NCBI GenBank assembly: GCA_022841745.1
Contig: JALHQW010000009.1
Coordinates: forward strand, 98,910 to 162,909
Origin: Saprospiraceae bacterium
GTDB lineage: Bacteria; Bacteroidota; Bacteroidia; Chitinophagales; Saprospiraceae
DNA: 64,000 nt
Direction of reading: 5' to 3'
Part shown: positions 1 through 64,000 of the stretch, piece by piece
Position numbering within the stretch: the first letter of the stretch is position 1
How the letters are laid out: each line of letters opens with the position of its first letter
Program-made: the position numbers and the translations under genes
Notes under the pieces: generated by a model
Databases searched by the model: none
Seen by the model: only the letters and a program-made list of their open reading frames with translations
What the model was told of the DNA's origin: nothing

Positions 1-119
1 GTATGCCAGTTTTATCAGTTAGGATGGCAGTTCCATGAATTGGTATGCCAGTTTTATCAGTTAGGATGGCAGTTCCATGAATTGGTATGCCAGTTTTATC
101 AGTTAGGATGGCAGTTCCA
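1..119. repeat. 42-bp tandem repeat (2.8 copies) built of 21-bp half units
   Basis: Copies begin at 1, 43 and 85. Each 42-bp unit splits into two related 21-bp halves (about 14 of 21 bases match) with the cores TGCCAGTT and GGCAGTTCC, and a decayed further half unit runs to about 140. 42 is also six heptamers, and the GGCAGTT core recurs in intergenic elements at 38961 and 43833. Frame 1 is open from base 1 to a TAA at 142-144 (14-residue periodicity), so a repetitive protein end is possible. The internal repeats of an IS21-type transposon end are another possibility. The window edge hides the left side. Confidence 0.85.
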
Positions 120-185
120 ACAGTCACGGTGCCAGTTCCATTAAAACCTTAAAATTACGGAATAAGTAAAGCAGCTATGTGACAA

Positions 186-232
186 AACAAAAGCGGCCCG
201 GTTTTCCAAACCGAGCCGCTTCTATTTTTATC
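186..232. terminator. Bidirectional Rho-independent terminator after alaS
   Basis: Arms 191-204 and 208-221 pair with one mismatch around a 3-base loop. The minus-strand transcript from alaS reads the hairpin and then a T-rich stretch (complement of 182-190). T-rich sequence on the other side (222-228) lets it work from the left too. Confidence 0.8.
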
Positions 233-239
233 AATTTGA

Positions 240-2891
240 TTAAATCAACTCTTTCGCTCGCTTCACAGCCTTCTCCAACCCACTCGCATCCTTCCCCCCA
301 GCCGAGGCAAAGAACGGCTGCCCGCCGCCACCGCCTTGAATGTCCTTGGCCAGATCCCTGACCATGTTCCCGGCGTTGTAGCGGTCTGTGAGTTCCTTGC
401 TCACGGAGACCATGATTTGCGGCTTGCCGTCAGCTTCAAGGCCGAAGACAATGACGCAGTTGCCAATCTCCTGTTCGAGTTGGAAGGCAAGGGTTTTCAC
501 GGCGTTGGCGTCTTGCAGCGGTAGTTTGGCGGCAAGGAACTTTACGCCGTTCACCTCCTCGAATTGGCCTTTTAACTGGGCTTTGATGGCCCCAGCCTGT
601 TCGTTCACCATTTGCTCCAACTGCTTTTTCAGCGAACGCACCTCGTCCTGTAAGGCCGTGATGGCTTTGGCGGGATTTTGAGCGCCTTTCAGCAGCGCCT
701 TGATTTCGTCCAATTCCTCGATTTGCGAGAGGAAGTACTGTTCAGCATTGGCAGCAGTTACTGCCTCGATTCGGCGCACCCCAGCGGCCACAGCGCTCTC
801 GCTTACAATTTTGAAAAGGCCAATTTCGCCAGTGGCAGCTACGTGCGTACCCCCACAAAGCTCCTGGCTGAAGTCCTTGTCGAAGGTGATCACCCGGACG
901 GTTTCGCCGTATTTTTCCCCGAAAAGCATCATGGCACCGAGTTTTTTGGCGTCCTCGATTGGCATGTTGCGCACCTCTTCGAGGGCAATGTTCTCCCGGA
1001 TTTTGCCGTTCACCAAGGCCTCGATTTCTCGTACCTGTTCGTCTGTCACCTTCTCGAAATGCGAGAAGTCGAAACGGAGGCGAGCAGCGTCCACGTCTTG
1101 GCCTTTTTGAAGGGCATGGTTGCCAAGCACCTTGTGCAAAGCTGCGTGAAGCAAGTGAGCGCCCGTGTGGTTGGCGCTTGTGGATTGGCGCTTTGTGGCG
1201 TCCACTTTGGCCTCCACATTTTCATTTATCGCCTTCGGCAAACGCTCGACTACATGAACGATCAGGTCGTTTTCCTTCACCGTATCAAGCACGGCAATGC
1301 GTTCCGAGTTGCCGAATTCCATCCAGCCTGAGTCGCCGTGCTGGCCGCCGCTTTCGGCGTAGAACGGAGTGCGGCTCAATACAATATGGTGTTCGTTGCC
1401 TTTTTTGGTTTTCACTGTCCTGCTGCGCAACACCTGCGATTTGTGAACCTCCAACTGGTCGTAGCCAACAAATTCTACGTCACCAGGGGCGAGAATGGTC
1501 CAGTCGCCGACGGTCTTTTCCGCATCGGCTCGGCCACGTTCTTTTTGGGCTTGCATGGCTTTTTCGAAGCCTTTTTCGTCCACGCTCCAGCCTTTTTCCT
1601 CGGCCATGAGGCGGGTGAGGTCAATCGGGAAGCCGAAGGTGTCGTAGAGTTCAAACGCCTCGTCGCCAGCGATGACACCGTCCTTGGCGGTCAAATTTGC
1701 GAAGCGACGTAGGCCATTTTCAAGGGTGTTCAAAAACGATTTCTCCTCGCTCTGGATGATTTTGGCGACTTGCTCTTGCTGGGCCTTCAGTTCAGGGAAC
1801 ACGTTGGCGAACTGGTCGGCCAGCATCGGCAAGAGGCGGTAGAGGAAGGGTTCCTTGATGTTCAAAAACGAATAGTAATAGCGTACCGCCCTGCGCAGGA
1901 TTCGGCGGATGACATAGCCTGCCCCGCCATTGTCTGGCAATTGCCCATCGGCAATGGTGAAGCTCACTGCCCGGATGTGGTCAGCGATGACCCGCATGGC
2001 GATGTCACTCATCAGGGATGAGGAGTGAGGGGTGGGGGATGAAGGGGCAGAAAGGTCAGGGTACTGCCCCGTGTATTTTATACCGCTTTCATTTTCAACG
2101 AATTGGATAATGGGCGTAAAGATGTCGGTGTCGTAGGTATTGTACTTGCCTTGGATAACAAGGGTGAGGCGCTCAAAACCCATGCCCGTGTCCACGTGCT
2201 TGTCGGGCAGTTCTTCCAGCGAGCCATCAGCCTTGCGGTTGAACTGGATGAATACGTTGTTCCAAATTTCGATGACCCTTGGGTTGTCCTTGTTCACGAG
2301 GGCCTCGCCGGGGATTTTGGCCCGCTCCTCGTCTTGGCGAAGGTCAATGTGGATTTCGGTGCAGGGGCCGCAGGGGCCAGTGTCGCCCATTTCCCAGAAA
2401 TTGTCCTTTTTGTTCCCGTTGATGACGTGGTTGGGTGGCAGTACCCGCTGCCAGAAAGTACGTGCCTCATCGTCGGCAGGTACGCCCTCCTTGGGGCTAC
2501 CCTCAAAGACAGTGGCGTAGAGGCGGTCTTTCGGCAGCCCAAGCACGTCAGTCAGCAATTCCCACGACCAAGCAATGGCTTCGTCCTTGAAATAGTCACC
2601 GAAAGACCAGTTGCCAAGCATCTCAAACATGGTGTGGTGCGTGCCGTCACGGCCTACTTCTTCCAGGTCGTTGTGCTTTCCACTGACCCGAAGGCATTTC
2701 TGGGTGTCTGCGATGCGACGCACGTCGGGTGTCTGGGTGCCGAGGAAGAAGTCCTTGAACTGGTTCATGCCCGCATTGGTGAACATGAGCGTGGGGTCGT
2801 CCTTATTGACGATGGGGGCAGAGGGCACAATCTTGTGGCCTTTGGATGCGAAGAAGTCGAGGAATGCTTGGCGGATTTGCTGTGCAGTCAT
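240..2891 (-). CDS. alaS: Alanyl-tRNA synthetase
   Basis: This class II synthetase charges tRNA-Ala in the cytoplasm and clears mischarged Ser and Gly. Its 883 residues match the usual length (about 876). The aminoacylation core lies at residues 1-250. The editing-site zinc ligands are visible as H575-x3-H579 and C679-x3-H683, and the C-terminal DHHA1 domain has the glycine run near residue 860. ATG at 2891 matches the family N-terminus. Residues 281-292, just before the conserved IAMRVIADHIR helix, are a low-complexity Ser/Pro insert encoded by a heptamer repeat. The neighbour at 3424 is divergent. Confidence 0.98.
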   Translation of the reverse strand: MTAQQIRQAFLDFFASKGHKIVPSAPIVNKDDPTLMFTNAGMNQFKDFFLGTQTPDVRRIADTQKCLRVSGKHNDLEEVGRDGTHHTMFEMLGNWSFGDYFKDEAIAWSWELLTDVLGLPKDRLYATVFEGSPKEGVPADDEARTFWQRVLPPNHVINGNKKDNFWEMGDTGPCGPCTEIHIDLRQDEERAKIPGEALVNKDNPRVIEIWNNVFIQFNRKADGSLEELPDKHVDTGMGFERLTLVIQGKYNTYDTDIFTPIIQFVENESGIKYTGQYPDLSAPSSPTPHSSSLMSDIAMRVIADHIRAVSFTIADGQLPDNGGAGYVIRRILRRAVRYYYSFLNIKEPFLYRLLPMLADQFANVFPELKAQQEQVAKIIQSEEKSFLNTLENGLRRFANLTAKDGVIAGDEAFELYDTFGFPIDLTRLMAEEKGWSVDEKGFEKAMQAQKERGRADAEKTVGDWTILAPGDVEFVGYDQLEVHKSQVLRSRTVKTKKGNEHHIVLSRTPFYAESGGQHGDSGWMEFGNSERIAVLDTVKENDLIVHVVERLPKAINENVEAKVDATKRQSTSANHTGAHLLHAALHKVLGNHALQKGQDVDAARLRFDFSHFEKVTDEQVREIEALVNGKIRENIALEEVRNMPIEDAKKLGAMMLFGEKYGETVRVITFDKDFSQELCGGTHVAATGEIGLFKIVSESAVAAGVRRIEAVTAANAEQYFLSQIEELDEIKALLKGAQNPAKAITALQDEVRSLKKQLEQMVNEQAGAIKAQLKGQFEEVNGVKFLAAKLPLQDANAVKTLAFQLEQEIGNCVIVFGLEADGKPQIMVSVSKELTDRYNAGNMVRDLAKDIQGGGGGQPFFASAGGKDASGLEKAVKRAKELI
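2016..2050. repeat. Heptamer iterons inside alaS
   Basis: Five consecutive 7-bp units occupy exactly 35 bp on the plus strand: GGATGAG, GAGTGAG, GGGTGGG, GGATGAA and GGGGCAG. They encode AlaRS residues 281-292. The same kind of iteron, with GGGATGA-like units, occurs inside the ABC exporter at 36624-36697. Confidence 0.75.
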
Positions 2892-3423
2892 AAAATTAAG
2901 TATTGTTATTGGCAGGTCTTTGAGAAGGAAATGGTTCTAAAATAGGGTTATTGAAGAATGTTTTGATAATTTTTGTTATAACAAATTGACAAAAATCATT
3001 TTTGTAATCTGTTGAATTTCTTTTAGTTTAGCTGAAAATCTCAAAGAAAAGTTTCAAGCAGTGCTTAAAAGTTTTCCACATAAGGGTTGCTTTTCAGGGT
3101 TTTTAAGCATATTTGCAGCCCGAATTTGATTTTTATGTGACGATTAGGAATAACTTGAAACATAAAATCAGGTTGCGGACAGTCTTTGAGAAGAATAATC
3201 TACTGATATATCCAAGACGTGTTTTCGGTTTTTACACACGTTAACGAAAATGGCGGCTAATCGCAATTTTCAATTGACACAACCTAAAGTTTGGGCAAAC
3301 GGATTTGAAAAGCTTAGGGGAGGGACACCCATATTAAAATTGCTTTTACGATGCCTGTCCAAATTGAGGCCCTTTACTTTTAAAGGGGCGCAAAGTTAGG
3401 TTTTGGCTCAACAACAGAACAGT
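2892..3423. other. Divergent intergenic region, alaS / M23 peptidase
   Basis: This 530-base stretch has no convincing gene. Besides the palindromes at 2972-3004 it holds a 7-bp-arm hairpin at 3370-3387 (CCCTTTA, 4-base loop, TAAAGGG). It also holds a minus-strand TAACTTTG (complement of 3391-3398) that fits the Bacteroidota -7 element. If that promoter drives alaS, the leader would be about 490 bases, starting with the hairpin. Confidence 0.4.
2972..3004. promoter_or_regulatory. Two adjacent perfect palindromes between alaS and the M23 gene
   Basis: A 14-bp palindrome (TTTGTTATAACAAA, 2972-2985) is followed 4 bases later by a 15-bp one (CAAAAATCATTTTTG, 2990-3004). They lie 80-113 bases upstream of alaS in a divergent intergenic region and have the look of dimeric regulator sites. 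The regulator is unknown. Confidence 0.45.
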
Positions 3424-4407
3424 ATGAGACGAGAAAAATTCTTCTACAACAAACAGACACTCCAGTTCGAAAAAATCAGGCTTTCCTTTCAAGAGCGGTT
3501 GAAGCAGATTTTTGGGTTTGCCTCCGCTATCCTTGTATCTACCTTTTTGCTTTTTCTTGCAGCTTGGAAGTATTTTCCCTCACCACAGGAAGAAGTCCTT
3601 ATCAAGGAGATTGATCAACTGAAGAGCGAACTTAAGGTTGCAGAAAGCAGTATTGAACAGCTTTCTGCCGTGACCAACAACCTGCAGGACCGTGACCGCC
3701 GTATCCACCGAATGGTTTTGGAAATGGATCCCATTGATGAGAACATCTGGGAGGCTGGTGTTGGTGGTTCTGAACGGTATTCCGAACTGCAAAATTTCAG
3801 CCGTTCCGGCGACCTCATGGCCCAGCTTCGCCAAAAAGTGGAAAAGCTAAAGCGTCAGATGGTCGTTCAGTCCAAATCATTCGATGAAATCGAGAAAATG
3901 GCGATGGACAAGGAAAAAATGTTAGCCTCTATCCCTTCCATCAAGCCTGTCCGAGTTGACAAACTGAACCAGCGGGTGGAACTCCTCTCTGGTTTTGGCT
4001 ATCGCTTGCACCCAATCCATAAGATTTTCAAAATGCACGCTGGTATTGACTTTTCTGCGCCGCAAGGCACCGCCATTCAGGTTACTGGCGATGGGGTAGT
4101 AGAAAAGGTGGAACACGACCGAGGGGGATATGGACTTCACGTCATAGTTAACCACGGCTATGGCTACAAGACCCTTTATGGTCACATGTCGGCAGCGAAC
4201 GTGCGCCAAGGTGAGAAGGTGAAAAAGGGGCACCTTATTGGCAAGGTAGGAAGCACAGGGACATCCACTGCACCTCACTGCCATTACGAAGTTCATTATA
4301 AGGGAAAGCCTGTCAACCCGATTGATTATGTGTTGGATGGCTTGACTCCGATCCAGTATCAGGAATTGGTGCGCCTCTCAGAGCTTGACAACCAGTCTTT
4401 TGATTAA
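3424..4407 (+). CDS. M23 family metallopeptidase, membrane-anchored
   Basis: Predicted peptidoglycan endopeptidase (LytM/M23 fold) that trims the cell wall from the periplasmic face. A single membrane segment lies near residues 28-47, followed by a coiled coil (about 55-100). The C-terminal M23 domain has the zinc ligands HxxxD (HAGID) and HxH (HCHYE). I choose ATG 3424 because MRREKFFYN resembles the usual start of Bacteroidota relatives; an in-frame TTG at 3403 is the alternative. A hairpin plus T8 at 4502-4532 probably ends its transcript, inside the next gene. Confidence 0.9.
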   Translation: MRREKFFYNKQTLQFEKIRLSFQERLKQIFGFASAILVSTFLLFLAAWKYFPSPQEEVLIKEIDQLKSELKVAESSIEQLSAVTNNLQDRDRRIHRMVLEMDPIDENIWEAGVGGSERYSELQNFSRSGDLMAQLRQKVEKLKRQMVVQSKSFDEIEKMAMDKEKMLASIPSIKPVRVDKLNQRVELLSGFGYRLHPIHKIFKMHAGIDFSAPQGTAIQVTGDGVVEKVEHDRGGYGLHVIVNHGYGYKTLYGHMSAANVRQGEKVKKGHLIGKVGSTGTSTAPHCHYEVHYKGKPVNPIDYVLDGLTPIQYQELVRLSELDNQSFD

Positions 4408-4481
4408 TTTTTTTTTTTCAATACACTTTTTTGCAGCAAACAAAACTAAAGACCATTTTAAAATCACCAATTGACGTGATT

Positions 4482-5555
4482 ATGTCTTTCACAAATTTGA
4501 AAAAAGACTCCCGCTTTGGGGGTCTTTTTTTTGCATTTCCAATCTTGTTCTTTTCCTTGGGTTTGTTTGCACAAACCACAAAAACCGTCAACATCGTAGG
4601 TGTTGGTGATATGATGCTTGGCACCAATTACCCCTCCAAGAAATACCTTCCAGCCAATGGCGGAAGCGATTTATTGGCCAATGTCAGAAAGATATTGCTG
4701 GATGCCGATGTCACTTTTGGCAACCTTGAGGGTACACTATTCGATGGGGAGGGTACGCCCAAAACCTGCAATGACTCGACTAAATGCTATGTTTTTAGGA
4801 CCCCAGCCAGTTATATCCGGCATTTTAGCGATGCAGGATTTGACGTGCTGAGCATTGCCAACAACCACTCAGGCGATTTTGGCCCTTCTGGCAGGAAAGG
4901 AACGAAGGCGGTGCTGAAGAATGCCGGGATTGCCTTTGCTGGCTTGGAAGGAACAGACGAGACGGCCATTTTTGAAAGGAATGGGATCAAGTTCGGTTTC
5001 TGTGCATTTGCTCCCAATTCTGGCACCTGCGATATCCGCAAGATTGAAAGCGCAAAAGCCATTGTTGCCAGCTTGGAAAAGCAGTGCGACATTGTAATTG
5101 TCTCTTTTCATGGCGGAGCAGAAGGCGCTGACAACCAGCATGTTAGCAATAAAACGGAATTCTACCTCGAAGAAGACCGTGGCAATGTGGTAAAGTTTTC
5201 ACATGCCGTTATTGATGCTGGTGCGGACATCGTTTTTGGCCACGGGCCCCATGTAACAAGGGCTGTTGAACTTTACAAAGATCGCTTCATTGCCTACAGC
5301 CTCGGCAATTTCTGTACCTACGGCAGGTTCAGCCTCAATGGCCCTGCGGGCATTGCACCCATCATTGAAGTGGTTACGGACGAAAAAGGTGAGTTCGTAA
5401 AAGGGCAAATCACCGCAACCTATCAGCAGAAGACGCATGGCCCCAAAATAGACCCTGAAAAACGGGTAATCGCTAAGATAAAGGAATTGACCAAGGCTGA
5501 TTTCCCAAACACGGGGTTGTACATTTCCTCAGATGGAGCTATTTCAAAAAAATAG
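4482..5555 (+). CDS. CapA family protein (poly-gamma-glutamate capsule protein-like)
   Basis: This belongs to the calcineurin-like PGA_cap/CapA phosphoesterase family, whose best-known members act in poly-gamma-glutamate capsule synthesis; the substrate here is unknown. Metal-site motifs seen in order are VGVGDMMLG, NLEGTL, ANNHSGDFG, SFHGGAE and FGHGPHV. ATG 4482 gives a signal peptide ending near FAQ, while the upstream in-frame TTG at 4431 adds an unlikely charged leader. The signal-peptide codons contain a terminator-like hairpin. It is convergent with the lipoprotein gene 13 bases downstream. Confidence 0.85.
   Translation: MSFTNLKKDSRFGGLFFAFPILFFSLGLFAQTTKTVNIVGVGDMMLGTNYPSKKYLPANGGSDLLANVRKILLDADVTFGNLEGTLFDGEGTPKTCNDSTKCYVFRTPASYIRHFSDAGFDVLSIANNHSGDFGPSGRKGTKAVLKNAGIAFAGLEGTDETAIFERNGIKFGFCAFAPNSGTCDIRKIESAKAIVASLEKQCDIVIVSFHGGAEGADNQHVSNKTEFYLEEDRGNVVKFSHAVIDAGADIVFGHGPHVTRAVELYKDRFIAYSLGNFCTYGRFSLNGPAGIAPIIEVVTDEKGEFVKGQITATYQQKTHGPKIDPEKRVIAKIKELTKADFPNTGLYISSDGAISKK
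4502..4532 (+). terminator. Terminator-like hairpin inside the CapA signal-peptide codons
   Basis: Arms 4502-4512 and 4518-4528 pair (one G-T wobble) around GCTTT and run into eight T residues (4525-4532). It sits about 95 bases after the M23 stop codon but downstream of the chosen CapA start. It could end M23 transcription while partly attenuating CapA. Confidence 0.6.
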
Positions 5556-5568
5556 TTGACAAAATAGC

Positions 5569-6486
5569 TCACTCCCAACTTGGCACCAGGCCCCGAAGCC
5601 CCATGTCCACGATGCGATCGTTCTTGTTGGGATCATCCGCAAAAAAATCAAGCTGACCATTGGCGATTTCCTCTTGCCATTCAAAGCTATTGTTGATAGA
5701 AAAGGAGAGTTTGACCTTCAAATCGGTTGTCTCATTGCCAGTTACTACCAATGGTGCTGCGAATTTTCCAGTGACCACACAAGAGCCTGGAGGAACTGGG
5801 CTGGTGTCGAAAATCGGGTTGACAACTGTGGTAGCCGAAACCGGCGCCTGACCTGAATAAACGGCATTGTACATCTGATAGGGAGCTGGAAATGAGGTTT
5901 CAAATGCCCAAAAACCCTGTTTTTTGTTGTCATTGACTGCAATGGTCTGTTGGTTTGGCGTCACCTCGCTGATATAGGTGTTGAACCCGACAAAAGAGGA
6001 AATCGTACCAGCTTGGTTTGTTAGTGCACCAATGACTGGAATGTTTTGAAGGTTGTATTTTATATCATATTGCTGGTAGGTGACGCTGGTGCGCACCCAT
6101 TCGTAACTGCCGGGCGGCACATTTTTTAGACTGATTGTTACGAATTCTTCCCCATCGCCCACTGTGCTGGCTTGGTCAAAGTCAACGGCATTTTCCCCGC
6201 CTTTAGTTGTTTCTTTTCCTTGATAAAGAATGGCCCCGCCGCCCAAAGGCACAAAAGCATTTGGGGCAAGTTCAATATAGTGTATGCTCATTCCCCTGAA
6301 TGTTGGGGTTTGAGCTGCGTGCCCTGTTGGCAATTGGGAGGGTTGGCCCAAATTATCGAGGCGCTCCTGTTCAGGGTCAAAATGAAGAGTGAAAACGAGG
6401 CTATTCGAAATCCCTGCTTCATCCTTTTTGCAAGCGCTCAGACTGAGCGCAAAAACTGCCAAGTAGAAGATGGACTTGATATTCAT
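5569..6486 (-). CDS. Uncharacterised lipoprotein
   Basis: I do not recognise a named family. The N-terminus is a lipoprotein signal with lipobox LSAC followed by KKDE, typical of Bacteroidota surface or outer-membrane lipoproteins. The remaining 285 residues are rich in beta-strand-like sequence with few charges, and no catalytic motif is visible. It reads toward CapA with only 13 bases between the stop codons. The next gene upstream is the M28 peptidase, 388 bases away, so it is probably monocistronic. Confidence 0.75.
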   Translation of the reverse strand: MNIKSIFYLAVFALSLSACKKDEAGISNSLVFTLHFDPEQERLDNLGQPSQLPTGHAAQTPTFRGMSIHYIELAPNAFVPLGGGAILYQGKETTKGGENAVDFDQASTVGDGEEFVTISLKNVPPGSYEWVRTSVTYQQYDIKYNLQNIPVIGALTNQAGTISSFVGFNTYISEVTPNQQTIAVNDNKKQGFWAFETSFPAPYQMYNAVYSGQAPVSATTVVNPIFDTSPVPPGSCVVTGKFAAPLVVTGNETTDLKVKLSFSINNSFEWQEEIANGQLDFFADDPNKNDRIVDMGLRGLVPSWE

Positions 6487-6712
6487 TTTGGAAGTACTTG
6501 ATGGCTTTGATTTGGTTCAAAACGTGGCAAAAACCCTGAATCTTTTAGCTGGCTTGAAAGATTGGCCTGATTTTTCCTAAATAAAAGTTAAAACCGCCTT
6601 CTCGTGTCGCTGTTTTTTCCTTTCAAACGATTTACTTTTGGTAATCTTCCAATCTTTTTTCACTGGCTATAACCTATAATTTTTAAGGATTTTAACAAAA
6701 AACTATTGAACA

Positions 6713-6784
6713 ATGCTCGCATTATTCGGCATCCTGATCCTTTTCGGTTGCGTAGCCAAAATGGCGCTTCACGGCGCAGAGTGA
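6713..6784 (+). CDS. Possible 23-residue hydrophobic microprotein
   Basis: An ATG frame of 23 codons encodes MLALFGILILFGCVAKM and six further residues, with a hydrophobic stretch long enough to cross or enter a membrane. It lies alone in the 388-base gap between two minus-strand genes, downstream of AT-rich sequence. No ribosome-binding site or consensus promoter is evident. Only the frame and the hydrophobicity support it. The rest of the gap shows only a weak inverted repeat (6816-6844). Confidence 0.3.
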   Translation: MLALFGILILFGCVAKMALHGAE

Positions 6785-6874
6785 ACCGCTCTTAAGGCCC
6801 CACAACCATGATACTGGGAACGAAGCACTATCTGCTGGGTTCCCGTTACAGAAGTATTGTGACTTTGAAGTAGG

Positions 6875-8116
6875 TTAAAACACTACTTCCCGCTCAATTA
6901 TTTCCTCCTTGCGCTTGACCTTTACTTTGGCCTTGTCGCCCTTTTTGAATTTGGCTAAGCCGTCCATGTAGTCGTAAATGGTCTTGACTTGAACATCTCC
7001 AATTTTAATAACGATGTCTCCATTTTCTAATCCAGCCTTTTTTGCGGGCTTGTCGTCCATGACAGCATCAATTCGCATCCCTTCTCCGTCGTAAACATAA
7101 TCGGGCATGACGCCCAGCGTGACCTTGAAGCTGGCGCCTTGCTGCGACTCGTCCTTGGTTTTTGTGAAAACCAGCTTACCATCATCGTTGAGGTTTTCGA
7201 CAAGCATGGCAATGAACATTGACACGTCGAGTATGCCCTGGTAGTTCACCAGTTCGCTGTCGTCAGAGGGTTTGTGGTAGTCGGTGTGCTGGCCGGTGAA
7301 GAAATGGAGCACGGGCATGTCCTTCAGGTAAAACGAGGTATGGTCGGAGGGGCCAACGCCACTATCCGTTGTCTTGATTTTGATTCCAGCAACAGCGATT
7401 TTGGCTAATTCATCCTTCCAGGTAGGAGAGGTTCCAGCTCCGTTGATGGCCAATATTTTTTCTTCGTTCAAGCGCCCAACCATGTCCATGTTGAGCATGT
7501 AATTGACGTTCTGGAGGCCAAAACTTGGGTTTTCGACAAATTTTTTGGAACCAACCAGCCCCAATTCCTCTGCCGAAAAAGCCAAGAAAAGATAGTTGTT
7601 GTTCTTGGCCTTTGGGTTGTTCTTGAGGTAATCGGCAAGGTACAAAAGCGAGGCTACCCCGCTCGCATTGTCGTCAGCGCCATTGTGGACGGCTGCTTCA
7701 CCAACATGCAGGGAAGCACCCGGCATGCCAAGCCCCAAGTGGTCGTAATGCGCTCCGATAACCACGGTATTGGCTGACTTATTGTCAATGAACCCGACTA
7801 CGTTGCGGCCCGTACGGGCCTCGCCGCCCGTGGTGGCATGTGGATTGGAATTGAAGTTGAAATCAAAAGGGTGGAACCAAGACCCCCCCAATCCCTTGGG
7901 TTCTAGCCCGATTTCTTCGAACCTTGTGGCAATATAATTGCCAGCCATGGCTTCGTACTGGGTGCCTGCTTCACGGCCTTGAAGCAGGTTGGAGGCAAGG
8001 TAAACCACGTCAATTTGCAGCTGTTGAAGCGGCAGGTTGCTGTTTTGGCAATAGGAAAACTGTCGTACGAGCGACAATGACAAAACAATTGCAAACGAAT
8101 TCAATCTCATTTTCAA
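6875..8116 (-). CDS. M28 family metallopeptidase with C-terminal PDZ domain
   Basis: Predicted secreted zinc aminopeptidase. A signal peptide (residues 1-23) is followed by an M28 domain with the two-zinc ligand set visible: GAHYDHLG, NGADDNASG, FSAEELGLVG, NMDMVG and QHTDYHKPSDD. A PDZ domain occupies about residues 325-413 and may present substrate or partners. 413 residues suits an M28-PDZ protein. ATG 8116 is the first in-frame start and leads straight into the signal peptide. A candidate small RNA lies upstream on the other strand. Confidence 0.92.
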   Translation of the reverse strand: MKMRLNSFAIVLSLSLVRQFSYCQNSNLPLQQLQIDVVYLASNLLQGREAGTQYEAMAGNYIATRFEEIGLEPKGLGGSWFHPFDFNFNSNPHATTGGEARTGRNVVGFIDNKSANTVVIGAHYDHLGLGMPGASLHVGEAAVHNGADDNASGVASLLYLADYLKNNPKAKNNNYLFLAFSAEELGLVGSKKFVENPSFGLQNVNYMLNMDMVGRLNEEKILAINGAGTSPTWKDELAKIAVAGIKIKTTDSGVGPSDHTSFYLKDMPVLHFFTGQHTDYHKPSDDSELVNYQGILDVSMFIAMLVENLNDDGKLVFTKTKDESQQGASFKVTLGVMPDYVYDGEGMRIDAVMDDKPAKKAGLENGDIVIKIGDVQVKTIYDYMDGLAKFKKGDKAKVKVKRKEEIIEREVVF

Positions 8117-8306
8117 GAAATTTTATTGTTGAAGAAAACTTTTCAAAAAAATAGCGTAGAATGAAGGGCGATTACTTAAAACGTCTTAGTCTAATGAAAA
8201 TCAATAAGTTGTAATTAAGAATGGTAATTAGGTCATCGAAAATTGATTAGGTAAGCGTTCAAAACCGTAATTTTTTCAAAGGTATTCTTAGTTTTTTCTA
8301 CTTTGT

Positions 8307-8337
8307 TTTGTAAAATTGCTGCAACAATTTACTTTTG
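8307..8337 (+). promoter_or_regulatory. Consensus Bacteroidota promoter for a candidate small RNA
   Basis: TTTG at 8307-8310, 19 bases, then TACTTTTG at 8330-8337 matches the known TTTG / TAnnTTTG pattern exactly. No plus-strand gene follows before the terminator at 8459. Confidence 0.6.
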
Positions 8338-8342
8338 AGCCG

Positions 8343-8493
8343 TCCAATCTTGCTGATACCACCACTTAAAATTCCTGTTAGAACTTTCATGTTGGTTTTT
8401 TGTTGCTATTCTTAGCAAATCCCAATTTGCCGTAAAAAAATAGTGTTTCATAGTGTGAGGGGTAACCGCTTCGGTGGTTGCTCCTTTTTTTTT
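8343..8493 (+). ncRNA. Candidate small non-coding RNA, about 150 nt
   Basis: The interval runs from the expected start of the 8307 promoter to the U-run of the terminator at 8459. It contains no frame longer than a few codons. A 6-bp hairpin (GCAAAT 8415-8420 / ATTTGC 8425-8430) precedes the terminator stem. Its 3' end overlaps the stop codon of the convergent polyprenyl synthetase gene, so antisense contact is possible. I do not recognise 6S, SRP, tmRNA or RNase P features. Confidence 0.5.
8459..8493 (+). terminator. Strong Rho-independent terminator with cUUCGg tetraloop
   Basis: An 11-bp stem (8459-8469 with 8474-8484, including three G-U pairs) is closed by a C(UUCG)G loop and followed by nine T residues. 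The orientation serves the plus strand, which has no annotated gene upstream apart from the candidate RNA. Confidence 0.85.
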
Positions 8494-9469
8494 AGAAATC
8501 ACGCTGCATGAGTGCCGCTGCAAAGTTTATAAGGATGGTTTTCTTGTCTGTTGGTGAACTTATTTTTCCAATGGCATCAAGGGCTTTTTGCCAAAATTCT
8601 TCCTTGACCCTATTAGCTTCTTCCGCTACCTTCAAAGCCCTAAATATCGTAAGGACTGATTGGATTTTTTCTGATTCCTCGATTGGAAGCGAATTTGTAA
8701 AATAGCCCTTTAGTTGGTCAGCAACAGAGGCAGGTGCTAATTCGATTGCCTTCAAGTACAGAAAGGTCTTTTTGTTTTGGGCAATGTCCCCACCGGTTTT
8801 TTTCCCAACCTTGCTTGGGTCTCCGAAAGCGTCCAAAATATCATCTTGTAATTGGAAAGCAATGCCGAGATTTCTTCCAAACTCGTAAAGCAGCCTTGCG
8901 TCTTCATCGTCCGCCCCTCCTAACTTTGCCCCCATTTCAAGTGCGGTAGCTACCAAGGCTGCGGTTTTGTATTCAATCATTTTGAGGTAATCATCTATTG
9001 AAATAGCGGCTTGTGTCTCAAAATTCATATCCATTTGCTGGCCTTCACAAACTTGTATGGCCATGCGGTTGAAGGATTTCAGCACTTCGGTGATTTTTTT
9101 AGTGGGGCATTTCAATAAGTACTCATAGGCCAGTATCATCATCACATCGCCGGAAAGTATGCCCGTACTCAGCCCGTATTTTTGGTGTACGGTGGGCATT
9201 CCCCTTCGCAACGGGGCAGCATCCATGATGTCGTCATGTACCAAAGTGAAGTTGTGGAACACCTCCACTGCAAAGGCTGCTGGGAGGGAAGGGCTGAAAT
9301 CGTCCTCAAATAGATAGTGGCCAGCGAGCAATAGCGCCGGCCTTAGCCGTTTGCCGCCAATTTTCAAAATGTAGTTTGCTGGTTCGTAAAGTTCGATGGG
9401 AGTGCCTACAAAATGGTTGTAAAGTAAGTACGATTCAAACGAATCTTGGAATTGGTGTAAAGTTTGCAT
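8492..9469 (-). CDS. Polyprenyl (isoprenyl) diphosphate synthetase
   Basis: A trans-isoprenyl diphosphate synthase that condenses isopentenyl diphosphate with an allylic diphosphate, supplying quinone side chains or other isoprenoids. Both aspartate-rich motifs are present: the first in VHDDIMD, followed by RRG, and the second in LQDDILD. KTAAL and GKKTGGDI motifs complete the active site. 325 residues is normal. A minus-strand TAnnTTTG element lies 35-42 bases upstream of ATG 9469. Chain length cannot be assigned from sequence alone. Confidence 0.93.
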   Translation of the reverse strand: MQTLHQFQDSFESYLLYNHFVGTPIELYEPANYILKIGGKRLRPALLLAGHYLFEDDFSPSLPAAFAVEVFHNFTLVHDDIMDAAPLRRGMPTVHQKYGLSTGILSGDVMMILAYEYLLKCPTKKITEVLKSFNRMAIQVCEGQQMDMNFETQAAISIDDYLKMIEYKTAALVATALEMGAKLGGADDEDARLLYEFGRNLGIAFQLQDDILDAFGDPSKVGKKTGGDIAQNKKTFLYLKAIELAPASVADQLKGYFTNSLPIEESEKIQSVLTIFRALKVAEEANRVKEEFWQKALDAIGKISSPTDKKTILINFAAALMQRDF

Positions 9470-9503
9470 GAATGAATTCTGGAAAATGAAACCTAGTGCT
9501 GGG

Positions 9504-9511
9504 CAAAAATA
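9504..9511 (-). promoter_or_regulatory. -7 element of the polyprenyl synthetase gene
   Basis: The minus strand reads TATTTTTG, a full TAnnTTTG match, 35 bases before the start codon. No clear TTG -33 element lies at the expected spacing. Confidence 0.4.
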
Positions 9512-9676
9512 AGCCCGTGCGCATCATTTTTTTGAAAATCCCTTCATCTAAGTTCAATTATCCCCCTGCTTTATTCAATCCTGCTGTTTTTTGGCACATT
9601 TCTTCTTTGTTATTTCAGATCTCTCCAAATAGCTCGTGAATGGATTTTTTCCTAATTTCCCAAAACAATAACGTAC

Positions 9677-10120
9677 ATGAAAAAAAATAGACCCGTGAAT
9701 ATTTTGCTTATCGAGGACAATCCAGGCGACGTTAGATTGGCACAGGAAGCCTTCAAAGAAGGCAATATCAACGTGCAGTTGGATGTGGTTATGGATGGCC
9801 TTGAAGCAATCCATTATTTACACAGGGACGCTCCTTACGAAGAATCAAACAGGCCTGACTTGATTTTGCTTGACCTAAACCTGCCCAAAAAAGATGGGCG
9901 TGAAGTATTGTTTGAAATTAAAGAAGACCCTGCTTTGCGAAGCATACCAGTTGTTGTGCTGACGACCTCCAATGCCGAGCAGGACATAAAGCACACCTAC
10001 GACCTGCATGTAAACTGCTACATCAATAAGCCGGTAGATTTCGACCGTTTTTTTGAAATTATCAAACAGATAGAAGAATTTTGGCTTAAGACAGCTATTT
10101 TACCTTCTATGATACCATAG
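9677..10120 (+). CDS. Single-domain response regulator (Rcp1-like)
   Basis: A 147-residue stand-alone receiver domain of the CheY/Rcp1 type that passes on phosphoryl signals by protein contact. The acidic pair (IEDN), phosphoacceptor Asp in LLLDLNLP, the Thr of VLTT and the Lys of NKPVD are all present, so it should be phosphorylatable. It lies 61 bases upstream of the degenerate hybrid kinase on the same strand and probably shares its transcript and pathway. Confidence 0.93.
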   Translation: MKKNRPVNILLIEDNPGDVRLAQEAFKEGNINVQLDVVMDGLEAIHYLHRDAPYEESNRPDLILLDLNLPKKDGREVLFEIKEDPALRSIPVVVLTTSNAEQDIKHTYDLHVNCYINKPVDFDRFFEIIKQIEEFWLKTAILPSMIP

Positions 10121-10181
10121 AGACTAAAAACATTCATTACCAATTATTCATTCTAACTTCTTTTTTCGATAAATAAAGGCA

Positions 10182-12140
10182 ATGAGTGCTAAAAACAACA
10201 AAGTATCAATTCTTTATTTTGAAACGAATCCATCTGACATTGCATTGATGGAAAGGTACCTGAAAGACCTCGGTACAAAATACGAGTTTTTCCACGTTGA
10301 CTCCTTGAAAGCAGGGCTTTCCTTAATTTCGCAACAATCAATAGACTTGGTACTGCTGGAATTGAACCTGAAGGATTCTCAAGGATTCAGGACGATTACA
10401 TCAATTATGGAAGTCTCACCAACTGTTCCTGTGGTGGTGGTCACGACTGTCAACAATGAAATCATCATTGGCCAAAGTGCAAAAGCAGGCGTACAGGACT
10501 ATCTAGTAAAAAGCCAATTTGATGCTAAGACGCTATGCCGGGTAGCCAATTTTTCTTTGCAGCGCTTCAAATCGCAAAGCAAATTGGAAGAGACCGCCAA
10601 AGAGTTGGAAGGGTTCAAGAAAAGGTTCTTGGAAGCGCAGAAAATGGCCAAATTCGGTACTTGGGAAATGGATGTTGTTTCAAATGAAATGACTTGGTCC
10701 GACGAGGTTTACCGCATTTTTGGTATCCAAAAAGGCAGCCTAACCCCAACGCTCTCAGAGTACATGAAAATAGTGCCATCTGAAGACAGGGCAACAGTTG
10801 CGGCTTTTTTTGAGGAAGCGGGGAGATTTGGTCATCTCCTAAATATGGAGCATAAAATAGTGGTAGGCAACCTGAATATTCGTGAAGTTCAGGTTCAGGC
10901 TATGGTGAAAATGGAGGAGTCAAGCCACAAAGTAGTGCTGGTTGGCCTTATTTGGGATATAACGGAAAGGAAAACTTCCGAAAAGCTGCTCTTCGAAAAA
11001 GCAATCTCCAACCAAACAGCCAGCATTCAAGAAGAAGTGCTGGCGGATCTTGGGTTTCAAGTCCGTACACCGCTTTCCTCCATTATCAACTTATTGTTTT
11101 TATTGGGAAACACCGAGACCTCTTCTCAACAGGAGATGTTGGTGAGCAACCTGAAGACATCCGTCAGCGACCTGTCCCTCTCCGTCAACAACTTACTTAA
11201 CTTCTCTTTGATGGTGACAGACACCGTTAAGGTTGAAGAAGAAGACATCGTACTGGCAGATTTCTTGACGGGCGCACTTAATGTCGTAAGGATCAAGGCC
11301 GAAACCTCTAAGATTAACCTCAGGTTTATGCCAGATGGGCATTTGCCCGAAAAGATTACTGCCGACCCGAGAAAAATCACTCAAATCATATACAATTTGA
11401 TAGAGCATTCCTTGCGTCAAAGTGAGGAGGGAGATGATCTAACCATTAGGGCCAGTTGTGATCCCGCTGCGGATGGCATGCAATTGGAAGTCCGTATCAT
11501 CAACGCTCGCAAACAATTGAATGCGAGTGAATTATCAGAGCTTAATAATGTCGAGGATGTCATTAAGGATGTGTTGAACAGCAGCAGCAAAGAAATGACT
11601 CCCAAGAAGAAATTAGTGGGACTGGCCATTTCCTCCAAATTGGTAAAATCATTGGGGGGGGAACTCAAGTTCTTAAACCTTGAATCTACCGGCTCCGAGA
11701 TACTGGTAAAATTACCTGTAAAACTCTCAGACAAGATTCGGTTCCAGCTGGGTGAAAGACCCAATGCTCCAATGAGGATACTCATGGTTGAAGACCACTT
11801 CCTCAATCAATTGGCGACCAAAAAAGTCCTCCTCTCATGGTCTGATCATGTCAGCGTTGACATAGCCGAGAATGGACAGATAGGCTACGAAGCGGTTGCA
11901 GAAAGAAATTACGACATCGTTTTGATGGACATTCAAATGCCTGTTATGAACGGGCTTGAATCCGCAAAGAAAATCAGGGAATTCAGCCAAGTGCCCATCA
12001 TTGCACTCACCGCAAATTCTTCAAAGCAGGAGGAGGAAAAATGCCTTGAAATTGGCATGAACGATTATCTTTCAAAGCCTTTCAAGCCACATGACCTCTA
12101 TGAGCGAATCATGTCAGTGCTAACGTCCGTTCATGTTTGA
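10182..12140 (+). CDS. Hybrid histidine-kinase-like protein with degenerate kinase core
   Basis: Domain order: receiver-like (about 7-125), PAS (about 155-262), HisKA/HATPase-like (about 283-515), receiver (531-650). The first receiver has Glu60 where the phosphoacceptor Asp belongs and lacks the acidic pair. The H-box reads LGFQVRTPLSSI, with Phe292 in place of His. The N-box is NLIEHS (second Asn replaced by His409) and no DxGxG is visible. The last receiver is intact (E537/D538, D583, T610, K632). It is therefore probably a non-catalytic scaffold or sensor that is phosphorylated by another kinase. No membrane segment is seen. Confidence 0.88.
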   Translation: MSAKNNKVSILYFETNPSDIALMERYLKDLGTKYEFFHVDSLKAGLSLISQQSIDLVLLELNLKDSQGFRTITSIMEVSPTVPVVVVTTVNNEIIIGQSAKAGVQDYLVKSQFDAKTLCRVANFSLQRFKSQSKLEETAKELEGFKKRFLEAQKMAKFGTWEMDVVSNEMTWSDEVYRIFGIQKGSLTPTLSEYMKIVPSEDRATVAAFFEEAGRFGHLLNMEHKIVVGNLNIREVQVQAMVKMEESSHKVVLVGLIWDITERKTSEKLLFEKAISNQTASIQEEVLADLGFQVRTPLSSIINLLFLLGNTETSSQQEMLVSNLKTSVSDLSLSVNNLLNFSLMVTDTVKVEEEDIVLADFLTGALNVVRIKAETSKINLRFMPDGHLPEKITADPRKITQIIYNLIEHSLRQSEEGDDLTIRASCDPAADGMQLEVRIINARKQLNASELSELNNVEDVIKDVLNSSSKEMTPKKKLVGLAISSKLVKSLGGELKFLNLESTGSEILVKLPVKLSDKIRFQLGERPNAPMRILMVEDHFLNQLATKKVLLSWSDHVSVDIAENGQIGYEAVAERNYDIVLMDIQMPVMNGLESAKKIREFSQVPIIALTANSSKQEEEKCLEIGMNDYLSKPFKPHDLYERIMSVLTSVHV

Positions 12141-12326
12141 AAAGAACTGACTTAAAAATTGGAAGGAAACGAATTCGGTTCATTTCAAAAACTTTCTATT
12201 CCTACCGATTCTTGCTTTCTTTGCTCCGCAATATCCGTTTAAGAGGGTGTGTGTAGAGAAAAAAAGTGAAATTTTTTCCAAAATACATCCCCTGCTAAGT
12301 AATTGCGCTCCGCAAATGAAGGGTAA

Positions 12327-12749
12327 ATGTTGACTCAAAAAGCGAAATACGCCATTAAGGCGCTTGTCTATTTAGCAAAAGAAGAAGGACTTGCCAAGAC
12401 CAGGGACATTGCAGCCCTGTGCCATATTCCAAAGAAGTTCCTGGAATCTATCCTCATCGAACTTAAAAACCACCACCTCGTGGAAAGTGTACAAGGTGCC
12501 CAAGGTGGTTACCGACTTTTGAAAAAACCGGAGAACATCAGCCTTGCCGACATTCACCGAATGTTCGAAGGCCCAATTGCCCTTACGTATTGCGCCTCCC
12601 TCAATTTCTACAAAGTCTGCACCGACTGCGACGACCTCGCCACCTGTGAAGTCCGACGTGCCATGACCTACGTTCGCATACAAACCCTACAAGCGCTACA
12701 GGACATCACCGTTCAAAGGATGGTGGAAGGGAAGGATTTACCTGAATAG
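12327..12749 (+). CDS. Rrf2 family transcriptional regulator
   Basis: A 140-residue winged-helix regulator of the Rrf2 family, many of which bind an Fe-S cluster and sense iron, NO or redox state. The N-terminal helix-turn-helix (MLTQKAKYAIKALVYLA) and the GGYRL wing are clear. Four cysteines between residues 89 and 108 (C-x9-C-x2-C-x5-C) could hold a cluster. Its target is unknown; it is convergent with the ArsC-fold gene, whose stop codon lies 5 bases away. Confidence 0.92.
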   Translation: MLTQKAKYAIKALVYLAKEEGLAKTRDIAALCHIPKKFLESILIELKNHHLVESVQGAQGGYRLLKKPENISLADIHRMFEGPIALTYCASLNFYKVCTDCDDLATCEVRRAMTYVRIQTLQALQDITVQRMVEGKDLPE

Positions 12750-12754
12750 AAATC

Positions 12755-13120
12755 TCACAACTGCAGCACATCAGTTGGCGTATCCACCAATATGGTCTTA
12801 TCACCCATCATGGCAATGGGTTGCTTCAAGATTTGCGGATTGTGCTCAATCATGGTCAACCATTCCATGTCCGAAAAATCGGCATGGCCGAAGTGTTCTT
12901 GGAAATAAGGGTGATCTTGGTTGACAAGCTCCGATATTGGCAGGTTGAGGTCGCTTGCAATATCTGCCAATTGTGCTCTCGTCAATTTGGTGGTCAATAC
13001 GTCTATTTCCCGTATAGGAAGCTCCTTCGTTTGAATCAATGCCAGCGCTTTCCTGGCCCTTACGGAGTCAGAATTGTAGATGAAGGTGATTTGCCGCTTG
13101 GAGGTTGCTATTTCTGACAT
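12755..13120 (-). CDS. ArsC/Spx-fold protein lacking the catalytic cysteine
   Basis: 121 residues with the thioredoxin-like ArsC/Spx fold: the NSDSVRARKAL stretch aligns with the family HNPRCSKSRKAL segment, and the C-terminal LKQPIAMMGDK aligns with the LKRPI region. The active-site Cys is replaced by Ser19, so arsenate reductase chemistry is unlikely. It may instead act as a binding or regulatory protein in the Spx style. It is not contiguous with the arsenic cluster, which starts about 700 bases away beyond a MITE. Confidence 0.75.
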   Translation of the reverse strand: MSEIATSKRQITFIYNSDSVRARKALALIQTKELPIREIDVLTTKLTRAQLADIASDLNLPISELVNQDHPYFQEHFGHADFSDMEWLTMIEHNPQILKQPIAMMGDKTILVDTPTDVLQL

Positions 13121-13821
13121 GGCTTTGAAATTTTTAGTAGAGGGTTTGAAAAAACCTGAGCATTTTGCCGCTAATCACGCTCTCTCAAACCCGTTATAAA
13201 GCTATGTTTAAAACAACTTAAACAAGCTGATTTATGGCATATTGCATGGTGATTTTGGTCTCATTTGACGATAGGGGCATCACTGACTTGAACGGGATGG
13301 ATGAACTGACTTATAGGGTGATGGCAGATGGATTTTGAGGGGATAAGGAATTTAAATTTAGAAAATGGAGGAGTTTTTAGCGATTTACTGGATACTTTAT
13401 ATGCCAGAAGATTATAAGAATAAAGAGGTTCTTCGTGGTTTTGTATGGGTAAACATCTATCATATTGTAACCCCTCGTTTCAACGAGGGGAGCATGAGTT
13501 CCCTCTCGCACATCTATCTTCTTTTCTAAACATCAACATCAAGCATTTGACGAAAGATAGTAAATGCTGATGTTCTGTAAAGAAGAAAGATGTTGTTGGT
13601 GGGTATTTGCCAAATTCCCGCCATTAAAATAGCGGGTTACAAGATGATAGATGTTAAGTGAAATTACCCACAAGAAGACACGAAGAACCAATAAAGAAAT
13701 AGGTGTCAACATAATGCGACAGTGGAGAGATGACACCCTTTTTTCGCTATAAAGGCAAAACCAATTAGCCAATTAATTGTAGAGAAAAAAGATATTACAT
13801 CCTTACTCTGAAATGGCGACG
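13121..13821. other. Intergenic region holding a MITE
   Basis: Apart from the MITE (13427-13689) I see no real gene. A short frame begins at ATG 13365 and runs into the element, ending inside it at 13530. Joining the target duplication across the element would give a 38-codon frame of unrecognised content, probably chance. Confidence 0.6.
13427..13689. mobile_element. 263-bp foldback MITE, copy 1
   Basis: The element starts GGTTCTTCGTG and ends CACGAAGAACC, and an inner arm pair (near 13453-13474 and 13634-13655) matches with one mismatch, so the whole element is a long imperfect palindrome. It is flanked by an 8-bp duplication AATAAAGA (13419-13426 and 13690-13697). It encodes no transposase. 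By eye it is identical to copy 2 at 40444-40706. GG ends with AT-rich 8-bp duplications are like ISL3-family elements, so mobilisation in trans by such a transposase is plausible. Confidence 0.93.
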
Positions 13822-14466
13822 CTATATTTGTTGCAGTTTCGTGGCATGCCACATAGCAAATAGCATTTCCCGCCCAATCTGCCTGCAACGTTCGTCATAA
13901 GTTGCAGCCTCCGCTGGCGTCCCGTCCGATTCTTTAGGGTCGTCGTAGCGGATGGCGAAACGCTTTTCGGCACCCGGAATAAACGGGCATGCTTCGTCGG
14001 CGTCCGAACAAACCATGATGGCGGCAAAGCCCTGCTGCGGATTGGCCGGGTCGTCGTATTTTTTTGAAAACAAGGTGATGTTTTCCAACCCTTGTCCCAG
14101 CGATGCTGCGTATTGGGGGTTCTTTTGCGTTTCATCGCCCGAAATGCCGAAGCCCGCCCGTCGCATGGCTGCCACGGCACAGGGATTGAAAGCAGTAGCC
14201 TCTGTGCCGCCGGAATAAGTGGTCAGCCCTTCCACACCGTAATAGTAGGCGGCAGCAGCCAACCAAAGCTGCCCGATATGGCTTCGCCGGGAGTTGTGGG
14301 TGCAGATGACGTTGAGTTTAACCGCTTCTCCAGCTTTGATTTTTTTGGCGATATAGTCGCCCAATTGTGTCAGTTCCTGTTGCCGGGTTTGGGGGATGAG
14401 CGCAAACTCGCCTTCGAGTTCCGAACAGTAAGATTGGAGTTGGTCGTTCAGTTTTGGATTTTCCAT
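13822..14466 (-). CDS. LMW phosphatase-type arsenate reductase / protein tyrosine phosphatase
   Basis: A 214-residue low-molecular-weight phosphatase-fold protein. The P-loop CTHNSRRS fits C-x5-R-S, giving the nucleophilic cysteine and phosphate- or arsenate-binding arginine. An acidic loop around KYDDP follows. In arsenic clusters such proteins reduce arsenate to arsenite. It lies 139 bases downstream of arsM on the same strand, with its own -7 element (14569-14576), and no ArsR operator copy was seen directly before it. Confidence 0.85.
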   Translation of the reverse strand: MENPKLNDQLQSYCSELEGEFALIPQTRQQELTQLGDYIAKKIKAGEAVKLNVICTHNSRRSHIGQLWLAAAAYYYGVEGLTTYSGGTEATAFNPCAVAAMRRAGFGISGDETQKNPQYAASLGQGLENITLFSKKYDDPANPQQGFAAIMVCSDADEACPFIPGAEKRFAIRYDDPKESDGTPAEAATYDERCRQIGREMLFAMWHATKLQQI

Positions 14467-14467
14467 T

Positions 14468-14488
14468 TAATTGCTAATTGCTGATTGA
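14468..14488. repeat. Heptamer iterons before the LMW phosphatase gene
   Basis: Two TAATTGC units and one TGATTGA unit follow one another with a 7-bp period, beginning one base beyond the start codon (14464-14466, minus strand). It belongs to the short-period element family described under findings. Confidence 0.5.
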
Positions 14489-14568
14489 CAAATTGAAGAG
14501 TTGCCAGATTGTCCAATTCCTTTCAAGAAAATGAATCAAGCTGCCTTGTGAATCTTTTGAACCGGAGG

Positions 14569-14576
14569 CAAAAATA
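14569..14576 (-). promoter_or_regulatory. -7 element of the LMW phosphatase gene
   Basis: The minus strand reads TATTTTTG, a full TAnnTTTG match about 100 bases before the start codon. No well-placed -33 TTG is visible. Confidence 0.4.
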
Positions 14577-14605
14577 ACCCACAAGACAGCTATTGAAAGT
14601 TGAAA

Positions 14606-15493
14606 TTAACAGCACCCACTGCCAGGTTCGCAGCAGTTGGCTTTGGTCAAAGTAGCAAGTTCGAGCTTCATCTTATTGGGCCGCTTTTCGCCCGGTTTTT
14701 CGGCATAGACAGTAATGCTAAAAATGCCTGTTTTCGAAGCTGAAAACGCTTTCAACTCATCTGGCGTCAGGTAATCCAGCAAAATATCGTCGGGAATCAG
14801 GATGGGCTTTTGCTTCTGCACGTTCATGCCTTGGAAGCCCGCCTGCTCTATAAGTGCCAGATAATCATCCATTTGCATTGCCCCAGCGACGCAGCCAGCG
14901 TACATCTCGGCAGCTGATTCGAGTTTTTCGGGCAGTTCCCCACGCAGTACCACATCGCTGATGCTGAAATGGCCGCCGGGCCGCAGCACCCGTTTGATTT
15001 CACTGAAGACCTTGGCCTTGTCTGGCACGAGGTTCAGCACGCAATTGCTCACCACCACGTCCACGCTGTCGGCGGTCACAGGCAGGTCTTCGATGTCGCC
15101 TTGGCGGAACTCTACGTTGTTGAAACCCCGTTTTTCGGCATTTTGACGGGCCAGTTCAAGCATTTTGGGCGTGAAGTCCACTCCGATGACCTTGCCCGTT
15201 TCGCCCGTTTCGGCACGTGCGACGAAGCAGTCGTTGCCAGCACCAGAGCCGAGGTCGAGCACGGTGTCGCCGGGTGCTATCTTCGCAAACTGCGTGGGTA
15301 GGCCGCAGCCAAGGCCGAGGTCGGCGTCGGGGTTGTAACCTTCGAGGTCGGCGTAGCTGTCCGACATAATGGTATAGGTGCCACAAGAGGAGGTTGCTCC
15401 GCAACAGGAGGAGGCGTTGGCGTCCTTTTCCTGCGTGGCGATTTCCGAGTATTTCTCCCGGACGATTTGCTTCATTTCATCTGATGATTTCAT
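14606..15493 (-). CDS. arsM: Arsenite S-adenosylmethionine methyltransferase
   Basis: ArsM methylates As(III) to volatile or less toxic species using SAM. The SAM-binding motif DLGSGAGNDCFVA is at about residues 80-92, and cysteines suited to arsenite binding occur in SSCCGATSSCG, GLGCG, SNCVLN and YAGCVAGA. The C-terminus is an extra cysteine cluster (NCCEPGSGCC) that may also bind the metalloid. 295 residues is usual. An ArsR-type operator copy lies 19-38 bases upstream of the start at 15493, so its expression should be metalloid-inducible. Confidence 0.93.
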   Translation of the reverse strand: MKSSDEMKQIVREKYSEIATQEKDANASSCCGATSSCGTYTIMSDSYADLEGYNPDADLGLGCGLPTQFAKIAPGDTVLDLGSGAGNDCFVARAETGETGKVIGVDFTPKMLELARQNAEKRGFNNVEFRQGDIEDLPVTADSVDVVVSNCVLNLVPDKAKVFSEIKRVLRPGGHFSISDVVLRGELPEKLESAAEMYAGCVAGAMQMDDYLALIEQAGFQGMNVQKQKPILIPDDILLDYLTPDELKAFSASKTGIFSITVYAEKPGEKRPNKMKLELATLTKANCCEPGSGCC

Positions 15494-15511
15494 GTCGTAA
15501 AGGTGATTGAT

Positions 15512-15531
15512 TTATCGAAAAAATACGATGA
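15512..15531. promoter_or_regulatory. ArsR-type operator, copy 1 (upstream of arsM)
   Basis: TTATCGAA, AAAA, TACGATGA: an imperfect match to the 8-4-8 palindrome seen at 15962. The right half site TACGAT is intact. Confidence 0.6.
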
Positions 15532-15565
15532 ATAATGCGAAAAAAAAGCCTTGGCCACGACTTTT

Positions 15566-15892
15566 TCAACAGCATTTGTCCTTCAGCGTGTGAATGAAAA
15601 ATTGCTTGAAAATATGTTCAAACCGCATGAAACTCGCGGTGTTGATACAATAGCACGACTTCACGCCGTCCACTGTGCCCTGAATCAGCCCGGCGTTCAG
15701 CAGTTCTTTCAAATGCTGCGACACCGTGCTTTGTGCCAGCGGTAGCACCTCCACGATTTCGCCACAGACGCAGCTTTGGCGATTTGCCAACTCCTTCAAA
15801 ATGGCAATTCGGGCAGGGTGGGCGAGGGCCTTTGCCAAGGCTGCCAACTCCTGTTCTTCGATGCTGAATTCTTCTTTTTTGTGGACTGCCAT
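15566..15892 (-). CDS. arsR: ArsR family metalloid-responsive repressor
   Basis: A 108-residue winged-helix repressor that should release DNA when arsenite binds. The helix-turn-helix reads VLPLAQSTVSQHLKEL, and the CVCGE pair in the preceding helix is the expected thiolate site; the protein ends DKCC. I choose ATG 15892 (MAVHKKEEF) over the 18-residue-longer frame because the extension would run through an operator. It lies upstream of arsM on the same strand. Confidence 0.93.
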   Translation of the reverse strand: MAVHKKEEFSIEEQELAALAKALAHPARIAILKELANRQSCVCGEIVEVLPLAQSTVSQHLKELLNAGLIQGTVDGVKSCYCINTASFMRFEHIFKQFFIHTLKDKCC

Positions 15893-15910
15893 TTTCGTGG
15901 TTTGTGAAAT

Positions 15911-15930
15911 TAATCGCAAAAATACGATGG
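15911..15930. promoter_or_regulatory. ArsR-type operator, copy 2, overlapping the arsR -7 element
   Basis: TAATCGCA, AAAA, TACGATGG. On the minus strand the same bases contain TATTTTTG, a full -7 match, preceded at 19 bases by TTG. A bound repressor would therefore cover the promoter. Confidence 0.7.
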
Positions 15931-15961
15931 AATTTTGAAAGCGCAAGTGTTTGGTGAAAAA

Positions 15962-15981
15962 TAATCGTAAAAATACGATTA
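15962..15981. promoter_or_regulatory. ArsR-type operator, copy 3 (perfect palindrome)
   Basis: TAATCGTA, AAAA, TACGATTA: perfect 8-bp arms around four A residues, 51 bp from copy 2. Confidence 0.7.
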
Positions 15982-16032
15982 GATTGTTAGTTGTCCATAA
16001 TTATCAGCCCTGAAAAACAATTTTTCTGCTTG

Positions 16033-17397
16033 CTACAAACGGTAGTTTTTCACAAAGTATTCGAGATATTCTGGAATTTTAGTGCCTAAATAATAGGGCA
16101 AATTCATGAGCAAATAAGGCTGTTTTTGCTGGGTGGAAAGATGTTGATCAATCCTGAATTCTCCTGCGTACATGCGAACGGCATAAGGGTGGCCAGCCTG
16201 CTCAATAAACTGGTGGAGCGATTTTAGTGTGCCTTCTTTTCCAGACTTGATTTCAATGGGTATGGCTTTGTCGCTATATGCGACCACCAAATCAACTTCG
16301 GCGGAAGATTGCGCTTTTTCCCTTGTCCAGAACTGAGGTTTTTGATAGCTCGTCGTTTGGAGCGACAGCAATTCCTGGGTGATGAGGGCTGGAATGATTG
16401 CTCCTTTGTATGCCATATTCAAGTCACCCAAAGCAAGCATTTCGGCTTGGATTTTCAGTTCATGGTTCACCAAACCCGTGTCCAAAAACTGAAGGCGGGG
16501 CGATTTTTTAAGGTCAGGTTTTAGTGGTGGCTGAACGTCCGTGGTTGGGTAAATGAGTTGGATGATTTTGGCACCGTCGAGGCTTCGCATGGCCTCTCCA
16601 ACTTCCCGTGAACGGTAGTTCGATTGCCCGAAATTCTCAAATTTGATGCGCTGGTCAAGGTACAAATGTCCAGTGCTGACTATATGCTTCAAGACCCTTG
16701 CATCGGCTTGATTTGTTGCATATTTTTCTACGTCGTCTTTGTAGGTAGCCCAAATGCTTTCATATACCGGAGGCAAATCGGCAATATTGCCTTTTTTCAA
16801 ATAAGTACTGACCACTTCTGGCATACCACCTATGATGGCGTACTCGTGGAACTGCCCCATCAAAGTTTCATGGGCAAATGGCTGGACTGGAATTTTTTGC
16901 AATTGCTCAAGGGCCAGAGTTTGTCCTTTGGCTTCGAGGTATTCCATAAAATTGAGCGGATGCATATAGAGGTACTCCACCCGTCCAACGGGGAAGTTTT
17001 TCACCCGGTTCATCACATGTTCGAGCAACGAGCCTGCTGCGATGACGGGCAGTTCGGGTACATCTTCGTAAAAATAGCGGAGCAATGAGATTGCTTCGGG
17101 TGACTCTTGGATTTCGTCAATAAAAAGCAGCGTGTCTGGCTTTAGGTTGGAAGGTAGGTTGTTAGCGAGCAACAAGGCATCAACCAAGGTTTTGGCATCC
17201 TTGTATTTCTTGAAATAGTCAAGATGAGCTGGCCTTTCCAAGTTAAGTGAGATGAAATGGCGGTAGTTGTTTTTTGCAAATTCGTTGATAAGCGTCGTTT
17301 TGCCTACTTGCCTTGCACCACGCAATAGTAGCGGCTTGCGAGAAGGGTTGTTCTTCCAGATTTCTAAATTGCTGATAATGTGCCGTTTAAAATACAT
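16033..17397 (-). CDS. AAA ATPase with DUF4143 domain
   Basis: 454 residues: an N-terminal AAA domain with Walker A GARQVGKTT and Walker B LLFIDEIQ, then a DUF4143 domain (about 190-430) with the PD-(D/E)xK-like stretch SSAEVDLV and EIKSG. This ATPase family is abundant and variable in Bacteroidota and archaea; its role is not established. It has no operon partner. A 33-bp tandem repeat begins 14 bases upstream of the start and probably carries its control region. Confidence 0.9.
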   Translation of the reverse strand: MYFKRHIISNLEIWKNNPSRKPLLLRGARQVGKTTLINEFAKNNYRHFISLNLERPAHLDYFKKYKDAKTLVDALLLANNLPSNLKPDTLLFIDEIQESPEAISLLRYFYEDVPELPVIAAGSLLEHVMNRVKNFPVGRVEYLYMHPLNFMEYLEAKGQTLALEQLQKIPVQPFAHETLMGQFHEYAIIGGMPEVVSTYLKKGNIADLPPVYESIWATYKDDVEKYATNQADARVLKHIVSTGHLYLDQRIKFENFGQSNYRSREVGEAMRSLDGAKIIQLIYPTTDVQPPLKPDLKKSPRLQFLDTGLVNHELKIQAEMLALGDLNMAYKGAIIPALITQELLSLQTTSYQKPQFWTREKAQSSAEVDLVVAYSDKAIPIEIKSGKEGTLKSLHQFIEQAGHPYAVRMYAGEFRIDQHLSTQQKQPYLLMNLPYYLGTKIPEYLEYFVKNYRL

Positions 17398-17411
17398 TTT
17401 AAAGAAAAATT

Positions 17412-17493
17412 GTTACAAAATAAAGGTAAAAACACAATTTATTTGTAACAAAATAAGGGTGAAAATATAATTTTTATGTCACAAAATAAGGGT
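17412..17493. repeat. 33-bp tandem repeat upstream of the DUF4143 ATPase
   Basis: ACAAAATAA starts at 17415, 17448 and 17481, an exact 33-bp period, and the surrounding GT(T/A/C)ACAAAATAAGGGT core is kept in all copies, the last being partial. On the minus strand each copy gives CTTATTTTGT, one base short of a TAnnTTTG element. A repeated operator or promoter for the ATPase is the likeliest role. Confidence 0.75.
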
Positions 17494-17604
17494 TATTTCA
17501 TGAAATGACGCCCATTGTTAAGCACAAATTGTTCTTGCAAGACCCACAATAGCTGCTTAGACTTGGATTTTGAAAAACCTGTTTCCCATTTTCACCACCA
17601 AAAA

Positions 17605-17639
17605 TTTGTTCCAACTTCAAAATATTGCTTTTATCTTTG
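17605..17639 (+). promoter_or_regulatory. Promoter of the GH-A duplicate protein gene
   Basis: TATCTTTG at 17632-17639 is a full -7 match, with TTTG at 17605-17608 giving a 23-base spacer. It would give a leader of about 90 bases. Confidence 0.45.
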
Positions 17640-17737
17640 TACCTTCTCCCCCCGCCCAGTGGCTGACGTCTAAAATATCATTCCCCCTTATTGTGGTTTC
17701 CTATTTGTCTTAGCAACACAAGAAACGTAGCAACACT

Positions 17738-20700
17738 ATGTCCAAAATTCTATCCCTGACCATAAGGTGCATGGCGCTCATTGTCATTTATTGTGGCAAT
17801 TCGTCCTACGCACAGGTCAGCTACACAGCCAACGACCAGGTACAGCCCTACATGCTCGGTTTCCATCCTGCGGCCAATATTGGTCAGTACACTGCTTTTT
17901 CGGAAGAACAACTCGCCCTGCTCGCAGCGGGCGGCCCTGCCCCAGTGGGTTCGCAAGGCGGACAAGTATTAGGCGCAGGCGTGAAATCGCTGCGACCCGG
18001 CATTTTTGAGAGCTACACCGAGGTGGCGGGCTACGATGCCAGCCTTCCCATTTTTGAAAAATACGATGAACTGGGCATGAGCGAACACACGGTCATCGTC
18101 GGCTTCCCGTCGGCGGCGCACCAAGACCCCACCCAGTATTGCCCCGGCATCCAAAGCACCCTTTTCGCCAATATGTACAGCCCGATTTGGGATGGAGGGG
18201 CAAACGGTACCCCTTATAACGACTCGAACTATTACGCAGCCTATCTTTACAAGACTGTCAATGCCTACAAGGAACACGTGCGCTTTTGGGAAATCTGGAA
18301 CGAACCAGGCTTCGACTACACGGGCGGCCTTGGCTACCTGCCTCCCGCTGCTCCCAATTCGTGGTGGAACGTGAACCCCAGCCCCTGTGACTACAAGCTG
18401 CGGGCACCTATTTTCCATTATGTCAGGCTGTTGCGCATCAGTTGGGACATCATCAAGACCCTCGACCCCGATGCTTATGTGGTGGTTTCCGGCACGGGAT
18501 ACCCCTCGTTTTTGGATGCCATACTCCGCAATACCGACAACCCCGTGGACGGTTCCGTGACTGCCGAGTACCCGCTCAGGGGTGGTGCTTATTTCGACGT
18601 GATGGGCTACCACAGCTACCCGCATTTCGATGGTGGCCTTCGGGAATACAGCGATGCCATCCAAGATTGGGTTTACTACCGTCATTCGGACGGAGCGGCC
18701 AACGCATTGCTTCGCACCAAGGAAGATTACCAGGAAGTGCTGGACAGCTACGGTTACAACGGCTCGACCTATCCCGAAAAACATTGGATTATCACCGAGA
18801 TAAACCTGCCCCGCAAGGAATATCCCGACCCCAGCGACCCCGGCGAGAACTTCATCGGTTCTGCCCTTGCGCAGCGAAATTTCATCATAAAGGCGATGGT
18901 CACCTGCATGGCCAATGGCATTGAGCAAATGCAGGTCTATAAATTGGCCGAGGATACCGAGTTTGAGAATTCCTATTCAGAATTTGACTTGATGGGGCTT
19001 TACAAGCAGCTGGATTACAACCACGACTACTACCAAGAACTGAACGAGGTAGGCGTGGCACACAAAACCGCTTCCGATGTGCTTTATGGCAAGACGTTCG
19101 ACCCGGTGCGCACTGCGCAATTGCAGTTGCCAGCTAATATTGGTGGTGGTGCTTTTAAGGATGCCTTCGGCAATTTCACGTATGTGCTTTGGGCTAAAAC
19201 GCTGACCGATATGAGCGAGACAGCGAGTACGTCTTACTCATTTCCAACAGGTTTGAACGTCCCAAACCTCTTGAAATGCGAATGGGATGGTAGCGTTTCG
19301 CATAATGCGATTTCAGTGCCTTCGGCAAATATTGCATTGACTGGAACGCCGATTTTCCTGACGCAACGGGTGTTTACCATGAACGCCAATACGGGCTGTG
19401 TGCCGTTTGATTTACATTTATCCACACAAGCCAACGGGGCCACTTCGTGGCTTTGGACCATAGAGACCCCAAGCGGTGTGCCTGTCACTTTTATCAGCCA
19501 ATCCCCCAATCCAACACTGACAATCCCCGGCAATTATTCTATCAACCTACAGGCTAAAAATGCGGCAGGCCAAGTCATTGCGGAGCAAACGCAAACGCTG
19601 TTTTTGGAACAAACCCCAAGCCCAATTTTTAATTATGTCCAGTCCGGCCCCATCGTTTTTTTCAAGAACCTGACGACTTATGGGCTTTGTGATTTCACTT
19701 GGAATTTTGGCGATGGAAACATGGTAGCCGAGCCAGAACCGACGCATGTTTACCTGCAATCTGGCAATTACACCGTCACCTTAACCGCTGAAAATCAATG
19801 CGGTATGGTGAATGCGACGCAGAACCTGAGCATCGTTTCACCAACCGTTACCCAACTCGACTTCACCGCCAACGACAGCATACCGGCTTTTACGGGCAAG
19901 TTCCGACCCAGCACCACTTGGGACTATGTGAACAACTGGACTTCCGAGCAGCAAACCGATATTGCCGCAGGCAACCCGCTGGAAGGGGTGGAGGGCGCCG
20001 GCGTAAAGGCGGTGCGTACCTACACGGGCGAGAGTGCTTTCATTGACCTTGGTTATGAGACCCGTACTGCCGAATTCCAGCATTTCAGCAACCTAGACCT
20101 GCGTGACAACAGCTTTCTGTTGGCTTTTCCTGCTGCGCAAAACCAAGACCCTATTCGCTACTGTCCCAACAACCAAAGCGCCCTTTTCAAGGATTTGTAC
20201 CTGGATATTTGGGACAACGGCGAGCATGGCACCCCCGTGAACGAGCACAATCCGTTTGCCCTCTACGTCTGGAACACAGTAAACACCTACAAAGACCATG
20301 TGCGCTTTTGGGAAGTCTTCAACTCGCCCGATTTTGATATGACAGGCGAGAAGGCTTGGCTGCCGCCCGGCGAACCCGGCAACTGGTGGGAAAACAACCC
20401 CGACCCCTGCGACTATGAGCTGAATGCCCCGATTTTCTACTACGTGCGCAGCCTTCGCATTGCCTACGAAATCGTGCATACCCTCGACCCCGATGCCTAT
20501 GTTACCATCAGCGGCATTGCCTTCCCGTCGTTTTTGGATGCGGTCTGCCGCAACACCGACAACCCATTTGATGGCTCGTTGAAAACGCCCTATCCATTGA
20601 AAGGGGGCGCCTATTTCGACGCAGTCGGCTACAAAAGCTATCCGCATTTCGATGGAAGCACCGTGTATTTCGATGTGGCCGCTGGCCAATTTGCTTATGA

Positions 20701-22858
20701 ACGCCACAGCGACGCCGCCGTACAAGGTATCCCAATAGTGAAAGAGAAATTCCAGGATGTATTGGCCAATTATGGCTATAATGGTTCGCAACTCCCTGAA
20801 AAAGAATGGATTATCAGCGAGGCGAACCTGCCGAGGCGCTCATTTTATGGCTTCATCGGCTCTGACGAGGCGCAGCGCAATTGGATGATAAAGGCTTGGG
20901 TGGAAAGCGTAAAGGACGGCATCCGGCAACTGAACATCTTCCGGCTCTCTGAAAGCGCCAATGTTTGGGAAGCAGCCGACCCCTTCCAAGTGATGGGCTT
21001 GTATGCACGGATGGACGGCTCCACGCCTTTCAACGTGACCAAAACTGTTGGCGGTATTGCCCTCAAAACAACATCTGACCTGCTTTTTGGACTTGACTAT
21101 GACGAGCTTCGTACGAACCAAATGAACCTCCCGGCCACAGTTGATGGTGCGGCATTCATAGACGCAGGTGGAGCATACGTGTATGTGCTTTGGGCAAAAA
21201 CCGAGACCGACTTTTCGGAAAATGCAAGCGCAACCTATTCATTTCCAAGTAGTTGGAACCTCGGTCAATTGCAACGCCTCGAATGGGACTATTCCGAAAC
21301 GGGCCAGTTTGGCACTATATCGCCCAATGCCTTTGCCCTGACGGGTGCGCCGATTTTCCTTAGGAAAGCTGCAACACTTACGCCTCCCGTCGCTTTTTTT
21401 GAAGCCGATCAGCAGGAAATCTGCGTGAACCAGACCGTTCAGTTCTTTAACGAGTCAACAGGCAACCCAACACATTGGGAGTGGACTTTTGAGGGAGGTA
21501 CGCCCGCCGCCCATTTTGGAGAGACGCCGCCTACCATCACCTATTCAACAGCCGGTGTTTATGAGGCCAAGCTTTTGGTTATGAATGCGGCGGGGGAGCA
21601 TGAGGCGACCTACACTAATTATATAAAGGTGTTGCCCGCACCCGATGCGGATTTTATCTTCATCGTAAATGGAGCGACCGTGCAGTTCGTCAATCAAAGC
21701 GCCGACCCGATGGGCTTTGGGGGTACGCAATTCGAATGGTGCTATGGCGATGGCACCTGCCAAATGGCCGCCAACCCCAATTATACCTACCCGCAAAACG
21801 GGACTTACATCGTGACACTAACCGCCACAAACGACTGTGGGACAGCAATTTATGAGCAGCAAGTCGCTATTGCTGCCAAGCCAACGGCAGTCTTTGCCTT
21901 CAATCACAACGCAGATTGTGAAGCACCCGTAGTACAGTTCCTCGACCTGAGCTATTCCAACCCAGAGACTTGGGAGTGGTATTTCCCTGGGGCATCGCCC
22001 GCCCAAAGCAACCTGCGCTACCCGACGGTCAGTTTCCCATCGGCTGGGAAGTACGAAGTGACCTTCATCGTGGGCAATGGGCAGGGCGTTGACACCTTGG
22101 TTCGGGAAATTTACATAGAAGGAAATTCCATCACCAATATTGACCTAAGCCTTTGTGCGGGAGGTATTTATGGTGGTATGCAAGTGTTCAGTGATACCAT
22201 TATAACGACCATAATGCCGACTTGGACACTGGGTTGCGACAGCACCATCGTTGCGCATATGGACGTGACAGACTTGATTCAAACCAACTTTGAGTTCAAT
22301 GTCTGCGAGGGCATCATTTATAATGGTATCCCGATTTTAAACGATACCATCCTAGTGGATACAGTCAGTTTGCCACTTGGCTGCGACTCCATTTCCACCG
22401 CCATCTTCCATGTGTTCCCCCATGTGGAGACGCTGCTTTTTGATACCATTACAAGTGGCGGGTTTGTGGAAGTGGGCGGCATGATTTTCAGCCAGGCCGG
22501 GCTTTACGAGGTGCCACTGCAGACATGGCAGGGTTGCGATAGCATCGTAATCCTCAATCTGGCGGTGTTGACCGCAACAAAGGATTTCGATGCTAATCAG
22601 TTGAATATCAAGGCATACCCCAATCCTTTCGACGACCAAATAAGGGTTGAATTTGGCTTATTGGAGCAATCCGCTGTCAGCCTTTCCCTTTTCGATGCAA
22701 TGGGTCGGCAGGTGCTACAGCCCATCACCTATGGCAAAATGGGGGCAGGGCAGCACAGGATTGGCTTGCATGGAGCAGACTTGGTGGCTGGTGTGTATTG
22801 GTTAAGGGTGAAAACTGGAAATTCAACATTGTTGAAAGAATTGATAAAAATTGATTAA
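17738..22858 (+). CDS. Secreted multidomain protein with two tandem GH-A-like barrels, PKD domains and T9SS tail
   Basis: 1706 residues with a signal peptide ending near YAQ. Barrel 1 (about 27-540) has the clan GH-A signatures FWEIWNEP (acid/base Glu189) and IITEINLP (nucleophile Glu354). A PKD-like region follows, then a second, clearly homologous barrel (about 705-1215) where the first motif reads FWEVFNSP (Ser863 for Glu) but IISEANLP keeps Glu1028. Further PKD domains and three GCDS repeats (about 1465-1610) precede a type A T9SS domain beginning KAYPNPF. It is probably a cell-surface or released glycan-binding or -cleaving protein; the substrate is unknown. Confidence 0.85.
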   Translation: MSKILSLTIRCMALIVIYCGNSSYAQVSYTANDQVQPYMLGFHPAANIGQYTAFSEEQLALLAAGGPAPVGSQGGQVLGAGVKSLRPGIFESYTEVAGYDASLPIFEKYDELGMSEHTVIVGFPSAAHQDPTQYCPGIQSTLFANMYSPIWDGGANGTPYNDSNYYAAYLYKTVNAYKEHVRFWEIWNEPGFDYTGGLGYLPPAAPNSWWNVNPSPCDYKLRAPIFHYVRLLRISWDIIKTLDPDAYVVVSGTGYPSFLDAILRNTDNPVDGSVTAEYPLRGGAYFDVMGYHSYPHFDGGLREYSDAIQDWVYYRHSDGAANALLRTKEDYQEVLDSYGYNGSTYPEKHWIITEINLPRKEYPDPSDPGENFIGSALAQRNFIIKAMVTCMANGIEQMQVYKLAEDTEFENSYSEFDLMGLYKQLDYNHDYYQELNEVGVAHKTASDVLYGKTFDPVRTAQLQLPANIGGGAFKDAFGNFTYVLWAKTLTDMSETASTSYSFPTGLNVPNLLKCEWDGSVSHNAISVPSANIALTGTPIFLTQRVFTMNANTGCVPFDLHLSTQANGATSWLWTIETPSGVPVTFISQSPNPTLTIPGNYSINLQAKNAAGQVIAEQTQTLFLEQTPSPIFNYVQSGPIVFFKNLTTYGLCDFTWNFGDGNMVAEPEPTHVYLQSGNYTVTLTAENQCGMVNATQNLSIVSPTVTQLDFTANDSIPAFTGKFRPSTTWDYVNNWTSEQQTDIAAGNPLEGVEGAGVKAVRTYTGESAFIDLGYETRTAEFQHFSNLDLRDNSFLLAFPAAQNQDPIRYCPNNQSALFKDLYLDIWDNGEHGTPVNEHNPFALYVWNTVNTYKDHVRFWEVFNSPDFDMTGEKAWLPPGEPGNWWENNPDPCDYELNAPIFYYVRSLRIAYEIVHTLDPDAYVTISGIAFPSFLDAVCRNTDNPFDGSLKTPYPLKGGAYFDAVGYKSYPHFDGSTVYFDVAAGQFAYERHSDAAVQGIPIVKEKFQDVLANYGYNGSQLPEKEWIISEANLPRRSFYGFIGSDEAQRNWMIKAWVESVKDGIRQLNIFRLSESANVWEAADPFQVMGLYARMDGSTPFNVTKTVGGIALKTTSDLLFGLDYDELRTNQMNLPATVDGAAFIDAGGAYVYVLWAKTETDFSENASATYSFPSSWNLGQLQRLEWDYSETGQFGTISPNAFALTGAPIFLRKAATLTPPVAFFEADQQEICVNQTVQFFNESTGNPTHWEWTFEGGTPAAHFGETPPTITYSTAGVYEAKLLVMNAAGEHEATYTNYIKVLPAPDADFIFIVNGATVQFVNQSADPMGFGGTQFEWCYGDGTCQMAANPNYTYPQNGTYIVTLTATNDCGTAIYEQQVAIAAKPTAVFAFNHNADCEAPVVQFLDLSYSNPETWEWYFPGASPAQSNLRYPTVSFPSAGKYEVTFIVGNGQGVDTLVREIYIEGNSITNIDLSLCAGGIYGGMQVFSDTIITTIMPTWTLGCDSTIVAHMDVTDLIQTNFEFNVCEGIIYNGIPILNDTILVDTVSLPLGCDSISTAIFHVFPHVETLLFDTITSGGFVEVGGMIFSQAGLYEVPLQTWQGCDSIVILNLAVLTATKDFDANQLNIKAYPNPFDDQIRVEFGLLEQSAVSLSLFDAMGRQVLQPITYGKMGAGQHRIGLHGADLVAGVYWLRVKTGNSTLLKELIKID

Positions 22859-23076
22859 GGTTTTACTATCTTACATCCGCAATTATTTAGGAATCATAAT
22901 TGACACTTTCCCCTAGGTTGGCATTCATCCCCCTTCGCCGACATTTTTAGAATTGGTCTCATCTACTCCGTACCCTAAATGGTGTAGTTTGGCTTGTAAT
23001 TTGCTTGTTTTGGTGAATTCTTTTGCCAAGCTGACACGACACGCTAAGGTGTTGTAGACAGTATAATCCAGATGAG

Positions 23077-26000
23077 ATGCTAACACTATCCAAACCCAAA
23101 TGCTTGGCAATCCTTTTATGCAGCTTGCTCTTACAATCTTTTGATTTAAATGCCCAGGTAAGTGGCTGCCCCGGTGCGCTCGGCCCCAATGTTTTCCCCG
23201 ATGGCGACCTCGGTTCCGGGCCTGAAATGGTATTGCCATACGACCCCCAAATTGCGCCTGGTTATTTCTATTTCCTCGACCCGCCACCCGTGGACGGGGC
23301 CTATTGCATCGCCAATAGCACGGTGGACTGGGATTGGTTTGCCGAGCTGTTCTGGCTCGACATCGGCGACAACAGCCCAGACCCTTTTGGCTATATGATG
23401 GTCGTGAACGCAAGTCATCAACCTGGTGTTTTTTACCAGCGGACCGTGCCCGTTTGCCAAAACACGCCCTATATTTTCTCCGCCGACATTATCAATATCT
23501 TTTTGCCCCAGTTCACCGATGCCATTCTGCCTAATGTGGACTTCCTCATTGACGGCAACGTCGTATTCTCCACGGGCGATATCCTGATGGACGAGCAATG
23601 GCATACCTACGAGTTCCATTTCACGCCGCCCCCCAACGTTTCACAATTCACTTTTTCGCTTCGCAACAATGCCCCCGGAGGCTTTGGCAACGACCTCGCT
23701 TTGGACAATATCAGCCTGCGGTTTTGCGGGCCGAAAATCACTTTGCCCGATATCGTTCCGCTATGCGATGGCTCCCTCCAACTTCAACCAATCATCGAGG
23801 GTACGCCTTGGCCACTGGCCTATTACCAATGGCAGGTGAGCCATGACGGCGGTGCTAATTGGAGCAATATCCCCGGCGCAAACAGCCCGACCCTCACCCA
23901 ACCCGACCCTCAACCCAACCAACTCTTTCGCCTACTCATGGCGGGTACGGCAGCCAACCTAAGCGAGCCTTTTTGCCGGGCAGTATCCAATGAAACAGCC
24001 ATAGAAGTGCCTGTCTATCAGTCGTTTGTAGCAATGGCGACCTGCGAGGGAGTGGCCGTGCAAGTAGGCGGGCAATGGTTCTCCACGCCCGGTCAGCACC
24101 TCGTCCAACTGACCACGCCTGAGGGCTGCGATAGCTTGGTCACGCTCGATTTGACCGTGAACCCAACGCCAACTACCGAAACGACCTCGACGCTTTGCCA
24201 AGGAGAAAGCATTTTGTTTGCGGGGCAATGGCTTACTGCAAATGGCGACTACCAACAGGTTTTGACTGCAAGCAATGGTTGTGATAGCATGGTTGTTTTG
24301 CATTTGGTAGTTCAGCCAACTGGAGCTTCGCAAATCAACGCCAGCATCTGCCCCGGCAGCAGCAGCTATGCTTTTGGGAACCAGCAGCTTACGCAGGCGG
24401 GCACCTACCAGCAACTGCTCCAAACGGCCAGCGGCTGCGACAGCACGGTGACGCTGACCTTGACTGTTTCTGATGCCATTGCTTCGCAAATCGGTGCAAG
24501 CATCTGCCTCGGCGGCAGCTATACTTTTGGGAACCAGCAGCTTACGCAGGCGGGCACCTATCAGCAACTGCTCCAAACGGCCAGCGGCTGCGACAGCACG
24601 GTGACGCTGACCTTGGCGGTTTCAGATGCCATCGCTTCGCAAATCAGCGCCAGCATCTGCCCCGGCAGCAGCTATGCCTTTGGCAACCAACAGCTTACGC
24701 AGGCGGGCACCTACCAGCAACTGCTCCAAACGGCCAGCGGCTGCGATAGCATGTTGACGCTGACTTTGGCGGTGTTGCCAATTTTAGAAGGATATGTTGA
24801 TGCAAGTATTTGCGTAGGCGGGACTTATTCATTTCACAATCAACAACTTACTGCACCGGGCTTGTACCAACAATTACTGCAATCGCCGTCAGGTTGCGAT
24901 AGCCTATTGACCTTAGATTTGAAGTTTTATGAAACACCGCACACGAATATTTCTACAACTATTTGTGAGGGCGAGCAGCTAAGTTTTGGCAGTTTGAACC
25001 TTGGCTCAGCTGGCATTTACGAGCAAACATTCCAATCTTCGCATGGCTGCGATAGCGTGGTGGTGTTGGAGTTGAGCCTACATCCAATCAGTTTTACAGA
25101 TGTAGCCATTGAACTATGTGAAGGAGCTATTTACAAAGGAACTGCTTACCAAAAAGACACCATGCTCGTGGAAACGGTAGCTGCTGAGTTGACGGGTTGC
25201 GACAGCATTATTCGGACAAGCATCAAGGTCTGGCCAAACGCCAAGGGTAGTATTTCTGCAAGCCTTTGCTGGGGCGAGTCATTTGAGGGCATCAAAGTGT
25301 TCAGCGATACAATAATTGTTTTACAGGGCCAAACATGGCAAGGCTGCGACAGCACAACGAGCTGCTACATTGCAGTTCACGAGCGTTTGTTTCCGCAAAT
25401 CCAAGCCCCGACCATTTTTTGCGATGGCGAAAAAGCCCCCATGAAGGTCGGCAATTTTGCGGGCTATCTTTGGTCAACGGGCAGCACGACACCTGAAATC
25501 GAGGTAGGGCAGGGTGGGTTTTACGAAGTGACTGTTACCGACCTCAACGGCTGTACGGCTAAAGCCAGCCACTTGTTGGAGGTCTCGGCCATGCAGGTGC
25601 AGGTACGGACTATTCAACCACTGTGTACTGGGGAGGAGAACGGCGAGATGAGCCTTGATGTGGCAGGGGGTAGGACACCTTATTTCACCTCCCTCAATGG
25701 CGGTGCATTTCAAGAAAAAGTGGATTTTATTGGCTTGAAGGCAGGCAATCACCATGTGAAACTGCGTGACCAAGCCGCTTGCGAATTGGAACGCATCATT
25801 TACCTGCCCGACCCACCCAGTTTTGAGATGGAGGTGCTTCAGGACACCATCCTGTTGCTTGGCGAAGCCTTTGATTTGGAGGCAGTTTCAACCTTGCCCA
25901 TTGACTCCTATCAATGGTCGCCAAGTATCGGTTTGAATTGCAATGATTGCCCATCACCTACAGCCTTTCCGATGTCAACGACCCAATACAGGCTTGTTGC

Positions 26001-26352
26001 CATAACGGAAAATGGCTGCGAAGCAGAAGGGGCTGTCACTTTGGTCGTCCGTAAGGAAGACGATGTCTATGTGCCCAACGCCTTCTCGCCCAATGGCGAT
26101 GGGACGAATGATTTCTTCACGGTGTATCCCGGTCGCAGTGTGATGAAAATCAAGCAGTTGCAGGTATTCGACCGATGGGGCGAGGCAGTTTTCAGCGTTT
26201 TTGATGCCCCACCATTTCATCCAGCCACGCATTGGCATGGTAAGTTTCGGGACATGCCCTGCCAGACGGGTGTTTTCGTTTGGTTGCTTGAAGTGGAGTA
26301 TATTGATGGTAGGGTGGGGCTTTTGAAGGGGGATTTGGTGCTGGTGCGATAA
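23077..26352 (+). CDS. Secreted GCDS-repeat protein with T9SS type B (CHU_C) domain
   Basis: 1091 residues with a signal peptide ending near LNAQ. An N-terminal beta-sandwich-like region (about 30-220) is followed by an Ig-like stretch, then about nine repeats of 48-60 residues marked by C-x-G, GxY and GCDS. Three of them (24376-24780) are almost identical at DNA level with a 153-bp period. The C-terminus has [18 protein letters not shown], the type B sorting domain. It is likely a surface adhesin of SprB-like style. It shares the GCDS repeat with the preceding gene, 218 bases upstream. Confidence 0.85.
24330..24780 (+). repeat. 153-bp near-identical coding repeats
   Basis: Matching points at 24376, 24529 and 24682 show an exact 153-bp (51-codon) period. 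The copies differ by few bases, including a run of extra Ser codons in the first, so recent expansion or gene conversion is likely. Confidence 0.85.
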
Positions 26353-26395
26353 AAAAAGCCCGTCGCACGCTAAAGCACGACAGGCCATCCTTTTG
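26351..26395. terminator. Bidirectional terminator between convergent genes
   Basis: Arms 26358-26365 and 26378-26385 pair (one mismatch), with seven A residues on the left (T-run for the minus strand) and CCTTTT on the right. It serves the GCDS protein and the DUF4382 lipoprotein. Confidence 0.6.
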
Positions 26396-26409
26396 GATAC
26401 AGTATTTCT

Positions 26410-26931
26410 TTATTTCAATTTTATAACGGGGTCGAGCATGTACTTGCCTCCACCGTTCAATTTCACCGACTCTGCTGCGTCAAAATCCAGTACAAAGCTG
26501 TTTAGGCTTGTACCAAGGTTTTTATTGATTTTTACCTTCAATCCACTTGATTGTGCGCTAGGGGTTTGAAGCTCATGAATCACGCTATCTACCATTACCG
26601 TGTTTTCCGTGCCCAGGATGAAACGCACTTCCTTCAAAGTATCCAGCGGCAAAATTCCTGTAGCGATGGTCGTGTCTATGTCTTGGAACAACAGCAAGTC
26701 ATAAATACCAGAAACAGTAGTCAACGTTACCCATTCGGAGGTATCGCCCGATAATTTTACCTGTATTTCCTTAATATTAATGTTTACTTGTTGGCAGTCA
26801 CATGGGTCGTCCGTCAGACGGATTTCCACTTGGGCTTTTGAGGATGAAGAATCATCCTCCTTATCTTTTTTACAGGCTGTTAACCCAAGGCAGAAAGCTG
26901 CCATTAGCCATAAAATGCACTTCTTAGTCAT
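26410..26931 (-). CDS. DUF4382-like lipoprotein
   Basis: I start the gene at ATG 26931 (MTKKCILWLMAAF), because the open frame upstream to 27231 is basic and unlike a leader, whereas this start gives a lipoprotein signal with lipobox LTAC and CKKDKEDD. The 173-residue product contains VEIRLTDDPCDCQQVNINI and the later LDFDAAESV stretch typical of DUF4382, a beta-sandwich domain of unknown role on Bacteroidota surface lipoproteins. It is convergent with the GCDS protein. Confidence 0.8.
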   Translation of the reverse strand: MTKKCILWLMAAFCLGLTACKKDKEDDSSSSKAQVEIRLTDDPCDCQQVNINIKEIQVKLSGDTSEWVTLTTVSGIYDLLLFQDIDTTIATGILPLDTLKEVRFILGTENTVMVDSVIHELQTPSAQSSGLKVKINKNLGTSLNSFVLDFDAAESVKLNGGGKYMLDPVIKLK

Positions 26932-27110
26932 GGAAAATGTTTTGATGAATGTTTTGAAAAAGGTGGGCAGGTGCTCTTTGCTAATGATGTGCCAAATGAG
27001 ATATTTGTTCACCCCGTAAAAATATTGACTGGAAATAAGAACCTGATTTTTGGGAATAATTGGCTTGTTGGCGAACAGCAAATGCCTCCATTTTTGAGGC
27101 AAAAAAAGCC

Positions 27111-27542
27111 ATGAGGAATTTGTTGAGTTTGGTTTTAGGGATACTGTTTTCATCAGCAGCATTTGGACAAGGTGCAAAATTGAAGGGAACAGTGAGGGAT
27201 GCAGAAACAGGTGAGCCGATAGCAATTGCATGGGTCGTATTATACCAAAATGGGGTGGCGGTTACAGGTACGGAGACAGATTTTGATGGGAATTACAGTA
27301 TTACCGAAATTGACCCAGGTGCGTATAAAATTGAGTTCACTACAACTGGATACATCTCATTAAAGGTTGAAAAATACTTTCTACTTAGCGGGGAAGTCAG
27401 GGAGCTTGATGTGAAAATGGAAATTGGCATTGAACTAGGTTGTTTTGGAATACCCTATCTCCCACCATTAATTGAACAAGACAACACCACGCAAGGCCAT
27501 GTGTTCAGGAGGGAGGATATCCATCACTCGCCAATTCGATAA
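27111..27542 (+). CDS. Carboxypeptidase-like regulatory domain protein, truncated TonB-receptor-like
   Basis: 143 residues: a signal peptide ending FGQ, then a CarboxypepD_reg beta-sandwich (KLKGTVRDAETGEPI to about residue 100), then a stretch resembling the start of TonB-dependent receptor plugs (PLIEQDNTTQG and REDIHHSPIR) where the frame stops. In receptors of this type the plug and barrel follow. Only 10 bases separate this stop from the convergent biotin carboxylase gene, so the rest is absent. It is either a receptor remnant or a stand-alone domain. ATG 27111 is preferred over TTG 27060. Confidence 0.7.
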   Translation: MRNLLSLVLGILFSSAAFGQGAKLKGTVRDAETGEPIAIAWVVLYQNGVAVTGTETDFDGNYSITEIDPGAYKIEFTTTGYISLKVEKYFLLSGEVRELDVKMEIGIELGCFGIPYLPPLIEQDNTTQGHVFRREDIHHSPIR

Positions 27543-27552
27543 ACACTTATTT

Positions 27553-29019
27553 TCACTTCCGCCACCAACTTGTCCCCCCCGTCTCCGGCACATGCAGCTT
27601 CCCTTTTTCCTTTAGATAAACCCGCAATGCCAGGGCCGCAGCCACCGCATCCTCGTCCGCCTCATCAGCGGTAAGTGCCGCTTTCGTGAAGTAGTTTTTC
27701 ACGAAATGCGTATCAAATTTACCAGAAAGAAACGCCTCATGCTCCAGCACAAATCGGCCAAAGGGTAGGGTAGTGGCCACCCCTTCTATTTCATAGTCGG
27801 CGATAGCTCGCAGCAACCGGGCAATGGCTTCCGTACGGTCTTTACCGAAGGCAATCAGCTTCGCAATCATGGGGTCGTAGTAGATGGGGATGTCCATGCC
27901 CTGCTCGAAGCCATCGTCCACCCGGATGCCTTCGCCAGTGGGGCGGCGGTAGGTGCTTAGTTTGCCAATGCTCGGCAAGAAGTCATTCAAGGGGTCTTCG
28001 GCATAGACCCGCAGTTCCACGGCATGGCCTTTTATGCTAAAATCAGCCTGCTTGAACGATAGTTTTTCGCCCCGTGCCACCCTGATTTGCTGCTCCACGA
28101 GGTCAACGCCCGTAATCAACTCCGACACGGGATGCTCCACTTGCAGGCGGGTGTTCATTTCAAGGAAATAGTAGTTCAGGTTTTCATCCACCAGGAACTC
28201 AACCGTGCCAGCGCCCGTGTAATCGCAGGCTTGGGCCACTTTCACGGCATCGGCCCCCATCGCCATTCGGATTTCGTGGGTGAGGATGGCGCTCGGCGCC
28301 TCTTCCACCACTTTTTGGTGTCGGCGTTGCACGCTGCACTCCCTTTCGAAAAGGTGGACGGTGTTGCCATGCGTATCGGCCAGCACTTGAATTTCGATGT
28401 GCCGAGGCGAACCAACGTATTTTTCGATGAAAACCGACCCATCGCCGAAGGCGCTTGTCGCTTCGCTGATGGCCCGCTCCATCTGGCTGGCCAGTTCTGC
28501 TTCGTTCTCAACGATGCGCATGCCTTTGCCGCCGCCGCCAGCCGATGCCTTCACGAGCAGTGGATAGCCCACGGTGCGTCCGACTTCGATGGCTTCCTCA
28601 ACATCGCTAACAGCGCCCTCAGTGCCGGGCACCATCGGAATATTGAACTTTTTGACGGCTTCCTTGGCTGCCAATTTTGAGCCCATCACTTCAATGGAAT
28701 AGGGAGAGGGGCCTATGAAAATAATGCCCGCATCGGTCACGGCCTGCGCAAATGCAGCATTTTCGCTCAAAAAGCCATAGCCGGGATGGATGCCGTCCAC
28801 GCCGAGCGAAAGGGCGACCTCAATGATTTTTTGCCCCATCAAATAAGATTGGCTACTATGCGGCGGCCCAATGCAAACGGCTTCATCTGCGAACAGCACA
28901 TGTGGTGAACGACGGTCAACTTCAGAATAAACGGCAACAGTCTTGATGCCCATGCGTCGGGCAGTGCGCATCACACGCAGGGCGATTTCGCCACGGTTGG
29001 CAACGAGTATTTTCTTCAT
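27553..29019 (-). CDS. accC: Biotin carboxylase subunit of acyl-CoA carboxylase
   Basis: ATP-grasp biotin carboxylase that carboxylates biotin on its carrier protein for acetyl- or propionyl-CoA carboxylase. Motifs include KILVANRGEIA, the glycine-rich ASAGGGGKGMR, HIEIQVLAD, ERECSVQRRHQK and EMNTRLQVEHP. 488 residues is slightly longer than AccC of E. coli (449) and has no fused biotin carrier. ATG 29019 is the family start; the longer open frame to 29256 overlaps the divergent gene's leader. The carrier and carboxyltransferase genes are not in the window, so acetyl- versus propionyl-CoA use is open. Confidence 0.93.
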   Translation of the reverse strand: MKKILVANRGEIALRVMRTARRMGIKTVAVYSEVDRRSPHVLFADEAVCIGPPHSSQSYLMGQKIIEVALSLGVDGIHPGYGFLSENAAFAQAVTDAGIIFIGPSPYSIEVMGSKLAAKEAVKKFNIPMVPGTEGAVSDVEEAIEVGRTVGYPLLVKASAGGGGKGMRIVENEAELASQMERAISEATSAFGDGSVFIEKYVGSPRHIEIQVLADTHGNTVHLFERECSVQRRHQKVVEEAPSAILTHEIRMAMGADAVKVAQACDYTGAGTVEFLVDENLNYYFLEMNTRLQVEHPVSELITGVDLVEQQIRVARGEKLSFKQADFSIKGHAVELRVYAEDPLNDFLPSIGKLSTYRRPTGEGIRVDDGFEQGMDIPIYYDPMIAKLIAFGKDRTEAIARLLRAIADYEIEGVATTLPFGRFVLEHEAFLSGKFDTHFVKNYFTKAALTADEADEDAVAAALALRVYLKEKGKLHVPETGGTSWWRK

Positions 29020-29048
29020 AATTGTAAGAACCGCTGTTGAGCGGGCCG

Positions 29049-29056
29049 CAAAGCTA
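29049..29056 (-). promoter_or_regulatory. -7 element of the biotin carboxylase gene
   Basis: The minus strand reads TAGCTTTG, a full TAnnTTTG match 30 bases before the start codon, with a TTG 23 bases further upstream. Confidence 0.45.
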
Positions 29057-29214
29057 CTGCATTTGCTTTTTCTCTCGGACAAGCTGTCGTTTTGCTGCAC
29101 GAATATCAGGCACAATCTTGGCGTACTAAGTTTGATTTTAAAGTTCTGCGTACCTTCATCCCCTCGAAAAATACGACCACTCGCAGATAATACGTTCATA
29201 TTCAAGGTTTCGGC

Positions 29215-29222
29215 TATTTTTG
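29215..29222 (+). promoter_or_regulatory. -7 element of the GH3-like/serine hydrolase gene
   Basis: TATTTTTG is a full TAnnTTTG match about 47 bases before ATG 29269. No clear -33 TTG is seen. Confidence 0.35.
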
Positions 29223-29268
29223 CCGCTGCCAGGGAAATCCAAACTTGACAATCCATTTTTCATCAGGC

Positions 29269-32200
29269 ATGTTGTCCAAAACACTTATCCGGCTAACCGG
29301 GCTTGCATTGTTTTTGTCGGTCCTCTCCTGCCAACGTACCAAACGTGGGCCAGGTGAAGCGGTCATGCCGTTCAGTGGGGCCGATACCTCGCAAGTGGAC
29401 ATGGTGATAGCTAACATGAGCTTGGAGGAAAAAATCGGTCAGCTCATCGTCTGGGATGTTGCCATGTCGGATTCCCTGGGCCGCACGGCGGTTTTTGAAA
29501 AGACCGATGCCGGCATGGTGGGCGGTTTATTGCTCCGCAACTTAACGGTGGCCGATTTTCTCTACGCCACCGACAGCCTCAAAAGGAGCGCAGACCTGCC
29601 GCTGTTCCTGGCCACCGACCAAAAAATTGCGCTGCACAACCAGTTCATGGGATTGCAGCGGTTCCCGTCCCCAGTTTCTATAGCTGCCATTGATTCCACG
29701 GAACTCCATGCTTTTTTAGAGAAAAAATACATTGAACAATGCAAGGCATTGGGCATTAATTTGAGCCTGAATCCCAGTTTTCGGAGGTTGGACGACTCGT
29801 TGCAAGTGTTTGACAACCAGGTTTTTGAACAAAACGACAGTGCATTGGCATGGCGCACGTCCCGCATGTTCCAAGCGCTGAACGACCAGCGAATCCTGGC
29901 AATCGGCGATGCATTCCAAAATTTCAAGTTCATCGCAAACGACTCCATTCGGCAGTTGGAGATGGCTGATTTGCTGAACCCGATTCGTGCTGGCTTGCCA
30001 GGCCTGATTTTGGATGGTTCTGCCCTTGAATCTGATACTATTAAAAAATTGCCGGCAGATTATGCCAAGCATTATTTCAACCGTTTTTTGAAGTTCAAAG
30101 GAATGATGACCGTGAAACTTCGGCCAGATGAGTCACCAGAAACCCTGCTCTTGGCGGGCGCCGACCTGCTCATCACACCCGATGCAGCAGCTGTATATAG
30201 GACAGTTAGCCAGCTGATGGATACGGGAAAGCTGACAGAATTGGACTTGAACGCAAGGGTGCGAAGGGTACTTTTGGCCAAGGCTTGGGCAGGGGGCGGT
30301 AAACTGCCCGTCAAGTTCTCTAACCACCCACACGACAGTGTTACGCACAAGCCTGTTAGGTTCGTTTCCATTGGCGCCAAGCGAGAAGTACCCATGATGG
30401 TTCCCATCTTTCGGCCCCGCCCCACCAACCTCGATGCCAAGGTGGACAAAACCGTTTGCTATTTTGAAGACCCTCGCTGGGATTATTTCATTGGTCGTCT
30501 TTTCGAGAATTCAGTGGTTCTTGCCCGTGACCATTCAGAAATTTTACCTTTGAAGGGATTGTACGATACTGATTTTCAGGTGTTTAAATACACTATGAGT
30601 TCCTTTAAGGATTTCAATCTGCTGTTTTCAAAATACGCTAATCATCGAACTATCGGCCAAAATATTCCTACCTCAGGCGAGTTGAAAGCCTTTGAGTTTG
30701 AAACTTCCACCCGACAGCCAACGGCCATCCTGCTTTTGGACAGTATTGAGCTGCGTCCAGGGTTTCACAAGCAGTTCATCGAAAGCGTGAATGCTGCCGC
30801 AATGCAAGGGAAGGTCATAGTGGTCAATTTCGGCTATCCCAAAAACCTGCATTATTTCAACAATTCGGTGGCTTGCGTACAGGTATTCGAGCGAAACAAG
30901 TTCACAGAGGCGTTTGCTGCGCAATTGTTGTTTGGTGGGGTTTCCTCAGGAGGCATGCTGCCTTTGAATATCAATGAAAGCTTGGGTTTTGGAATGAGCG
31001 TTCGGCACAAGCCCGTAAGGCTCGGTTTTACCTCGGCAGAAGAAGCTGGCATTGCCTCTGAGCGATTGGTGGGCATCAACGCCATCGCCGAATCGGCCAT
31101 TGACCACGGGGTGTTCCCAGGTTGTCAGGTAGCAGTGGCAAAGGACGGTCAAGTGATTTATTCCAAGAGTTTTGGCAATTTCACTTATTCAAAAACGGCC
31201 CAGCCCGTAGGTAATGAGCACCTTTATGATATTGCCTCTGTGACAAAGGTGGCTGCCACCACCTTGGCCGTGATGAAATTAGTGGAAAATGGGCAGTTGA
31301 ATTTGAATGGAAAGGTTGCCGATTATTTGGACGTACCATCCAATTCTGCGGTCGGCTACATCAAAATAAAGGAACTGCTTTTGCACCAATCCGGGCTGCA
31401 GGCGCAAATGCCGTTGTCAAAATTCTTCTCTGGCAAGAACGTGCCAGCGAAGGGATGCAACGATTATTTCTGCCGTAAGCGCAAAGGCAGCTATAGCATA
31501 AAAGTGGCTGATGGCCTTTATTTCAAAAGCTCTTTTCGGGATACTGTATCCAAAAGAGTGTTCAACCTCGCTGTCAATCCCAAGCCTCGATTCAGGTACA
31601 GCGACGTAAATTTTTACCTGTTGAAGCGCATTGTGGAAGACGTCAGCAAAACGCCTTTCGACCAGTACGTGTTCGAGCAGGTTTACCGTCCGCTTGGCTT
31701 GCGCAATATCACCTTCAACCCACTGTACAGCTTCCCGAAATCGCAAATCGTCCCAACCGAACAGGACAATTATTGGCGCAAAACCTTGGTACAAGGCTAT
31801 GTCCACGACCCCAGTGTGGCATTGATGGGCGGCGTGGGCGGTAGTGCCGGCCTTTTCAGCAATGCGGAAGATTTGGCGGTGATTTTCCACATGCTGCTAG
31901 AAGGGGGGATTTATGGCGGCATGCAGTTCTTCGAACAAAAAACGGTGGACGATTTCGTTGATAGTAAATATGCCAACCACCGGGGCCTCGGTTTCGACAA
32001 GCCAACCAAACGCCGTTATCCTACCTATTCGCCCCATGCCTCGCCCAAATCCTTCGGGCATACTGGCTTCACGGGCACCTGCGTTTGGGTTGACCCCGAT
32101 CAACGATTGGTCTATGTGTTCTTATCCAACCGGGTGAACCCAAGTTCACGCAACGGCAAAATCTTCACGGAAGGCATTCGCAGCCGCATCCATGAGGTGG

Positions 32201-32295
32201 TGTACAGTGCTTTTGGCAGTTACCAGAACAGCCTTCCTGAGTTAGAGGAAACGGAAGAGGAAACAATTGAAATTGAAGAAGGTGCTGGTGGATAA
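29269..32295 (+). CDS. Lipoprotein: degenerate GH3-like domain fused to serine hydrolase (beta-lactamase fold)
   Basis: 1008 residues from ATG 29269, with lipobox LSCQ. Residues about 40-340 follow the NagZ/GH3 N-domain outline (MSLEEKIGQL near the start, LLLAGADLLITP near the end). However, the KHFPGHG, DSHxxLP and SDDLxM equivalents are gone, so this part should not hydrolyse glycosides. The C-terminal penicillin-binding/beta-lactamase-like domain keeps S657-x-x-K660 (SVTK), Tyr777 (YSD) and H931-T-G. GH3-serine hydrolase fusions are known in Bacteroidota and are presumed to act in wall recycling. The GH3 part may now bind ligand or partner. Confidence 0.85.
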   Translation: MLSKTLIRLTGLALFLSVLSCQRTKRGPGEAVMPFSGADTSQVDMVIANMSLEEKIGQLIVWDVAMSDSLGRTAVFEKTDAGMVGGLLLRNLTVADFLYATDSLKRSADLPLFLATDQKIALHNQFMGLQRFPSPVSIAAIDSTELHAFLEKKYIEQCKALGINLSLNPSFRRLDDSLQVFDNQVFEQNDSALAWRTSRMFQALNDQRILAIGDAFQNFKFIANDSIRQLEMADLLNPIRAGLPGLILDGSALESDTIKKLPADYAKHYFNRFLKFKGMMTVKLRPDESPETLLLAGADLLITPDAAAVYRTVSQLMDTGKLTELDLNARVRRVLLAKAWAGGGKLPVKFSNHPHDSVTHKPVRFVSIGAKREVPMMVPIFRPRPTNLDAKVDKTVCYFEDPRWDYFIGRLFENSVVLARDHSEILPLKGLYDTDFQVFKYTMSSFKDFNLLFSKYANHRTIGQNIPTSGELKAFEFETSTRQPTAILLLDSIELRPGFHKQFIESVNAAAMQGKVIVVNFGYPKNLHYFNNSVACVQVFERNKFTEAFAAQLLFGGVSSGGMLPLNINESLGFGMSVRHKPVRLGFTSAEEAGIASERLVGINAIAESAIDHGVFPGCQVAVAKDGQVIYSKSFGNFTYSKTAQPVGNEHLYDIASVTKVAATTLAVMKLVENGQLNLNGKVADYLDVPSNSAVGYIKIKELLLHQSGLQAQMPLSKFFSGKNVPAKGCNDYFCRKRKGSYSIKVADGLYFKSSFRDTVSKRVFNLAVNPKPRFRYSDVNFYLLKRIVEDVSKTPFDQYVFEQVYRPLGLRNITFNPLYSFPKSQIVPTEQDNYWRKTLVQGYVHDPSVALMGGVGGSAGLFSNAEDLAVIFHMLLEGGIYGGMQFFEQKTVDDFVDSKYANHRGLGFDKPTKRRYPTYSPHASPKSFGHTGFTGTCVWVDPDQRLVYVFLSNRVNPSSRNGKIFTEGIRSRIHEVVYSAFGSYQNSLPELEETEEETIEIEEGAGG

Positions 32296-32324
32296 GTATC
32301 ATGCATCCAATTATACAAGTTAGC

Positions 32325-33374
32325 TTAACCATGCTCCCAACTGTAACTGTCCAACCCTTTCAGGCTCTCCTTTAGAAGGTCAATGCAATTCCGAATATCT
32401 TCTTTATGAGCCATTTCGATAACGGAATGGATGTGCCGGGTGGGAATAGAAATGGCACCTGCTATGGCCCCGTGCTTACCGGAGCGTTGGATGCCAAGCG
32501 TATCGGTTGCGCCGCCCACCAAGATTTCGGGCTGCCATTTGATATTGTTTTTCTTGGCTGTTTCCTTCATATAATTCACCATCCGGTAGTCGCAAATCAC
32601 GCCACTGTCCATGATTTTAATGGCGGCGCCTTTTCCAAGTTGGGTGACCATTTCATGGGGTTGGGCGCCGGGCACATCGAAAGCAATGGTGGTGTCAACG
32701 GCGATGCCGAAGTCGGGGTCTATTCGATGAGAGGACGAGATAGCGCCCCGTATGCCCACTTCCTCCTGCACGGTAAACACTGCATAAAGATCAAAGGGCA
32801 GTTCGACCGTTTTCAATTCACGCAGCGCCTCCATAAGGATAAAAACCGATACCCTGTTATCAATGCTTTTGCTGTTCACGCACTCGCCCATTTCGATGAG
32901 TTCCCGTTCCCGGGTCACGACGTCGCCCACTGCCACCAATTTTTCGACCTCCGCTTTCTTCATGCCAAGGTCAATGAAATAGTCATTGATTTGGGGGGCT
33001 TTGTTGCGTTCCTCCTGCTTCATGATATGGATGGGCTTGCTGCCCATCACGCCAATGAGGTCTTGCCTGCCATGTACGATGACCCTTTGGGCAGTCAAGG
33101 TCTTGGGGTCGAAGCCGCCTAGGGTGTGAACCCGCAAGAACCCATCATCGTCAACATGGGTCACGATAAAGCTGATTTCGTCGAGGTGGGCAGCCACCAT
33201 GACTTTTTTGTTGGAACGGCCTTTTTTCAAGGCGATGATGCTGCCCATCGGGTCAACCTCAATATCGTCCACATATTGGCGGATTTCGCCCAAAACGAAT
33301 TGTCGGATACGCTGCTCAAAGCCCGGTGCACCAGGTATCTCGCAAGTTTTTTTCAGTAAGGAAACGTTTATCAT
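32325..33374 (-). CDS. M42 family metallopeptidase (aminopeptidase / endoglucanase-like)
   Basis: 349 residues of the tetrahedral-aminopeptidase (TET/M42) family, cytoplasmic peptide trimming enzymes. Metal and catalytic residues are visible in AAHLDEISFIV, SKSIDNR, TVQEEVGIRGA, AVDTTIAFD and RHIHSVIEM. ATG 33374 (MINVSLLKKTCEIPG) fits the family start, and the 27-residue extension to 33455 is rejected. A minus-strand TACATTTG (33453-33460) lies about 80 bases upstream. Confidence 0.92.
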   Translation of the reverse strand: MINVSLLKKTCEIPGAPGFEQRIRQFVLGEIRQYVDDIEVDPMGSIIALKKGRSNKKVMVAAHLDEISFIVTHVDDDGFLRVHTLGGFDPKTLTAQRVIVHGRQDLIGVMGSKPIHIMKQEERNKAPQINDYFIDLGMKKAEVEKLVAVGDVVTRERELIEMGECVNSKSIDNRVSVFILMEALRELKTVELPFDLYAVFTVQEEVGIRGAISSSHRIDPDFGIAVDTTIAFDVPGAQPHEMVTQLGKGAAIKIMDSGVICDYRMVNYMKETAKKNNIKWQPEILVGGATDTLGIQRSGKHGAIAGAISIPTRHIHSVIEMAHKEDIRNCIDLLKESLKGLDSYSWEHG

Positions 33375-33452
33375 CGAACAGGCTTTTAATAGGCAGGCGT
33401 GGGCTGCCCGTTCATTCATACTCCAAAAATCGCTTTTTGTTTTTTGGTGGGG

Positions 33453-33460
33453 CAAATGTA
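33453..33460 (-). promoter_or_regulatory. -7 element of the M42 peptidase gene
   Basis: The minus strand reads TACATTTG, a full TAnnTTTG match. Its position also argues against the upstream start at 33455. Confidence 0.4.
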
Positions 33461-33525
33461 GCTACTTGCAGGCTGAACAGCGACAGAAAATTCAGTTATG
33501 CCGATTTTTTACTGGGCATAGGCTG

Positions 33526-33566
33526 TTGCGCTTTTTTCCTCAAAAACAGCTATGTTTGTACTTTTG
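33526..33566 (+). promoter_or_regulatory. Promoter of the ATPase/TOPRIM-like pair
   Basis: TTG at 33526-33528 and TATGTTTG at 33551-33558 (22-base spacer), directly followed by a second -7 match, TACTTTTG (33559-33566). The expected start lies just before ATG 33576/33585, giving a very short leader and ruling out the start at 33552. Confidence 0.5.
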
Positions 33567-33584
33567 AAAGCAGAAATGCCTGAC

Positions 33585-34694
33585 ATGGAAAATTTTATCA
33601 AACAGTTGAAGATTTCAAATTTCAAGTCCATACGGGAGGCGGAACTGGAGTGCGGGCGGGTGAACCTGTTCGTGGGGAAGTCGAATGTGTTGGAGGCGCT
33701 GAGTTTGTTGGGGGCGGAGTACTCAAAGAAAGAAAAGTTTTTGAGCGATTTTATTCGGTTTGACAAGTTGAGTCATTTGTTCAATGACCAAAATATCAAA
33801 AAGGATATTGTAATTGATACGGCGAAAGACTCGGTCTTACTTCAACATTTATTTGAATCTGACGAGTATATCTTTGAATATTTAAGATTCCCTGACGATG
33901 AAGAACTGATTGATAAATACATGGAAGAACAAGAAAACGACTATGACCCATCTCGTGAATTTGATGATGAAAGAACCTACCCTTTAATAACTGATATTGA
34001 TAAAAAAATATCAAGGGACCATATAACCCTAAGCAAGGAGGGGAAAATACTTAAAGGAGATAGGAAATACATAGAATATTGTGTAGTTAAACCTTATTCG
34101 TTTTCAGGAAATAAAACCATTTCAAATAGGGGTAAAAGCTATTTAACGCCGCCTAATGGCGACAATCTCTTTTGGGTTTTACAAACAAATCAGAAATTGA
34201 AAGAAGAAATTCCAGGTTTATTTAAAGAGTATGGTTGGGAGTTTTTAATTGATTTGGAGGAGAATAAATTTGCTGTTCAAAGAAGAGAGTCGGGCATAGC
34301 TTATAAAATCCCATACAACCTTATAGCTGATACCCTCCAACGCATCATCTTCCACTACGCTGCCATCTTCTCCAATGAAGACTCCGTTATTCTTTTCGAA
34401 GAACCTGAAGCACATTCTTTCCCCCCTTACGTCAGAGAATTAGCATTAAAAATAAGTGAATCCACTGACAATCAATATTTTATCACTACTCACAGCCCTC
34501 ACTTATTCACAACACTTGTAGAGGAAACACCTGTTGAAGAATTGGCTGTTTTCATCACCTATTTTGAGAATTATGAAACCAAGTTCAAAAAATTGAATGC
34601 AGAGGAGATTTCCGAATTGCTCGATTATGGTATTGACATATTTTTTAACCAAAGATGGTTTTTAAATGAAGAAATCTCCGAGAATCCTGCCTGA
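33585..34694 (+). CDS. AAA15/OLD-like ABC-type ATPase with deleted Walker A
   Basis: 369 residues of the RecF/SMC/OLD-like ATPase group: N-terminal IKQLKISNFKSIREAEL, then a P-loop region reading NLFVGKSNVLEAL, Walker B VILFEEPEAHSFP and the H-loop TTHSPH. Relatives have GxxxxGKS before NxLEA; here the segment between the conserved NLFVG and KSN is missing about five residues, so nucleotide binding may be lost. It overlaps the next gene by 29 bases and is probably translationally coupled. Start 33576 is possible. The pair resembles ATPase/TOPRIM defence pairs, by inference only. Confidence 0.8.
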   Translation: MENFIKQLKISNFKSIREAELECGRVNLFVGKSNVLEALSLLGAEYSKKEKFLSDFIRFDKLSHLFNDQNIKKDIVIDTAKDSVLLQHLFESDEYIFEYLRFPDDEELIDKYMEEQENDYDPSREFDDERTYPLITDIDKKISRDHITLSKEGKILKGDRKYIEYCVVKPYSFSGNKTISNRGKSYLTPPNGDNLFWVLQTNQKLKEEIPGLFKEYGWEFLIDLEENKFAVQRRESGIAYKIPYNLIADTLQRIIFHYAAIFSNEDSVILFEEPEAHSFPPYVRELALKISESTDNQYFITTHSPHLFTTLVEETPVEELAVFITYFENYETKFKKLNAEEISELLDYGIDIFFNQRWFLNEEISENPA

Positions 34695-35172
34695 GTGCTA
34701 TTGCGACACATTACTGGTTATGCTTTTGATGCAGATAATCCCGAATCATCAGACCAATGGAATCAGTGGTGTTTTGAGCAGAATGGAGAAGGACTTTTCC
34801 AAGCAAAAAGCGGTCGGTATCATTGATAATGACAAGGTAATCAAGGAAGTGAGGGCCAAGTTTTGCGAGAAATTCGAGAAAGTGGACGAGAACAATCTCT
34901 TGATAAAGATGAAACATAAGGAACATCAAAACTACCTAATCTTACTATGCCCTGCTTTGGAGAGGTTTATCTTAATATCTGCAAGAGAATGTGGAATTCC
35001 TGAAAATGAAATACCCTACACAGAGGAACGGTTGCGTCGGTTGGCCAAGAGTCGAGACGTGGAAAATGACCAAAATCTAAAACAATTCCTCAACCGCATC
35101 ATCCAGAAAAAAGCTACCGGCACCGAAACACTTAAATCATGGCTACGTGAAATAATAGGCGATGAAACCTAA
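34666..35172 (+). CDS. Small TOPRIM-like partner protein of the ATPase
   Basis: 168 residues of no firmly named family. PECYCDT (Glu10, Asp14) near the start and GIIDNDK (Asp54, Asp56) resemble the Glu and DxD metal motifs of TOPRIM nucleases in OLD and PARIS-like systems. CPALERFIL contains a further conserved-looking acid (Glu99). It starts inside the ATPase gene, which supports a shared complex. The stop codon is the first triplet of a heptamer repeat (35170-35203). The role as a nuclease effector is inferred. Confidence 0.65.
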   Translation: MKKSPRILPECYCDTLLVMLLMQIIPNHQTNGISGVLSRMEKDFSKQKAVGIIDNDKVIKEVRAKFCEKFEKVDENNLLIKMKHKEHQNYLILLCPALERFILISARECGIPENEIPYTEERLRRLAKSRDVENDQNLKQFLNRIIQKKATGTETLKSWLREIIGDET

Positions 35173-35203
35173 CCAGTATCCAGTAACCAGCATCCAGTAA
35201 CCA
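35170..35203. repeat. Heptamer iterons starting on a stop codon
   Basis: Five 7-bp units: TAACCAG, TATCCAG, TAACCAG, CATCCAG and a partial TAACCA. The TAA of the first is the stop codon of the TOPRIM-like gene. The array ends four bases before the ATG of the ABC exporter. Confidence 0.8.
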
Positions 35204-35207
35204 AAAA

Positions 35208-37466
35208 ATGCCTTTTCCCTTCCACCACCAACTCGACGCAATGGACTGCGGGGCCGCCAGCCTCCGCATGGTGGCCGAGCATTATGGTCGGCGGTACTCG
35301 TTGCAGGAACTGCGGCAGCGCACTTTTCTTGACAGAGAGGGCGTCTCTGCAAGGGGCATCGTGATGGCTGCTGAGGGGATTGGGTTGAGGGCTTTGCCAG
35401 TCAAAATCCCGTTCAAAGGCGCTGATAACCAAGATGTTGGGCTGCTGGACGCACCTGTTCCCTTCATTGCCCATTGGCGGCAAAACCATTTCGTCGTTGC
35501 CCATAAAATCACCAAAAAATGGATATGGGTGGCCGACCCCGCAAGGGGCAAGGTCAAGTACAGCCATGCAGAATTTCAACGCAATTGGTGCAGCGACGGC
35601 AACAAGGGCGTGGTCATCCTTTTGGAGCCAACCCCCGAATTTTACCAACAAGTAGGCGACAAAATCAACCGCAAGAGCTTCGGTTTCTTAATCAATTACC
35701 TGCGGCCCTACCGCCGACTCACCGGGCAATTGCTGGTCGGGCTTTTGGTGGCGAGCCTGATACAATTCCTATTTCCTTTTCTCACGCAGGCCGTGGTGGA
35801 CGTGGGCATCGAAAATCAAGACCTCGGCTTTGTTTGGCTCATCCTTTTTGCGCAGCTAATGCTTTTCGTGGGGCAAACGACTGTCCGGTTTCTCCAAAAC
35901 TGGATACTGCTGCACATCGGCACGAGGGTCAATATCTCGCTCGTCAGCGATTTCTTGGTGCGGCTCATGTCGCAGCCCATCAGTTTTTTCGATGCAAAAA
36001 TGACGGGCGACTTGCTCCAGCGCATTGGCGACCATCGGCGAATTGAGGAGTTCATGACCGTTAGCACACTAAATATCCTTTTCTCTGCCTTCAACTTGGT
36101 CATTTTTGGTGGCGTCTTAGCCGTTTTCAGCGTGAAGATTTTCGTTATCTTCTTGATTGCCAGCATATTGTACGTAGGATGGATTTTTCTTTTTCTGAAA
36201 AAAAGGGCCGATGCTGACCTGATGCGGTTTCGGGCCTTGAGTGACAACCAAAGCGCCATCATCGAACTCATCCAAGGAATGCAGGAAATCAAGTTGCAGA
36301 ACAGCGAACAGAAGCGCCGATATGGATGGGTTCATATACAGGCGAGGTTGTTTCGGGCAAATGTCCGCTCGCTCTCTGTCTCTCAATGGCAGGATGCCGG
36401 GGCACAGTTCATCGCACAGGTGAAAGACATCATTATCATCGCCATTGCGGCAGCAGCCGTCATTGAAGGTCAAATGTCGTTGGGGATGATGCTCGCAACC
36501 ATGTTCATCCTCGGCCAATTGAACGTGCCCTTGCAGCAGATAATCGGGTTTGTGCGCTCGGCCCAAGACGCTAAAATCAGCCTCGAACGACTCGCTGAAA
36601 TCCATCAAGAAGGAAAGAACGAAGAAGGGATTAGGGAGGAGGGATTAGGGATGAATGCCCAAGGCGGTATAACTCCTCATCCCTCTTCCCTCATCTCTGT
36701 TTCATCCTTCAACCCTTCGTCCCTTCATTTGTCGCTGGAAGCTGTCAGCTTCCGCTATAACCCCCTTTCCGATTTTGTGTTGAAAAACGTGAATATCACC
36801 ATTCCGGCTGGTAAAGTGACAGCCATCGTTGGGACGAGTGGCAGCGGTAAAACCACACTTTTGAAACTATTGCTCGGCTTCTACGAGCCCAGCCAAGGCA
36901 TGGTGAAGGCAGGCCAGCTTTCCTTGAAGAACATACCGCCCCACGAATGGCGGGCAAGGTGCGGGGCCGTGATGCAAGACGGCTTTATCTTCTCCGACAC
37001 CATAGCAAGCAACATCGCCGAGAGTGAAGCCGATTGGCAAACCATTGACCACGAAAAACTTTTAAAGGCTGTACAAGTTGCTCATATTCAAGAGTTTGTC
37101 GAGAACCTGCCGCTGGGTTACAATACGATGGTAGGGGCGAAAGGCAATGGCCTCAGCCAAGGGCAACGCCAACGGCTGCTCATCGCAAGGGCCGTTTACA
37201 AGCAGCCCGACTTCCTGTTTTTTGATGAAGCGACCAACGCCCTCGATGCGCATACCGAGAAAATCATAAGTGGCAACCTCTCCCAATTTTTTCAAGGTAA
37301 AACGGTAGTCGTTGTTGCCCACCGACTAAGCACGGTCAAGAATGCCGACCAAATCGTGGTAATGGAAAGGGGTGAAATCGTGGAAATGGGAACCCATGAA
37401 GCACTATCACTCAAAAAAGGGGCCTACTACCAATTGGTAAAGGAGCAATTGGAATTGGGAGCCTGA
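35208..37466 (+). CDS. C39 peptidase-containing ABC transporter (leader-peptide processing exporter)
   Basis: 752 residues: C39 cysteine peptidase (Cys14 in MDCGAASL, His in QNHFVVAH, Asp in WVADPARG), a six-helix membrane domain (about 160-460), and an ABC domain with Walker A GTSGSGKTT, signature LSQGQ and Walker B FLFFDEATNALD. Such exporters cleave double-glycine leaders and secrete bacteriocin- or signal-like peptides; no substrate gene is obvious nearby. The membrane-ABC linker (about 470-507) is encoded by heptamer repeats and is unusually Ser/Gly/Glu rich. Start 35208 follows the repeat directly. Confidence 0.93.
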   Translation: MPFPFHHQLDAMDCGAASLRMVAEHYGRRYSLQELRQRTFLDREGVSARGIVMAAEGIGLRALPVKIPFKGADNQDVGLLDAPVPFIAHWRQNHFVVAHKITKKWIWVADPARGKVKYSHAEFQRNWCSDGNKGVVILLEPTPEFYQQVGDKINRKSFGFLINYLRPYRRLTGQLLVGLLVASLIQFLFPFLTQAVVDVGIENQDLGFVWLILFAQLMLFVGQTTVRFLQNWILLHIGTRVNISLVSDFLVRLMSQPISFFDAKMTGDLLQRIGDHRRIEEFMTVSTLNILFSAFNLVIFGGVLAVFSVKIFVIFLIASILYVGWIFLFLKKRADADLMRFRALSDNQSAIIELIQGMQEIKLQNSEQKRRYGWVHIQARLFRANVRSLSVSQWQDAGAQFIAQVKDIIIIAIAAAAVIEGQMSLGMMLATMFILGQLNVPLQQIIGFVRSAQDAKISLERLAEIHQEGKNEEGIREEGLGMNAQGGITPHPSSLISVSSFNPSSLHLSLEAVSFRYNPLSDFVLKNVNITIPAGKVTAIVGTSGSGKTTLLKLLLGFYEPSQGMVKAGQLSLKNIPPHEWRARCGAVMQDGFIFSDTIASNIAESEADWQTIDHEKLLKAVQVAHIQEFVENLPLGYNTMVGAKGNGLSQGQRQRLLIARAVYKQPDFLFFDEATNALDAHTEKIISGNLSQFFQGKTVVVVAHRLSTVKNADQIVVMERGEIVEMGTHEALSLKKGAYYQLVKEQLELGA
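36624..36697. repeat. Mirrored heptamer iterons inside the C39 ABC exporter gene
   Basis: Left array 36624-36651 (GAAGGGA, TTAGGGA, GGAGGGA, TTAGGGA) and right array 36677-36697 (TCATCCC, TCTTCCC, TCATCTC) are roughly complementary, so the segment can fold back. The centre contains TGCCCA, similar to the loop of other elements. The frame is kept through it. Confidence 0.7.
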
Positions 37467-37577
37467 GCTATTTGTAATACAAAGGAACTAATCGGAGAAG
37501 CTGATTGGTTATTGCCCTCATACCCCCAAATGCCTACCTTCGCAGCCGCTAACCTTGTCACCCAACTGTATTTACGA

Positions 37578-38963
37578 ATGTCGAAAATATTAAAGACCCT
37601 AAAACAAGCACTTTCAGGAGAAGAGCAAGAATTCACGACGGGCAGCATCAACCGGGCCATCATTATGCTGAGCATACCTATGGTACTGGAGATGATGATG
37701 GAGGGCATTTTCGCCCTCGTTGACATTTATTTTGTGTCAAAAATCAGCCCGGAAGCTACTGCGACCGTTGGCATGACGGAAAGTGTTGTAACCATTATTT
37801 ACTCCATCGCAATAGGCTTGAGTGCTGCCGCAACAGCCACAGTAGCCCGCCGCATCGGGGAGCACGACCCCGAAGGTGCTGCAAAAGCCGCTGTCCAAGC
37901 TTGTATCTTGGCTTTGGTTATCTCCTTCATTATCAGCGTATTAGGTGTTGTTTTTGCCGAAAACATATTGAGATTGATGGGCGGCACGGAAAAACAGGTC
38001 GTCGAGTGCGTCGGTTATACGAAGGTCATTTTCGGCAGCAATTTCGTTATCATGTTCATCTTCCTGCTCAATGCCATATTCAGGGGAGCAGGTAACGCCA
38101 GCATCGCCATGTGGGTGTTGGTGGTTTCCAATGCCATCAATATCGTGCTTGACCCCATCCTTATTTTTGGCTGGGGTCCAATCCCGGCAATGGGCATAAC
38201 CGGCGCAGCAGTGGCCACTTCCATTGGGCGGGGGATTGGGGTTTGCATCCAAGTTTACCTATTGCTGCGGGGCACCAATATCATCAAGATTGCGAAACGC
38301 CATTTGGTTTTGCACATTGAAACGATATTGAACATGATGAGGGTGGCCAGCACTGGCACCTTACAGTACATCATTGCCAGCGCCTCGTGGATTTTCCTAA
38401 TGGCCATCATCGCCAAATCAGGTACGGAAGCCGTGTCAGGCTACACCATTGCCATTCGAATCCTCATATTCACCATCATGCCAGCTTGGGGCATGGCCAA
38501 TGCTGCGGCAACGCTCGTCGGCCAGAACCTTGGAGCCAAGCAACCCGAACGTGCCGAAGCCAGTGTTTGGCGCACAGCGCACATGGATATGGTTTTCATG
38601 CTCGTCGTGTCCATTATTTATTTCCTATTTGCGAGGCCCATCGTTTCGAGTTTTGACCCCAATCCGTTGGTGGTTGAGTCAGGCGTGCTTGCCCTGCGCA
38701 TCTTTTCTGTGGGGTATGTATTCTTCGCCTACGGCATGGTCATCTCCTCTGCATTCAATGGGGCTGGTGATACCCTCACGCCAACCTTGGTCAATTTCGT
38801 CTGTTTTTGGTTGATAGAAATACCGTTGGGTTGGCTCTTCGCCATTCAATTTGGACATGGCCTAGCGGGTGTATGTTGGGCAGTTTTCATCGCTGAGAGC
38901 CTCATGGCAGTGATTTTGGTGGTGTTATTCAAGAAGGGGAAATGGAAGGATGTTAAAATATAG
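37578..38963 (+). CDS. MATE family efflux transporter
   Basis: 461 residues with about 12 membrane segments and the two-fold MATE arrangement; cation-coupled export of drugs or metabolites. The N-terminal half contains INRAIIMLSIPMVLEMMMEGIFALVDIYFV-like sequence typical of the family. ATG 37578 (MSKILKTLKQAL) is chosen over 37512. A TACCTTCG at 37534-37541 with TTG 19 bases upstream may be its promoter. The TAG stop is the first triplet of an inverted repeat shared with the convergent gene. Confidence 0.93.
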   Translation: MSKILKTLKQALSGEEQEFTTGSINRAIIMLSIPMVLEMMMEGIFALVDIYFVSKISPEATATVGMTESVVTIIYSIAIGLSAAATATVARRIGEHDPEGAAKAAVQACILALVISFIISVLGVVFAENILRLMGGTEKQVVECVGYTKVIFGSNFVIMFIFLLNAIFRGAGNASIAMWVLVVSNAINIVLDPILIFGWGPIPAMGITGAAVATSIGRGIGVCIQVYLLLRGTNIIKIAKRHLVLHIETILNMMRVASTGTLQYIIASASWIFLMAIIAKSGTEAVSGYTIAIRILIFTIMPAWGMANAAATLVGQNLGAKQPERAEASVWRTAHMDMVFMLVVSIIYFLFARPIVSSFDPNPLVVESGVLALRIFSVGYVFFAYGMVISSAFNGAGDTLTPTLVNFVCFWLIEIPLGWLFAIQFGHGLAGVCWAVFIAESLMAVILVVLFKKGKWKDVKI

Positions 38964-39097
38964 TTGGCAGTTTGATAGTGGGCAGTTGGCAGCCAGTTCG
39001 ACAGTTGTATAGTAAGGGCCGGAACGAAATGCAAATGACTATTCGACTGCGAAACTGCACTCTGACCGCCAACTGCCCTTTGTCGAACTGCCAACTA
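38961..39097. repeat. Inverted GGCAGTT-type iteron element between convergent genes
   Basis: The left arm starts TAGTTGGCAGTT and the right arm ends AACTGCCAACTA, so each arm begins with the TAG stop codon of the gene reading into it (38961-38963 plus strand, 39095-39097 minus strand). Inner parts pair imperfectly. It could end transcription from both sides. Confidence 0.8.
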
Positions 39098-39646
39098 CAA
39101 ATCCTTCGTCAACCCTGCAATCACAAACCAAGAGTCAATCCCAATATTCGGCTTCGCTAAATTGGCATTGGATATGTGCCGAAAGCGCATTTTCAGGTCG
39201 AGGTTCATGCCGCTATCACCGAGTTTTTGGTGCAACCCTGCGGTAAAGTTGTCGGAGAAAATAAAGCCCCGTCGCTGTTGTCTCGTCTCAACCGTGATGA
39301 AATGCGGCCCCGAGCCGATGGCAGCGGTGATGGCCGTCTGTCCAAATACGTTCCAGCGGTACTCCAGCCCCAGGTTCGAGCCAAATTCCCATTCGTAATC
39401 GTCTTTGGGCGAGAAATGCACCCAGACCAATTGTGGTTCCAAATAGACGTACAGGTCGTTCTTTTTACCTTTGAGCAGGTTGGTGAAATTGTAGTAGAAC
39501 AACAGTTGGTAGGGCTTATACTGGCGGCCTTCCTTCAGCGTCTCATGGATGATGGGGATGCCAAGGTGGAAGCCGAGGGCGGGGGACGTTTGGGCGGGGA
39601 CTGTAATTGCAACGAAAAAAAATATAATAAATAATGTAAATCGCAT
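39095..39646 (-). CDS. PagL-like lipid A deacylase / acyloxyacyl hydrolase family protein
   Basis: 183 residues with a signal peptide ending PAQ and alternating beta strands of a small outer-membrane barrel. The C-terminal RFRHISNANLAKPNIGID stretch carries the His-Ser pair of the PagL family active site. PagL removes a 3-O-acyl chain from lipid A in the outer membrane, altering surface charge and immunogenicity. The gene is isolated and convergent with the MATE pump. The activity here is inferred from the motif. Confidence 0.75.
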   Translation of the reverse strand: MRFTLFIIFFFVAITVPAQTSPALGFHLGIPIIHETLKEGRQYKPYQLLFYYNFTNLLKGKKNDLYVYLEPQLVWVHFSPKDDYEWEFGSNLGLEYRWNVFGQTAITAAIGSGPHFITVETRQQRRGFIFSDNFTAGLHQKLGDSGMNLDLKMRFRHISNANLAKPNIGIDSWFVIAGLTKDL

Positions 39647-39742
39647 CTTTTATTTTTTGACAAAGTAAAGCAGATTATCTCAGTTTAAGCTAATTTTACC
39701 TACCAATGATTCTGTTTAAGCTATCTTGAAAAATAAAATCCA

Positions 39743-40546
39743 ATGAGGAATTTTCTACTTCTATCCTTACTCCATGTTTTAATCGTAAACACTGTTTTTG
39801 CTTGCGATTGCTTGCGCACTGAGAGTTTCTGCGAAACGATTTATAATGATGCAACTTCTGGCAATAAAGATACAAGGGTCGTACATGCCGTATTGACCGA
39901 AAAGACGGCTAACCAACTTGATTTCAAGATTAAAGAAACGCTCTCTGGCGAATTTGCCAATGGCAAAATCTTTTATTTCGAAAAAGGCCAAATCTTTGAA
40001 TTTGATGGGTTTGTGATAGGAAAGGAATATATTTTCCACTTGATTCAACCACTTTCTAAACCTCAGTTTCATTATCATTTCTGTGGCACACAGTACCTTC
40101 CTATCGAAAATAACAAAGTTGTGGGCTTTATCCAGCAAGGCATTTATGAGATGCCCCTCAAGGAATTTTTGGATTTGCCAAACTGTGGAGTCTCAATACC
40201 GTCGCTGGAATTAACTCCTACCTTGTTGACTGATAACTCACTCTTCCTCACACCTACAAATTGGCCTCACCCTGCGCCGCTTGAATTCACAATATTAAAT
40301 TCAATCGGCCAATTAATATTTAAACAAAAAATTGAGGAACTACAAGGGGAACAGCCTGTCACCATTGAATTAAAGGAGCTTTCGTCTGGAATGTATTATT
40401 GTCGTTTAGCTTATTTAGGAAGGGAGCAGATGGAGAAAATCTTGGTTCTTCGTGGTTTTGTATGGGTAAACATCTATCATATTGTAACCCCTCGTTTCAA
40501 CGAGGGGAGCATGAGTTCCCTCTCGCACATCTATCTTCTTTTCTAA
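39743..40546 (+). CDS. Secreted protein whose T9SS tail is replaced by MITE sequence
   Basis: A signal peptide is followed by a Cys-rich start (CDCLRTESFC) and a body with no named family, then a T9SS type A-like domain beginning near PLEFTILNSIGQ and running to EKIL. There the 263-bp MITE enters within codon 234. Removing the element and one AAAATCTT copy restores K-V-N-stop, a 237-residue protein with a normal basic T9SS end. As it stands the frame continues 33 codons into the element (267 residues, ending HIYLLF). Sorting is probably lost. Confidence 0.75.
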   Translation: MRNFLLLSLLHVLIVNTVFACDCLRTESFCETIYNDATSGNKDTRVVHAVLTEKTANQLDFKIKETLSGEFANGKIFYFEKGQIFEFDGFVIGKEYIFHLIQPLSKPQFHYHFCGTQYLPIENNKVVGFIQQGIYEMPLKEFLDLPNCGVSIPSLELTPTLLTDNSLFLTPTNWPHPAPLEFTILNSIGQLIFKQKIEELQGEQPVTIELKELSSGMYYCRLAYLGREQMEKILVLRGFVWVNIYHIVTPRFNEGSMSSLSHIYLLF

Positions 40547-40706
40547 ACATCAACATCAAGCATTTGACGAAAGATAGTAAATGCTGATGTTCTGTAAAGA
40601 AGAAAGATGTTGTTGGTGGGTATTTGCCAAATTCCCGCCATTAAAATAGCGGGTTACAAGATGATAGATGTTAAGTGAAATTACCCACAAGAAGACACGA
40701 AGAACC
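40444..40706. mobile_element. 263-bp foldback MITE, copy 2
   Basis: By eye identical to the element at 13427-13689 and in the same orientation. It is flanked by AAAATCTT (40436-40443 and 40707-40714), an 8-bp duplication different from that of copy 1. This proves independent insertion rather than segmental duplication. Confidence 0.95.
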
Positions 40707-40822
40707 AAAATCTTGAAGGTAAACTAAATGATAATTGTCTAAATGGCAAGTCATATTTTTCAATAGATATTATTGCCTCTTGACAATTTTTAGATAGAAA
40801 TATATTTAGGCTTTATTTTACT

Positions 40823-41332
40823 TTACCACTCCACCCCCTCAAAAATCTTCTCCACCGCTACCTTCACCCCATTCGTAGGGTCGTGTGCCTCACCCGAAAT
40901 GAACAGGAAATTCTGGTCATCTGGCAAGATGATACGGACGGCTTTCATGGATGGAATGATTACCCAAGCAGACTTCACCCCCGCTGGGAAATAGCTTTCC
41001 AATGCTTTTTTAACGAGGTCCTCCGGTGCTTGGCTCGGCGACTGGATTTCGATGGTGGTCAAAGGCATTTCCTTAGACTTGGCCTGTATTTCATTTAAAT
41101 GCAGCGTTGACAAAGGGAAAATGCAAATATCTGGTGTAGAGGCTTTTGGCTGAGTGTCTAAAGCGACCTCACTTTCTATGGCAAACTGGTGGCCATAGTT
41201 GATTTCAAGTTGTGTGGCTATCCGAGTCTGGATGCGGCCATGTATCCTGTTTGGCATAGGTTTATTGCGTTCTGTTTCGTAATCGGGTTCGTACTTTGTG
41301 CTTTCTTCGACAATCAAATCGTCTTTTATCAT
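40823..41332 (-). CDS. Uma2 family (DUF820) endonuclease-like protein
   Basis: 169 residues with the PD-(D/E)xK nuclease outline of Uma2: NRIHGRIQTRIATQL, then STPDICIFP (Asp) and TTIEIQSPSQ (Glu). The family is widespread, often in many copies, and its substrate is unknown. A minus-strand TATTTTTG at 41355-41362 is a likely -7 element. The MITE copy lies about 115 bases beyond its stop codon. Confidence 0.85.
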   Translation of the reverse strand: MIKDDLIVEESTKYEPDYETERNKPMPNRIHGRIQTRIATQLEINYGHQFAIESEVALDTQPKASTPDICIFPLSTLHLNEIQAKSKEMPLTTIEIQSPSQAPEDLVKKALESYFPAGVKSAWVIIPSMKAVRIILPDDQNFLFISGEAHDPTNGVKVAVEKIFEGVEW

Positions 41333-41716
41333 GGCCTATCTGATTTAGTTGGAACAAAAATAACAGAAAAACAAAACTTATTACTCATAAAACCATCCAT
41401 GTTTTGAAATATTGTCTAAGTTCCTGTCTGCCCACTTTCCTCCCAAGGTTTCGGAACAATACCTGTCAAACTGCCAACTCAAATGACACCGTACATCATA
41501 GAATAGGGCCTTCATCCACCCTTCATTGCCGCCCGCCCGCCACAGTTGCTGGGCATTGTGACGATTATTCATTGCCACTACATGGAGTTCCTACTGCTCA
41601 GCCTCATGTTTTTGCACAAATGCGAGCGACCTAAGTGCGATGCGGAGGTAAAGTTGTTTGTATATGAAAACGAGGGCGTATTGCCCTAGATAAAGGCTTG
41701 AAACAGATAAAGCCCT
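41333..41716. other. Intergenic region, Uma2 / RNA ligase
   Basis: No convincing gene. It holds the -7 element at 41355-41362 and a weak minus-strand hairpin with CGTTTT (41665-41687: AGGGC, 5-base loop, GCCCT) that may end the pyr operon transcript. Short open frames on both strands lack recognisable content. Confidence 0.4.
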
Positions 41717-42256
41717 TCAACCCAACCCAAAAACCTGCTCAATTTCCCATCTACCTTTTTCATGCCTCAAAAGGCAAATCTCCTCCGCCTTGAACTGCCG
41801 TTTAAACGTTTTTTGCTGAAAATAGGCCCATGCCTTCGGGAAAATATGCCGTTGCAAGTCCCGGTGGGCAATGGTCATGTGCGGGTTGAAGCCGTGGCTG
41901 CTTTCCCGCTTCAATCCGACAGTCTGCTCCAAATGGGTATTCAAGTCAACGGCCAGCTTGGCCAAGGTAGGGTTCGGCTCCACATCCACGAAGATGACCC
42001 TCGGCGGGAAGGAGTTGAAACCGTTCAAGCAAACCTCAAAGCTGTTTTGCCCTTCGGTAAAACCGTCTATTGCATCGCAAAGCGATTTGAGGTTCGTGTT
42101 GTTCCATGAAAACGGTGGCACCAAGGTGATATGCGGTGGCGAAGTGAGCGAATGGCTGGCCTGGAAATGCTCGGCACAATAGTTTTTGACGGCCGTGACT
42201 TCCTTTTGGAGATGCTCGTCAGGGAGCAAGGCGATGAAGAACAATGGGGCTCTCAT
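41717..42256 (-). CDS. 2'-5' RNA ligase family protein
   Basis: 179 residues of the 2H phosphoesterase superfamily, with the two HxT motifs in PPHITLVPPF and NPHMTIAHRD. Members ligate or open 2',5' RNA linkages or cyclic phosphates; the cellular role is often unclear. Its start overlaps the pyrB stop by four bases, so it is translated from the pyrR-pyrB transcript. Confidence 0.88.
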   Translation of the reverse strand: MRAPLFFIALLPDEHLQKEVTAVKNYCAEHFQASHSLTSPPHITLVPPFSWNNTNLKSLCDAIDGFTEGQNSFEVCLNGFNSFPPRVIFVDVEPNPTLAKLAVDLNTHLEQTVGLKRESSHGFNPHMTIAHRDLQRHIFPKAWAYFQQKTFKRQFKAEEICLLRHEKGRWEIEQVFGLG

Positions 42257-43179
42257 TTTCTTGCCGCCAACAAATACAGCACCGCCATCCTCACCGCCAC
42301 GCCATTTTCCACTTGCTGCAAAATGATGCTATGCTCCGAATCGGCCACATCCGAGGTGATTTCCACGCCCCGGTTAATGGGGCCGGGGTGCATGATGACT
42401 ATTTTCTTGTTCAAGCTGTCCAGCAGTTCCTTGTTGATGCCGAAATAAAGCGAGTATTCCCGAAGGCTGGGGAAGTATTTGATGTCCTGCCGCTCCAATT
42501 GTATACGCAGTACGTTGGCCACGTCGCACCATTCAAGGGTCTTGCGCACGTCGTGCTCCACGCCCACGCCAAGGGCGGGCAGGTGCTTGGGGATGAGCGT
42601 AGGCGGGCCGCAGACCTTGACTTCTGCGCCGAGTTTTTGCAAGCAAAAAATATTGCTGAGGGCCACCCTTGAGTGGGTGATGTCTCCGAAAATGGCAATT
42701 TTCTTTCCGGCCAAATCGCCGAGTTGCTCCCGGATGGAAAAAGCGTCGAGCAGGGCCTGGGTGGGGTGCTCGTGGGTGCCATCCCCGGCGTTGATGATAT
42801 TGGCGGATATGTTGCGGGCCAAAAATTGCGGAGCACCAGGCGCTGGGTGGCGCATCACGATCATGTCCACTTTCATGGAAAGGACGTTGTTCACCGTATC
42901 GAGCAGGGTCTCGCCCTTGCTGACGGAGGAGGCGCTGGCGCTGAAATTGACGGTGTCGGCACTGAGGCGTTTTTCGGCCAACTCAAAGGAAATGCGGGTA
43001 CGGGTGCTGTTCTCGAAGAACATATTGGCCACCGTTATGTCCCGCAACGACGGCACTTTCTTGATGGGGCGGTTGATGACTTCCTTGAACTCGTCCGCCG
43101 TCTCGAAGATGAGCTGAATGTCGTCTTCGGTGAGGTATTTAATACCGAGTAAGTGCTTGGTGCTGAGTTGTGCTTGCAT
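42253..43179 (-). CDS. pyrB: Aspartate carbamoyltransferase catalytic subunit
   Basis: Joins carbamoyl phosphate and aspartate in de novo pyrimidine synthesis. Carbamoyl-phosphate motif FENSTRTRISFE, then MRHPAPGAP, GDGTHEHPTQALLDAF and the C-terminal HPGPINRGVEI are all present. 308 residues is the standard length. It follows pyrR after a 74-base spacer made almost wholly of a mirrored repeat and overlaps the RNA ligase gene by 4 bases. Confidence 0.97.
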   Translation of the reverse strand: MQAQLSTKHLLGIKYLTEDDIQLIFETADEFKEVINRPIKKVPSLRDITVANMFFENSTRTRISFELAEKRLSADTVNFSASASSVSKGETLLDTVNNVLSMKVDMIVMRHPAPGAPQFLARNISANIINAGDGTHEHPTQALLDAFSIREQLGDLAGKKIAIFGDITHSRVALSNIFCLQKLGAEVKVCGPPTLIPKHLPALGVGVEHDVRKTLEWCDVANVLRIQLERQDIKYFPSLREYSLYFGINKELLDSLNKKIVIMHPGPINRGVEITSDVADSEHSIILQQVENGVAVRMAVLYLLAARK

Positions 43180-43183
43180 GTTT

Positions 43184-43268
43184 TTGAAGGATTGAAGGAT
43201 TGAGGGATTGAAGGATTGAATGGGGCACAGCGGCCTTCAATCCTTCAATCCCTCAATCCTTCCATCCT
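43184..43268. repeat. Mirrored 8-bp iteron element between pyrR and pyrB
   Basis: Left arm 43184-43220 repeats AGGATTGA/GGGATTGA; the right arm 43236-43268 is its complement, with a 15-base centre containing GGGGCAC. On the transcribed strand the pyrR stop TGA is inside the first unit and the array ends just before the pyrB start. The RNA could form a stem of about 30 bp between the two genes. Confidence 0.85.
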
Positions 43269-43810
43269 TTATTCGGAAATAGCCAAACAATATCTTCTCC
43301 TTCGACTTCCTTCCATTCCACCCGGACATAAGCCTCATCGAGCGAGTCCACTTGGATGCCCGTGAAGTCAGACTTGATGGGCAAATCACGGTTGAAGCGG
43401 CGATCAACAAGTGCCAGTAGCTCCACTTTTTGCGGCCTTCCAAAATCACCGAGTGCCGACATGGCAGCTTGCACCGAGCGACCCGTGTAGAGCACGTCGT
43501 CCATCAACACCACGTTTTTACCTTCGATGAGGAAGTCCATTTCCGTCACGCTGGCCCGGATGGGCTTGCTGCGGTGGCGAAAGTCGTCCCGGTAAAAAGT
43601 GATGTCGAGCTTGCCGTTTTCGATGCGAGGGATGCCCGTGATTTCTAGCAGCCGCTGGTGGATGCGGTTGACGAGCGGCACGCCGCCCTGCTGGATGCCG
43701 ACGAGGCAGGTGTTCTGGAAATCGTCGTGGTTTTCAATCAATTGATGGCAAAGACGGTCAATGGTCAGCGCAAAGCGCTCAGTAGGTAGTATGACACGTC
43801 CGTTGCTCAT
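43253..43810 (-). CDS. pyrR: PyrR: pyrimidine regulator / uracil phosphoribosyltransferase
   Basis: 185 residues of the PRTase fold; PyrR proteins bind pyr mRNA and also make UMP from uracil and PRPP. The PRPP motif VVLMDDVLYTGRS and the N-terminal RLCHQLIE are clear. ATG 43810 (MSNGRVIL) is chosen; the longer frame to 43963 is low-complexity and crosses a promoter and repeat. It heads an operon with pyrB and the RNA ligase. The -7 element ends five bases before the ATG, suggesting a leaderless mRNA. Confidence 0.92.
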   Translation of the reverse strand: MSNGRVILPTERFALTIDRLCHQLIENHDDFQNTCLVGIQQGGVPLVNRIHQRLLEITGIPRIENGKLDITFYRDDFRHRSKPIRASVTEMDFLIEGKNVVLMDDVLYTGRSVQAAMSALGDFGRPQKVELLALVDRRFNRDLPIKSDFTGIQVDSLDEAYVRVEWKEVEGEDIVWLFPNKGWKD

Positions 43811-43815
43811 GGGGG

Positions 43816-43823
43816 CAAAGGTA
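43816..43823 (-). promoter_or_regulatory. -7 element of the pyr operon, next to the start codon
   Basis: The minus strand reads TACCTTTG, a full TAnnTTTG match whose last base is only five bases from the A of the pyrR ATG. Confidence 0.45.
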
Positions 43824-43832
43824 GGAAAAGTT

Positions 43833-43889
43833 GGCAGTTCGGCAGGTCTTGTCCCGAATTTTCGGGATGGCAGTTGGCAGTCAGTGTGA
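43833..43889. repeat. GGCAGTT iterons with embedded hairpin upstream of pyrR
   Basis: GGCAGTT-like units flank a perfect hairpin (TCCCGAA, 2-base loop, TTCGGGA). Units resemble the element at 38961-39097. Confidence 0.5.
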
Positions 43890-44018
43890 AAAAAAATGGA
43901 CTGGTGTTGGTCAACCGAGCTAATGGATTGTGCGAGAAAGATAGGTTGGAAATCCAATTTCAATTTTTACATCATTTTGCTTTATTGCCCCAGAAAGCAT
44001 AGTTGAGTCCAATATTGC

Positions 44019-44183
44019 TCAGCTATTTGAGACAACTATTTTCTTACAAACTACCTGCCCATTTGAGTTCACCATTCTTACAAAATAACTTCCAGAAGGC
44101 AAATGATGGAGGTCAATAGCTTGGTTAGTAGCTTTTATTGGAGTGCTAAAAGCCAGTTGGCCATAGCAATTGAACAGCTCAGG
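44019..44183 (-). pseudogene. Remnant of a T9SS type A sorting domain
   Basis: A 54-codon minus-strand frame without a start codon reads as the end of a sorting domain: ELFNCYGQL, then DLHHLPSGSYFVRMVN and a basic end CKKIVVSNS. A stop codon lies directly upstream of it (44184-44186), and no signal peptide or body was found. This is the 3' end of a lost secreted-protein gene. Confidence 0.7.
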
Positions 44184-44230
44184 TCAAATTGCCAATCGCT
44201 GCCAAGTGTAAGCAATAATGAATGTAATAC

Positions 44231-44356
44231 CCCGTAAAATTTTGAGTGTTCAAGCCAAAGTTTTAGGTTGTAGGACGTAAAATTTTAGGTCATCTTACCA
44301 AAATTTTACGTTGACCAACCTAAAATTTTGGGTCAATTCATCAAAGTTTTAGGTTG
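44231..44356. repeat. Helically phased array of six AAA(A/G)TTTT cores
   Basis: Cores start at 44236, 44257, 44279, 44300, 44322 and 44343, i.e. spacings of 21, 22, 21, 22 and 21 bp. Flanks follow CC(T)-core-AGGTTG in either orientation. Two helical turns of spacing place all cores on one face, as in intrinsically curved DNA. Confidence 0.8.
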
Positions 44357-44433
44357 GTGAAGTGGTCTTTTTACGCTGTTTTTTCAAGCTGACGGATTAT
44401 TATTTAGCTGATAATCAATTTGTTGTAAAAAAG

Positions 44434-44475
44434 AACAGGGACTTTTCGACCATTTTCGGTCGAAAAGTCCCTGTT
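44434..44475 (-). terminator. Perfect 18-bp hairpin with T-run on the minus strand
   Basis: Arms 44434-44451 and 44458-44475 are perfectly complementary around a 6-base loop. Reading leftward, the hairpin is followed by C and six T residues, a strong minus-strand terminator, although no intact minus-strand gene remains upstream. Confidence 0.7.
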
Positions 44476-44570
44476 GAGTTTAGAGGCTTAAAGCCCATTT
44501 ATGGCAAATTAGGTGGTCGGCATTCTGCCTTCACCAAGAGCAGTTGGCTGTGAGCCTCCGCCGCCCTTAT

Positions 44571-44753
44571 TCAGGGAGAACAGGTAAATAGGCAAAAAAG
44601 GTTTGCATTTCTCAGCCCGGTTTCTGCTGAAGCAGGTTGCGGTACACTTGTATCTCCTCCTTCAAATTCAACAGCATCCATTGCCCGTTCTAATTTTGGG
44701 ATTGAACCACCAACAAGGCTGTTCCAGACCAAGGCTCCAATAAGCGGAACAAA
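44571..44753 (-). pseudogene. Possible gene remnant, unrecognised
   Basis: A 60-codon minus-strand frame with no start codon at its head contains protein-like sequence (IGALVWNSLVGGSIPKLERAM, DAVEFEGGDTS). The strong terminator at 44434 lies about 100 bases beyond its stop. The opposite strand is also open here for about 115 codons, so coding strand and status are uncertain. The rest of 43890-44894 shows no gene. Confidence 0.25.
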
Positions 44754-44894
44754 TCAAGATAGCCGCTTAGAGCATATGTCCGTTGGGGACAAGGAGAAGC
44801 CTTTGCCGTTTTTCAAACCAAAATTCGACCTACGTGCAGTGGTTGCGTTAATCTTATTTTTAATAAAATATCGTTCACAAAAATCCGTATTACC

Positions 44895-47018
44895 ATGAAA
44901 CTACGAATTTCCCTTGGATTCCTTATGGTTTTTTCTTTACAATTCATTCATGCCCAATCCAGTAATCAAGACATCTCTGATTGCAGTGGGTTCAATGCCT
45001 TCCTCAACAGCAGCAATTTTGGCAGCCTCAGCTATTATGCCGAGGTTATCGAACCGCACGGCACCATCAAGTTCGACCTTTCCAAATCAGGAGAATACGA
45101 CGGCATAATGGACCTCTACCCCTTGCTTGGTGTCGGAGGCAGCGGTTATAGCTTCCAATTGGAGAAAGTGACCCAGAGCAGGTTGGATGGCAACAAAAAA
45201 TTTTACCGCTACCAACAATACTATCAAGGCGTAAAGGTGCTTGGAGGGGGCTATACCGAGGCCGCCATTGGTGATGGAGACCCTTGCAAAACAGCCCTCC
45301 AACTGTTCCCGTACCTGCATACGGGCATCAACGTGGGTACGACACCCACTATTCCCTCTACTTCCCTTGGCACTATTCTTTCCGTTGAGACGCCTGTCAG
45401 GTCAGAACTGTTTGTCTCCCTGAATGAGAATGGCGATTGTCAATACCATTTGATGTGGAAAGCTACTTACTTCAATGATGGGGCAAAAGAAGCTCATGTT
45501 GATGCACATAGTGGCACGATACTTAATTTATTCGATGCAGCAGCCAATTTACTTGCTCCTGTTGACCACTATGGTGATGTTAATGGTATGGTATGGTTGG
45601 ATGATGCCCTTACAGGTGGTGTAACTCGCTTGGAAACGAGCGACAGGGTCATTCGGACATATGTAACTTGCACAGAGAACAATAATTGGCAAGAATTTCG
45701 AATACCTACTACTACAGATACCGAATGGACAAGTAGCGTCGCCAGCAATGGAACCTATCAAACTCATTACGCTGCTAGCACAGTGGTAGCAGCATTTGCA
45801 ACAAGTTTAGGAATAATTTGGGATTCCTTAGAAATTGGATACTGTGCGACAATGGAAAGAGCTTATGTTTTTGATGATGAGGAAAGAAATACCACAAAAG
45901 CCAGAATTGTGATTGGCCAGCTATCTGCTGGAAATGAGCCTTTGGCATTATTTGATGTAGTGGCTCATGAACTTGTTCATTGTTATTTACATGATTATTT
46001 CCCTTATGATGATAACGGGAACAGTATCTTACATGAAGCCATTACAGATATGATTGCGACTTATGTTGAATCCGAAATCCAGGGATTTGTGGATTGGGAA
46101 ATTGGAGATGATGTATCCGCTGTAAAGGAATTTGTAAACAGGGATTTATCAAACGTCGTTTACCCATGTGTGGATTCCATCCCAAACTCAGTTGACGATT
46201 ATTTAAAAGGCGACCCACTGCGCCGTTGGTTTTATTTAGTCTCTGCAGGAAACGCCCAACTTGGCATCCCAGCACTTGGCATAGAAAAAGCTGCAAAAAT
46301 AGTAGCCGATGCAAGTGTAACCCTTTCAGGGAAAGACTTGGACTATAATGATTTCATGAAAGCTGTAATTGACCATGTAGGCCATGAATATGGGCCATGT
46401 TCTGTAGAAGGAAGGGGTATTCGAAAAGCTTTTGAGGCAATCTGCTTGAATCCAATTTCCTGCAATTTTGGCATCGTTGGCCCAGAAGTGGTTTGTGAAG
46501 AAGGGGACTCATTACAGCTATGCGTCACTGGCGGCCCCAGTACGGGCAGTAGCAGCTATATGTGGTACTTCCCAATGGGCTGGACGGTACAGGGGGCAGC
46601 CTCCAATGTCAATTATGTTACTGGGCAATGCTTAACTGTCACCAACTTCCCGAAATACCCGTATTACCCAAGGTATTTCAACATAACCGTCAAATTATTG
46701 GGTTCTACCCTTGAAACAAACAAGCCCGTCAGGCTGGCTGATTGCCTTGGAGATGACCCTACATGCGAAGATGTCGCATCCTCCATAAATGGTAGTGGAG
46801 ATGACAGGGAGGTAGCTATTCAAAACAATGATTCAAGTTTGCCCCCGGAAATCGTCACTGTCAAAGCTTATGACCTAACTGGCAGGATTTTGTACCAAGG
46901 CAACTTGGACGGCCTACATTATGCTTTACAGCATTATTCAGTTGGGTTAACTATTCTAAGTTGTTTTGATATATCGGGTAACTTGATTGTGAATAAGAAA
47001 CTGGTTATAAAAAATTAA
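44895..47018 (+). CDS. Secreted M4-like (thermolysin family) metalloprotease
   Basis: 707 residues: signal peptide ending IHAQ, an FTP/propeptide-like region (about 25-215), then the catalytic domain with zinc motif VVAHELVHCYLHDY and third ligand in HEAITDM. A Cys-rich beta region and a C-terminal domain resembling T9SS type A tails (VTVKAYDLTGRILYQ, ending NKKLVIKN) follow. Expected to be an extracellular neutral protease. A hairpin 11 bases after the stop may mark its 3' end. Confidence 0.85.
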   Translation: MKLRISLGFLMVFSLQFIHAQSSNQDISDCSGFNAFLNSSNFGSLSYYAEVIEPHGTIKFDLSKSGEYDGIMDLYPLLGVGGSGYSFQLEKVTQSRLDGNKKFYRYQQYYQGVKVLGGGYTEAAIGDGDPCKTALQLFPYLHTGINVGTTPTIPSTSLGTILSVETPVRSELFVSLNENGDCQYHLMWKATYFNDGAKEAHVDAHSGTILNLFDAAANLLAPVDHYGDVNGMVWLDDALTGGVTRLETSDRVIRTYVTCTENNNWQEFRIPTTTDTEWTSSVASNGTYQTHYAASTVVAAFATSLGIIWDSLEIGYCATMERAYVFDDEERNTTKARIVIGQLSAGNEPLALFDVVAHELVHCYLHDYFPYDDNGNSILHEAITDMIATYVESEIQGFVDWEIGDDVSAVKEFVNRDLSNVVYPCVDSIPNSVDDYLKGDPLRRWFYLVSAGNAQLGIPALGIEKAAKIVADASVTLSGKDLDYNDFMKAVIDHVGHEYGPCSVEGRGIRKAFEAICLNPISCNFGIVGPEVVCEEGDSLQLCVTGGPSTGSSSYMWYFPMGWTVQGAASNVNYVTGQCLTVTNFPKYPYYPRYFNITVKLLGSTLETNKPVRLADCLGDDPTCEDVASSINGSGDDREVAIQNNDSSLPPEIVTVKAYDLTGRILYQGNLDGLHYALQHYSVGLTILSCFDISGNLIVNKKLVIKN

Positions 47019-47028
47019 TCATAGAATT

Positions 47029-47058
47029 GAAGGCAGGCATGAGAACATGTCTGCCTTC
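47029..47058. other. Intergenic hairpin after the M4 protease gene
   Basis: Thirteen-base arms (47029-47041 and 47046-47058, one G-T pair) with loop AGAA. No T-run follows, so it looks like a processing or stability element more than a terminator. Confidence 0.5.
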
Positions 47059-47076
47059 TATAAACCAAATAAATTT

Positions 47077-47691
47077 ATGAGACCACGATTGGTAAAAATG
47101 CTTTTTTTGCTGATGTTTACAAATGTCATAGTTGCGCAATCTTATTTTGCCATTTCAGCAGGAAGTGATAGAGCCCAGCTAAAAGAAGGTGGATACGGCA
47201 AGTTTAGGGGTTTTGTAGTTGAAAACCATAAATATGCTGCTGAAAGTAAATTTTTCTCAGTTTCCGGCGAAAAAAATCTTACTAAGAAGTTGGCGCTGAA
47301 CCTCAATTTTTCCGTTACAAAAAAGGAAGCAGATATAAGTATGGAGGCATTGATAGCGATAATTGGAATGCGATTTTCTATATATAGAAGTATGCTATCG
47401 TTAAAATGGCAACCGAATAAATATTTGTATGTAGGCAGTGGCTTTGTTCTGCATTACATTGCCAACTTACGTAATTACAATATTAAGGAGGCGGAAGAAC
47501 CTATTTACATCAACAATTATAAAAAATTTGGAACCGTCATTTATGTGGGTGCCACCCATAAAAATTTCTTCTTAGAACCTTACTTGATTCAAGGATTCTG
47601 GACATTCAAAAAGAGTGAAAATATGGACTTAAGCCCTATCAATTCTTTTGGATTATCTTTAGGGTATCGGTTAAGGGTATCGAAGAAGTAA
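47077..47691 (+). CDS. Uncharacterised outer-membrane barrel-like protein, copy A
   Basis: 204 residues from ATG 47077 (MRPRLVKMLFLL), preferred to 47047 because it begins the signal peptide ending VAQ. The mature part begins SYFAISAG and ends SFGLSLGYRLRVSKK, with alternating strands that suggest a small outer-membrane barrel. About half its residues match the next gene. No family name is assigned. It lies 59 bases after the protease and 19 bases before copy B. Confidence 0.75.
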   Translation: MRPRLVKMLFLLMFTNVIVAQSYFAISAGSDRAQLKEGGYGKFRGFVVENHKYAAESKFFSVSGEKNLTKKLALNLNFSVTKKEADISMEALIAIIGMRFSIYRSMLSLKWQPNKYLYVGSGFVLHYIANLRNYNIKEAEEPIYINNYKKFGTVIYVGATHKNFFLEPYLIQGFWTFKKSENMDLSPINSFGLSLGYRLRVSKK

Positions 47692-47710
47692 GTGTAAACA
47701 ACAAGCAGTA

Positions 47711-48331
47711 ATGAGAAATATCCTTCTTGTTTTCGTAAAACTACTTTTGGCAACTGGGGTGCTGGCACAGTCCTATTTTGCTATTTCTATTGGACGTGAC
47801 CATGCCCAATACAGGGAATTAAAAGACGATTACAAGAATTATCAATACTTCGGGATAGAAGATCATGGCTATGCTGCTAAGAGTAGTTTTTATTCAATTT
47901 CAGGAGAGAAAAATATTTCCAAAAACCTTGCATTAAACCTTAATTTGTCATTCACAAAAAAAGACATAAATGCTAATATAGAAAATATCATTAAAGTTTG
48001 TGGAATTCGGTTTAATTCTTTTAGGAGTACCCTTTCATTGAAATGGTATCCAAATGAATATTGGTATGCAGGAGGTGGCTTGGCGATGCATTACCTTAGC
48101 AATGTCAGGGAATACAATATTTATGGCAATGAAGAACTACTATATTTAGAAACACACAAAAAATTTGGAGCGGTCATTTATGCAGGTGCCACGTTTAAAA
48201 ACTTCTTTTTTGAACCTTATTTAGTTCAGGGTTTTTGGACATTCAAAAAGGCAAATACATCTGATTTTAGGCCCATCAACTCCTTTGGCATATCGTTAGG
48301 ATATCGTGTTAGGGTATCGAAGAAGAAATAA
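47711..48331 (+). CDS. Uncharacterised outer-membrane barrel-like protein, copy B
   Basis: 206 residues; tandem paralogue of copy A, sharing AQSYFAIS, the FYSISGEKN/LALNLN stretch, SLKWYPN and the C-terminal GYRVRVSKK. The signal peptide ends LAQ. The close spacing and same strand suggest co-transcription with copy A and perhaps the M4 protease. Function unknown. A dead third copy follows. Confidence 0.75.
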   Translation: MRNILLVFVKLLLATGVLAQSYFAISIGRDHAQYRELKDDYKNYQYFGIEDHGYAAKSSFYSISGEKNISKNLALNLNLSFTKKDINANIENIIKVCGIRFNSFRSTLSLKWYPNEYWYAGGGLAMHYLSNVREYNIYGNEELLYLETHKKFGAVIYAGATFKNFFFEPYLVQGFWTFKKANTSDFRPINSFGISLGYRVRVSKKK

Positions 48332-48349
48332 GCAAAACTTCAAACAGTG

Positions 48350-48460
48350 ATGAGAAATATCCTTCTTATTTTCATGCAACTACTCTAGGCACCTGTGGTG
48401 GCGGTACAGTCTTATATTGCTTTGTCCATAGCGCGTAACCATACCCAACAGTGGGACTAA
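48350..48460 (+). pseudogene. Third, decayed copy of the tandem barrel family
   Basis: ATG 48350 begins MRNILLIFMQLL, matching copy B, but a TAG follows at codon 13. The same frame then continues with VQSYIALSIARNHTQ, again homologous to copy B, to a TAA at 48460. Only about 37 codons remain. Confidence 0.8.
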
Positions 48461-48498
48461 ATTTGTGCGGTTACTGCAAGTTAATGCCCAAATTTATT

Positions 48499-50523
48499 CT
48501 ACGGCCTATTCTTCAACCACCTATCCAACCACCCAAAAAACTCCCTTTGCCACAGCAAGCTATTCTGCGGCTGCTGCACCCAATGCCCTTCATCCGGAAA
48601 ATGCAGGAACTTACTTGGTATCCCCTTCATTTGCGCAGCGGTGAAGGCCTGCATCCCCTCGCTCTCTGGCACCCGAAAGTCGAGGCCGCCGTGGATGACG
48701 AGGAGGGGAGTGTCCCAGTTGTCCACATATTTATGGGGCGAGTCGAGCTTCCAGGTCTCCCCAGCGTTGGGGTTCCAGTAGGGGCCTTCGAGGTCGTGGT
48801 TGGCGAAGAACATCTCCTCGGTGGTGCCGTACCAGCTCTCCATGTTGAACATGCCGCAGTGGGAGATAAATGCCTTGAAGCGCTTCTGGTGGTTGCCCGC
48901 CAGCCAATAGGCCGAGTAGCCGCCGAAGCTGGCACCCACGGCACCAAGGGCATCCTTGTTCACGTAGGGTTCGGTGGCCACATCGTCAATGGCGGAGAGG
49001 AGGTCTTGCATGGCCTGGCCACCCCAGTCGCCTGTGATGTCGTCGTTCCATTTTTGGCCGAAGCCCGGCAGACCCCGGCGGTTGGGGGCCACCACGATAT
49101 AACCTTGCGAAGCCATCAATTGCAGGTTCCAGCGGTAGCTCCAAAACTGCGTGACGCCGCTTTGCGGGCCGCCTTGGCAATAGAGTAGGGTGGGGTATTT
49201 CTTTTTTGGGTCAAAATCGGGGGGATAGGCCACCCACGTGAGGATGGGCTGGCCGTCGGTAGCCTTCACCATGCGCTTTTCCACCTTGCCGAATTTCATG
49301 GTGGCGAGGAAGTCCTTGTTGGTGTAGGTGAGTTGCATGTCACGACCGCCGGAGAGTGGTACGCTGAAAAGTTCGTGTGGGTCGGCCATGCTGCAACGAG
49401 CGGTCACGATGCTGTTTTTCCCAACGATAAACGGTCCGAAATTGAATTGGCCAGCGGTGAGTTGCTTGAGGCCGTTCCCCATCATTTCGATGGAATAAAG
49501 CTGCTCCGTGCCTGCCTCGGTGCTTTGGAAAATGATGTTGCGGCCATCCGGCGACCAAGCGGGGCTGGTGGCATTGCGGTCGAGGCCAGCGGTGGCTTCC
49601 CAGTTGGTTTTCTTCCTGAAATCATAGACCATGACCCGGTGGCGGTCGCTTTCATAGCCTGGGGTGGCCAGGCTTTCCCAAAGTAGGTAAATGCCGTCGG
49701 GCGAGAAGGCGGGGTTCATGTCGTAGCCGCCATTGCCTTCGCTGATATTCGTGGTCTTTTTGGTCGCAAGGTCGTAGAGGTAAATATCGGAATTGGTGCT
49801 CTTGGCCTTCTCCGTGCCACTGAGTTTTTTACAGGTGTAGGCGATTTGCTGACCGTTCGGGCTCCAGGCAATTTGCTCCATGCCGCCATCGGGCTTCAGC
49901 GGCGTGTCGAAAGGTTCGCCCATGATATTGGTGGGCTGGCCCGTGGTTTTGCCGTTGGCAACATCCACGACGAAAATATTGGAGTAAAGACCGTCCTCCC
50001 ATTCCGTCCAGTGGCGGTACATGAGGCCGTCCATGACCCGGCCACTTGCTTTTTTCAGATCGGGATGGGCATCCTGCGTGGTCTTGTCGTATTTTACATC
50101 AGCGATGTAAAGGAGTTTGCGCCCATCCGGCGAAAACTTGAAGCCGCCCATGTCGAGGTCGGAGACTTGGGTATTGCCCGTGCCATCGGCGTTGATTTGC
50201 CAGAGTTTGCTGCCCTTCATATAGGCGATTTTCTGGCCGTTTTCGATGAAAACAGCGTCGTTTTCATTACCGTCGAAATTGGTTAATTGCCGGGGCCTGC
50301 CGCCGCCCTCGGTGCTGATCAGGTAGAGGTCACGGTTGCCTTTGTTGGCTTCCATATTGTAATAGCTGACGCCATAGGCAGCGGTTTTGCCATCTGGCGA
50401 AACATCGAACAAGGCGACCCTGCCAAGTTGCCAGAGTTTTTCAGGTGTGAGTCGGTCGTTTTGGGCAAAAACTGATTGGCCAGCAATTGCGAAGCACAGA
50501 ATGGTCAGGTGGTGAAGTTTCAT
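48499..50523 (-). CDS. S9 family peptidase (prolyl oligopeptidase / DPP-like)
   Basis: 674 residues: signal peptide ending VFAQ, a WD40/PD40-like propeller (about 25-400) and an alpha/beta-hydrolase domain with Ser in GASFGGYSA, Asp in GGLDFRVP and His in DEGHW. Expected periplasmic or secreted dipeptidyl or oligopeptidase that cuts after proline- or alanine-type residues. The start at 50523 gives a good signal peptide. A heptamer repeat lies 12-57 bases upstream. Confidence 0.93.
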   Translation of the reverse strand: MKLHHLTILCFAIAGQSVFAQNDRLTPEKLWQLGRVALFDVSPDGKTAAYGVSYYNMEANKGNRDLYLISTEGGGRPRQLTNFDGNENDAVFIENGQKIAYMKGSKLWQINADGTGNTQVSDLDMGGFKFSPDGRKLLYIADVKYDKTTQDAHPDLKKASGRVMDGLMYRHWTEWEDGLYSNIFVVDVANGKTTGQPTNIMGEPFDTPLKPDGGMEQIAWSPNGQQIAYTCKKLSGTEKAKSTNSDIYLYDLATKKTTNISEGNGGYDMNPAFSPDGIYLLWESLATPGYESDRHRVMVYDFRKKTNWEATAGLDRNATSPAWSPDGRNIIFQSTEAGTEQLYSIEMMGNGLKQLTAGQFNFGPFIVGKNSIVTARCSMADPHELFSVPLSGGRDMQLTYTNKDFLATMKFGKVEKRMVKATDGQPILTWVAYPPDFDPKKKYPTLLYCQGGPQSGVTQFWSYRWNLQLMASQGYIVVAPNRRGLPGFGQKWNDDITGDWGGQAMQDLLSAIDDVATEPYVNKDALGAVGASFGGYSAYWLAGNHQKRFKAFISHCGMFNMESWYGTTEEMFFANHDLEGPYWNPNAGETWKLDSPHKYVDNWDTPLLVIHGGLDFRVPESEGMQAFTAAQMKGIPSKFLHFPDEGHWVQQPQNSLLWQREFFGWLDRWLKNRP

Positions 50524-50534
50524 AAGTGACTTTT

Positions 50535-50580
50535 AAAGTAAAAAGGACAAAGTAAAAAGTAAAAAGGACAAGGTAAAAAG
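50535..50580. repeat. Heptamer iterons upstream of the S9 peptidase
   Basis: Units AAAGTAA and AAAGGAC alternate with a strict 7-bp period over 46 bases. The array lies in the leader region of the minus-strand peptidase gene. Confidence 0.75.
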
Positions 50581-50683
50581 TTGCGGCCAAAGTAAGCAAT
50601 TCTCCATTTTCAACCCAATTTGTCGGTAGCCCGCCAATATCGTTTTTGCAGGAATTGACAAATGCCTACCAGAGGGAAAAAAC

Positions 50684-50691
50684 TATCTTTG
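50684..50691 (+). promoter_or_regulatory. -7 element of the choice-of-anchor B gene
   Basis: TATCTTTG, a full TAnnTTTG match and the same octamer as at 17632, lies 66 bases before ATG 50758. Confidence 0.4.
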
Positions 50692-50757
50692 CCCCTTCTT
50701 TTCAAAACCCGCCTCTTGTTTTCGACTTTTTCCACCACAAAATTTATCAATCCTGAT

Positions 50758-53700
50758 ATGAAAAAACTTGTACTAGCCTGTTTTATGCTGTTCGCTGCGA
50801 GCTTGTCTTTTGCCCAGTTGAACATGACCTTGACCGACCAAATTTTTTACCCACAAGAGACGAGCAGTCTTTGGGGCTATATTGACCCGGAAGACGGCAC
50901 TGAATACGCAGCCGTTGGTACCAAAACTGGTGTTTCCATCGTGAATCTCAGCGACCCTTTCAATGTGCAGGAGATTGCTTTTAAGCCAGACCAACTCAAC
51001 TCTAACAGCACATGGCGGGAAGTGAAATCTTATGGCCATTACATTTACTCAGTGACGGAGGCGGGCGGTGGCGTTCAGGTCATCAACATGACCGACCCAA
51101 ACAACGTGACCTCAGTGAATTGGGCACCAAACATACCGGGCCTTGGCGTTTTGGGTTCCATCCACTCCATCACCGTGGACGAGTTTGGCATACTTTACCT
51201 CAACGGCTCCAACCTGAACAGTGGAGGGCCGCTCATGGTGGACGTGAGTGCAGATGATGGCAACCCTGTCTATGTCGGTAAACTGCCTCCTATCTATTGC
51301 CACGATAGCTATGCTCGGGACAATAAGCTCTACACCTCAGACATTTACGATGGTGATTTCAAGGTTTACGATGTAACCAACAAGCAAAATCCAGTGCTGC
51401 TGGCCACTCAACCAACGCCTTACGATTTCACGCACAATACTTGGCTGAGCGACGATAGCAAGACCATCTTCACCACCGATGAAAGGGCCAATGCACCTGT
51501 AGGTGTTTATGATATTTCCGACCTAAACAATATCAAGGAACTTGACCAGTTTAGGCCGATTGCCACCCTTGGTGGTGGTTCGATTCCGCACAACGTCCAT
51601 GTCTGGAACGATTGGGTGATTACGGCTTACTATACCGAAGGCACCATCATCATTGACGGTTCTCGCCCGGAAAACGTGATTGAAGTAGGCTATTTTGATT
51701 CTTTTGTTTCCAATACGGCTGGCTTCTTTGGCGTGTGGGGTGTTTACCCTTATTTCCCCAGCGGTTTGGTCATTGCATCCGATATTCAGAACGGCCTATT
51801 GGTTTATAATGTCAATTATGTACGTGCTTGCTGGCTGGAAGGCAAAGTGACCAATGCAGTAACTGGCTTGCCTATTCAAGGTGCCAATGTCCATATAGCC
51901 AGCCCCCAGGCCAATGCAGGGACATCGGGTATTGATGGGGACTATAAAACTGGCCAGGCGCTTGCCGGCACCTTCCAGGTGACTTTCTCTGCTTCCGGGT
52001 ACGAATCAAAAGTGGTACCTGCTGTCCTTGAGAACGGCATACTGACCATACTCGATGTTCAGTTACAACCATTGAGCTCCTATGTATTTGGTGGTCAGAC
52101 CATCAAGTCGTCCAATGGTGAGCCTATTGCTGGTGCAAAATTGGTGCTAACGGATGGCACGAACGAGTTCACCGCCACTTCCGACGGCAACGGCAATTTC
52201 AATTTCCCTGGTGTTTTTGGCGGCATTTACACCCTCTATGCAGGTGCATGGGGCTATGTGACCGAACAATTGAACAATATCCAAGTCAATGGTACTACTG
52301 GCTCCGTGACAGTTCCACTTTCGAAAGGCTACTACGACGATTTCATTCTTGACTTTGGTTGGACGGCCACCAGTGCTGCCACTACCGGCCTGTGGGAGCG
52401 AGGCGAGCCAGTGGGTACTGTATTACAAGGCAACCCCGCCAATCCCGACAACGACCTGCCCAACGACCTTGGAGACCATTGCTATGTGACCGGAAACGGT
52501 GGCGGAGGAGCTGGCGATTTCGATGTTGACAACGGTACGGTGACCCTTACCAGCCCCGTCATTGACCTCAGTACCTTCAACCAACCTAAATTGAAATATA
52601 CCCCTTGGTTTTTCAATGCTGGTGGCAGCGGCACCCCCAACGATAACATGACTGTGAGGGCAAGCAATGGCTCAACGACTGTCACCATAGAGACCATTAC
52701 CCAATCGGGCAGTACCTGGAAAGCTGAACGGGAAATAGACCTTGCGAGTCTCATATCGCTTACCAACAATATGCACATCATTTTCGAGGCATCCGACGTG
52801 ACGCCGGGCCACTTGGTGGAGGCTGCCGTGGACGGCTTCAAGATTGAAGATGTATCCCCCTATCCGTTCTTCCAAGCCAATGCGACGCAGGGTTGTGCGC
52901 CTTTCACTGTCCAGTTCAATGATGTTTCAGATACAACCTCGGTTAGGAACTGGAGTTTCCCCGGTGGTACTCCCAGCACCTCCACAGAGAAATCCCCTAC
53001 AGTGGTTTACAACAGCCCCGGCGATTTCGATGTCTCCCTATCTGTGACTACCAATGCAGGCAACAATTATCTCATTGAGCGTTCCAACTATATAAACGTG
53101 GGCGTGCCTCCTGTTGCCAGCTTCAATTATGGTGTAGTTGGAAATGTGGCTAATTTCACAAGCACTTCCGCAGGTACGCTGCTTTGGGATTTTGGGGATA
53201 ATAGCACAAGCAACGAGGCAAACCCATCCCATGCTTATACCTCGGTAGGTACCTATACGGTGACCCTCACCGTGAGCAATAATTGTGGCACCGTTAGCAG
53301 CACTCAGTCCTTGGTTGTTACAGTTGTACCGCCAACGGCCATCTTTACACCAAGCGGTACGAGCGGATGTGCGCCCTATACGGTGACGTTCACCAATGCA
53401 TCCTTGGGCAATCCGACCAATTTTAACTGGAACTTCCCAGGTGGTACGCCCAGTTCTTCCACAGAACCCAACCCAACTGTTGTTTACAACAATGGCGGTG
53501 TTTTCAATGTGCAGCTTTCCGTTAGCAATGCTGCGGGCAGCAATACAGCAGCTGGCAGCCAAATCAATGTTGGAAGTGTGCCAAACGCCTTGTTCACTTG
53601 GAGTAACACCGGCTTGGACGTTACCTTCTCCAATGCTTCCAGTGGTGGAACCTTGTATGAATGGAATTTTGGCGACGGAACCATGAGCAATTTAGCTGCT

Positions 53701-54081
53701 CCTACGCATACCTACAATGCCGATGGCGAGTACGTAGTCACACTATCAGCCTTCAACAGTTGTGGTACAGATGTGTCCACCGTTACGATTAATCTAATCG
53801 CCAACGGCACAGACCTGTTGGAAGAGAGCCGGTACCAGCTACTTGCCTCCCCGAACCCATTTTCCAATGAATTAGTCGTCAATTACAATTTCAATGGCAA
53901 ATACGAGACAGCCAATCTTTTGATTTACAATGTTTTTGGTCAACAAATTTTGTCCCGATCCCTGCTTTCCGACAATGGCAATATCGCTTTTGGGGAAGAA
54001 CTGAAAACCAGCGGTGTTTACTTCCTCCACCTCGATTTGGATGGAAAGAAGAGCAAGGCCGTTAGGGTTGTGAAAATTTGA
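50758..54081 (+). CDS. Choice-of-anchor B secreted protein with PKD domains and T9SS tail
   Basis: 1107 residues from ATG 50758 (MKKLVLACFMLF), which opens the signal peptide ending FAQ; the open frame upstream to 50662 is rejected. An LVIVD-type beta-propeller (about 25-360, choice-of-anchor B) is followed by two carboxypeptidase-regulatory-like domains (EGKVTNAVTGLPIQGANV and the next), a beta-sandwich, three or four PKD domains with WNFGDG-like motifs, and a type A T9SS domain (LLASPNPFSNEL). It is likely surface-attached; its binding target is unknown. Confidence 0.9.
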   Translation: MKKLVLACFMLFAASLSFAQLNMTLTDQIFYPQETSSLWGYIDPEDGTEYAAVGTKTGVSIVNLSDPFNVQEIAFKPDQLNSNSTWREVKSYGHYIYSVTEAGGGVQVINMTDPNNVTSVNWAPNIPGLGVLGSIHSITVDEFGILYLNGSNLNSGGPLMVDVSADDGNPVYVGKLPPIYCHDSYARDNKLYTSDIYDGDFKVYDVTNKQNPVLLATQPTPYDFTHNTWLSDDSKTIFTTDERANAPVGVYDISDLNNIKELDQFRPIATLGGGSIPHNVHVWNDWVITAYYTEGTIIIDGSRPENVIEVGYFDSFVSNTAGFFGVWGVYPYFPSGLVIASDIQNGLLVYNVNYVRACWLEGKVTNAVTGLPIQGANVHIASPQANAGTSGIDGDYKTGQALAGTFQVTFSASGYESKVVPAVLENGILTILDVQLQPLSSYVFGGQTIKSSNGEPIAGAKLVLTDGTNEFTATSDGNGNFNFPGVFGGIYTLYAGAWGYVTEQLNNIQVNGTTGSVTVPLSKGYYDDFILDFGWTATSAATTGLWERGEPVGTVLQGNPANPDNDLPNDLGDHCYVTGNGGGGAGDFDVDNGTVTLTSPVIDLSTFNQPKLKYTPWFFNAGGSGTPNDNMTVRASNGSTTVTIETITQSGSTWKAEREIDLASLISLTNNMHIIFEASDVTPGHLVEAAVDGFKIEDVSPYPFFQANATQGCAPFTVQFNDVSDTTSVRNWSFPGGTPSTSTEKSPTVVYNSPGDFDVSLSVTTNAGNNYLIERSNYINVGVPPVASFNYGVVGNVANFTSTSAGTLLWDFGDNSTSNEANPSHAYTSVGTYTVTLTVSNNCGTVSSTQSLVVTVVPPTAIFTPSGTSGCAPYTVTFTNASLGNPTNFNWNFPGGTPSSSTEPNPTVVYNNGGVFNVQLSVSNAAGSNTAAGSQINVGSVPNALFTWSNTGLDVTFSNASSGGTLYEWNFGDGTMSNLAAPTHTYNADGEYVVTLSAFNSCGTDVSTVTINLIANGTDLLEESRYQLLASPNPFSNELVVNYNFNGKYETANLLIYNVFGQQILSRSLLSDNGNIAFGEELKTSGVYFLHLDLDGKKSKAVRVVKI

Positions 54082-54120
54082 TTGGTGATTCGTGATTGGT
54101 GATTGGTGAATCGTGAATCG
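54079..54120. repeat. Six heptamer iterons starting on a stop codon
   Basis: TGATTGG, TGATTCG, TGATTGG, TGATTGG, TGAATCG and TGAATCG follow without gap. The first TGA is the stop codon of the choice-of-anchor B gene. Confidence 0.85.
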
Positions 54121-54171
54121 TTCATAGCGGTGGCGAAACGAATATTTGAAGAATTATACCAATTACATCCT

Positions 54172-54207
54172 AAAGCCGCTTCATGTTTTGGCATGAAGCG
54201 GCTTTTT
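54172..54207 (+). terminator. Rho-independent terminator after the choice-of-anchor B gene
   Basis: Perfect 14-bp arms (54172-54185 and 54192-54205), 6-base loop, T-run. Confidence 0.9.
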
Positions 54208-54232
54208 CATCTTCCTGTACCAAACCATACGC

Positions 54233-54240
54233 TATTTTTG
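54233..54240 (+). promoter_or_regulatory. -7 element of the AhpD-like gene
   Basis: TATTTTTG, a full TAnnTTTG match 49 bases before the start codon, just after the preceding terminator. Confidence 0.4.
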
Positions 54241-54251
54241 CGGCTCCAAAA

Positions 54252-54286
54252 CTCCAGCATCAAGTATCAAGAATCCAGCATCCAAA
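54252..54286. repeat. Heptamer iterons before the AhpD-like gene
   Basis: CTCCAGC, ATCAAGT, ATCAAGA, ATCCAGC and ATCCAAA with a 7-bp period end three bases before ATG 54290. Units resemble CATCCAG at 35191. Confidence 0.7.
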
Positions 54287-54289
54287 ATC

Positions 54290-54634
54290 ATGTCCATCGT
54301 AACAGAATTCAACGACTACCGGGCCAAGATGAACGAAAAAATCTTCGCCCAAAACAACAAAGCCCTTAACCGATTTTTTGCCCTCGACAAGAACTGCTAC
54401 GAAGCAGGGGCGCTTGATGTAAAAACCAAGGAACTGCTCGGCCTGGTCGCCTCGATGGTACTACGGTGCGACGACTGTATCCGCTACCACCTTGGCACTT
54501 GCCATGAATTGGGCATCACCCGTGAGGAGGTTTTCGAGGTTTTCTCCATTGCCAATTTGGTGGGTGGTTCTATTTGCATTCCACATACCCGTAGGGCAGT
54601 GGAGTACTGGGAAGCATTGGAGGCTGGGGGATAG
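54290..54634 (+). CDS. Carboxymuconolactone decarboxylase / AhpD-like protein
   Basis: 114 residues, the normal length for a single CMD domain. The redox-type CxxC motif with its downstream His (RCDDCIRYHLG) marks the AhpD-like branch, which handles peroxide or alkylhydroperoxidase partners; decarboxylase activity is not implied. It lies 70 bases before the MutS-like gene on the same strand. The stop TAG starts an 8-bp repeat (54632-54654). Confidence 0.9.
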   Translation: MSIVTEFNDYRAKMNEKIFAQNNKALNRFFALDKNCYEAGALDVKTKELLGLVASMVLRCDDCIRYHLGTCHELGITREEVFEVFSIANLVGGSICIPHTRRAVEYWEALEAGG

Positions 54635-54654
54635 GAAATTGGGAAATTGAGGGG
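54632..54654. repeat. Short 8-bp iterons starting on a stop codon
   Basis: TAGGAAAT, TGGGAAAT and TGAGGGG; the TAG is the stop codon of the AhpD-like gene. Confidence 0.5.
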
Positions 54655-54704
54655 TAAACAATACGTCGGCACTCAATAATTCACCATTCTTTGAATATCA
54701 CGCA

Positions 54705-56489
54705 ATGACAAACTACCAAAGCCGTGCTGCCATTTTCAGGTCAGAGGCTGATTCGCTGCGCCTTAAATACGACCGTTTCTCATGGGTACGGCTCGGTGCG
54801 TTCCTGGGTGGCGTTGGCCTGGTTGCATTGCTGTTCACGGCGCATTGGGCGGTTGGAGCAGTGGCCGCAGTCGTCTTCCTCGGCGGCTTTTACCGACTGA
54901 TGCAATGGCATTTAGCCATAGAAGCGGCGGCCAGTCACACAGAGCGCTTGGCTGCCATCAATGAGGCTGAGGTTAGGGCATTGGCGCACGATTTCACGGG
55001 CTTCCCAGATGGTGCCCGCTTCCTCAAGCACGACCATCCCTACGCACTCGACCTTGACCTTTTTGGGCGGCATTCCATGTTTCAGGCTTGTTGTCGGGCC
55101 ACCACGGCCATCGGGCAGGAGCGGCTGGCGCAATACCTGCTCGAACCTGCTGATTTGCAGTTCATTGCAAATCGCCAAAGAGCCATTTCAGAACTGAAAC
55201 CCATGCTGGATTGGCGGCAGGAGTTTCAGGCGAGGGGCCTCGAAACCACCGACGACCCTGCACACCTCAATCTGCTTAACGCTTGGCTTAATGACCCAGA
55301 CCTTGTGCGGGGCAATGGCATGATGACCTTTGCTTCGCAATTGGCGCCTTGGTATTTCTTGGCCTGTTTCGCTTTGTGGGTTGCATTGGTTCCCTGGCCG
55401 ATTTTTGTAATCTTGCTTTTGCCAATTTTCTTGGTTTTGAAGAAAACGAACGAGCAAGTCGCCAAAATCCACCTGCGTACCGCCTATGCTGAAGCCTCTT
55501 TGGCAGCTTATGGCCGCCTGATGCAAGTGATTGAAGGCCAACAGTTTGAAACAGAATATCTGCAAGCATTGCAGCGCAAACTAACCTCCGAAGGTATGTC
55601 AGCCTCTGCTACGGTTGGGCAATTATCGTACATCATCCGCCAGTTGAACATGCGCTTCAACTTCTTCGCCGTCTTCCTCAATATCGGCTCATTGTGGGAC
55701 CTGCGCTATGTGCTCCGACTGGAAAAATGGCGGGCCGCCCATCGCCAGCAGCTACCTGATTGGTTCGAGGCCCTTCGTGAAATGGAGGCACTGTGCAGTT
55801 TAGCCACCCTTTGGTACAACAACCCTGAATGGACACTTCCAACATTGGCCACGAGTAACGCAATGGATGCGACCGGGCTTGGTCACCCACTCATCCATCC
55901 TTCCAAACGCCAAACCAACGATTTTTTCATCTATCATCGGGGCTACATAAAATTGGTGACTGGCTCCAACATGGCGGGCAAAAGCACCTTCCTACGAACG
56001 GTTGGTTTGAACATCGTACTTGCCCAGGCGGGGTCGGCAGTTTGCGCCAGCAGCCTTCATGTGCCTCCTATGCAAGTCTATACCTCCATGCGTACCCAGG
56101 ACGACCTTTCCGAAAGCACCTCTTCGTTTTATGCGGAGCTAAAAAGGCTGAAGGTCATCATAGAGGCGGTGAAAAATGCCGAGCAGCAAAAGCTACCCGT
56201 TTTCTTCCTCTTGGATGAAATCTTGAAAGGAACCAATTCCGTTGACCGCCACACTGGTTCGGCTGCGCTTATCAGACAACTGATCAGGCTGGAGGGTGGT
56301 GGCATCATTGCCACACATGACCTGGAACTGGGCCGCATGGAAGCCGAGTCGAACGGTCGGGTAGAAAACCTCTGCATGGAAGTGGAAATTCAGAATGGCC
56401 AACTTTTCTTCGACTATAAAATAAAACCTGGCGTCAGCAAAAGCTTCAACGCCACCCTGCTGATGCGACAAATGGGTATTGAGGTATGA
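54705..56489 (+). CDS. Membrane-anchored MutS-like ATPase
   Basis: 594 residues. The C-terminal MutS ATPase domain has Walker A TGSNMAGKSTFLR, the DDLSESTSSF stretch and Walker B FFLLDEILKGTNSVDR. The mismatch-recognition domain I is missing, and hydrophobic segments at about 30-65 and 215-245 suggest membrane attachment. Such MutS-related proteins are common in Bacteroidota, and a role in classical mismatch repair is doubtful. The stop TGA lies in the first units of a mirrored repeat. Confidence 0.85.
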   Translation: MTNYQSRAAIFRSEADSLRLKYDRFSWVRLGAFLGGVGLVALLFTAHWAVGAVAAVVFLGGFYRLMQWHLAIEAAASHTERLAAINEAEVRALAHDFTGFPDGARFLKHDHPYALDLDLFGRHSMFQACCRATTAIGQERLAQYLLEPADLQFIANRQRAISELKPMLDWRQEFQARGLETTDDPAHLNLLNAWLNDPDLVRGNGMMTFASQLAPWYFLACFALWVALVPWPIFVILLLPIFLVLKKTNEQVAKIHLRTAYAEASLAAYGRLMQVIEGQQFETEYLQALQRKLTSEGMSASATVGQLSYIIRQLNMRFNFFAVFLNIGSLWDLRYVLRLEKWRAAHRQQLPDWFEALREMEALCSLATLWYNNPEWTLPTLATSNAMDATGLGHPLIHPSKRQTNDFFIYHRGYIKLVTGSNMAGKSTFLRTVGLNIVLAQAGSAVCASSLHVPPMQVYTSMRTQDDLSESTSSFYAELKRLKVIIEAVKNAEQQKLPVFFLLDEILKGTNSVDRHTGSAALIRQLIRLEGGGIIATHDLELGRMEAESNGRVENLCMEVEIQNGQLFFDYKIKPGVSKSFNATLLMRQMGIEV

Positions 56490-56551
56490 GGTATGAGGTA
56501 TGGAGGTATGTTAGTGCCCAGCATACCTCCATACCTCATACCTCATACCTC
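56480..56551. repeat. Perfectly mirrored heptamer element between convergent genes
   Basis: Arms 56481-56510 and 56522-56551 are perfect 30-bp complements built of GAGGTAT units, around an 11-base centre containing GTGCCCA. The MutS-like stop TGA is inside the left arm, and the TAA of the convergent gene abuts the right arm. It may act as a two-way terminator. Confidence 0.9.
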
Positions 56552-57553
56552 TTATCCTTTCCAGAAGTAGCCTTCTCGCCGCTTAGCATCGTTACGGAGG
56601 TTTAAATAGAACAAATTGTAATCGGCGATATGGTAGTTCTTTCGACGGAAAAAAAAACTGCCGGGGAACTTGGGCTTGTGTACCCATAAAATGCCGTTCA
56701 TGGCATGCGCATCGGCTCGTTGTGGTAGTACGGGGCCGAATTTCCTGCCGAGCATTCCCTCGTTCAGCGATTTGTCTGCGTACAGGCCATCCGTTTTCCA
56801 AGTAAGTGGGTTGGTGACGGCAATCTCTTCTCCGAGCTTGACATCTGTGGGCGTATGGCCATATTTGAAGCTTCGCCAGGTGCAGAAGCAGCTTGTTTGT
56901 TCGGGCGTTTCGCAAGGGGTAATCGTTTTAAATTCCTCTTTGCGAATAGGCCAGCCCACGAGGTAGGCCACAACGAGCCTGCGCCCCAATGGTTTGCCGT
57001 CAAAATATTCTTTAATCAACCGCTTGGCATGCACCGTGCCCTGGCTATGCGCTGCTAGGATGATGGGGCGGTTTTGGTTGTAGTTTTTCAGGAAATATTC
57101 AAAAGAAGATTTGATGTCGCTGTAAGCAAGTTCGAGTGCCAGTCTGGCAGAGGCCGTATCTTCATGGAAAAAGCTGCGGTAATTGGCTTGGCGGTAACGG
57201 GGGGCATAGACCTTGCCTGTTCCATTAAAAGCACTTGCTTGGAAAAGAATGGTTGAACCGTCCACTTTATTGTTGACCTTATCGTCGTCTATGGCAGCGT
57301 TCCAGCCCACTTTGCCTTCTCCGAAGAACAGGGTAGGGTGAAGGAAAAACACATCCACCTGGGCTTCTGGCTGCATGTCCACCAATTTTGGGTCAGGTGT
57401 CTTGTCCGCATTGTCTTTTTCCGTGGGATGTGCAGCCCAACAAGATTTTTTCGAGTAATCGGGCACAGGCGGAACGGAATTTGCAGAAAAGGGGCGAACC
57501 GAGGCACAGGATGCCAAAAATGCCAGGCAAAGGAACAGTAACAAGTTTTTCAT
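56552..57553 (-). CDS. DUF3089 family lipoprotein, alpha/beta-hydrolase fold
   Basis: 333 residues from ATG 57553 (MKNLLLFLCLAF), which gives a lipobox ASC; the longer frame to 57619 is rejected. DUF3089 has an alpha/beta-hydrolase fold, with the nucleophile-elbow-like AAHSQGTVH here and conserved DVFFLHPTL. Substrate unknown. The gene is convergent with the MutS-like gene, and divergent from ugd with about 250 bases between the start codons. Confidence 0.88.
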   Translation of the reverse strand: MKNLLLFLCLAFLASCASVRPFSANSVPPVPDYSKKSCWAAHPTEKDNADKTPDPKLVDMQPEAQVDVFFLHPTLFFGEGKVGWNAAIDDDKVNNKVDGSTILFQASAFNGTGKVYAPRYRQANYRSFFHEDTASARLALELAYSDIKSSFEYFLKNYNQNRPIILAAHSQGTVHAKRLIKEYFDGKPLGRRLVVAYLVGWPIRKEEFKTITPCETPEQTSCFCTWRSFKYGHTPTDVKLGEEIAVTNPLTWKTDGLYADKSLNEGMLGRKFGPVLPQRADAHAMNGILWVHKPKFPGSFFFRRKNYHIADYNLFYLNLRNDAKRREGYFWKG

Positions 57554-57732
57554 TGGCTTTGATTTTGGCGGTAAAGATAAGTGACCAAGGTTACTGGCTT
57601 TCAATCTTTGTGAGTCCAAATTTAAGTCTCGTTTGTTCTTCCAATTTTATTCGGTCAAAGAAGATTTTCGAATCCATTCATTTCCGTTGAGCTATAAAAA
57701 CATTAAGTTTTCAGACTTTTATTGCTTTTCTG

Positions 57733-57763
57733 TTGCTTCGTTGACCTGACAAGGTTAGTTTTG
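57733..57763 (+). promoter_or_regulatory. Promoter of ugd
   Basis: TTG at 57733-57735, 20 bases, then TAGTTTTG at 57756-57763: a full match to the Bacteroidota consensus, 40 bases before ATG 57803. Confidence 0.6.
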
Positions 57764-57802
57764 CGCCGCAATTAATTTTCATTTAAAAAAATCATATCTG
57801 AT

Positions 57803-59116
57803 ATGAACATTGCAGTAGTTGGAACAGGGTATGTTGGCCTCGTAACGGGCACCTGTTTTGCCGAAACCGGCAATCACGTTGTTTGCGTTGACATTGACAC
57901 CAACAAGGTCAAGCGCATGCAAAACGGGGAAATCCCCATCTACGAGCCTGGGCTTGATGTGCTCTTCGACAGAAACACCAAGCAAGGGCGGCTGATATTT
58001 ACAACCAATTTGGCGGAAGGCATCAAAGATGCCGAAATAATTTTCCTCGCCCTTCCAACTCCCCCTGGCGAAGATGGGTCAGCTGACTTGAAATACATCC
58101 TTGGCGTTGCCAAAGACCTATCCGAAATCATAACGGACTACAAAGTCATTATTGACAAGAGCACCGTACCCGTTGGCACCGCCGAAAAAGTGCACGACAT
58201 TCTTGCCAAGAATCTTAGCACCGACCTTTTCGATGTCGTCTCCAACCCAGAGTTCCTGCGGGAAGGCGTGGCTGTTGACGATTTCATGAAACCGGACAGG
58301 GTCGTTATAGGCACCAACTCCGAGCGGGCACAGAAACTGATGAAGGAACTCTATGAACCCTTTGTTCGTCAGGGCAACCCGATCTATTTCATGGACGAGC
58401 GCTCTGCGGAAATGACGAAGTACGCTGCCAACTCTTACCTGGCGACCCGTATTTCCTTCATGAACGAAATTGCCAACCTTTGCGAAAAGCTCGGCGCCAA
58501 TGTGGACGCCGTGCGCAAGGGTATGGGCAGCGACAGCCGTATCGGCAAGCGCTTCCTCTTTCCCGGAGTGGGCTATGGTGGCTCCTGTTTCCCAAAAGAC
58601 GTTCAGGCCTTGGCAAAATCTGCCGAGGACAATGGCTACGACTTCAAGATTTTGCAGGCAGTCATGAACGTGAACCAGCTACAGAAGCACCGCCTTACCG
58701 AGAAAATTAAGACCTATTTCAAAGGTGACTTGAAGGGCAAGACCATTGCAATTTGGGGCTTGGCCTTCAAGCCGGAGACGGACGACGTTCGGGAGGCTCC
58801 GGCGCTTTACCTGATTGACGACCTCATAGCCGCTGGTGCCCAAGTGAAGGCTTTCGACCCAGAAGCGATGAACAACGTGAAAGCCCAGTACAACGGCCAA
58901 GTAACCATGGCTGCCGACCAATATGAGGCACTCATAGGGGCCGATGCACTGGCCATTGTAACAGAGTGGAGCGTGTTCCGCACGCCGAGCTACGAGGTGA
59001 TGAAGAAACTGTTGAAAAACCCTGCAATTTTCGATGGTCGCAACCTCTACGATGTGGAGTCCATGGAGGGCAAGGGTTTCCATTACGAGAGCATTGGCCG
59101 CAATACGGTCAATTGA
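57803..59116 (+). CDS. ugd: UDP-glucose 6-dehydrogenase
   Basis: Oxidises UDP-glucose to UDP-glucuronate for capsule, exopolysaccharide or LPS sugars. The NAD-binding start MNIAVVGTGYVGLVTGTCFA, the substrate Lys/Asn region (EMTKYAANSYLATRISF) and the catalytic cysteine in GYGGSCFPKD are present. 437 residues is usual. It stands alone between its own promoter and a strong terminator. Confidence 0.97.
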   Translation: MNIAVVGTGYVGLVTGTCFAETGNHVVCVDIDTNKVKRMQNGEIPIYEPGLDVLFDRNTKQGRLIFTTNLAEGIKDAEIIFLALPTPPGEDGSADLKYILGVAKDLSEIITDYKVIIDKSTVPVGTAEKVHDILAKNLSTDLFDVVSNPEFLREGVAVDDFMKPDRVVIGTNSERAQKLMKELYEPFVRQGNPIYFMDERSAEMTKYAANSYLATRISFMNEIANLCEKLGANVDAVRKGMGSDSRIGKRFLFPGVGYGGSCFPKDVQALAKSAEDNGYDFKILQAVMNVNQLQKHRLTEKIKTYFKGDLKGKTIAIWGLAFKPETDDVREAPALYLIDDLIAAGAQVKAFDPEAMNNVKAQYNGQVTMAADQYEALIGADALAIVTEWSVFRTPSYEVMKKLLKNPAIFDGRNLYDVESMEGKGFHYESIGRNTVN

Positions 59117-59137
59117 TATAATTCAATGTACGAAACA

Positions 59138-59178
59138 AACGGCCAACTTGCTGATGAACAGCGGGTTGGCCGTTTTTT
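59138..59178 (+). terminator. Rho-independent terminator of ugd
   Basis: Perfect 10-bp arms (59138-59147 and 59165-59174) followed by six T residues. Confidence 0.88.
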
Positions 59179-59248
59179 GTGCGGTTAAAGCTTATTGCTT
59201 CTTTATTTTTAATTGCTACCACCCTTGTCGTTTAAAGAGTTGGATTAG

Positions 59249-59602
59249 CTATTCCTTCTTTTTTAGCAGATATACCCCACCTGACATCTCACCGCCAAAA
59301 TGGATGAAATCTTCATAAGACCAACCCTTTTCATCAAGGAAATTTAATGCACCAATAATGTTTTTGAACGTCAGGGCAATACCATTTTCATCCGTCAACA
59401 TATCCAAGTTGCGCTTTCCAAATTCGTCCTGACCATAATTGACGAGGATATTATATTCCCGCTCGCCAATTACTTTCTTGGAATTGATTTCCAAATATTT
59501 GCCAGAAAACAGCTCATCCAATGGTTTGCCATTGATAAATAACTGAGCATTTGAGCTGATGCCAATGAAGGTGAAGAGTAAAGCGATAATTGTCTTTTTC
59601 AT
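59249..59602 (-). CDS. Small secreted protein of unknown function
   Basis: 117 residues, not recognised. The signal peptide ends near SNAQ; the mature part (LFINGKPLDELFSGKYLEIN) has mixed alpha/beta character and no catalytic motif. It is flanked by ugd (convergent) and a divergent serine hydrolase, so probably monocistronic. Confidence 0.65.
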   Translation of the reverse strand: MKKTIIALLFTFIGISSNAQLFINGKPLDELFSGKYLEINSKKVIGEREYNILVNYGQDEFGKRNLDMLTDENGIALTFKNIIGALNFLDEKGWSYEDFIHFGGEMSGGVYLLKKKE

Positions 59603-59767
59603 GATTGCAATTTTTCAGGAAAAATGCCATGATTTGCGAATACTTGCAAGCAATCGGCCCATCTTTAACGAAACAAAAACACCCCTCATTTGTAGAAGCA
59701 TTAAACGTTTTTAAAAAATGTAAGTCAAAGTAGCTTGACATTCAGAATTCTTTTCTAAAATTTAAAT

Positions 59768-61072
59768 ATGAGGCAATTCATTATTTTATTGGCAGTCATT
59801 TTTTCTTCTACCACAAACAACGCTCAATCCCTCTACTTCCCGCCCCTCACGGGTAACACTTGGGAAACTCTCTCGCCCGACTCCCTCGGCTATTGCGAAG
59901 ACCGCATAGATGCCCTTTACGACCTGCTCGAAATCAATAACACCAAGGCTTTCCTTTTGCTGAAAGATGGCCGCATCGTACTCGAAAAATACTTCGGCAC
60001 CTTCACGCAAGACTCCATTTGGTACTGGGCCTCGGCAGGCAAGAGCATGACAGCAGCACTGGTTGGCATTGCACAGCAAGAAGGGCTGCTGAGCATCGAG
60101 GACAAGACCAGCGACTACCTCGGCACTGGTTGGACGGCTTGCCCACCCGACAAGGAAGACCTCATTACCGTCCGCCACCAACTCACGATGACCTCCGGCC
60201 TTGACGACCAAGTGCCCGACCATTTCTGCACCCTCGACACTTGCCTGCGATACAAAGCCGATGCAGGCACCCGCTGGGCTTACCACAATGGCCCATACAC
60301 CTTGCTGGATGGCGTCTTGGCAGCTGCCACTGGACAGAACTTCAACCTTTATTTCAACCAGAGAATCACCCAAAAAACGGGCATTTCCGGCCTGTGGGTG
60401 CAAGCTGGCTACAACAATGTATTGTTCAGCAAAGCCCGCAGCATGGCCCGCTTTGGTCTTTTGATGTTAAATAACGGTACTTGGAACACCACGCCCGTGC
60501 TCACCGACCCCGCTTATTTCGAGGCCATGACCACGCCCTCGCAAGACCTCAACCCATCCTACGGCTACCTCTGGTGGCTAAACGGGCAGCCGACCTACAA
60601 ACTACCCGGCCTACAAGTCAATATCCCCGGCCCGCTCTTTCCAGCTGCCCCCAGCGATGTGTATGCGGCCTTGGGCAAGGATGGCCAGTACATCAACGTA
60701 TCTCCCAGCACCGGGCTGGTGATGGTCAGGATGGGCAACTCCCCCGGCAGCGATGATTTGGTTCCCGCCCTTTTCAACGACGATATTTGGGTGAAAATCA
60801 ATGAGTTGGTGTGTGAGCCGAGTGGGGTTTTGAGCTGCAATGAGATAGCAACCCCGCTCATAATCTATCCGAATCCTGCGAGTGATTTCATTCATCTGGA
60901 AGGGCCAAAAGCGGGTAGCAATTTTAGCGTTGAAATTTTTGATTGCTTTGGTCGCAGTGTGCTATCTGGGAAGAACAATTTGAATTTGGGGATAAAGCAT
61001 TTGGCTAGTGGGGTTTACCATGTCGTCATACAATGGGATAATAAGATTTGGTCTAATAGGTTTGTAAAATAA
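59768..61072 (+). CDS. Secreted serine hydrolase (class C beta-lactamase fold) with T9SS tail
   Basis: 434 residues: signal peptide ending NNAQ, a penicillin-binding/beta-lactamase-like domain with S-x-x-K in WASAGKS and Y-x-N in WAYHNGPY, and a type A T9SS domain starting LIIYPNPASDFIHLEG. Members include esterases and D-aminopeptidases as well as lactamases, so the substrate is open. It is convergent with the WD40 gene, with 15 bases between stops. Confidence 0.9.
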   Translation: MRQFIILLAVIFSSTTNNAQSLYFPPLTGNTWETLSPDSLGYCEDRIDALYDLLEINNTKAFLLLKDGRIVLEKYFGTFTQDSIWYWASAGKSMTAALVGIAQQEGLLSIEDKTSDYLGTGWTACPPDKEDLITVRHQLTMTSGLDDQVPDHFCTLDTCLRYKADAGTRWAYHNGPYTLLDGVLAAATGQNFNLYFNQRITQKTGISGLWVQAGYNNVLFSKARSMARFGLLMLNNGTWNTTPVLTDPAYFEAMTTPSQDLNPSYGYLWWLNGQPTYKLPGLQVNIPGPLFPAAPSDVYAALGKDGQYINVSPSTGLVMVRMGNSPGSDDLVPALFNDDIWVKINELVCEPSGVLSCNEIATPLIIYPNPASDFIHLEGPKAGSNFSVEIFDCFGRSVLSGKNNLNLGIKHLASGVYHVVIQWDNKIWSNRFVK

Positions 61073-61087
61073 CTCAATAGGCTGATC

Positions 61088-64000
61088 TCAATTGGGTACT
61101 GCTTGCCAAATCTTGATATTACCGTCACCGTCACTGGTAATTATCTGCTGGTTGTCAGGTGAGAAACAAGAGGCCTTTATATTATGGGAGTGACCGCTTA
61201 GTATTCGCAATTGCTTTCCTTCCAGCGACCACAAACGCCCATTGTTGTCAATACTTCCACCACTGGTGGATAGCAGGTATTTGGCATTTGGAGAAAAATG
61301 CACATCAAATACATCATATTGATGGCCTTCGATATTGGTAGGTCGAAAACCGTCATAACTCCAAAGGCGTACTGTTTTGTCTGCACCTCCAGTCAAAATT
61401 TTTCCCCCATCGGCAGTAATATCCACTGCATGGATATCGCCTTTATGCCCCTCAAAGTCTTTGATCTTAGCGCCATCCAAAGCCCAAATGCTCAGCTTGC
61501 CATCTCCACCAACAGTTGCCAAATACGCCAACTTTGAATTGTATTGCAAGTCGTTGATATTGGACGGACTTGCTTTGAACTTCAATATGGATTTATTATT
61601 TGGAACATCCCATATAGTCACAAACCCATTGAAATATCCAATAAAAGCAGTATCGAGCGTCGGAGAAAAACTGATGGCGTTTACAAAGCTGCTGTCTTGA
61701 ATCCGATAGGAAACAACTTCCCTCCCTGAGCTGTCCCATAATACCAAGCCTCCGTCGCTGCTTCCGGCTATCAGTTTGCTGTCAGGCGAATAATGCAGCG
61801 CAATTATTTTTTCCATTTCTGTGCCGATACCCATTTCCCATCCGCCCAAATTGTCACATATACCAATTTCCCCCCTTCCATTTGCTACCGCAAAATGCCT
61901 ATTGTCAGGTGAAAAAGCCAAGGCGGTAATATGGTTCTTAAAAGCCAAACTGGTGACGCTTTCTATCGGGTGGTAGAAAAGCGTTGAAGTCGTCACTAAT
62001 AACAATATGGGCAATTGCCAAACCCAGTCCCTTATTTTCCAAAAAACAGGCTGTTTCCTGTATATTAATTGCCTGATTCTGTCCGATTGCAGCTTGGAAA
62101 GTGGCCGTTGGTGATGCTCCGCATAATAGGCCAATAATGCGTCTTGGGTGGGTGTATTGGCCACCAATGAATCGAGTTCTTTTTCCAATTTGTTCTTGGG
62201 CACGAAACCGGATTTCTGTAGCAATTGACTTAAAATAACTTGAATCCGATGGTGCTGCCAAGCGAGCGTACCCGGAGGAGGTAAATTTTCTTCCAGTTCC
62301 AGTGCGTATTGCCATCTTGCTGCAAGTTTATCCATCCAAAAGGGGTAGTGTTTATTGCCCAGATTCAGCAATAATTTTCGAGCTTCCTTTGGGATTTCTC
62401 CATCAACAAACCAGCGCAACCGTGTCAATTGGAACAGGTTGTCAGTGTTAAGAAATGATTCTCCTGGTGACGAGAACAAACTGCCGATATACAGCGTCCA
62501 ATCCCAGAATAAAACCGGTGGAACAGCGCAACCAATAATCCACCTGATTAATCGGTCGTCAGCGGTTCCATGGCTGTCTTGCCCAAATTCGGATTGAAGT
62601 ATGTCATACAGGTTTTCCTCCGTCAATTTATCCGGTAAGGAGATAGGTTGTTTGCCTCCAAGAAACAGTGCTTTTAATTGTTCATGTCCTTTATATTCGA
62701 CACTTTCGAGTGTTTCTATCAAATCACCAAAGCCTCTGGGCGTTGCTGGCAATAATTTGAATTTCTGGGACAAAAGTTCTTCATCATGACCCCAATTTTC
62801 AACGGGGACTGGTGTCATTACCACCTTTTTTTTCCAATTGTCAAAAATGGATGCTGATTCCTTAAAACCTCCATCTTCGCCATCCAATAAGGCCGTTGCA
62901 TCGCCCAACCAAATCAACTGGCTTTCTGGGTATCTATGCTGTAAATTCTTCAAGGAAATGCCTTTTTGAAAGCGTTCGTTCCTACTTATAAACAGGTTGG
63001 TGTCGAATTCGAATTGAACAATGGGTGCTTCCCAATCTTGTAGTGAATGAATGATATGCTGGAACAAACGGGCTTGGTGGTTCTGCGGCGAACCAACTTC
63101 GACGATGGCCAAATAATCCTTGGCCAGCAGGTCGGTTTTATATTCCAACTGAAGCATCCCAGCATTTTTGGCAGTTTTTGCCACGGTCTTTCGATAGTCA
63201 ATCCTATCGGATTCCAAGGCACTGCGTTTGCGCATTTCCTTGAGCAATGGTGTTAGGTTGTCGCCTAAAACCAATTCGTCCATTAATGGGATGCTCAAAT
63301 ACCAATCATGGGGTTCGGTGTTTTCTGGATGCTTAAGCGAGAAACGCCGCCTTCGGTTCCGCATCCAATGACCCAAAATCAACAGCCCGAGCAGGGTGGA
63401 TAGAATAATTATTGCTTTCTCCTTTGAAAAATAAGCTGCACCACTACCCATTTGCCAGGACTGGGTTTGAAAAGGCACGACATCAGCGGGCTTGTCGTAT
63501 TGCTCTGCCTTGGCGGTTATTAAGTTGATGGTATCCACCATATTGAGCGGTTTGTCAAAAGTTTGTTGGCTGGTTTCTGCCGTTGAAGGTTCTTGGGCTG
63601 GCAATCCAGCCTTTTTTTGCGGGAAATAGGGGGTAAACAAATCTGCCCGGACATTGATATTCCACAGCTCTTTGGTGCCATCGGCAAAACTGATTAAATA
63701 GGACAATTTGTCCAGTCCTGTTCCATCCAGTTTTGCATATACCTTGAGGATTGTTTTATCAATTACTACCCGCTCAGCCGCTAAGATTTTGGTCTCTTCG
63801 GTAATTTTTTTATAATTTTCTATGACATGGCCAGTTTCTACTTCCAAAATGCAATTGGTTGGGCCACCAATATTTAACTTATAGCTAGCATCTTTAATCG
63901 GTATATTGTTGTCTGTCAAAAGGAGCTTGGTAATTACGCCACCAATTATCAGAAAAAAGGCGAAAAGCAGCCGCTTCCGCTCCTTAAAAAGAAAATACAA
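61088..64000 (-). CDS. vWA-like/WD40 beta-propeller membrane protein (possible conflict-system component), partial
   Basis: At least 970 residues; the gene may extend beyond the window, since the first usable codon at the edge is only a TTG. Two membrane segments lie near residues 10-28 and 195-215. The central region contains YLAIVEVGSPQNHQARLF, HRYPESQLIWLGDATALL and LPATPRGFGDL, which resemble the vWA-like domain of MoxR-vWA-propeller systems. A short membrane segment near 675 precedes about seven WD40 repeats (about 690-970). The predicted MoxR ATPase partner would lie outside the window. Confidence 0.7.
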   Translation of the reverse strand: MYFLFKERKRLLFAFFLIIGGVITKLLLTDNNIPIKDASYKLNIGGPTNCILEVETGHVIENYKKITEETKILAAERVVIDKTILKVYAKLDGTGLDKLSYLISFADGTKELWNINVRADLFTPYFPQKKAGLPAQEPSTAETSQQTFDKPLNMVDTINLITAKAEQYDKPADVVPFQTQSWQMGSGAAYFSKEKAIIILSTLLGLLILGHWMRNRRRRFSLKHPENTEPHDWYLSIPLMDELVLGDNLTPLLKEMRKRSALESDRIDYRKTVAKTAKNAGMLQLEYKTDLLAKDYLAIVEVGSPQNHQARLFQHIIHSLQDWEAPIVQFEFDTNLFISRNERFQKGISLKNLQHRYPESQLIWLGDATALLDGEDGGFKESASIFDNWKKKVVMTPVPVENWGHDEELLSQKFKLLPATPRGFGDLIETLESVEYKGHEQLKALFLGGKQPISLPDKLTEENLYDILQSEFGQDSHGTADDRLIRWIIGCAVPPVLFWDWTLYIGSLFSSPGESFLNTDNLFQLTRLRWFVDGEIPKEARKLLLNLGNKHYPFWMDKLAARWQYALELEENLPPPGTLAWQHHRIQVILSQLLQKSGFVPKNKLEKELDSLVANTPTQDALLAYYAEHHQRPLSKLQSDRIRQLIYRKQPVFWKIRDWVWQLPILLLVTTSTLFYHPIESVTSLAFKNHITALAFSPDNRHFAVANGRGEIGICDNLGGWEMGIGTEMEKIIALHYSPDSKLIAGSSDGGLVLWDSSGREVVSYRIQDSSFVNAISFSPTLDTAFIGYFNGFVTIWDVPNNKSILKFKASPSNINDLQYNSKLAYLATVGGDGKLSIWALDGAKIKDFEGHKGDIHAVDITADGGKILTGGADKTVRLWSYDGFRPTNIEGHQYDVFDVHFSPNAKYLLSTSGGSIDNNGRLWSLEGKQLRILSGHSHNIKASCFSPDNQQIITSDGDGNIKIWQAVPN

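Follow-up and report, generated by a model that had tools for sequence, protein, structure and literature searches.

Heptamer and octamer repeats of a Saprospiraceae genome are often paired as palindromes with the G-rich arm first

Results

The genome of an uncultured Saprospiraceae bacterium (8.43 Mb; code G000) carries many short arrays with a period of 7 or 8 bp, and these are often paired as the arms of palindromes in which the G-rich arm precedes the C-rich arm. A preliminary description of one 64-kb stretch of this DNA (here, the window) had proposed one family of such arrays, with differing units, a common architecture and period 7 or 8. That observation is real, and in an 800-kb sample the counts of period-7 and period-8 arrays far exceed those in shuffled DNA, yet it was incompletely described: the frequent pairing and the strict polarity had been missed.

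Twelve strict-period arrays had been listed, and the named units are present in the sequence at all twelve places. When strict period 7/8 was scored against five dinucleotide shuffles of the 64-kb window, eight arrays (14468, 35170, 36624, 43184, 50535, 54079, 54252 and 56480) beat everything in the shuffles; the remaining four (2016, 38961, 43833 and 54632) fell within the shuffle range. That arrays always sit at gene ends, in leaders or in linkers is broadly true. The window holds the following elements (TRF, found by tandem-repeat search).

43184..43269, no strand assigned: 8-mer palindrome (GAAGGATT); TRF; inverted repeat 97%; DNA fold z −11.5
56480..56551, no strand assigned: GGTATGA palindrome; TRF; arms 56481-56510 and 56522-56551 (30 nt, 100%); fold z −13.6
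38961..39097, no strand assigned: degenerate GGCAGTT-like palindrome; arms of 36 nt, 83% complementary; fold z −6.6
36615..36697, no strand assigned: AGGGATT array with a facing CCTCATC array; TRF, Pfam; weak palindrome, fold z −2.3
35170..35203, minus strand: single arm TAACCAG/CATCCAG (C-rich on the plus strand); TRF; exceeds shuffles
50535..50581, plus strand: single arm AAAGTAA/AAAGGAC; TRF
54079..54121, plus strand: single arm TGATTGG/TGATTCG; TRF
54253..54284, minus strand: single arm ATCCAGC/ATCAAGT; period above shuffles
54172..54205, plus strand: ordinary intrinsic terminator hairpin (I19); inverted-repeat search; conserved in five relatives
14468..14487, no strand assigned: TAATTGC array, 2.9 copies; TRF; no G/C polarity
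2016..2050, plus strand: claimed GGATGAG-like array; period score 9, with 0.8 expected per 64 kb; within chance
43833..43889, plus strand: claimed GGCAGTT copies, surrounding an ordinary small hairpin (fold); period within chance
54632..54654, plus strand: GGAAATTG, two copies; period within chance

Paired arrays are found at 43184-43269, 56480-56551 and 38961-39097 and, less clearly, at 36624-36697. The first has a G-rich left arm (43187-43220), a GC-rich loop and a C-rich right arm (43236-43269). Two minus-strand genes flank it (Pfam), one for an aspartate/ornithine carbamoyltransferase and, upstream of that gene, one for a phosphoribosyltransferase, and the palindrome takes up the space between them; we read these Pfam hits as pyrB- and pyrR-like. 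The second lies between convergent genes and overlaps the stop codon of a MutS-domain gene. Its unit continues the conserved terminal codons ATT GAG GTx TGA, so that local seeding is visible there. The third, between convergent MATE and PagL-like genes (Pfam), supplies both stop codons from its ends and is a strong inverted repeat although its strict period does not exceed that of shuffles. The fourth lies inside a gene for a peptidase-C39 ABC transporter, in the part that encodes the linker between membrane and ATPase domains (Pfam); arrays occur at the equivalent place in G001, G008 and G012, and with a different unit in G002.

Among the single arms, that at 35170 spans from a stop codon to shortly before the next ATG at 35208, and that at 50535 occupies a divergent gap with its purine-rich strand pointing inward. 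The arm at 54079 begins at a stop codon (TGA) and has similar arrays at many other genome sites; that at 54253, shortly before the ATG at 54290, stands on the opposite side of the same gap and belongs to a different family. The ordinary terminator lies between these two, separate from the arrays. The array at 14468 is among the weakest of those above chance. Rfam gave no match in the 64-kb window at gathering scores.

The abundance of arrays was estimated from two 400-kb samples of G000, made up of bases 20001-40000 of 40 large contigs (C1-C8 and C10-C41, less C9) and thus not random. Periods 7, 8 and 9 gave 74, 41 and 11 arrays; periods 6, 10, 12 and 13 gave 3, 2, 4 and 1, and periods 4, 5 and 11 none. 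One dinucleotide shuffle per 400-kb stretch yielded no period-7 or period-8 array. Some 12% of the sample is intergenic, and this portion held 24/32 of the period-7 arrays in the first sample and 22/42 in the second, where genes are the long ORFs called by a simple script and some "CDS" arrays fall in spurious ORFs. Elements of the sample mostly measure about 50-180 bp, and, if the sample is typical, there would be about 480 per genome.

The units are varied and yet far from random: 101 period-7 arrays fall into 36 unit classes, where random units would give 96.8, and the sample as a whole holds 75 classes. GGATTGC, GGATTGAA, GGTGATT, GTGATTC and GGATGCT are the most frequent. Arrays of GGGGTTTT and TTTTAGGG also occur. 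At L265, the unit shifts in phase within a single array, from AAGTGAA through AAGGCAG to TTGGCAG.

Arms are built from a handful of 7-bp or 8-bp units. For 84/132 arrays, a partner in inverted orientation lies no more than 700 b away, against 1/132 in shuffled surroundings, and 82 of these 84 arms obey the G-first order (each pair enters these counts twice, once via each arm). Arms mirror even irregular units, for example over 43/43 nt. Of 49 G000 hairpins (46 once nested ones are removed), 48 have the G-rich arm on the 5′ side and one is a tie, and this order reads the same on both strands. It holds in every context seen: co-directional gaps (21/22), convergent (6/6), divergent (9/9), in ORFs (7/7; four of the host ORFs were checked, and all four have Pfam domains) and at contig edges (5/5). 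It also holds in 45/45 hairpins from ten of the 13 other genus genomes examined, a set in which some sites are orthologous to one another, some loci had been inspected earlier, and two (L293 and L297) are palindromes of another make. In two other families, 8/8 pairs from five genomes, in stretches picked around GGCAGTT matches, are G-first as well.

Polarity extends to gene ends. At 40 b or less from an ORF end, 59/68 arrays are G-rich on the coding strand past the stop or on the noncoding strand before the start. Local base composition was considered as the source and covers only part of this. Leaders are G-poor in general (5′ flanks without arrays: 59 with G>C versus 189 with C>G), which partly explains the start side; on the stop side, the sense strand is G-rich rather than C-rich in 39:7 arrays versus 120:108 flanks without arrays. 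Arms without a partner near gene ends keep the polarity in 16/19 cases.

Mismatches between arms comprise 35 G-U and 26 A-C, a difference that is not significant; for arms with a defined sense strand, the ratio is 19:16. No RNA wobble signature was found. Loops are GC-rich, at 0.61 in G000 and 0.59 in other genus members versus 0.41 and 0.39 for the arms. The G000 loops appeared to have GGGGC/GTGCC in common, and two are identical over 11 nt. Among 28 of them, 5-mers were shared by 141 pairs versus 95.5 after shuffling (maximum, 117), 6-mers by 34 versus 25.3 and 7-mers by 14 versus 6.1. In 32 loops of other genus members, C4/G4 runs (5 versus 5.3 shuffled) and GTGC/GCAC (6 versus 4.4) were not enriched; only the high GC content recurred, and a common loop motif was abandoned.

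Certain unit orders are dispersed across genomes. The fixed and irregular order GATWTMA-GATRKAC-GATWTMA-GATTTTA recurs at many sites in several species: with up to 3 mismatches allowed, there were 91 matches in G000, 31 in G011, 14 in G006, 6 in G007, 3 in G004 and 1 in G012, with none in the remaining eight genus genomes and none for the reversed pattern. All 40 of its pairs, in four genomes, are G-first (135/146 places were used, some one-unit overlaps being omitted, and a search out to 400 b left 55 arms without a partner). Three copies of GGATTGAA matched 260 times in G000 and in 11/14 genus genomes, with 0 for the reversed pattern. For GGCAGTT, the reversed control is not neutral, as reversed GGCAGTT is a unit of G000 itself; it matched 3 and 12 times in G000, twice in G064 and three times in G225.

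Arrays are often retained at orthologous sites in different species, but with different units, and the two arms then differ jointly. Gaps of relatives orthologous to those with an array in G000, and selected for that reason, are occupied in 21/57 cases versus 19/159 gaps overall, a background that weights genomes unequally (Fisher P = 1e-4). These gaps were first read by eye (22/59); the final count came from a script that applied the detection used for the background, the stretch lengths having been fixed by the author after reading. Occupancy was 7/12 for the pyr gap (43184..43269, examined in 12 relatives), 3/11 for the recN leader, 2/6 for pst, 3/12 for the MutS-like 3′ end (with other units in G011, G001 and G007), 3/5 for the CMD gap and 3/11 upstream of the ABC gene. 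Left out of the tally are the MATE 3′ gap, where the G000 array is below threshold; the ABC linker, which is coding; two loci lacking upstream sequence; and the arrays that G002 and G005 carry further upstream of recN. The unit family, judged by eye, matches that of G000 in only 3/21 occupied gaps. A given gap may have an array in some relatives and none in others, and in the CMD gap unrelated families occupy one place in close relatives. In the recN leader, one family seems to be kept over long divergence (G000, G001 and, in a form degenerate by eye, G009), and the hairpin lies downstream of a conserved promoter-like stretch.

Elements also lie inside genes. In pheT, an essential gene, one palindrome is inserted in frame in eight species of a single clade. 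The reading frame through the insert is stop-free in 8/8 species, and the frame including it runs for 837 to 848 stop-free codons counted back from the match end; in the genome search, in-frame stops fell somewhere in the match for G004, G001 and G013. Unit variants at this site are uniform within several species and differ between species, and the alignment shows neither a clean insert boundary nor a target-site duplication. The G-first polarity is also found within pheT and within E1 dehydrogenase and acetyl-CoA synthetase genes, the latter two inserts having been examined in G000.

Discussion

In the reading that we find most likely, small palindromes akin to RPE or MITE elements are dispersed over the genome and have these arrays as their arms, with turnover of 7/8-nt units by slippage and fold-back copying; we would give it about even odds (roughly 0.5). 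Copies would move between sites, either in a transposition-like manner or via ectopic conversion through common units. Within a site, slippage may add, remove and homogenize units one step at a time, and fold-back (template-switch) copying would keep the arms complementary, the G-rich strand being made first. The elements would be tolerated where sequence is free, as in gaps, untranslated regions and protein loops, and would need no function there. The polarity of unpaired arms counts against fold-back, which alone does not predict it, unless partners have decayed. The local seeding at 56480 and the family seemingly kept in the recN leader weigh against this reading too. Our search for a mobilizing family or parent element covered PF01797. 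These Y1 transposases occur in 25/30 relatives with no visible relation to arrays, and G013 and G002 carry arrays with no PF01797 found (drafts, 78% and 89% complete); a Y1/RAYT transposase as the driver was thus rejected.

Alternatively, the palindromes could be functional RNA or DNA hairpins (insulation, mRNA ends, block of readthrough), with selection keeping the structure while units drift. The joint change of both arms between species, the sense-strand bias of 3′ arrays and the persistence of the recN leader hairpin below its promoter-like stretch in distant genus members are consistent with this; the family kept there over long divergence fits selection too. We consider it unlikely, though deserving of some weight, given that G-U does not significantly exceed A-C where the sense strand is defined, that polarity is unchanged inside three protein-coding genes, that presence at a given gap varies among relatives, and that the arms in the CMD gap, with an ordinary terminator between them, would belong to different transcripts. 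The preliminary description had left RNA function open; as for a terminator role, the ordinary conserved terminator between arrays at the one gap that can be judged and the lack of a significant G-U preference make it unlikely. The palindromes at 43184-43269, 56480-56551 and 38961-39097 were rejected as intrinsic terminators: none has a T run directly 3′ on the plus strand, and the TTT(T) that precedes 43184 reads on the minus strand as AAAA after the hairpin. As neither 7 nor 8 is a multiple of 3, a cassette of stop codons in all frames is a further conceivable role.

Replication slippage had also been suggested. An ordinary slippage model (LSSR/STRR type), in which short stretches of local sequence are iterated, the geometry of the polymerase favors 7-8 nt and palindromes arise by quasi-palindrome correction, would account for the sharp period, for the unit at 56480 that prolongs the gene's own last codons, and for the uniform units within several species at pheT. 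According to Mrazek 2007 (cited in PMC4679880), moreover, heptamers outnumber every other class in most genomes rich in repeats. Plain local slippage is not the whole story, however, because one irregular unit order is found at many sites in several species; the small number of unit classes and the unrelated families at one place in close relatives argue against it as well, and we think it rather improbable as a full account.

Least probable, and in our opinion a long shot, is telomere-like addition, in which a hypothetical enzyme resembling a reverse transcriptase or terminal transferase extends a G-rich 3′ end in 7/8-nt steps and fold-back primes the C-rich strand, or two ends join head to head: the G-strand-first polarity in every context seen, the in-phase drift along L265, and the unit lengths and G-runs, which resemble those of eukaryotic telomere repeats (in arrays of GGGGTTTT and TTTTAGGG, among others), would fit, but a single template would not give 75 unit classes.

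A bolder proposal, which we regard as doubtful, combines such addition with hairpin priming. Here, a dedicated or accidental process would always start with the G-rich strand, built in 7/8-nt steps, and copy it by fold-back, and interchangeable "words" would replace one another at fixed chromosomal places; this would define a distinct class of mobile palindromes in at least three Bacteroidota families and, by the published rule of convergent pairs, in Xanthomonas.

How do these elements compare with known systems? The STRR sequences of heterocystous cyanobacteria, another phylum, comprise several degenerate heptamers per genome in intergenic DNA; we know of no paired arms or polarity among them. 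The likeness to STRR drawn in the preliminary description pointed in the right direction, and a closer published relative is provided by the G-rich heptamers of Xanthomonas and Nostoc, GGGAATC and GGGGA(C/T)T, which are mostly intergenic (Rehm et al. 2015, PMC4692102). They lie on the noncoding strand upstream of ORFs and on the coding strand downstream, convergent pairs number 70 and 75 in two Xanthomonas genomes and are few in Nostoc, and one consensus unit per genome is treated, with G-tracts capable of forming quadruplexes. The Saprospiraceae arrays likewise have a 7-bp unit, overrepresentation outside genes and a strand rule at start and stop; unlike them, they have many units, periods of both 7 and 8, and different units per site between species, and in place of a GGGNATC unit with quadruplex G-tracts the commonest unit carries only GG. 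TAACTGA direct heptamers, in Beggiatoaceae, cyanobacteria and five Bacteroidetes, are intergenic, often near start codons, and scattered over distant groups (MacGregor 2015, PMC4679880). They form direct arrays of a single unit (the main genome has one indirect repeat), and we know of no palindrome polarity among them.

Rickettsia palindromic elements (RPE) are described (PMC10969869) as dispersed palindromes of several families with in-frame inserts in conserved genes. By that description, the likeness is in the several dispersed families and the in-frame inserts (pheT, the ABC linker and two other genes); in contrast, turnover in the Saprospiraceae arms would proceed unit by unit, and intergenic copies are frequent. 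To our knowledge, RPE arms are not 7/8-bp iterations. REP sequences are short dispersed extragenic palindromes (PMC3733652); unlike REP/RAYT, the arms here are repeats, with no Y1 (PF01797) link found in 30 relatives. Nor do the arrays behave as simple slippage repeats, with a locally derived unit independent at each site, the locally seeded 56480 being the exception. The heptamer, the strand rule and the convergent pairs are already published for GGGAATC in Xanthomonas. For the multiplicity of exchangeable units, their dispersal and the inserts within genes, we found no published report.

A near-absolute polarity rule turns the scattered heptamer repeats of bacteria into a phenomenon with a testable common mechanism. 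Sister species that carry different unit words at a shared site, with the two arms differing jointly, offer a natural record of palindrome copying, and the in-frame insert in pheT is a route from noncoding repeat to protein.

Arrays in the window and in the genome

The preliminary description had claimed tandem arrays of 7- or 8-bp units at 12 places, and the sequence read directly at all 12 was as described. Against five dinucleotide shuffles of the window, and with an array score stricter than that of Tandem Repeats Finder, eight of the 12 exceeded every shuffle score, whereas four did not. Tandem Repeats Finder gave 35 rows for the window, those touching claimed places lying at 14468, 35170, 36626, 36675, 38962, 43184, 43234, 50535, 54079, 54634, 56475, and 56522. 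Features named below, and other repeats seen in the window, are as follows.

36615-36697, arrays in the ABC-transporter linker, within coding sequence
43184-43269, palindrome upstream of the carbamoyltransferase gene
54079-54121 and 54253-54284, arms in the CMD gap
1-141, at the window edge, 2.8 copies of a 42-bp tandem repeat (100% matches) whose 21-bp subunits include words similar to GGCAGTT
24325-24773, 153-bp tandem repeat (2.9 copies) within a 1091-aa ORF
44224-44475, AT-rich 43-bp repeats with several inverted repeats that overlap one another, followed by a perfect 18-bp hairpin; a 707-aa ORF lies downstream, at 44895
13510-13654 and 40527-40671, one inverted-repeat pair present twice with equal spacing, which suggests a duplicated segment or insertion element

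The window occupies G000:C9:98910-162909, and for a protein encoded in it the top named hits came mostly from Saprospiraceae. Arrays in the genome (G000; 8.43 Mb, 178 contigs) were counted in two 400-kb samples. These held 32 and 42 arrays of period 7, 27 and 14 of period 8, 8 and 3 of period 9, and none of period 4, 5, or 11; shuffles gave zero at all six periods, bearing out the proposed excess of periods 7 and 8. Arrays occupied 82/375 gaps in G000, 19/159 in nine other genus members, 3/83 in other genera of the family, and 3/112 in the order's remaining families; the corresponding numbers for shuffled gaps were 0, 0, 2, and 0. Handles G001 to G013 below denote members of the genus other than G000. 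Therefore, on small samples of the relatives (14 to 60 kb per genome), the excess is a trait of this genus within its order, and it is uneven among species.

Of 394 other Bacteroidota genomes, 20 matched three tandem copies of GGCAGTT, and the distribution was very uneven: one genome had 213 matches and most sampled congeners had zero. Stretches from two genomes of another Bacteroidota family (L251-L254 of G412, L248-L250 of G133) have abundant GGCAGTT and AGTGCTG heptamers, and GGCAGTT is absent from most sampled genomes of their genus.

Text searches of an open-access library gave no description of such repeats in Saprospiraceae and, among the papers listed and consulted, no account of different units at orthologous sites. 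One close precedent describes a heptamer strand rule and convergent pairs of GGGAATC in Xanthomonas, with few pairs in Nostoc (PMC4692102); a second describes TAACTGA heptamer repeats (PMC4679880).

Palindromes and their polarity

An inverted partner lay within 700 b of 84 of the 132 period-7/8 arrays, compared to 1 of 132 with shuffled surroundings. The G-rich arm preceded the C-rich arm in 48 of 49 hairpins in G000, the remaining one being a tie, in 45/45 hairpins from ten other genus members, and in 8/8 pairs from five genomes of two other families; among the 84 paired arrays, two arms broke the rule. Of 68 arrays near ORF ends, 59 directed their G-rich strand toward the gap (38/42 in the first sample, 21/26 in the second, which was reserved as a test). 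Four of the nine exceptions were in divergent gaps, where nine arrays obeyed.

Start-side polarity is partly background composition, since array-free leaders are themselves poor in G (59 with G>C versus 189 with C>G). At 3′ flanks, array-free sequence showed little bias (120:108, G-rich to C-rich in sense), and flanks with arrays were G-rich in sense (39:7). Neither leaders nor transcription direction explains the polarity, because convergent gaps and coding sequences keep the G-first order, which is shared by gaps of all three kinds (co-directional, convergent, and divergent) and by hairpins within ORFs.

An extreme palindrome was seen in G010 (L213:2097-2313; ~104-nt arms of GAGAGTTT-type 8-mers, 9-nt loop), and a palindrome with 49-nt arms and no loop in G007 (L293:3694-3791). 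Another inverted repeat (ACTGATT...CACTGATT), which lacks the 7/8 period, occurs in two species (L297:89-202 and L165:45-108).

Unit families and orthologous sites

The 166 arrays of periods 7 to 9 fell into 75 exact unit classes, and the 101 of period 7 into 36, where random units would give ~97. One family has a shared irregular heptad order, with a T run in front, at many places: G000 has 91 matches, the sister species G011 has 31, and G006 has 14, three other genus genomes have 6, 3, and 1, and eight have 0. All 40 of its pairs in four whole genomes were G-first. Three copies of GGATTGAA were found in 11 of the 14 genus genomes, with 260 matches in G000, overlapping registers counted. Given so few classes, the dispersed irregular order, and the spread of GGATTGAA, units and orders shared among many sites would not be the product of independent slippage at each. 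Within one array (L265:9522-9604), the unit changes gradually and in phase, from AAGTGAA to AAGGCAG and on to TTGGCAG.

Upstream of the carbamoyltransferase gene, GGATTGAA palindromes occur in G000, G001, and G008, ACGGTTG-like ones in G011, G006, and G010, GGGTTTGA in G012, GGATTTGA in G013, and degenerate sequence in G004 and G007; G009 had no array, and G003 and G005 had a different short hairpin. A six-protein tree places G000 and G011 as sisters, yet they bear different words here, so words recur across the tree. Upstream of pstC, the family in G000 is reordered yet mirrored in G011 (by eye), GGGAAATT-like arrays occur in G006 and G012, G001 and G013 had none, and the G004 gap is only ~22 b. 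In the recN leader, the sequence downstream of a conserved promoter-like segment has GGTGATT palindromes in both G000 and G001 and a degenerate one in G009 (by eye); G008, G012, and (by eye) G011 each have a single arm built from a different word, and no array was clear in G007, G003, or G005. By script, 21 of 57 orthologous gaps in relatives had an array, compared to 19/159 gaps overall (P = 1e-4), an enrichment that site tolerance alone may explain. By eye, G000's own unit family was present in 3 of the 21 occupied gaps.

In-gene hairpins of G000 lie in pheT, a 2-oxoacid dehydrogenase E1-type gene, and an acetyl-CoA synthetase gene. The pheT insert is carried by eight species forming one clade, with both arms in G000, G004, G013, G008, G012, and G001 (left arm short) and only the right arm in G011 and G006; the reading frame is open across it in all eight. 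The site is a short loop in G007, G002, G003, G005, and three genomes of other genera, a longer unrelated loop in G009, and a different repeat in G010. In the right arm, G000 and G006 have GCAATCC throughout, and G011 and G012 have GAAATCC; the units are almost uniform in G004 and in G001, and G013 and G008 carry a mixture. This pattern fits in-place turnover following a single arrival.

Possible mechanism

Selection on RNA pairing may keep the palindromes, but the preference for wobble pairs among arm mismatches was not significant, and an ordinary terminator (54172-54205) stands between the arms in the CMD gap. Dispersal, unit change at orthologous sites, and the pheT pattern suggest two processes. 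Elements would be copied from site to site; no linked enzyme was found when the Y1 transposase (PF01797) was compared with arrays in 30 relatives. Units would also turn over in place, one by one, with the arms staying matched, for which slippage and fold-back template switching are the simplest known processes. One can envision that the G-first order of these palindromes would then follow from fold-back of the newly made G-rich strand.
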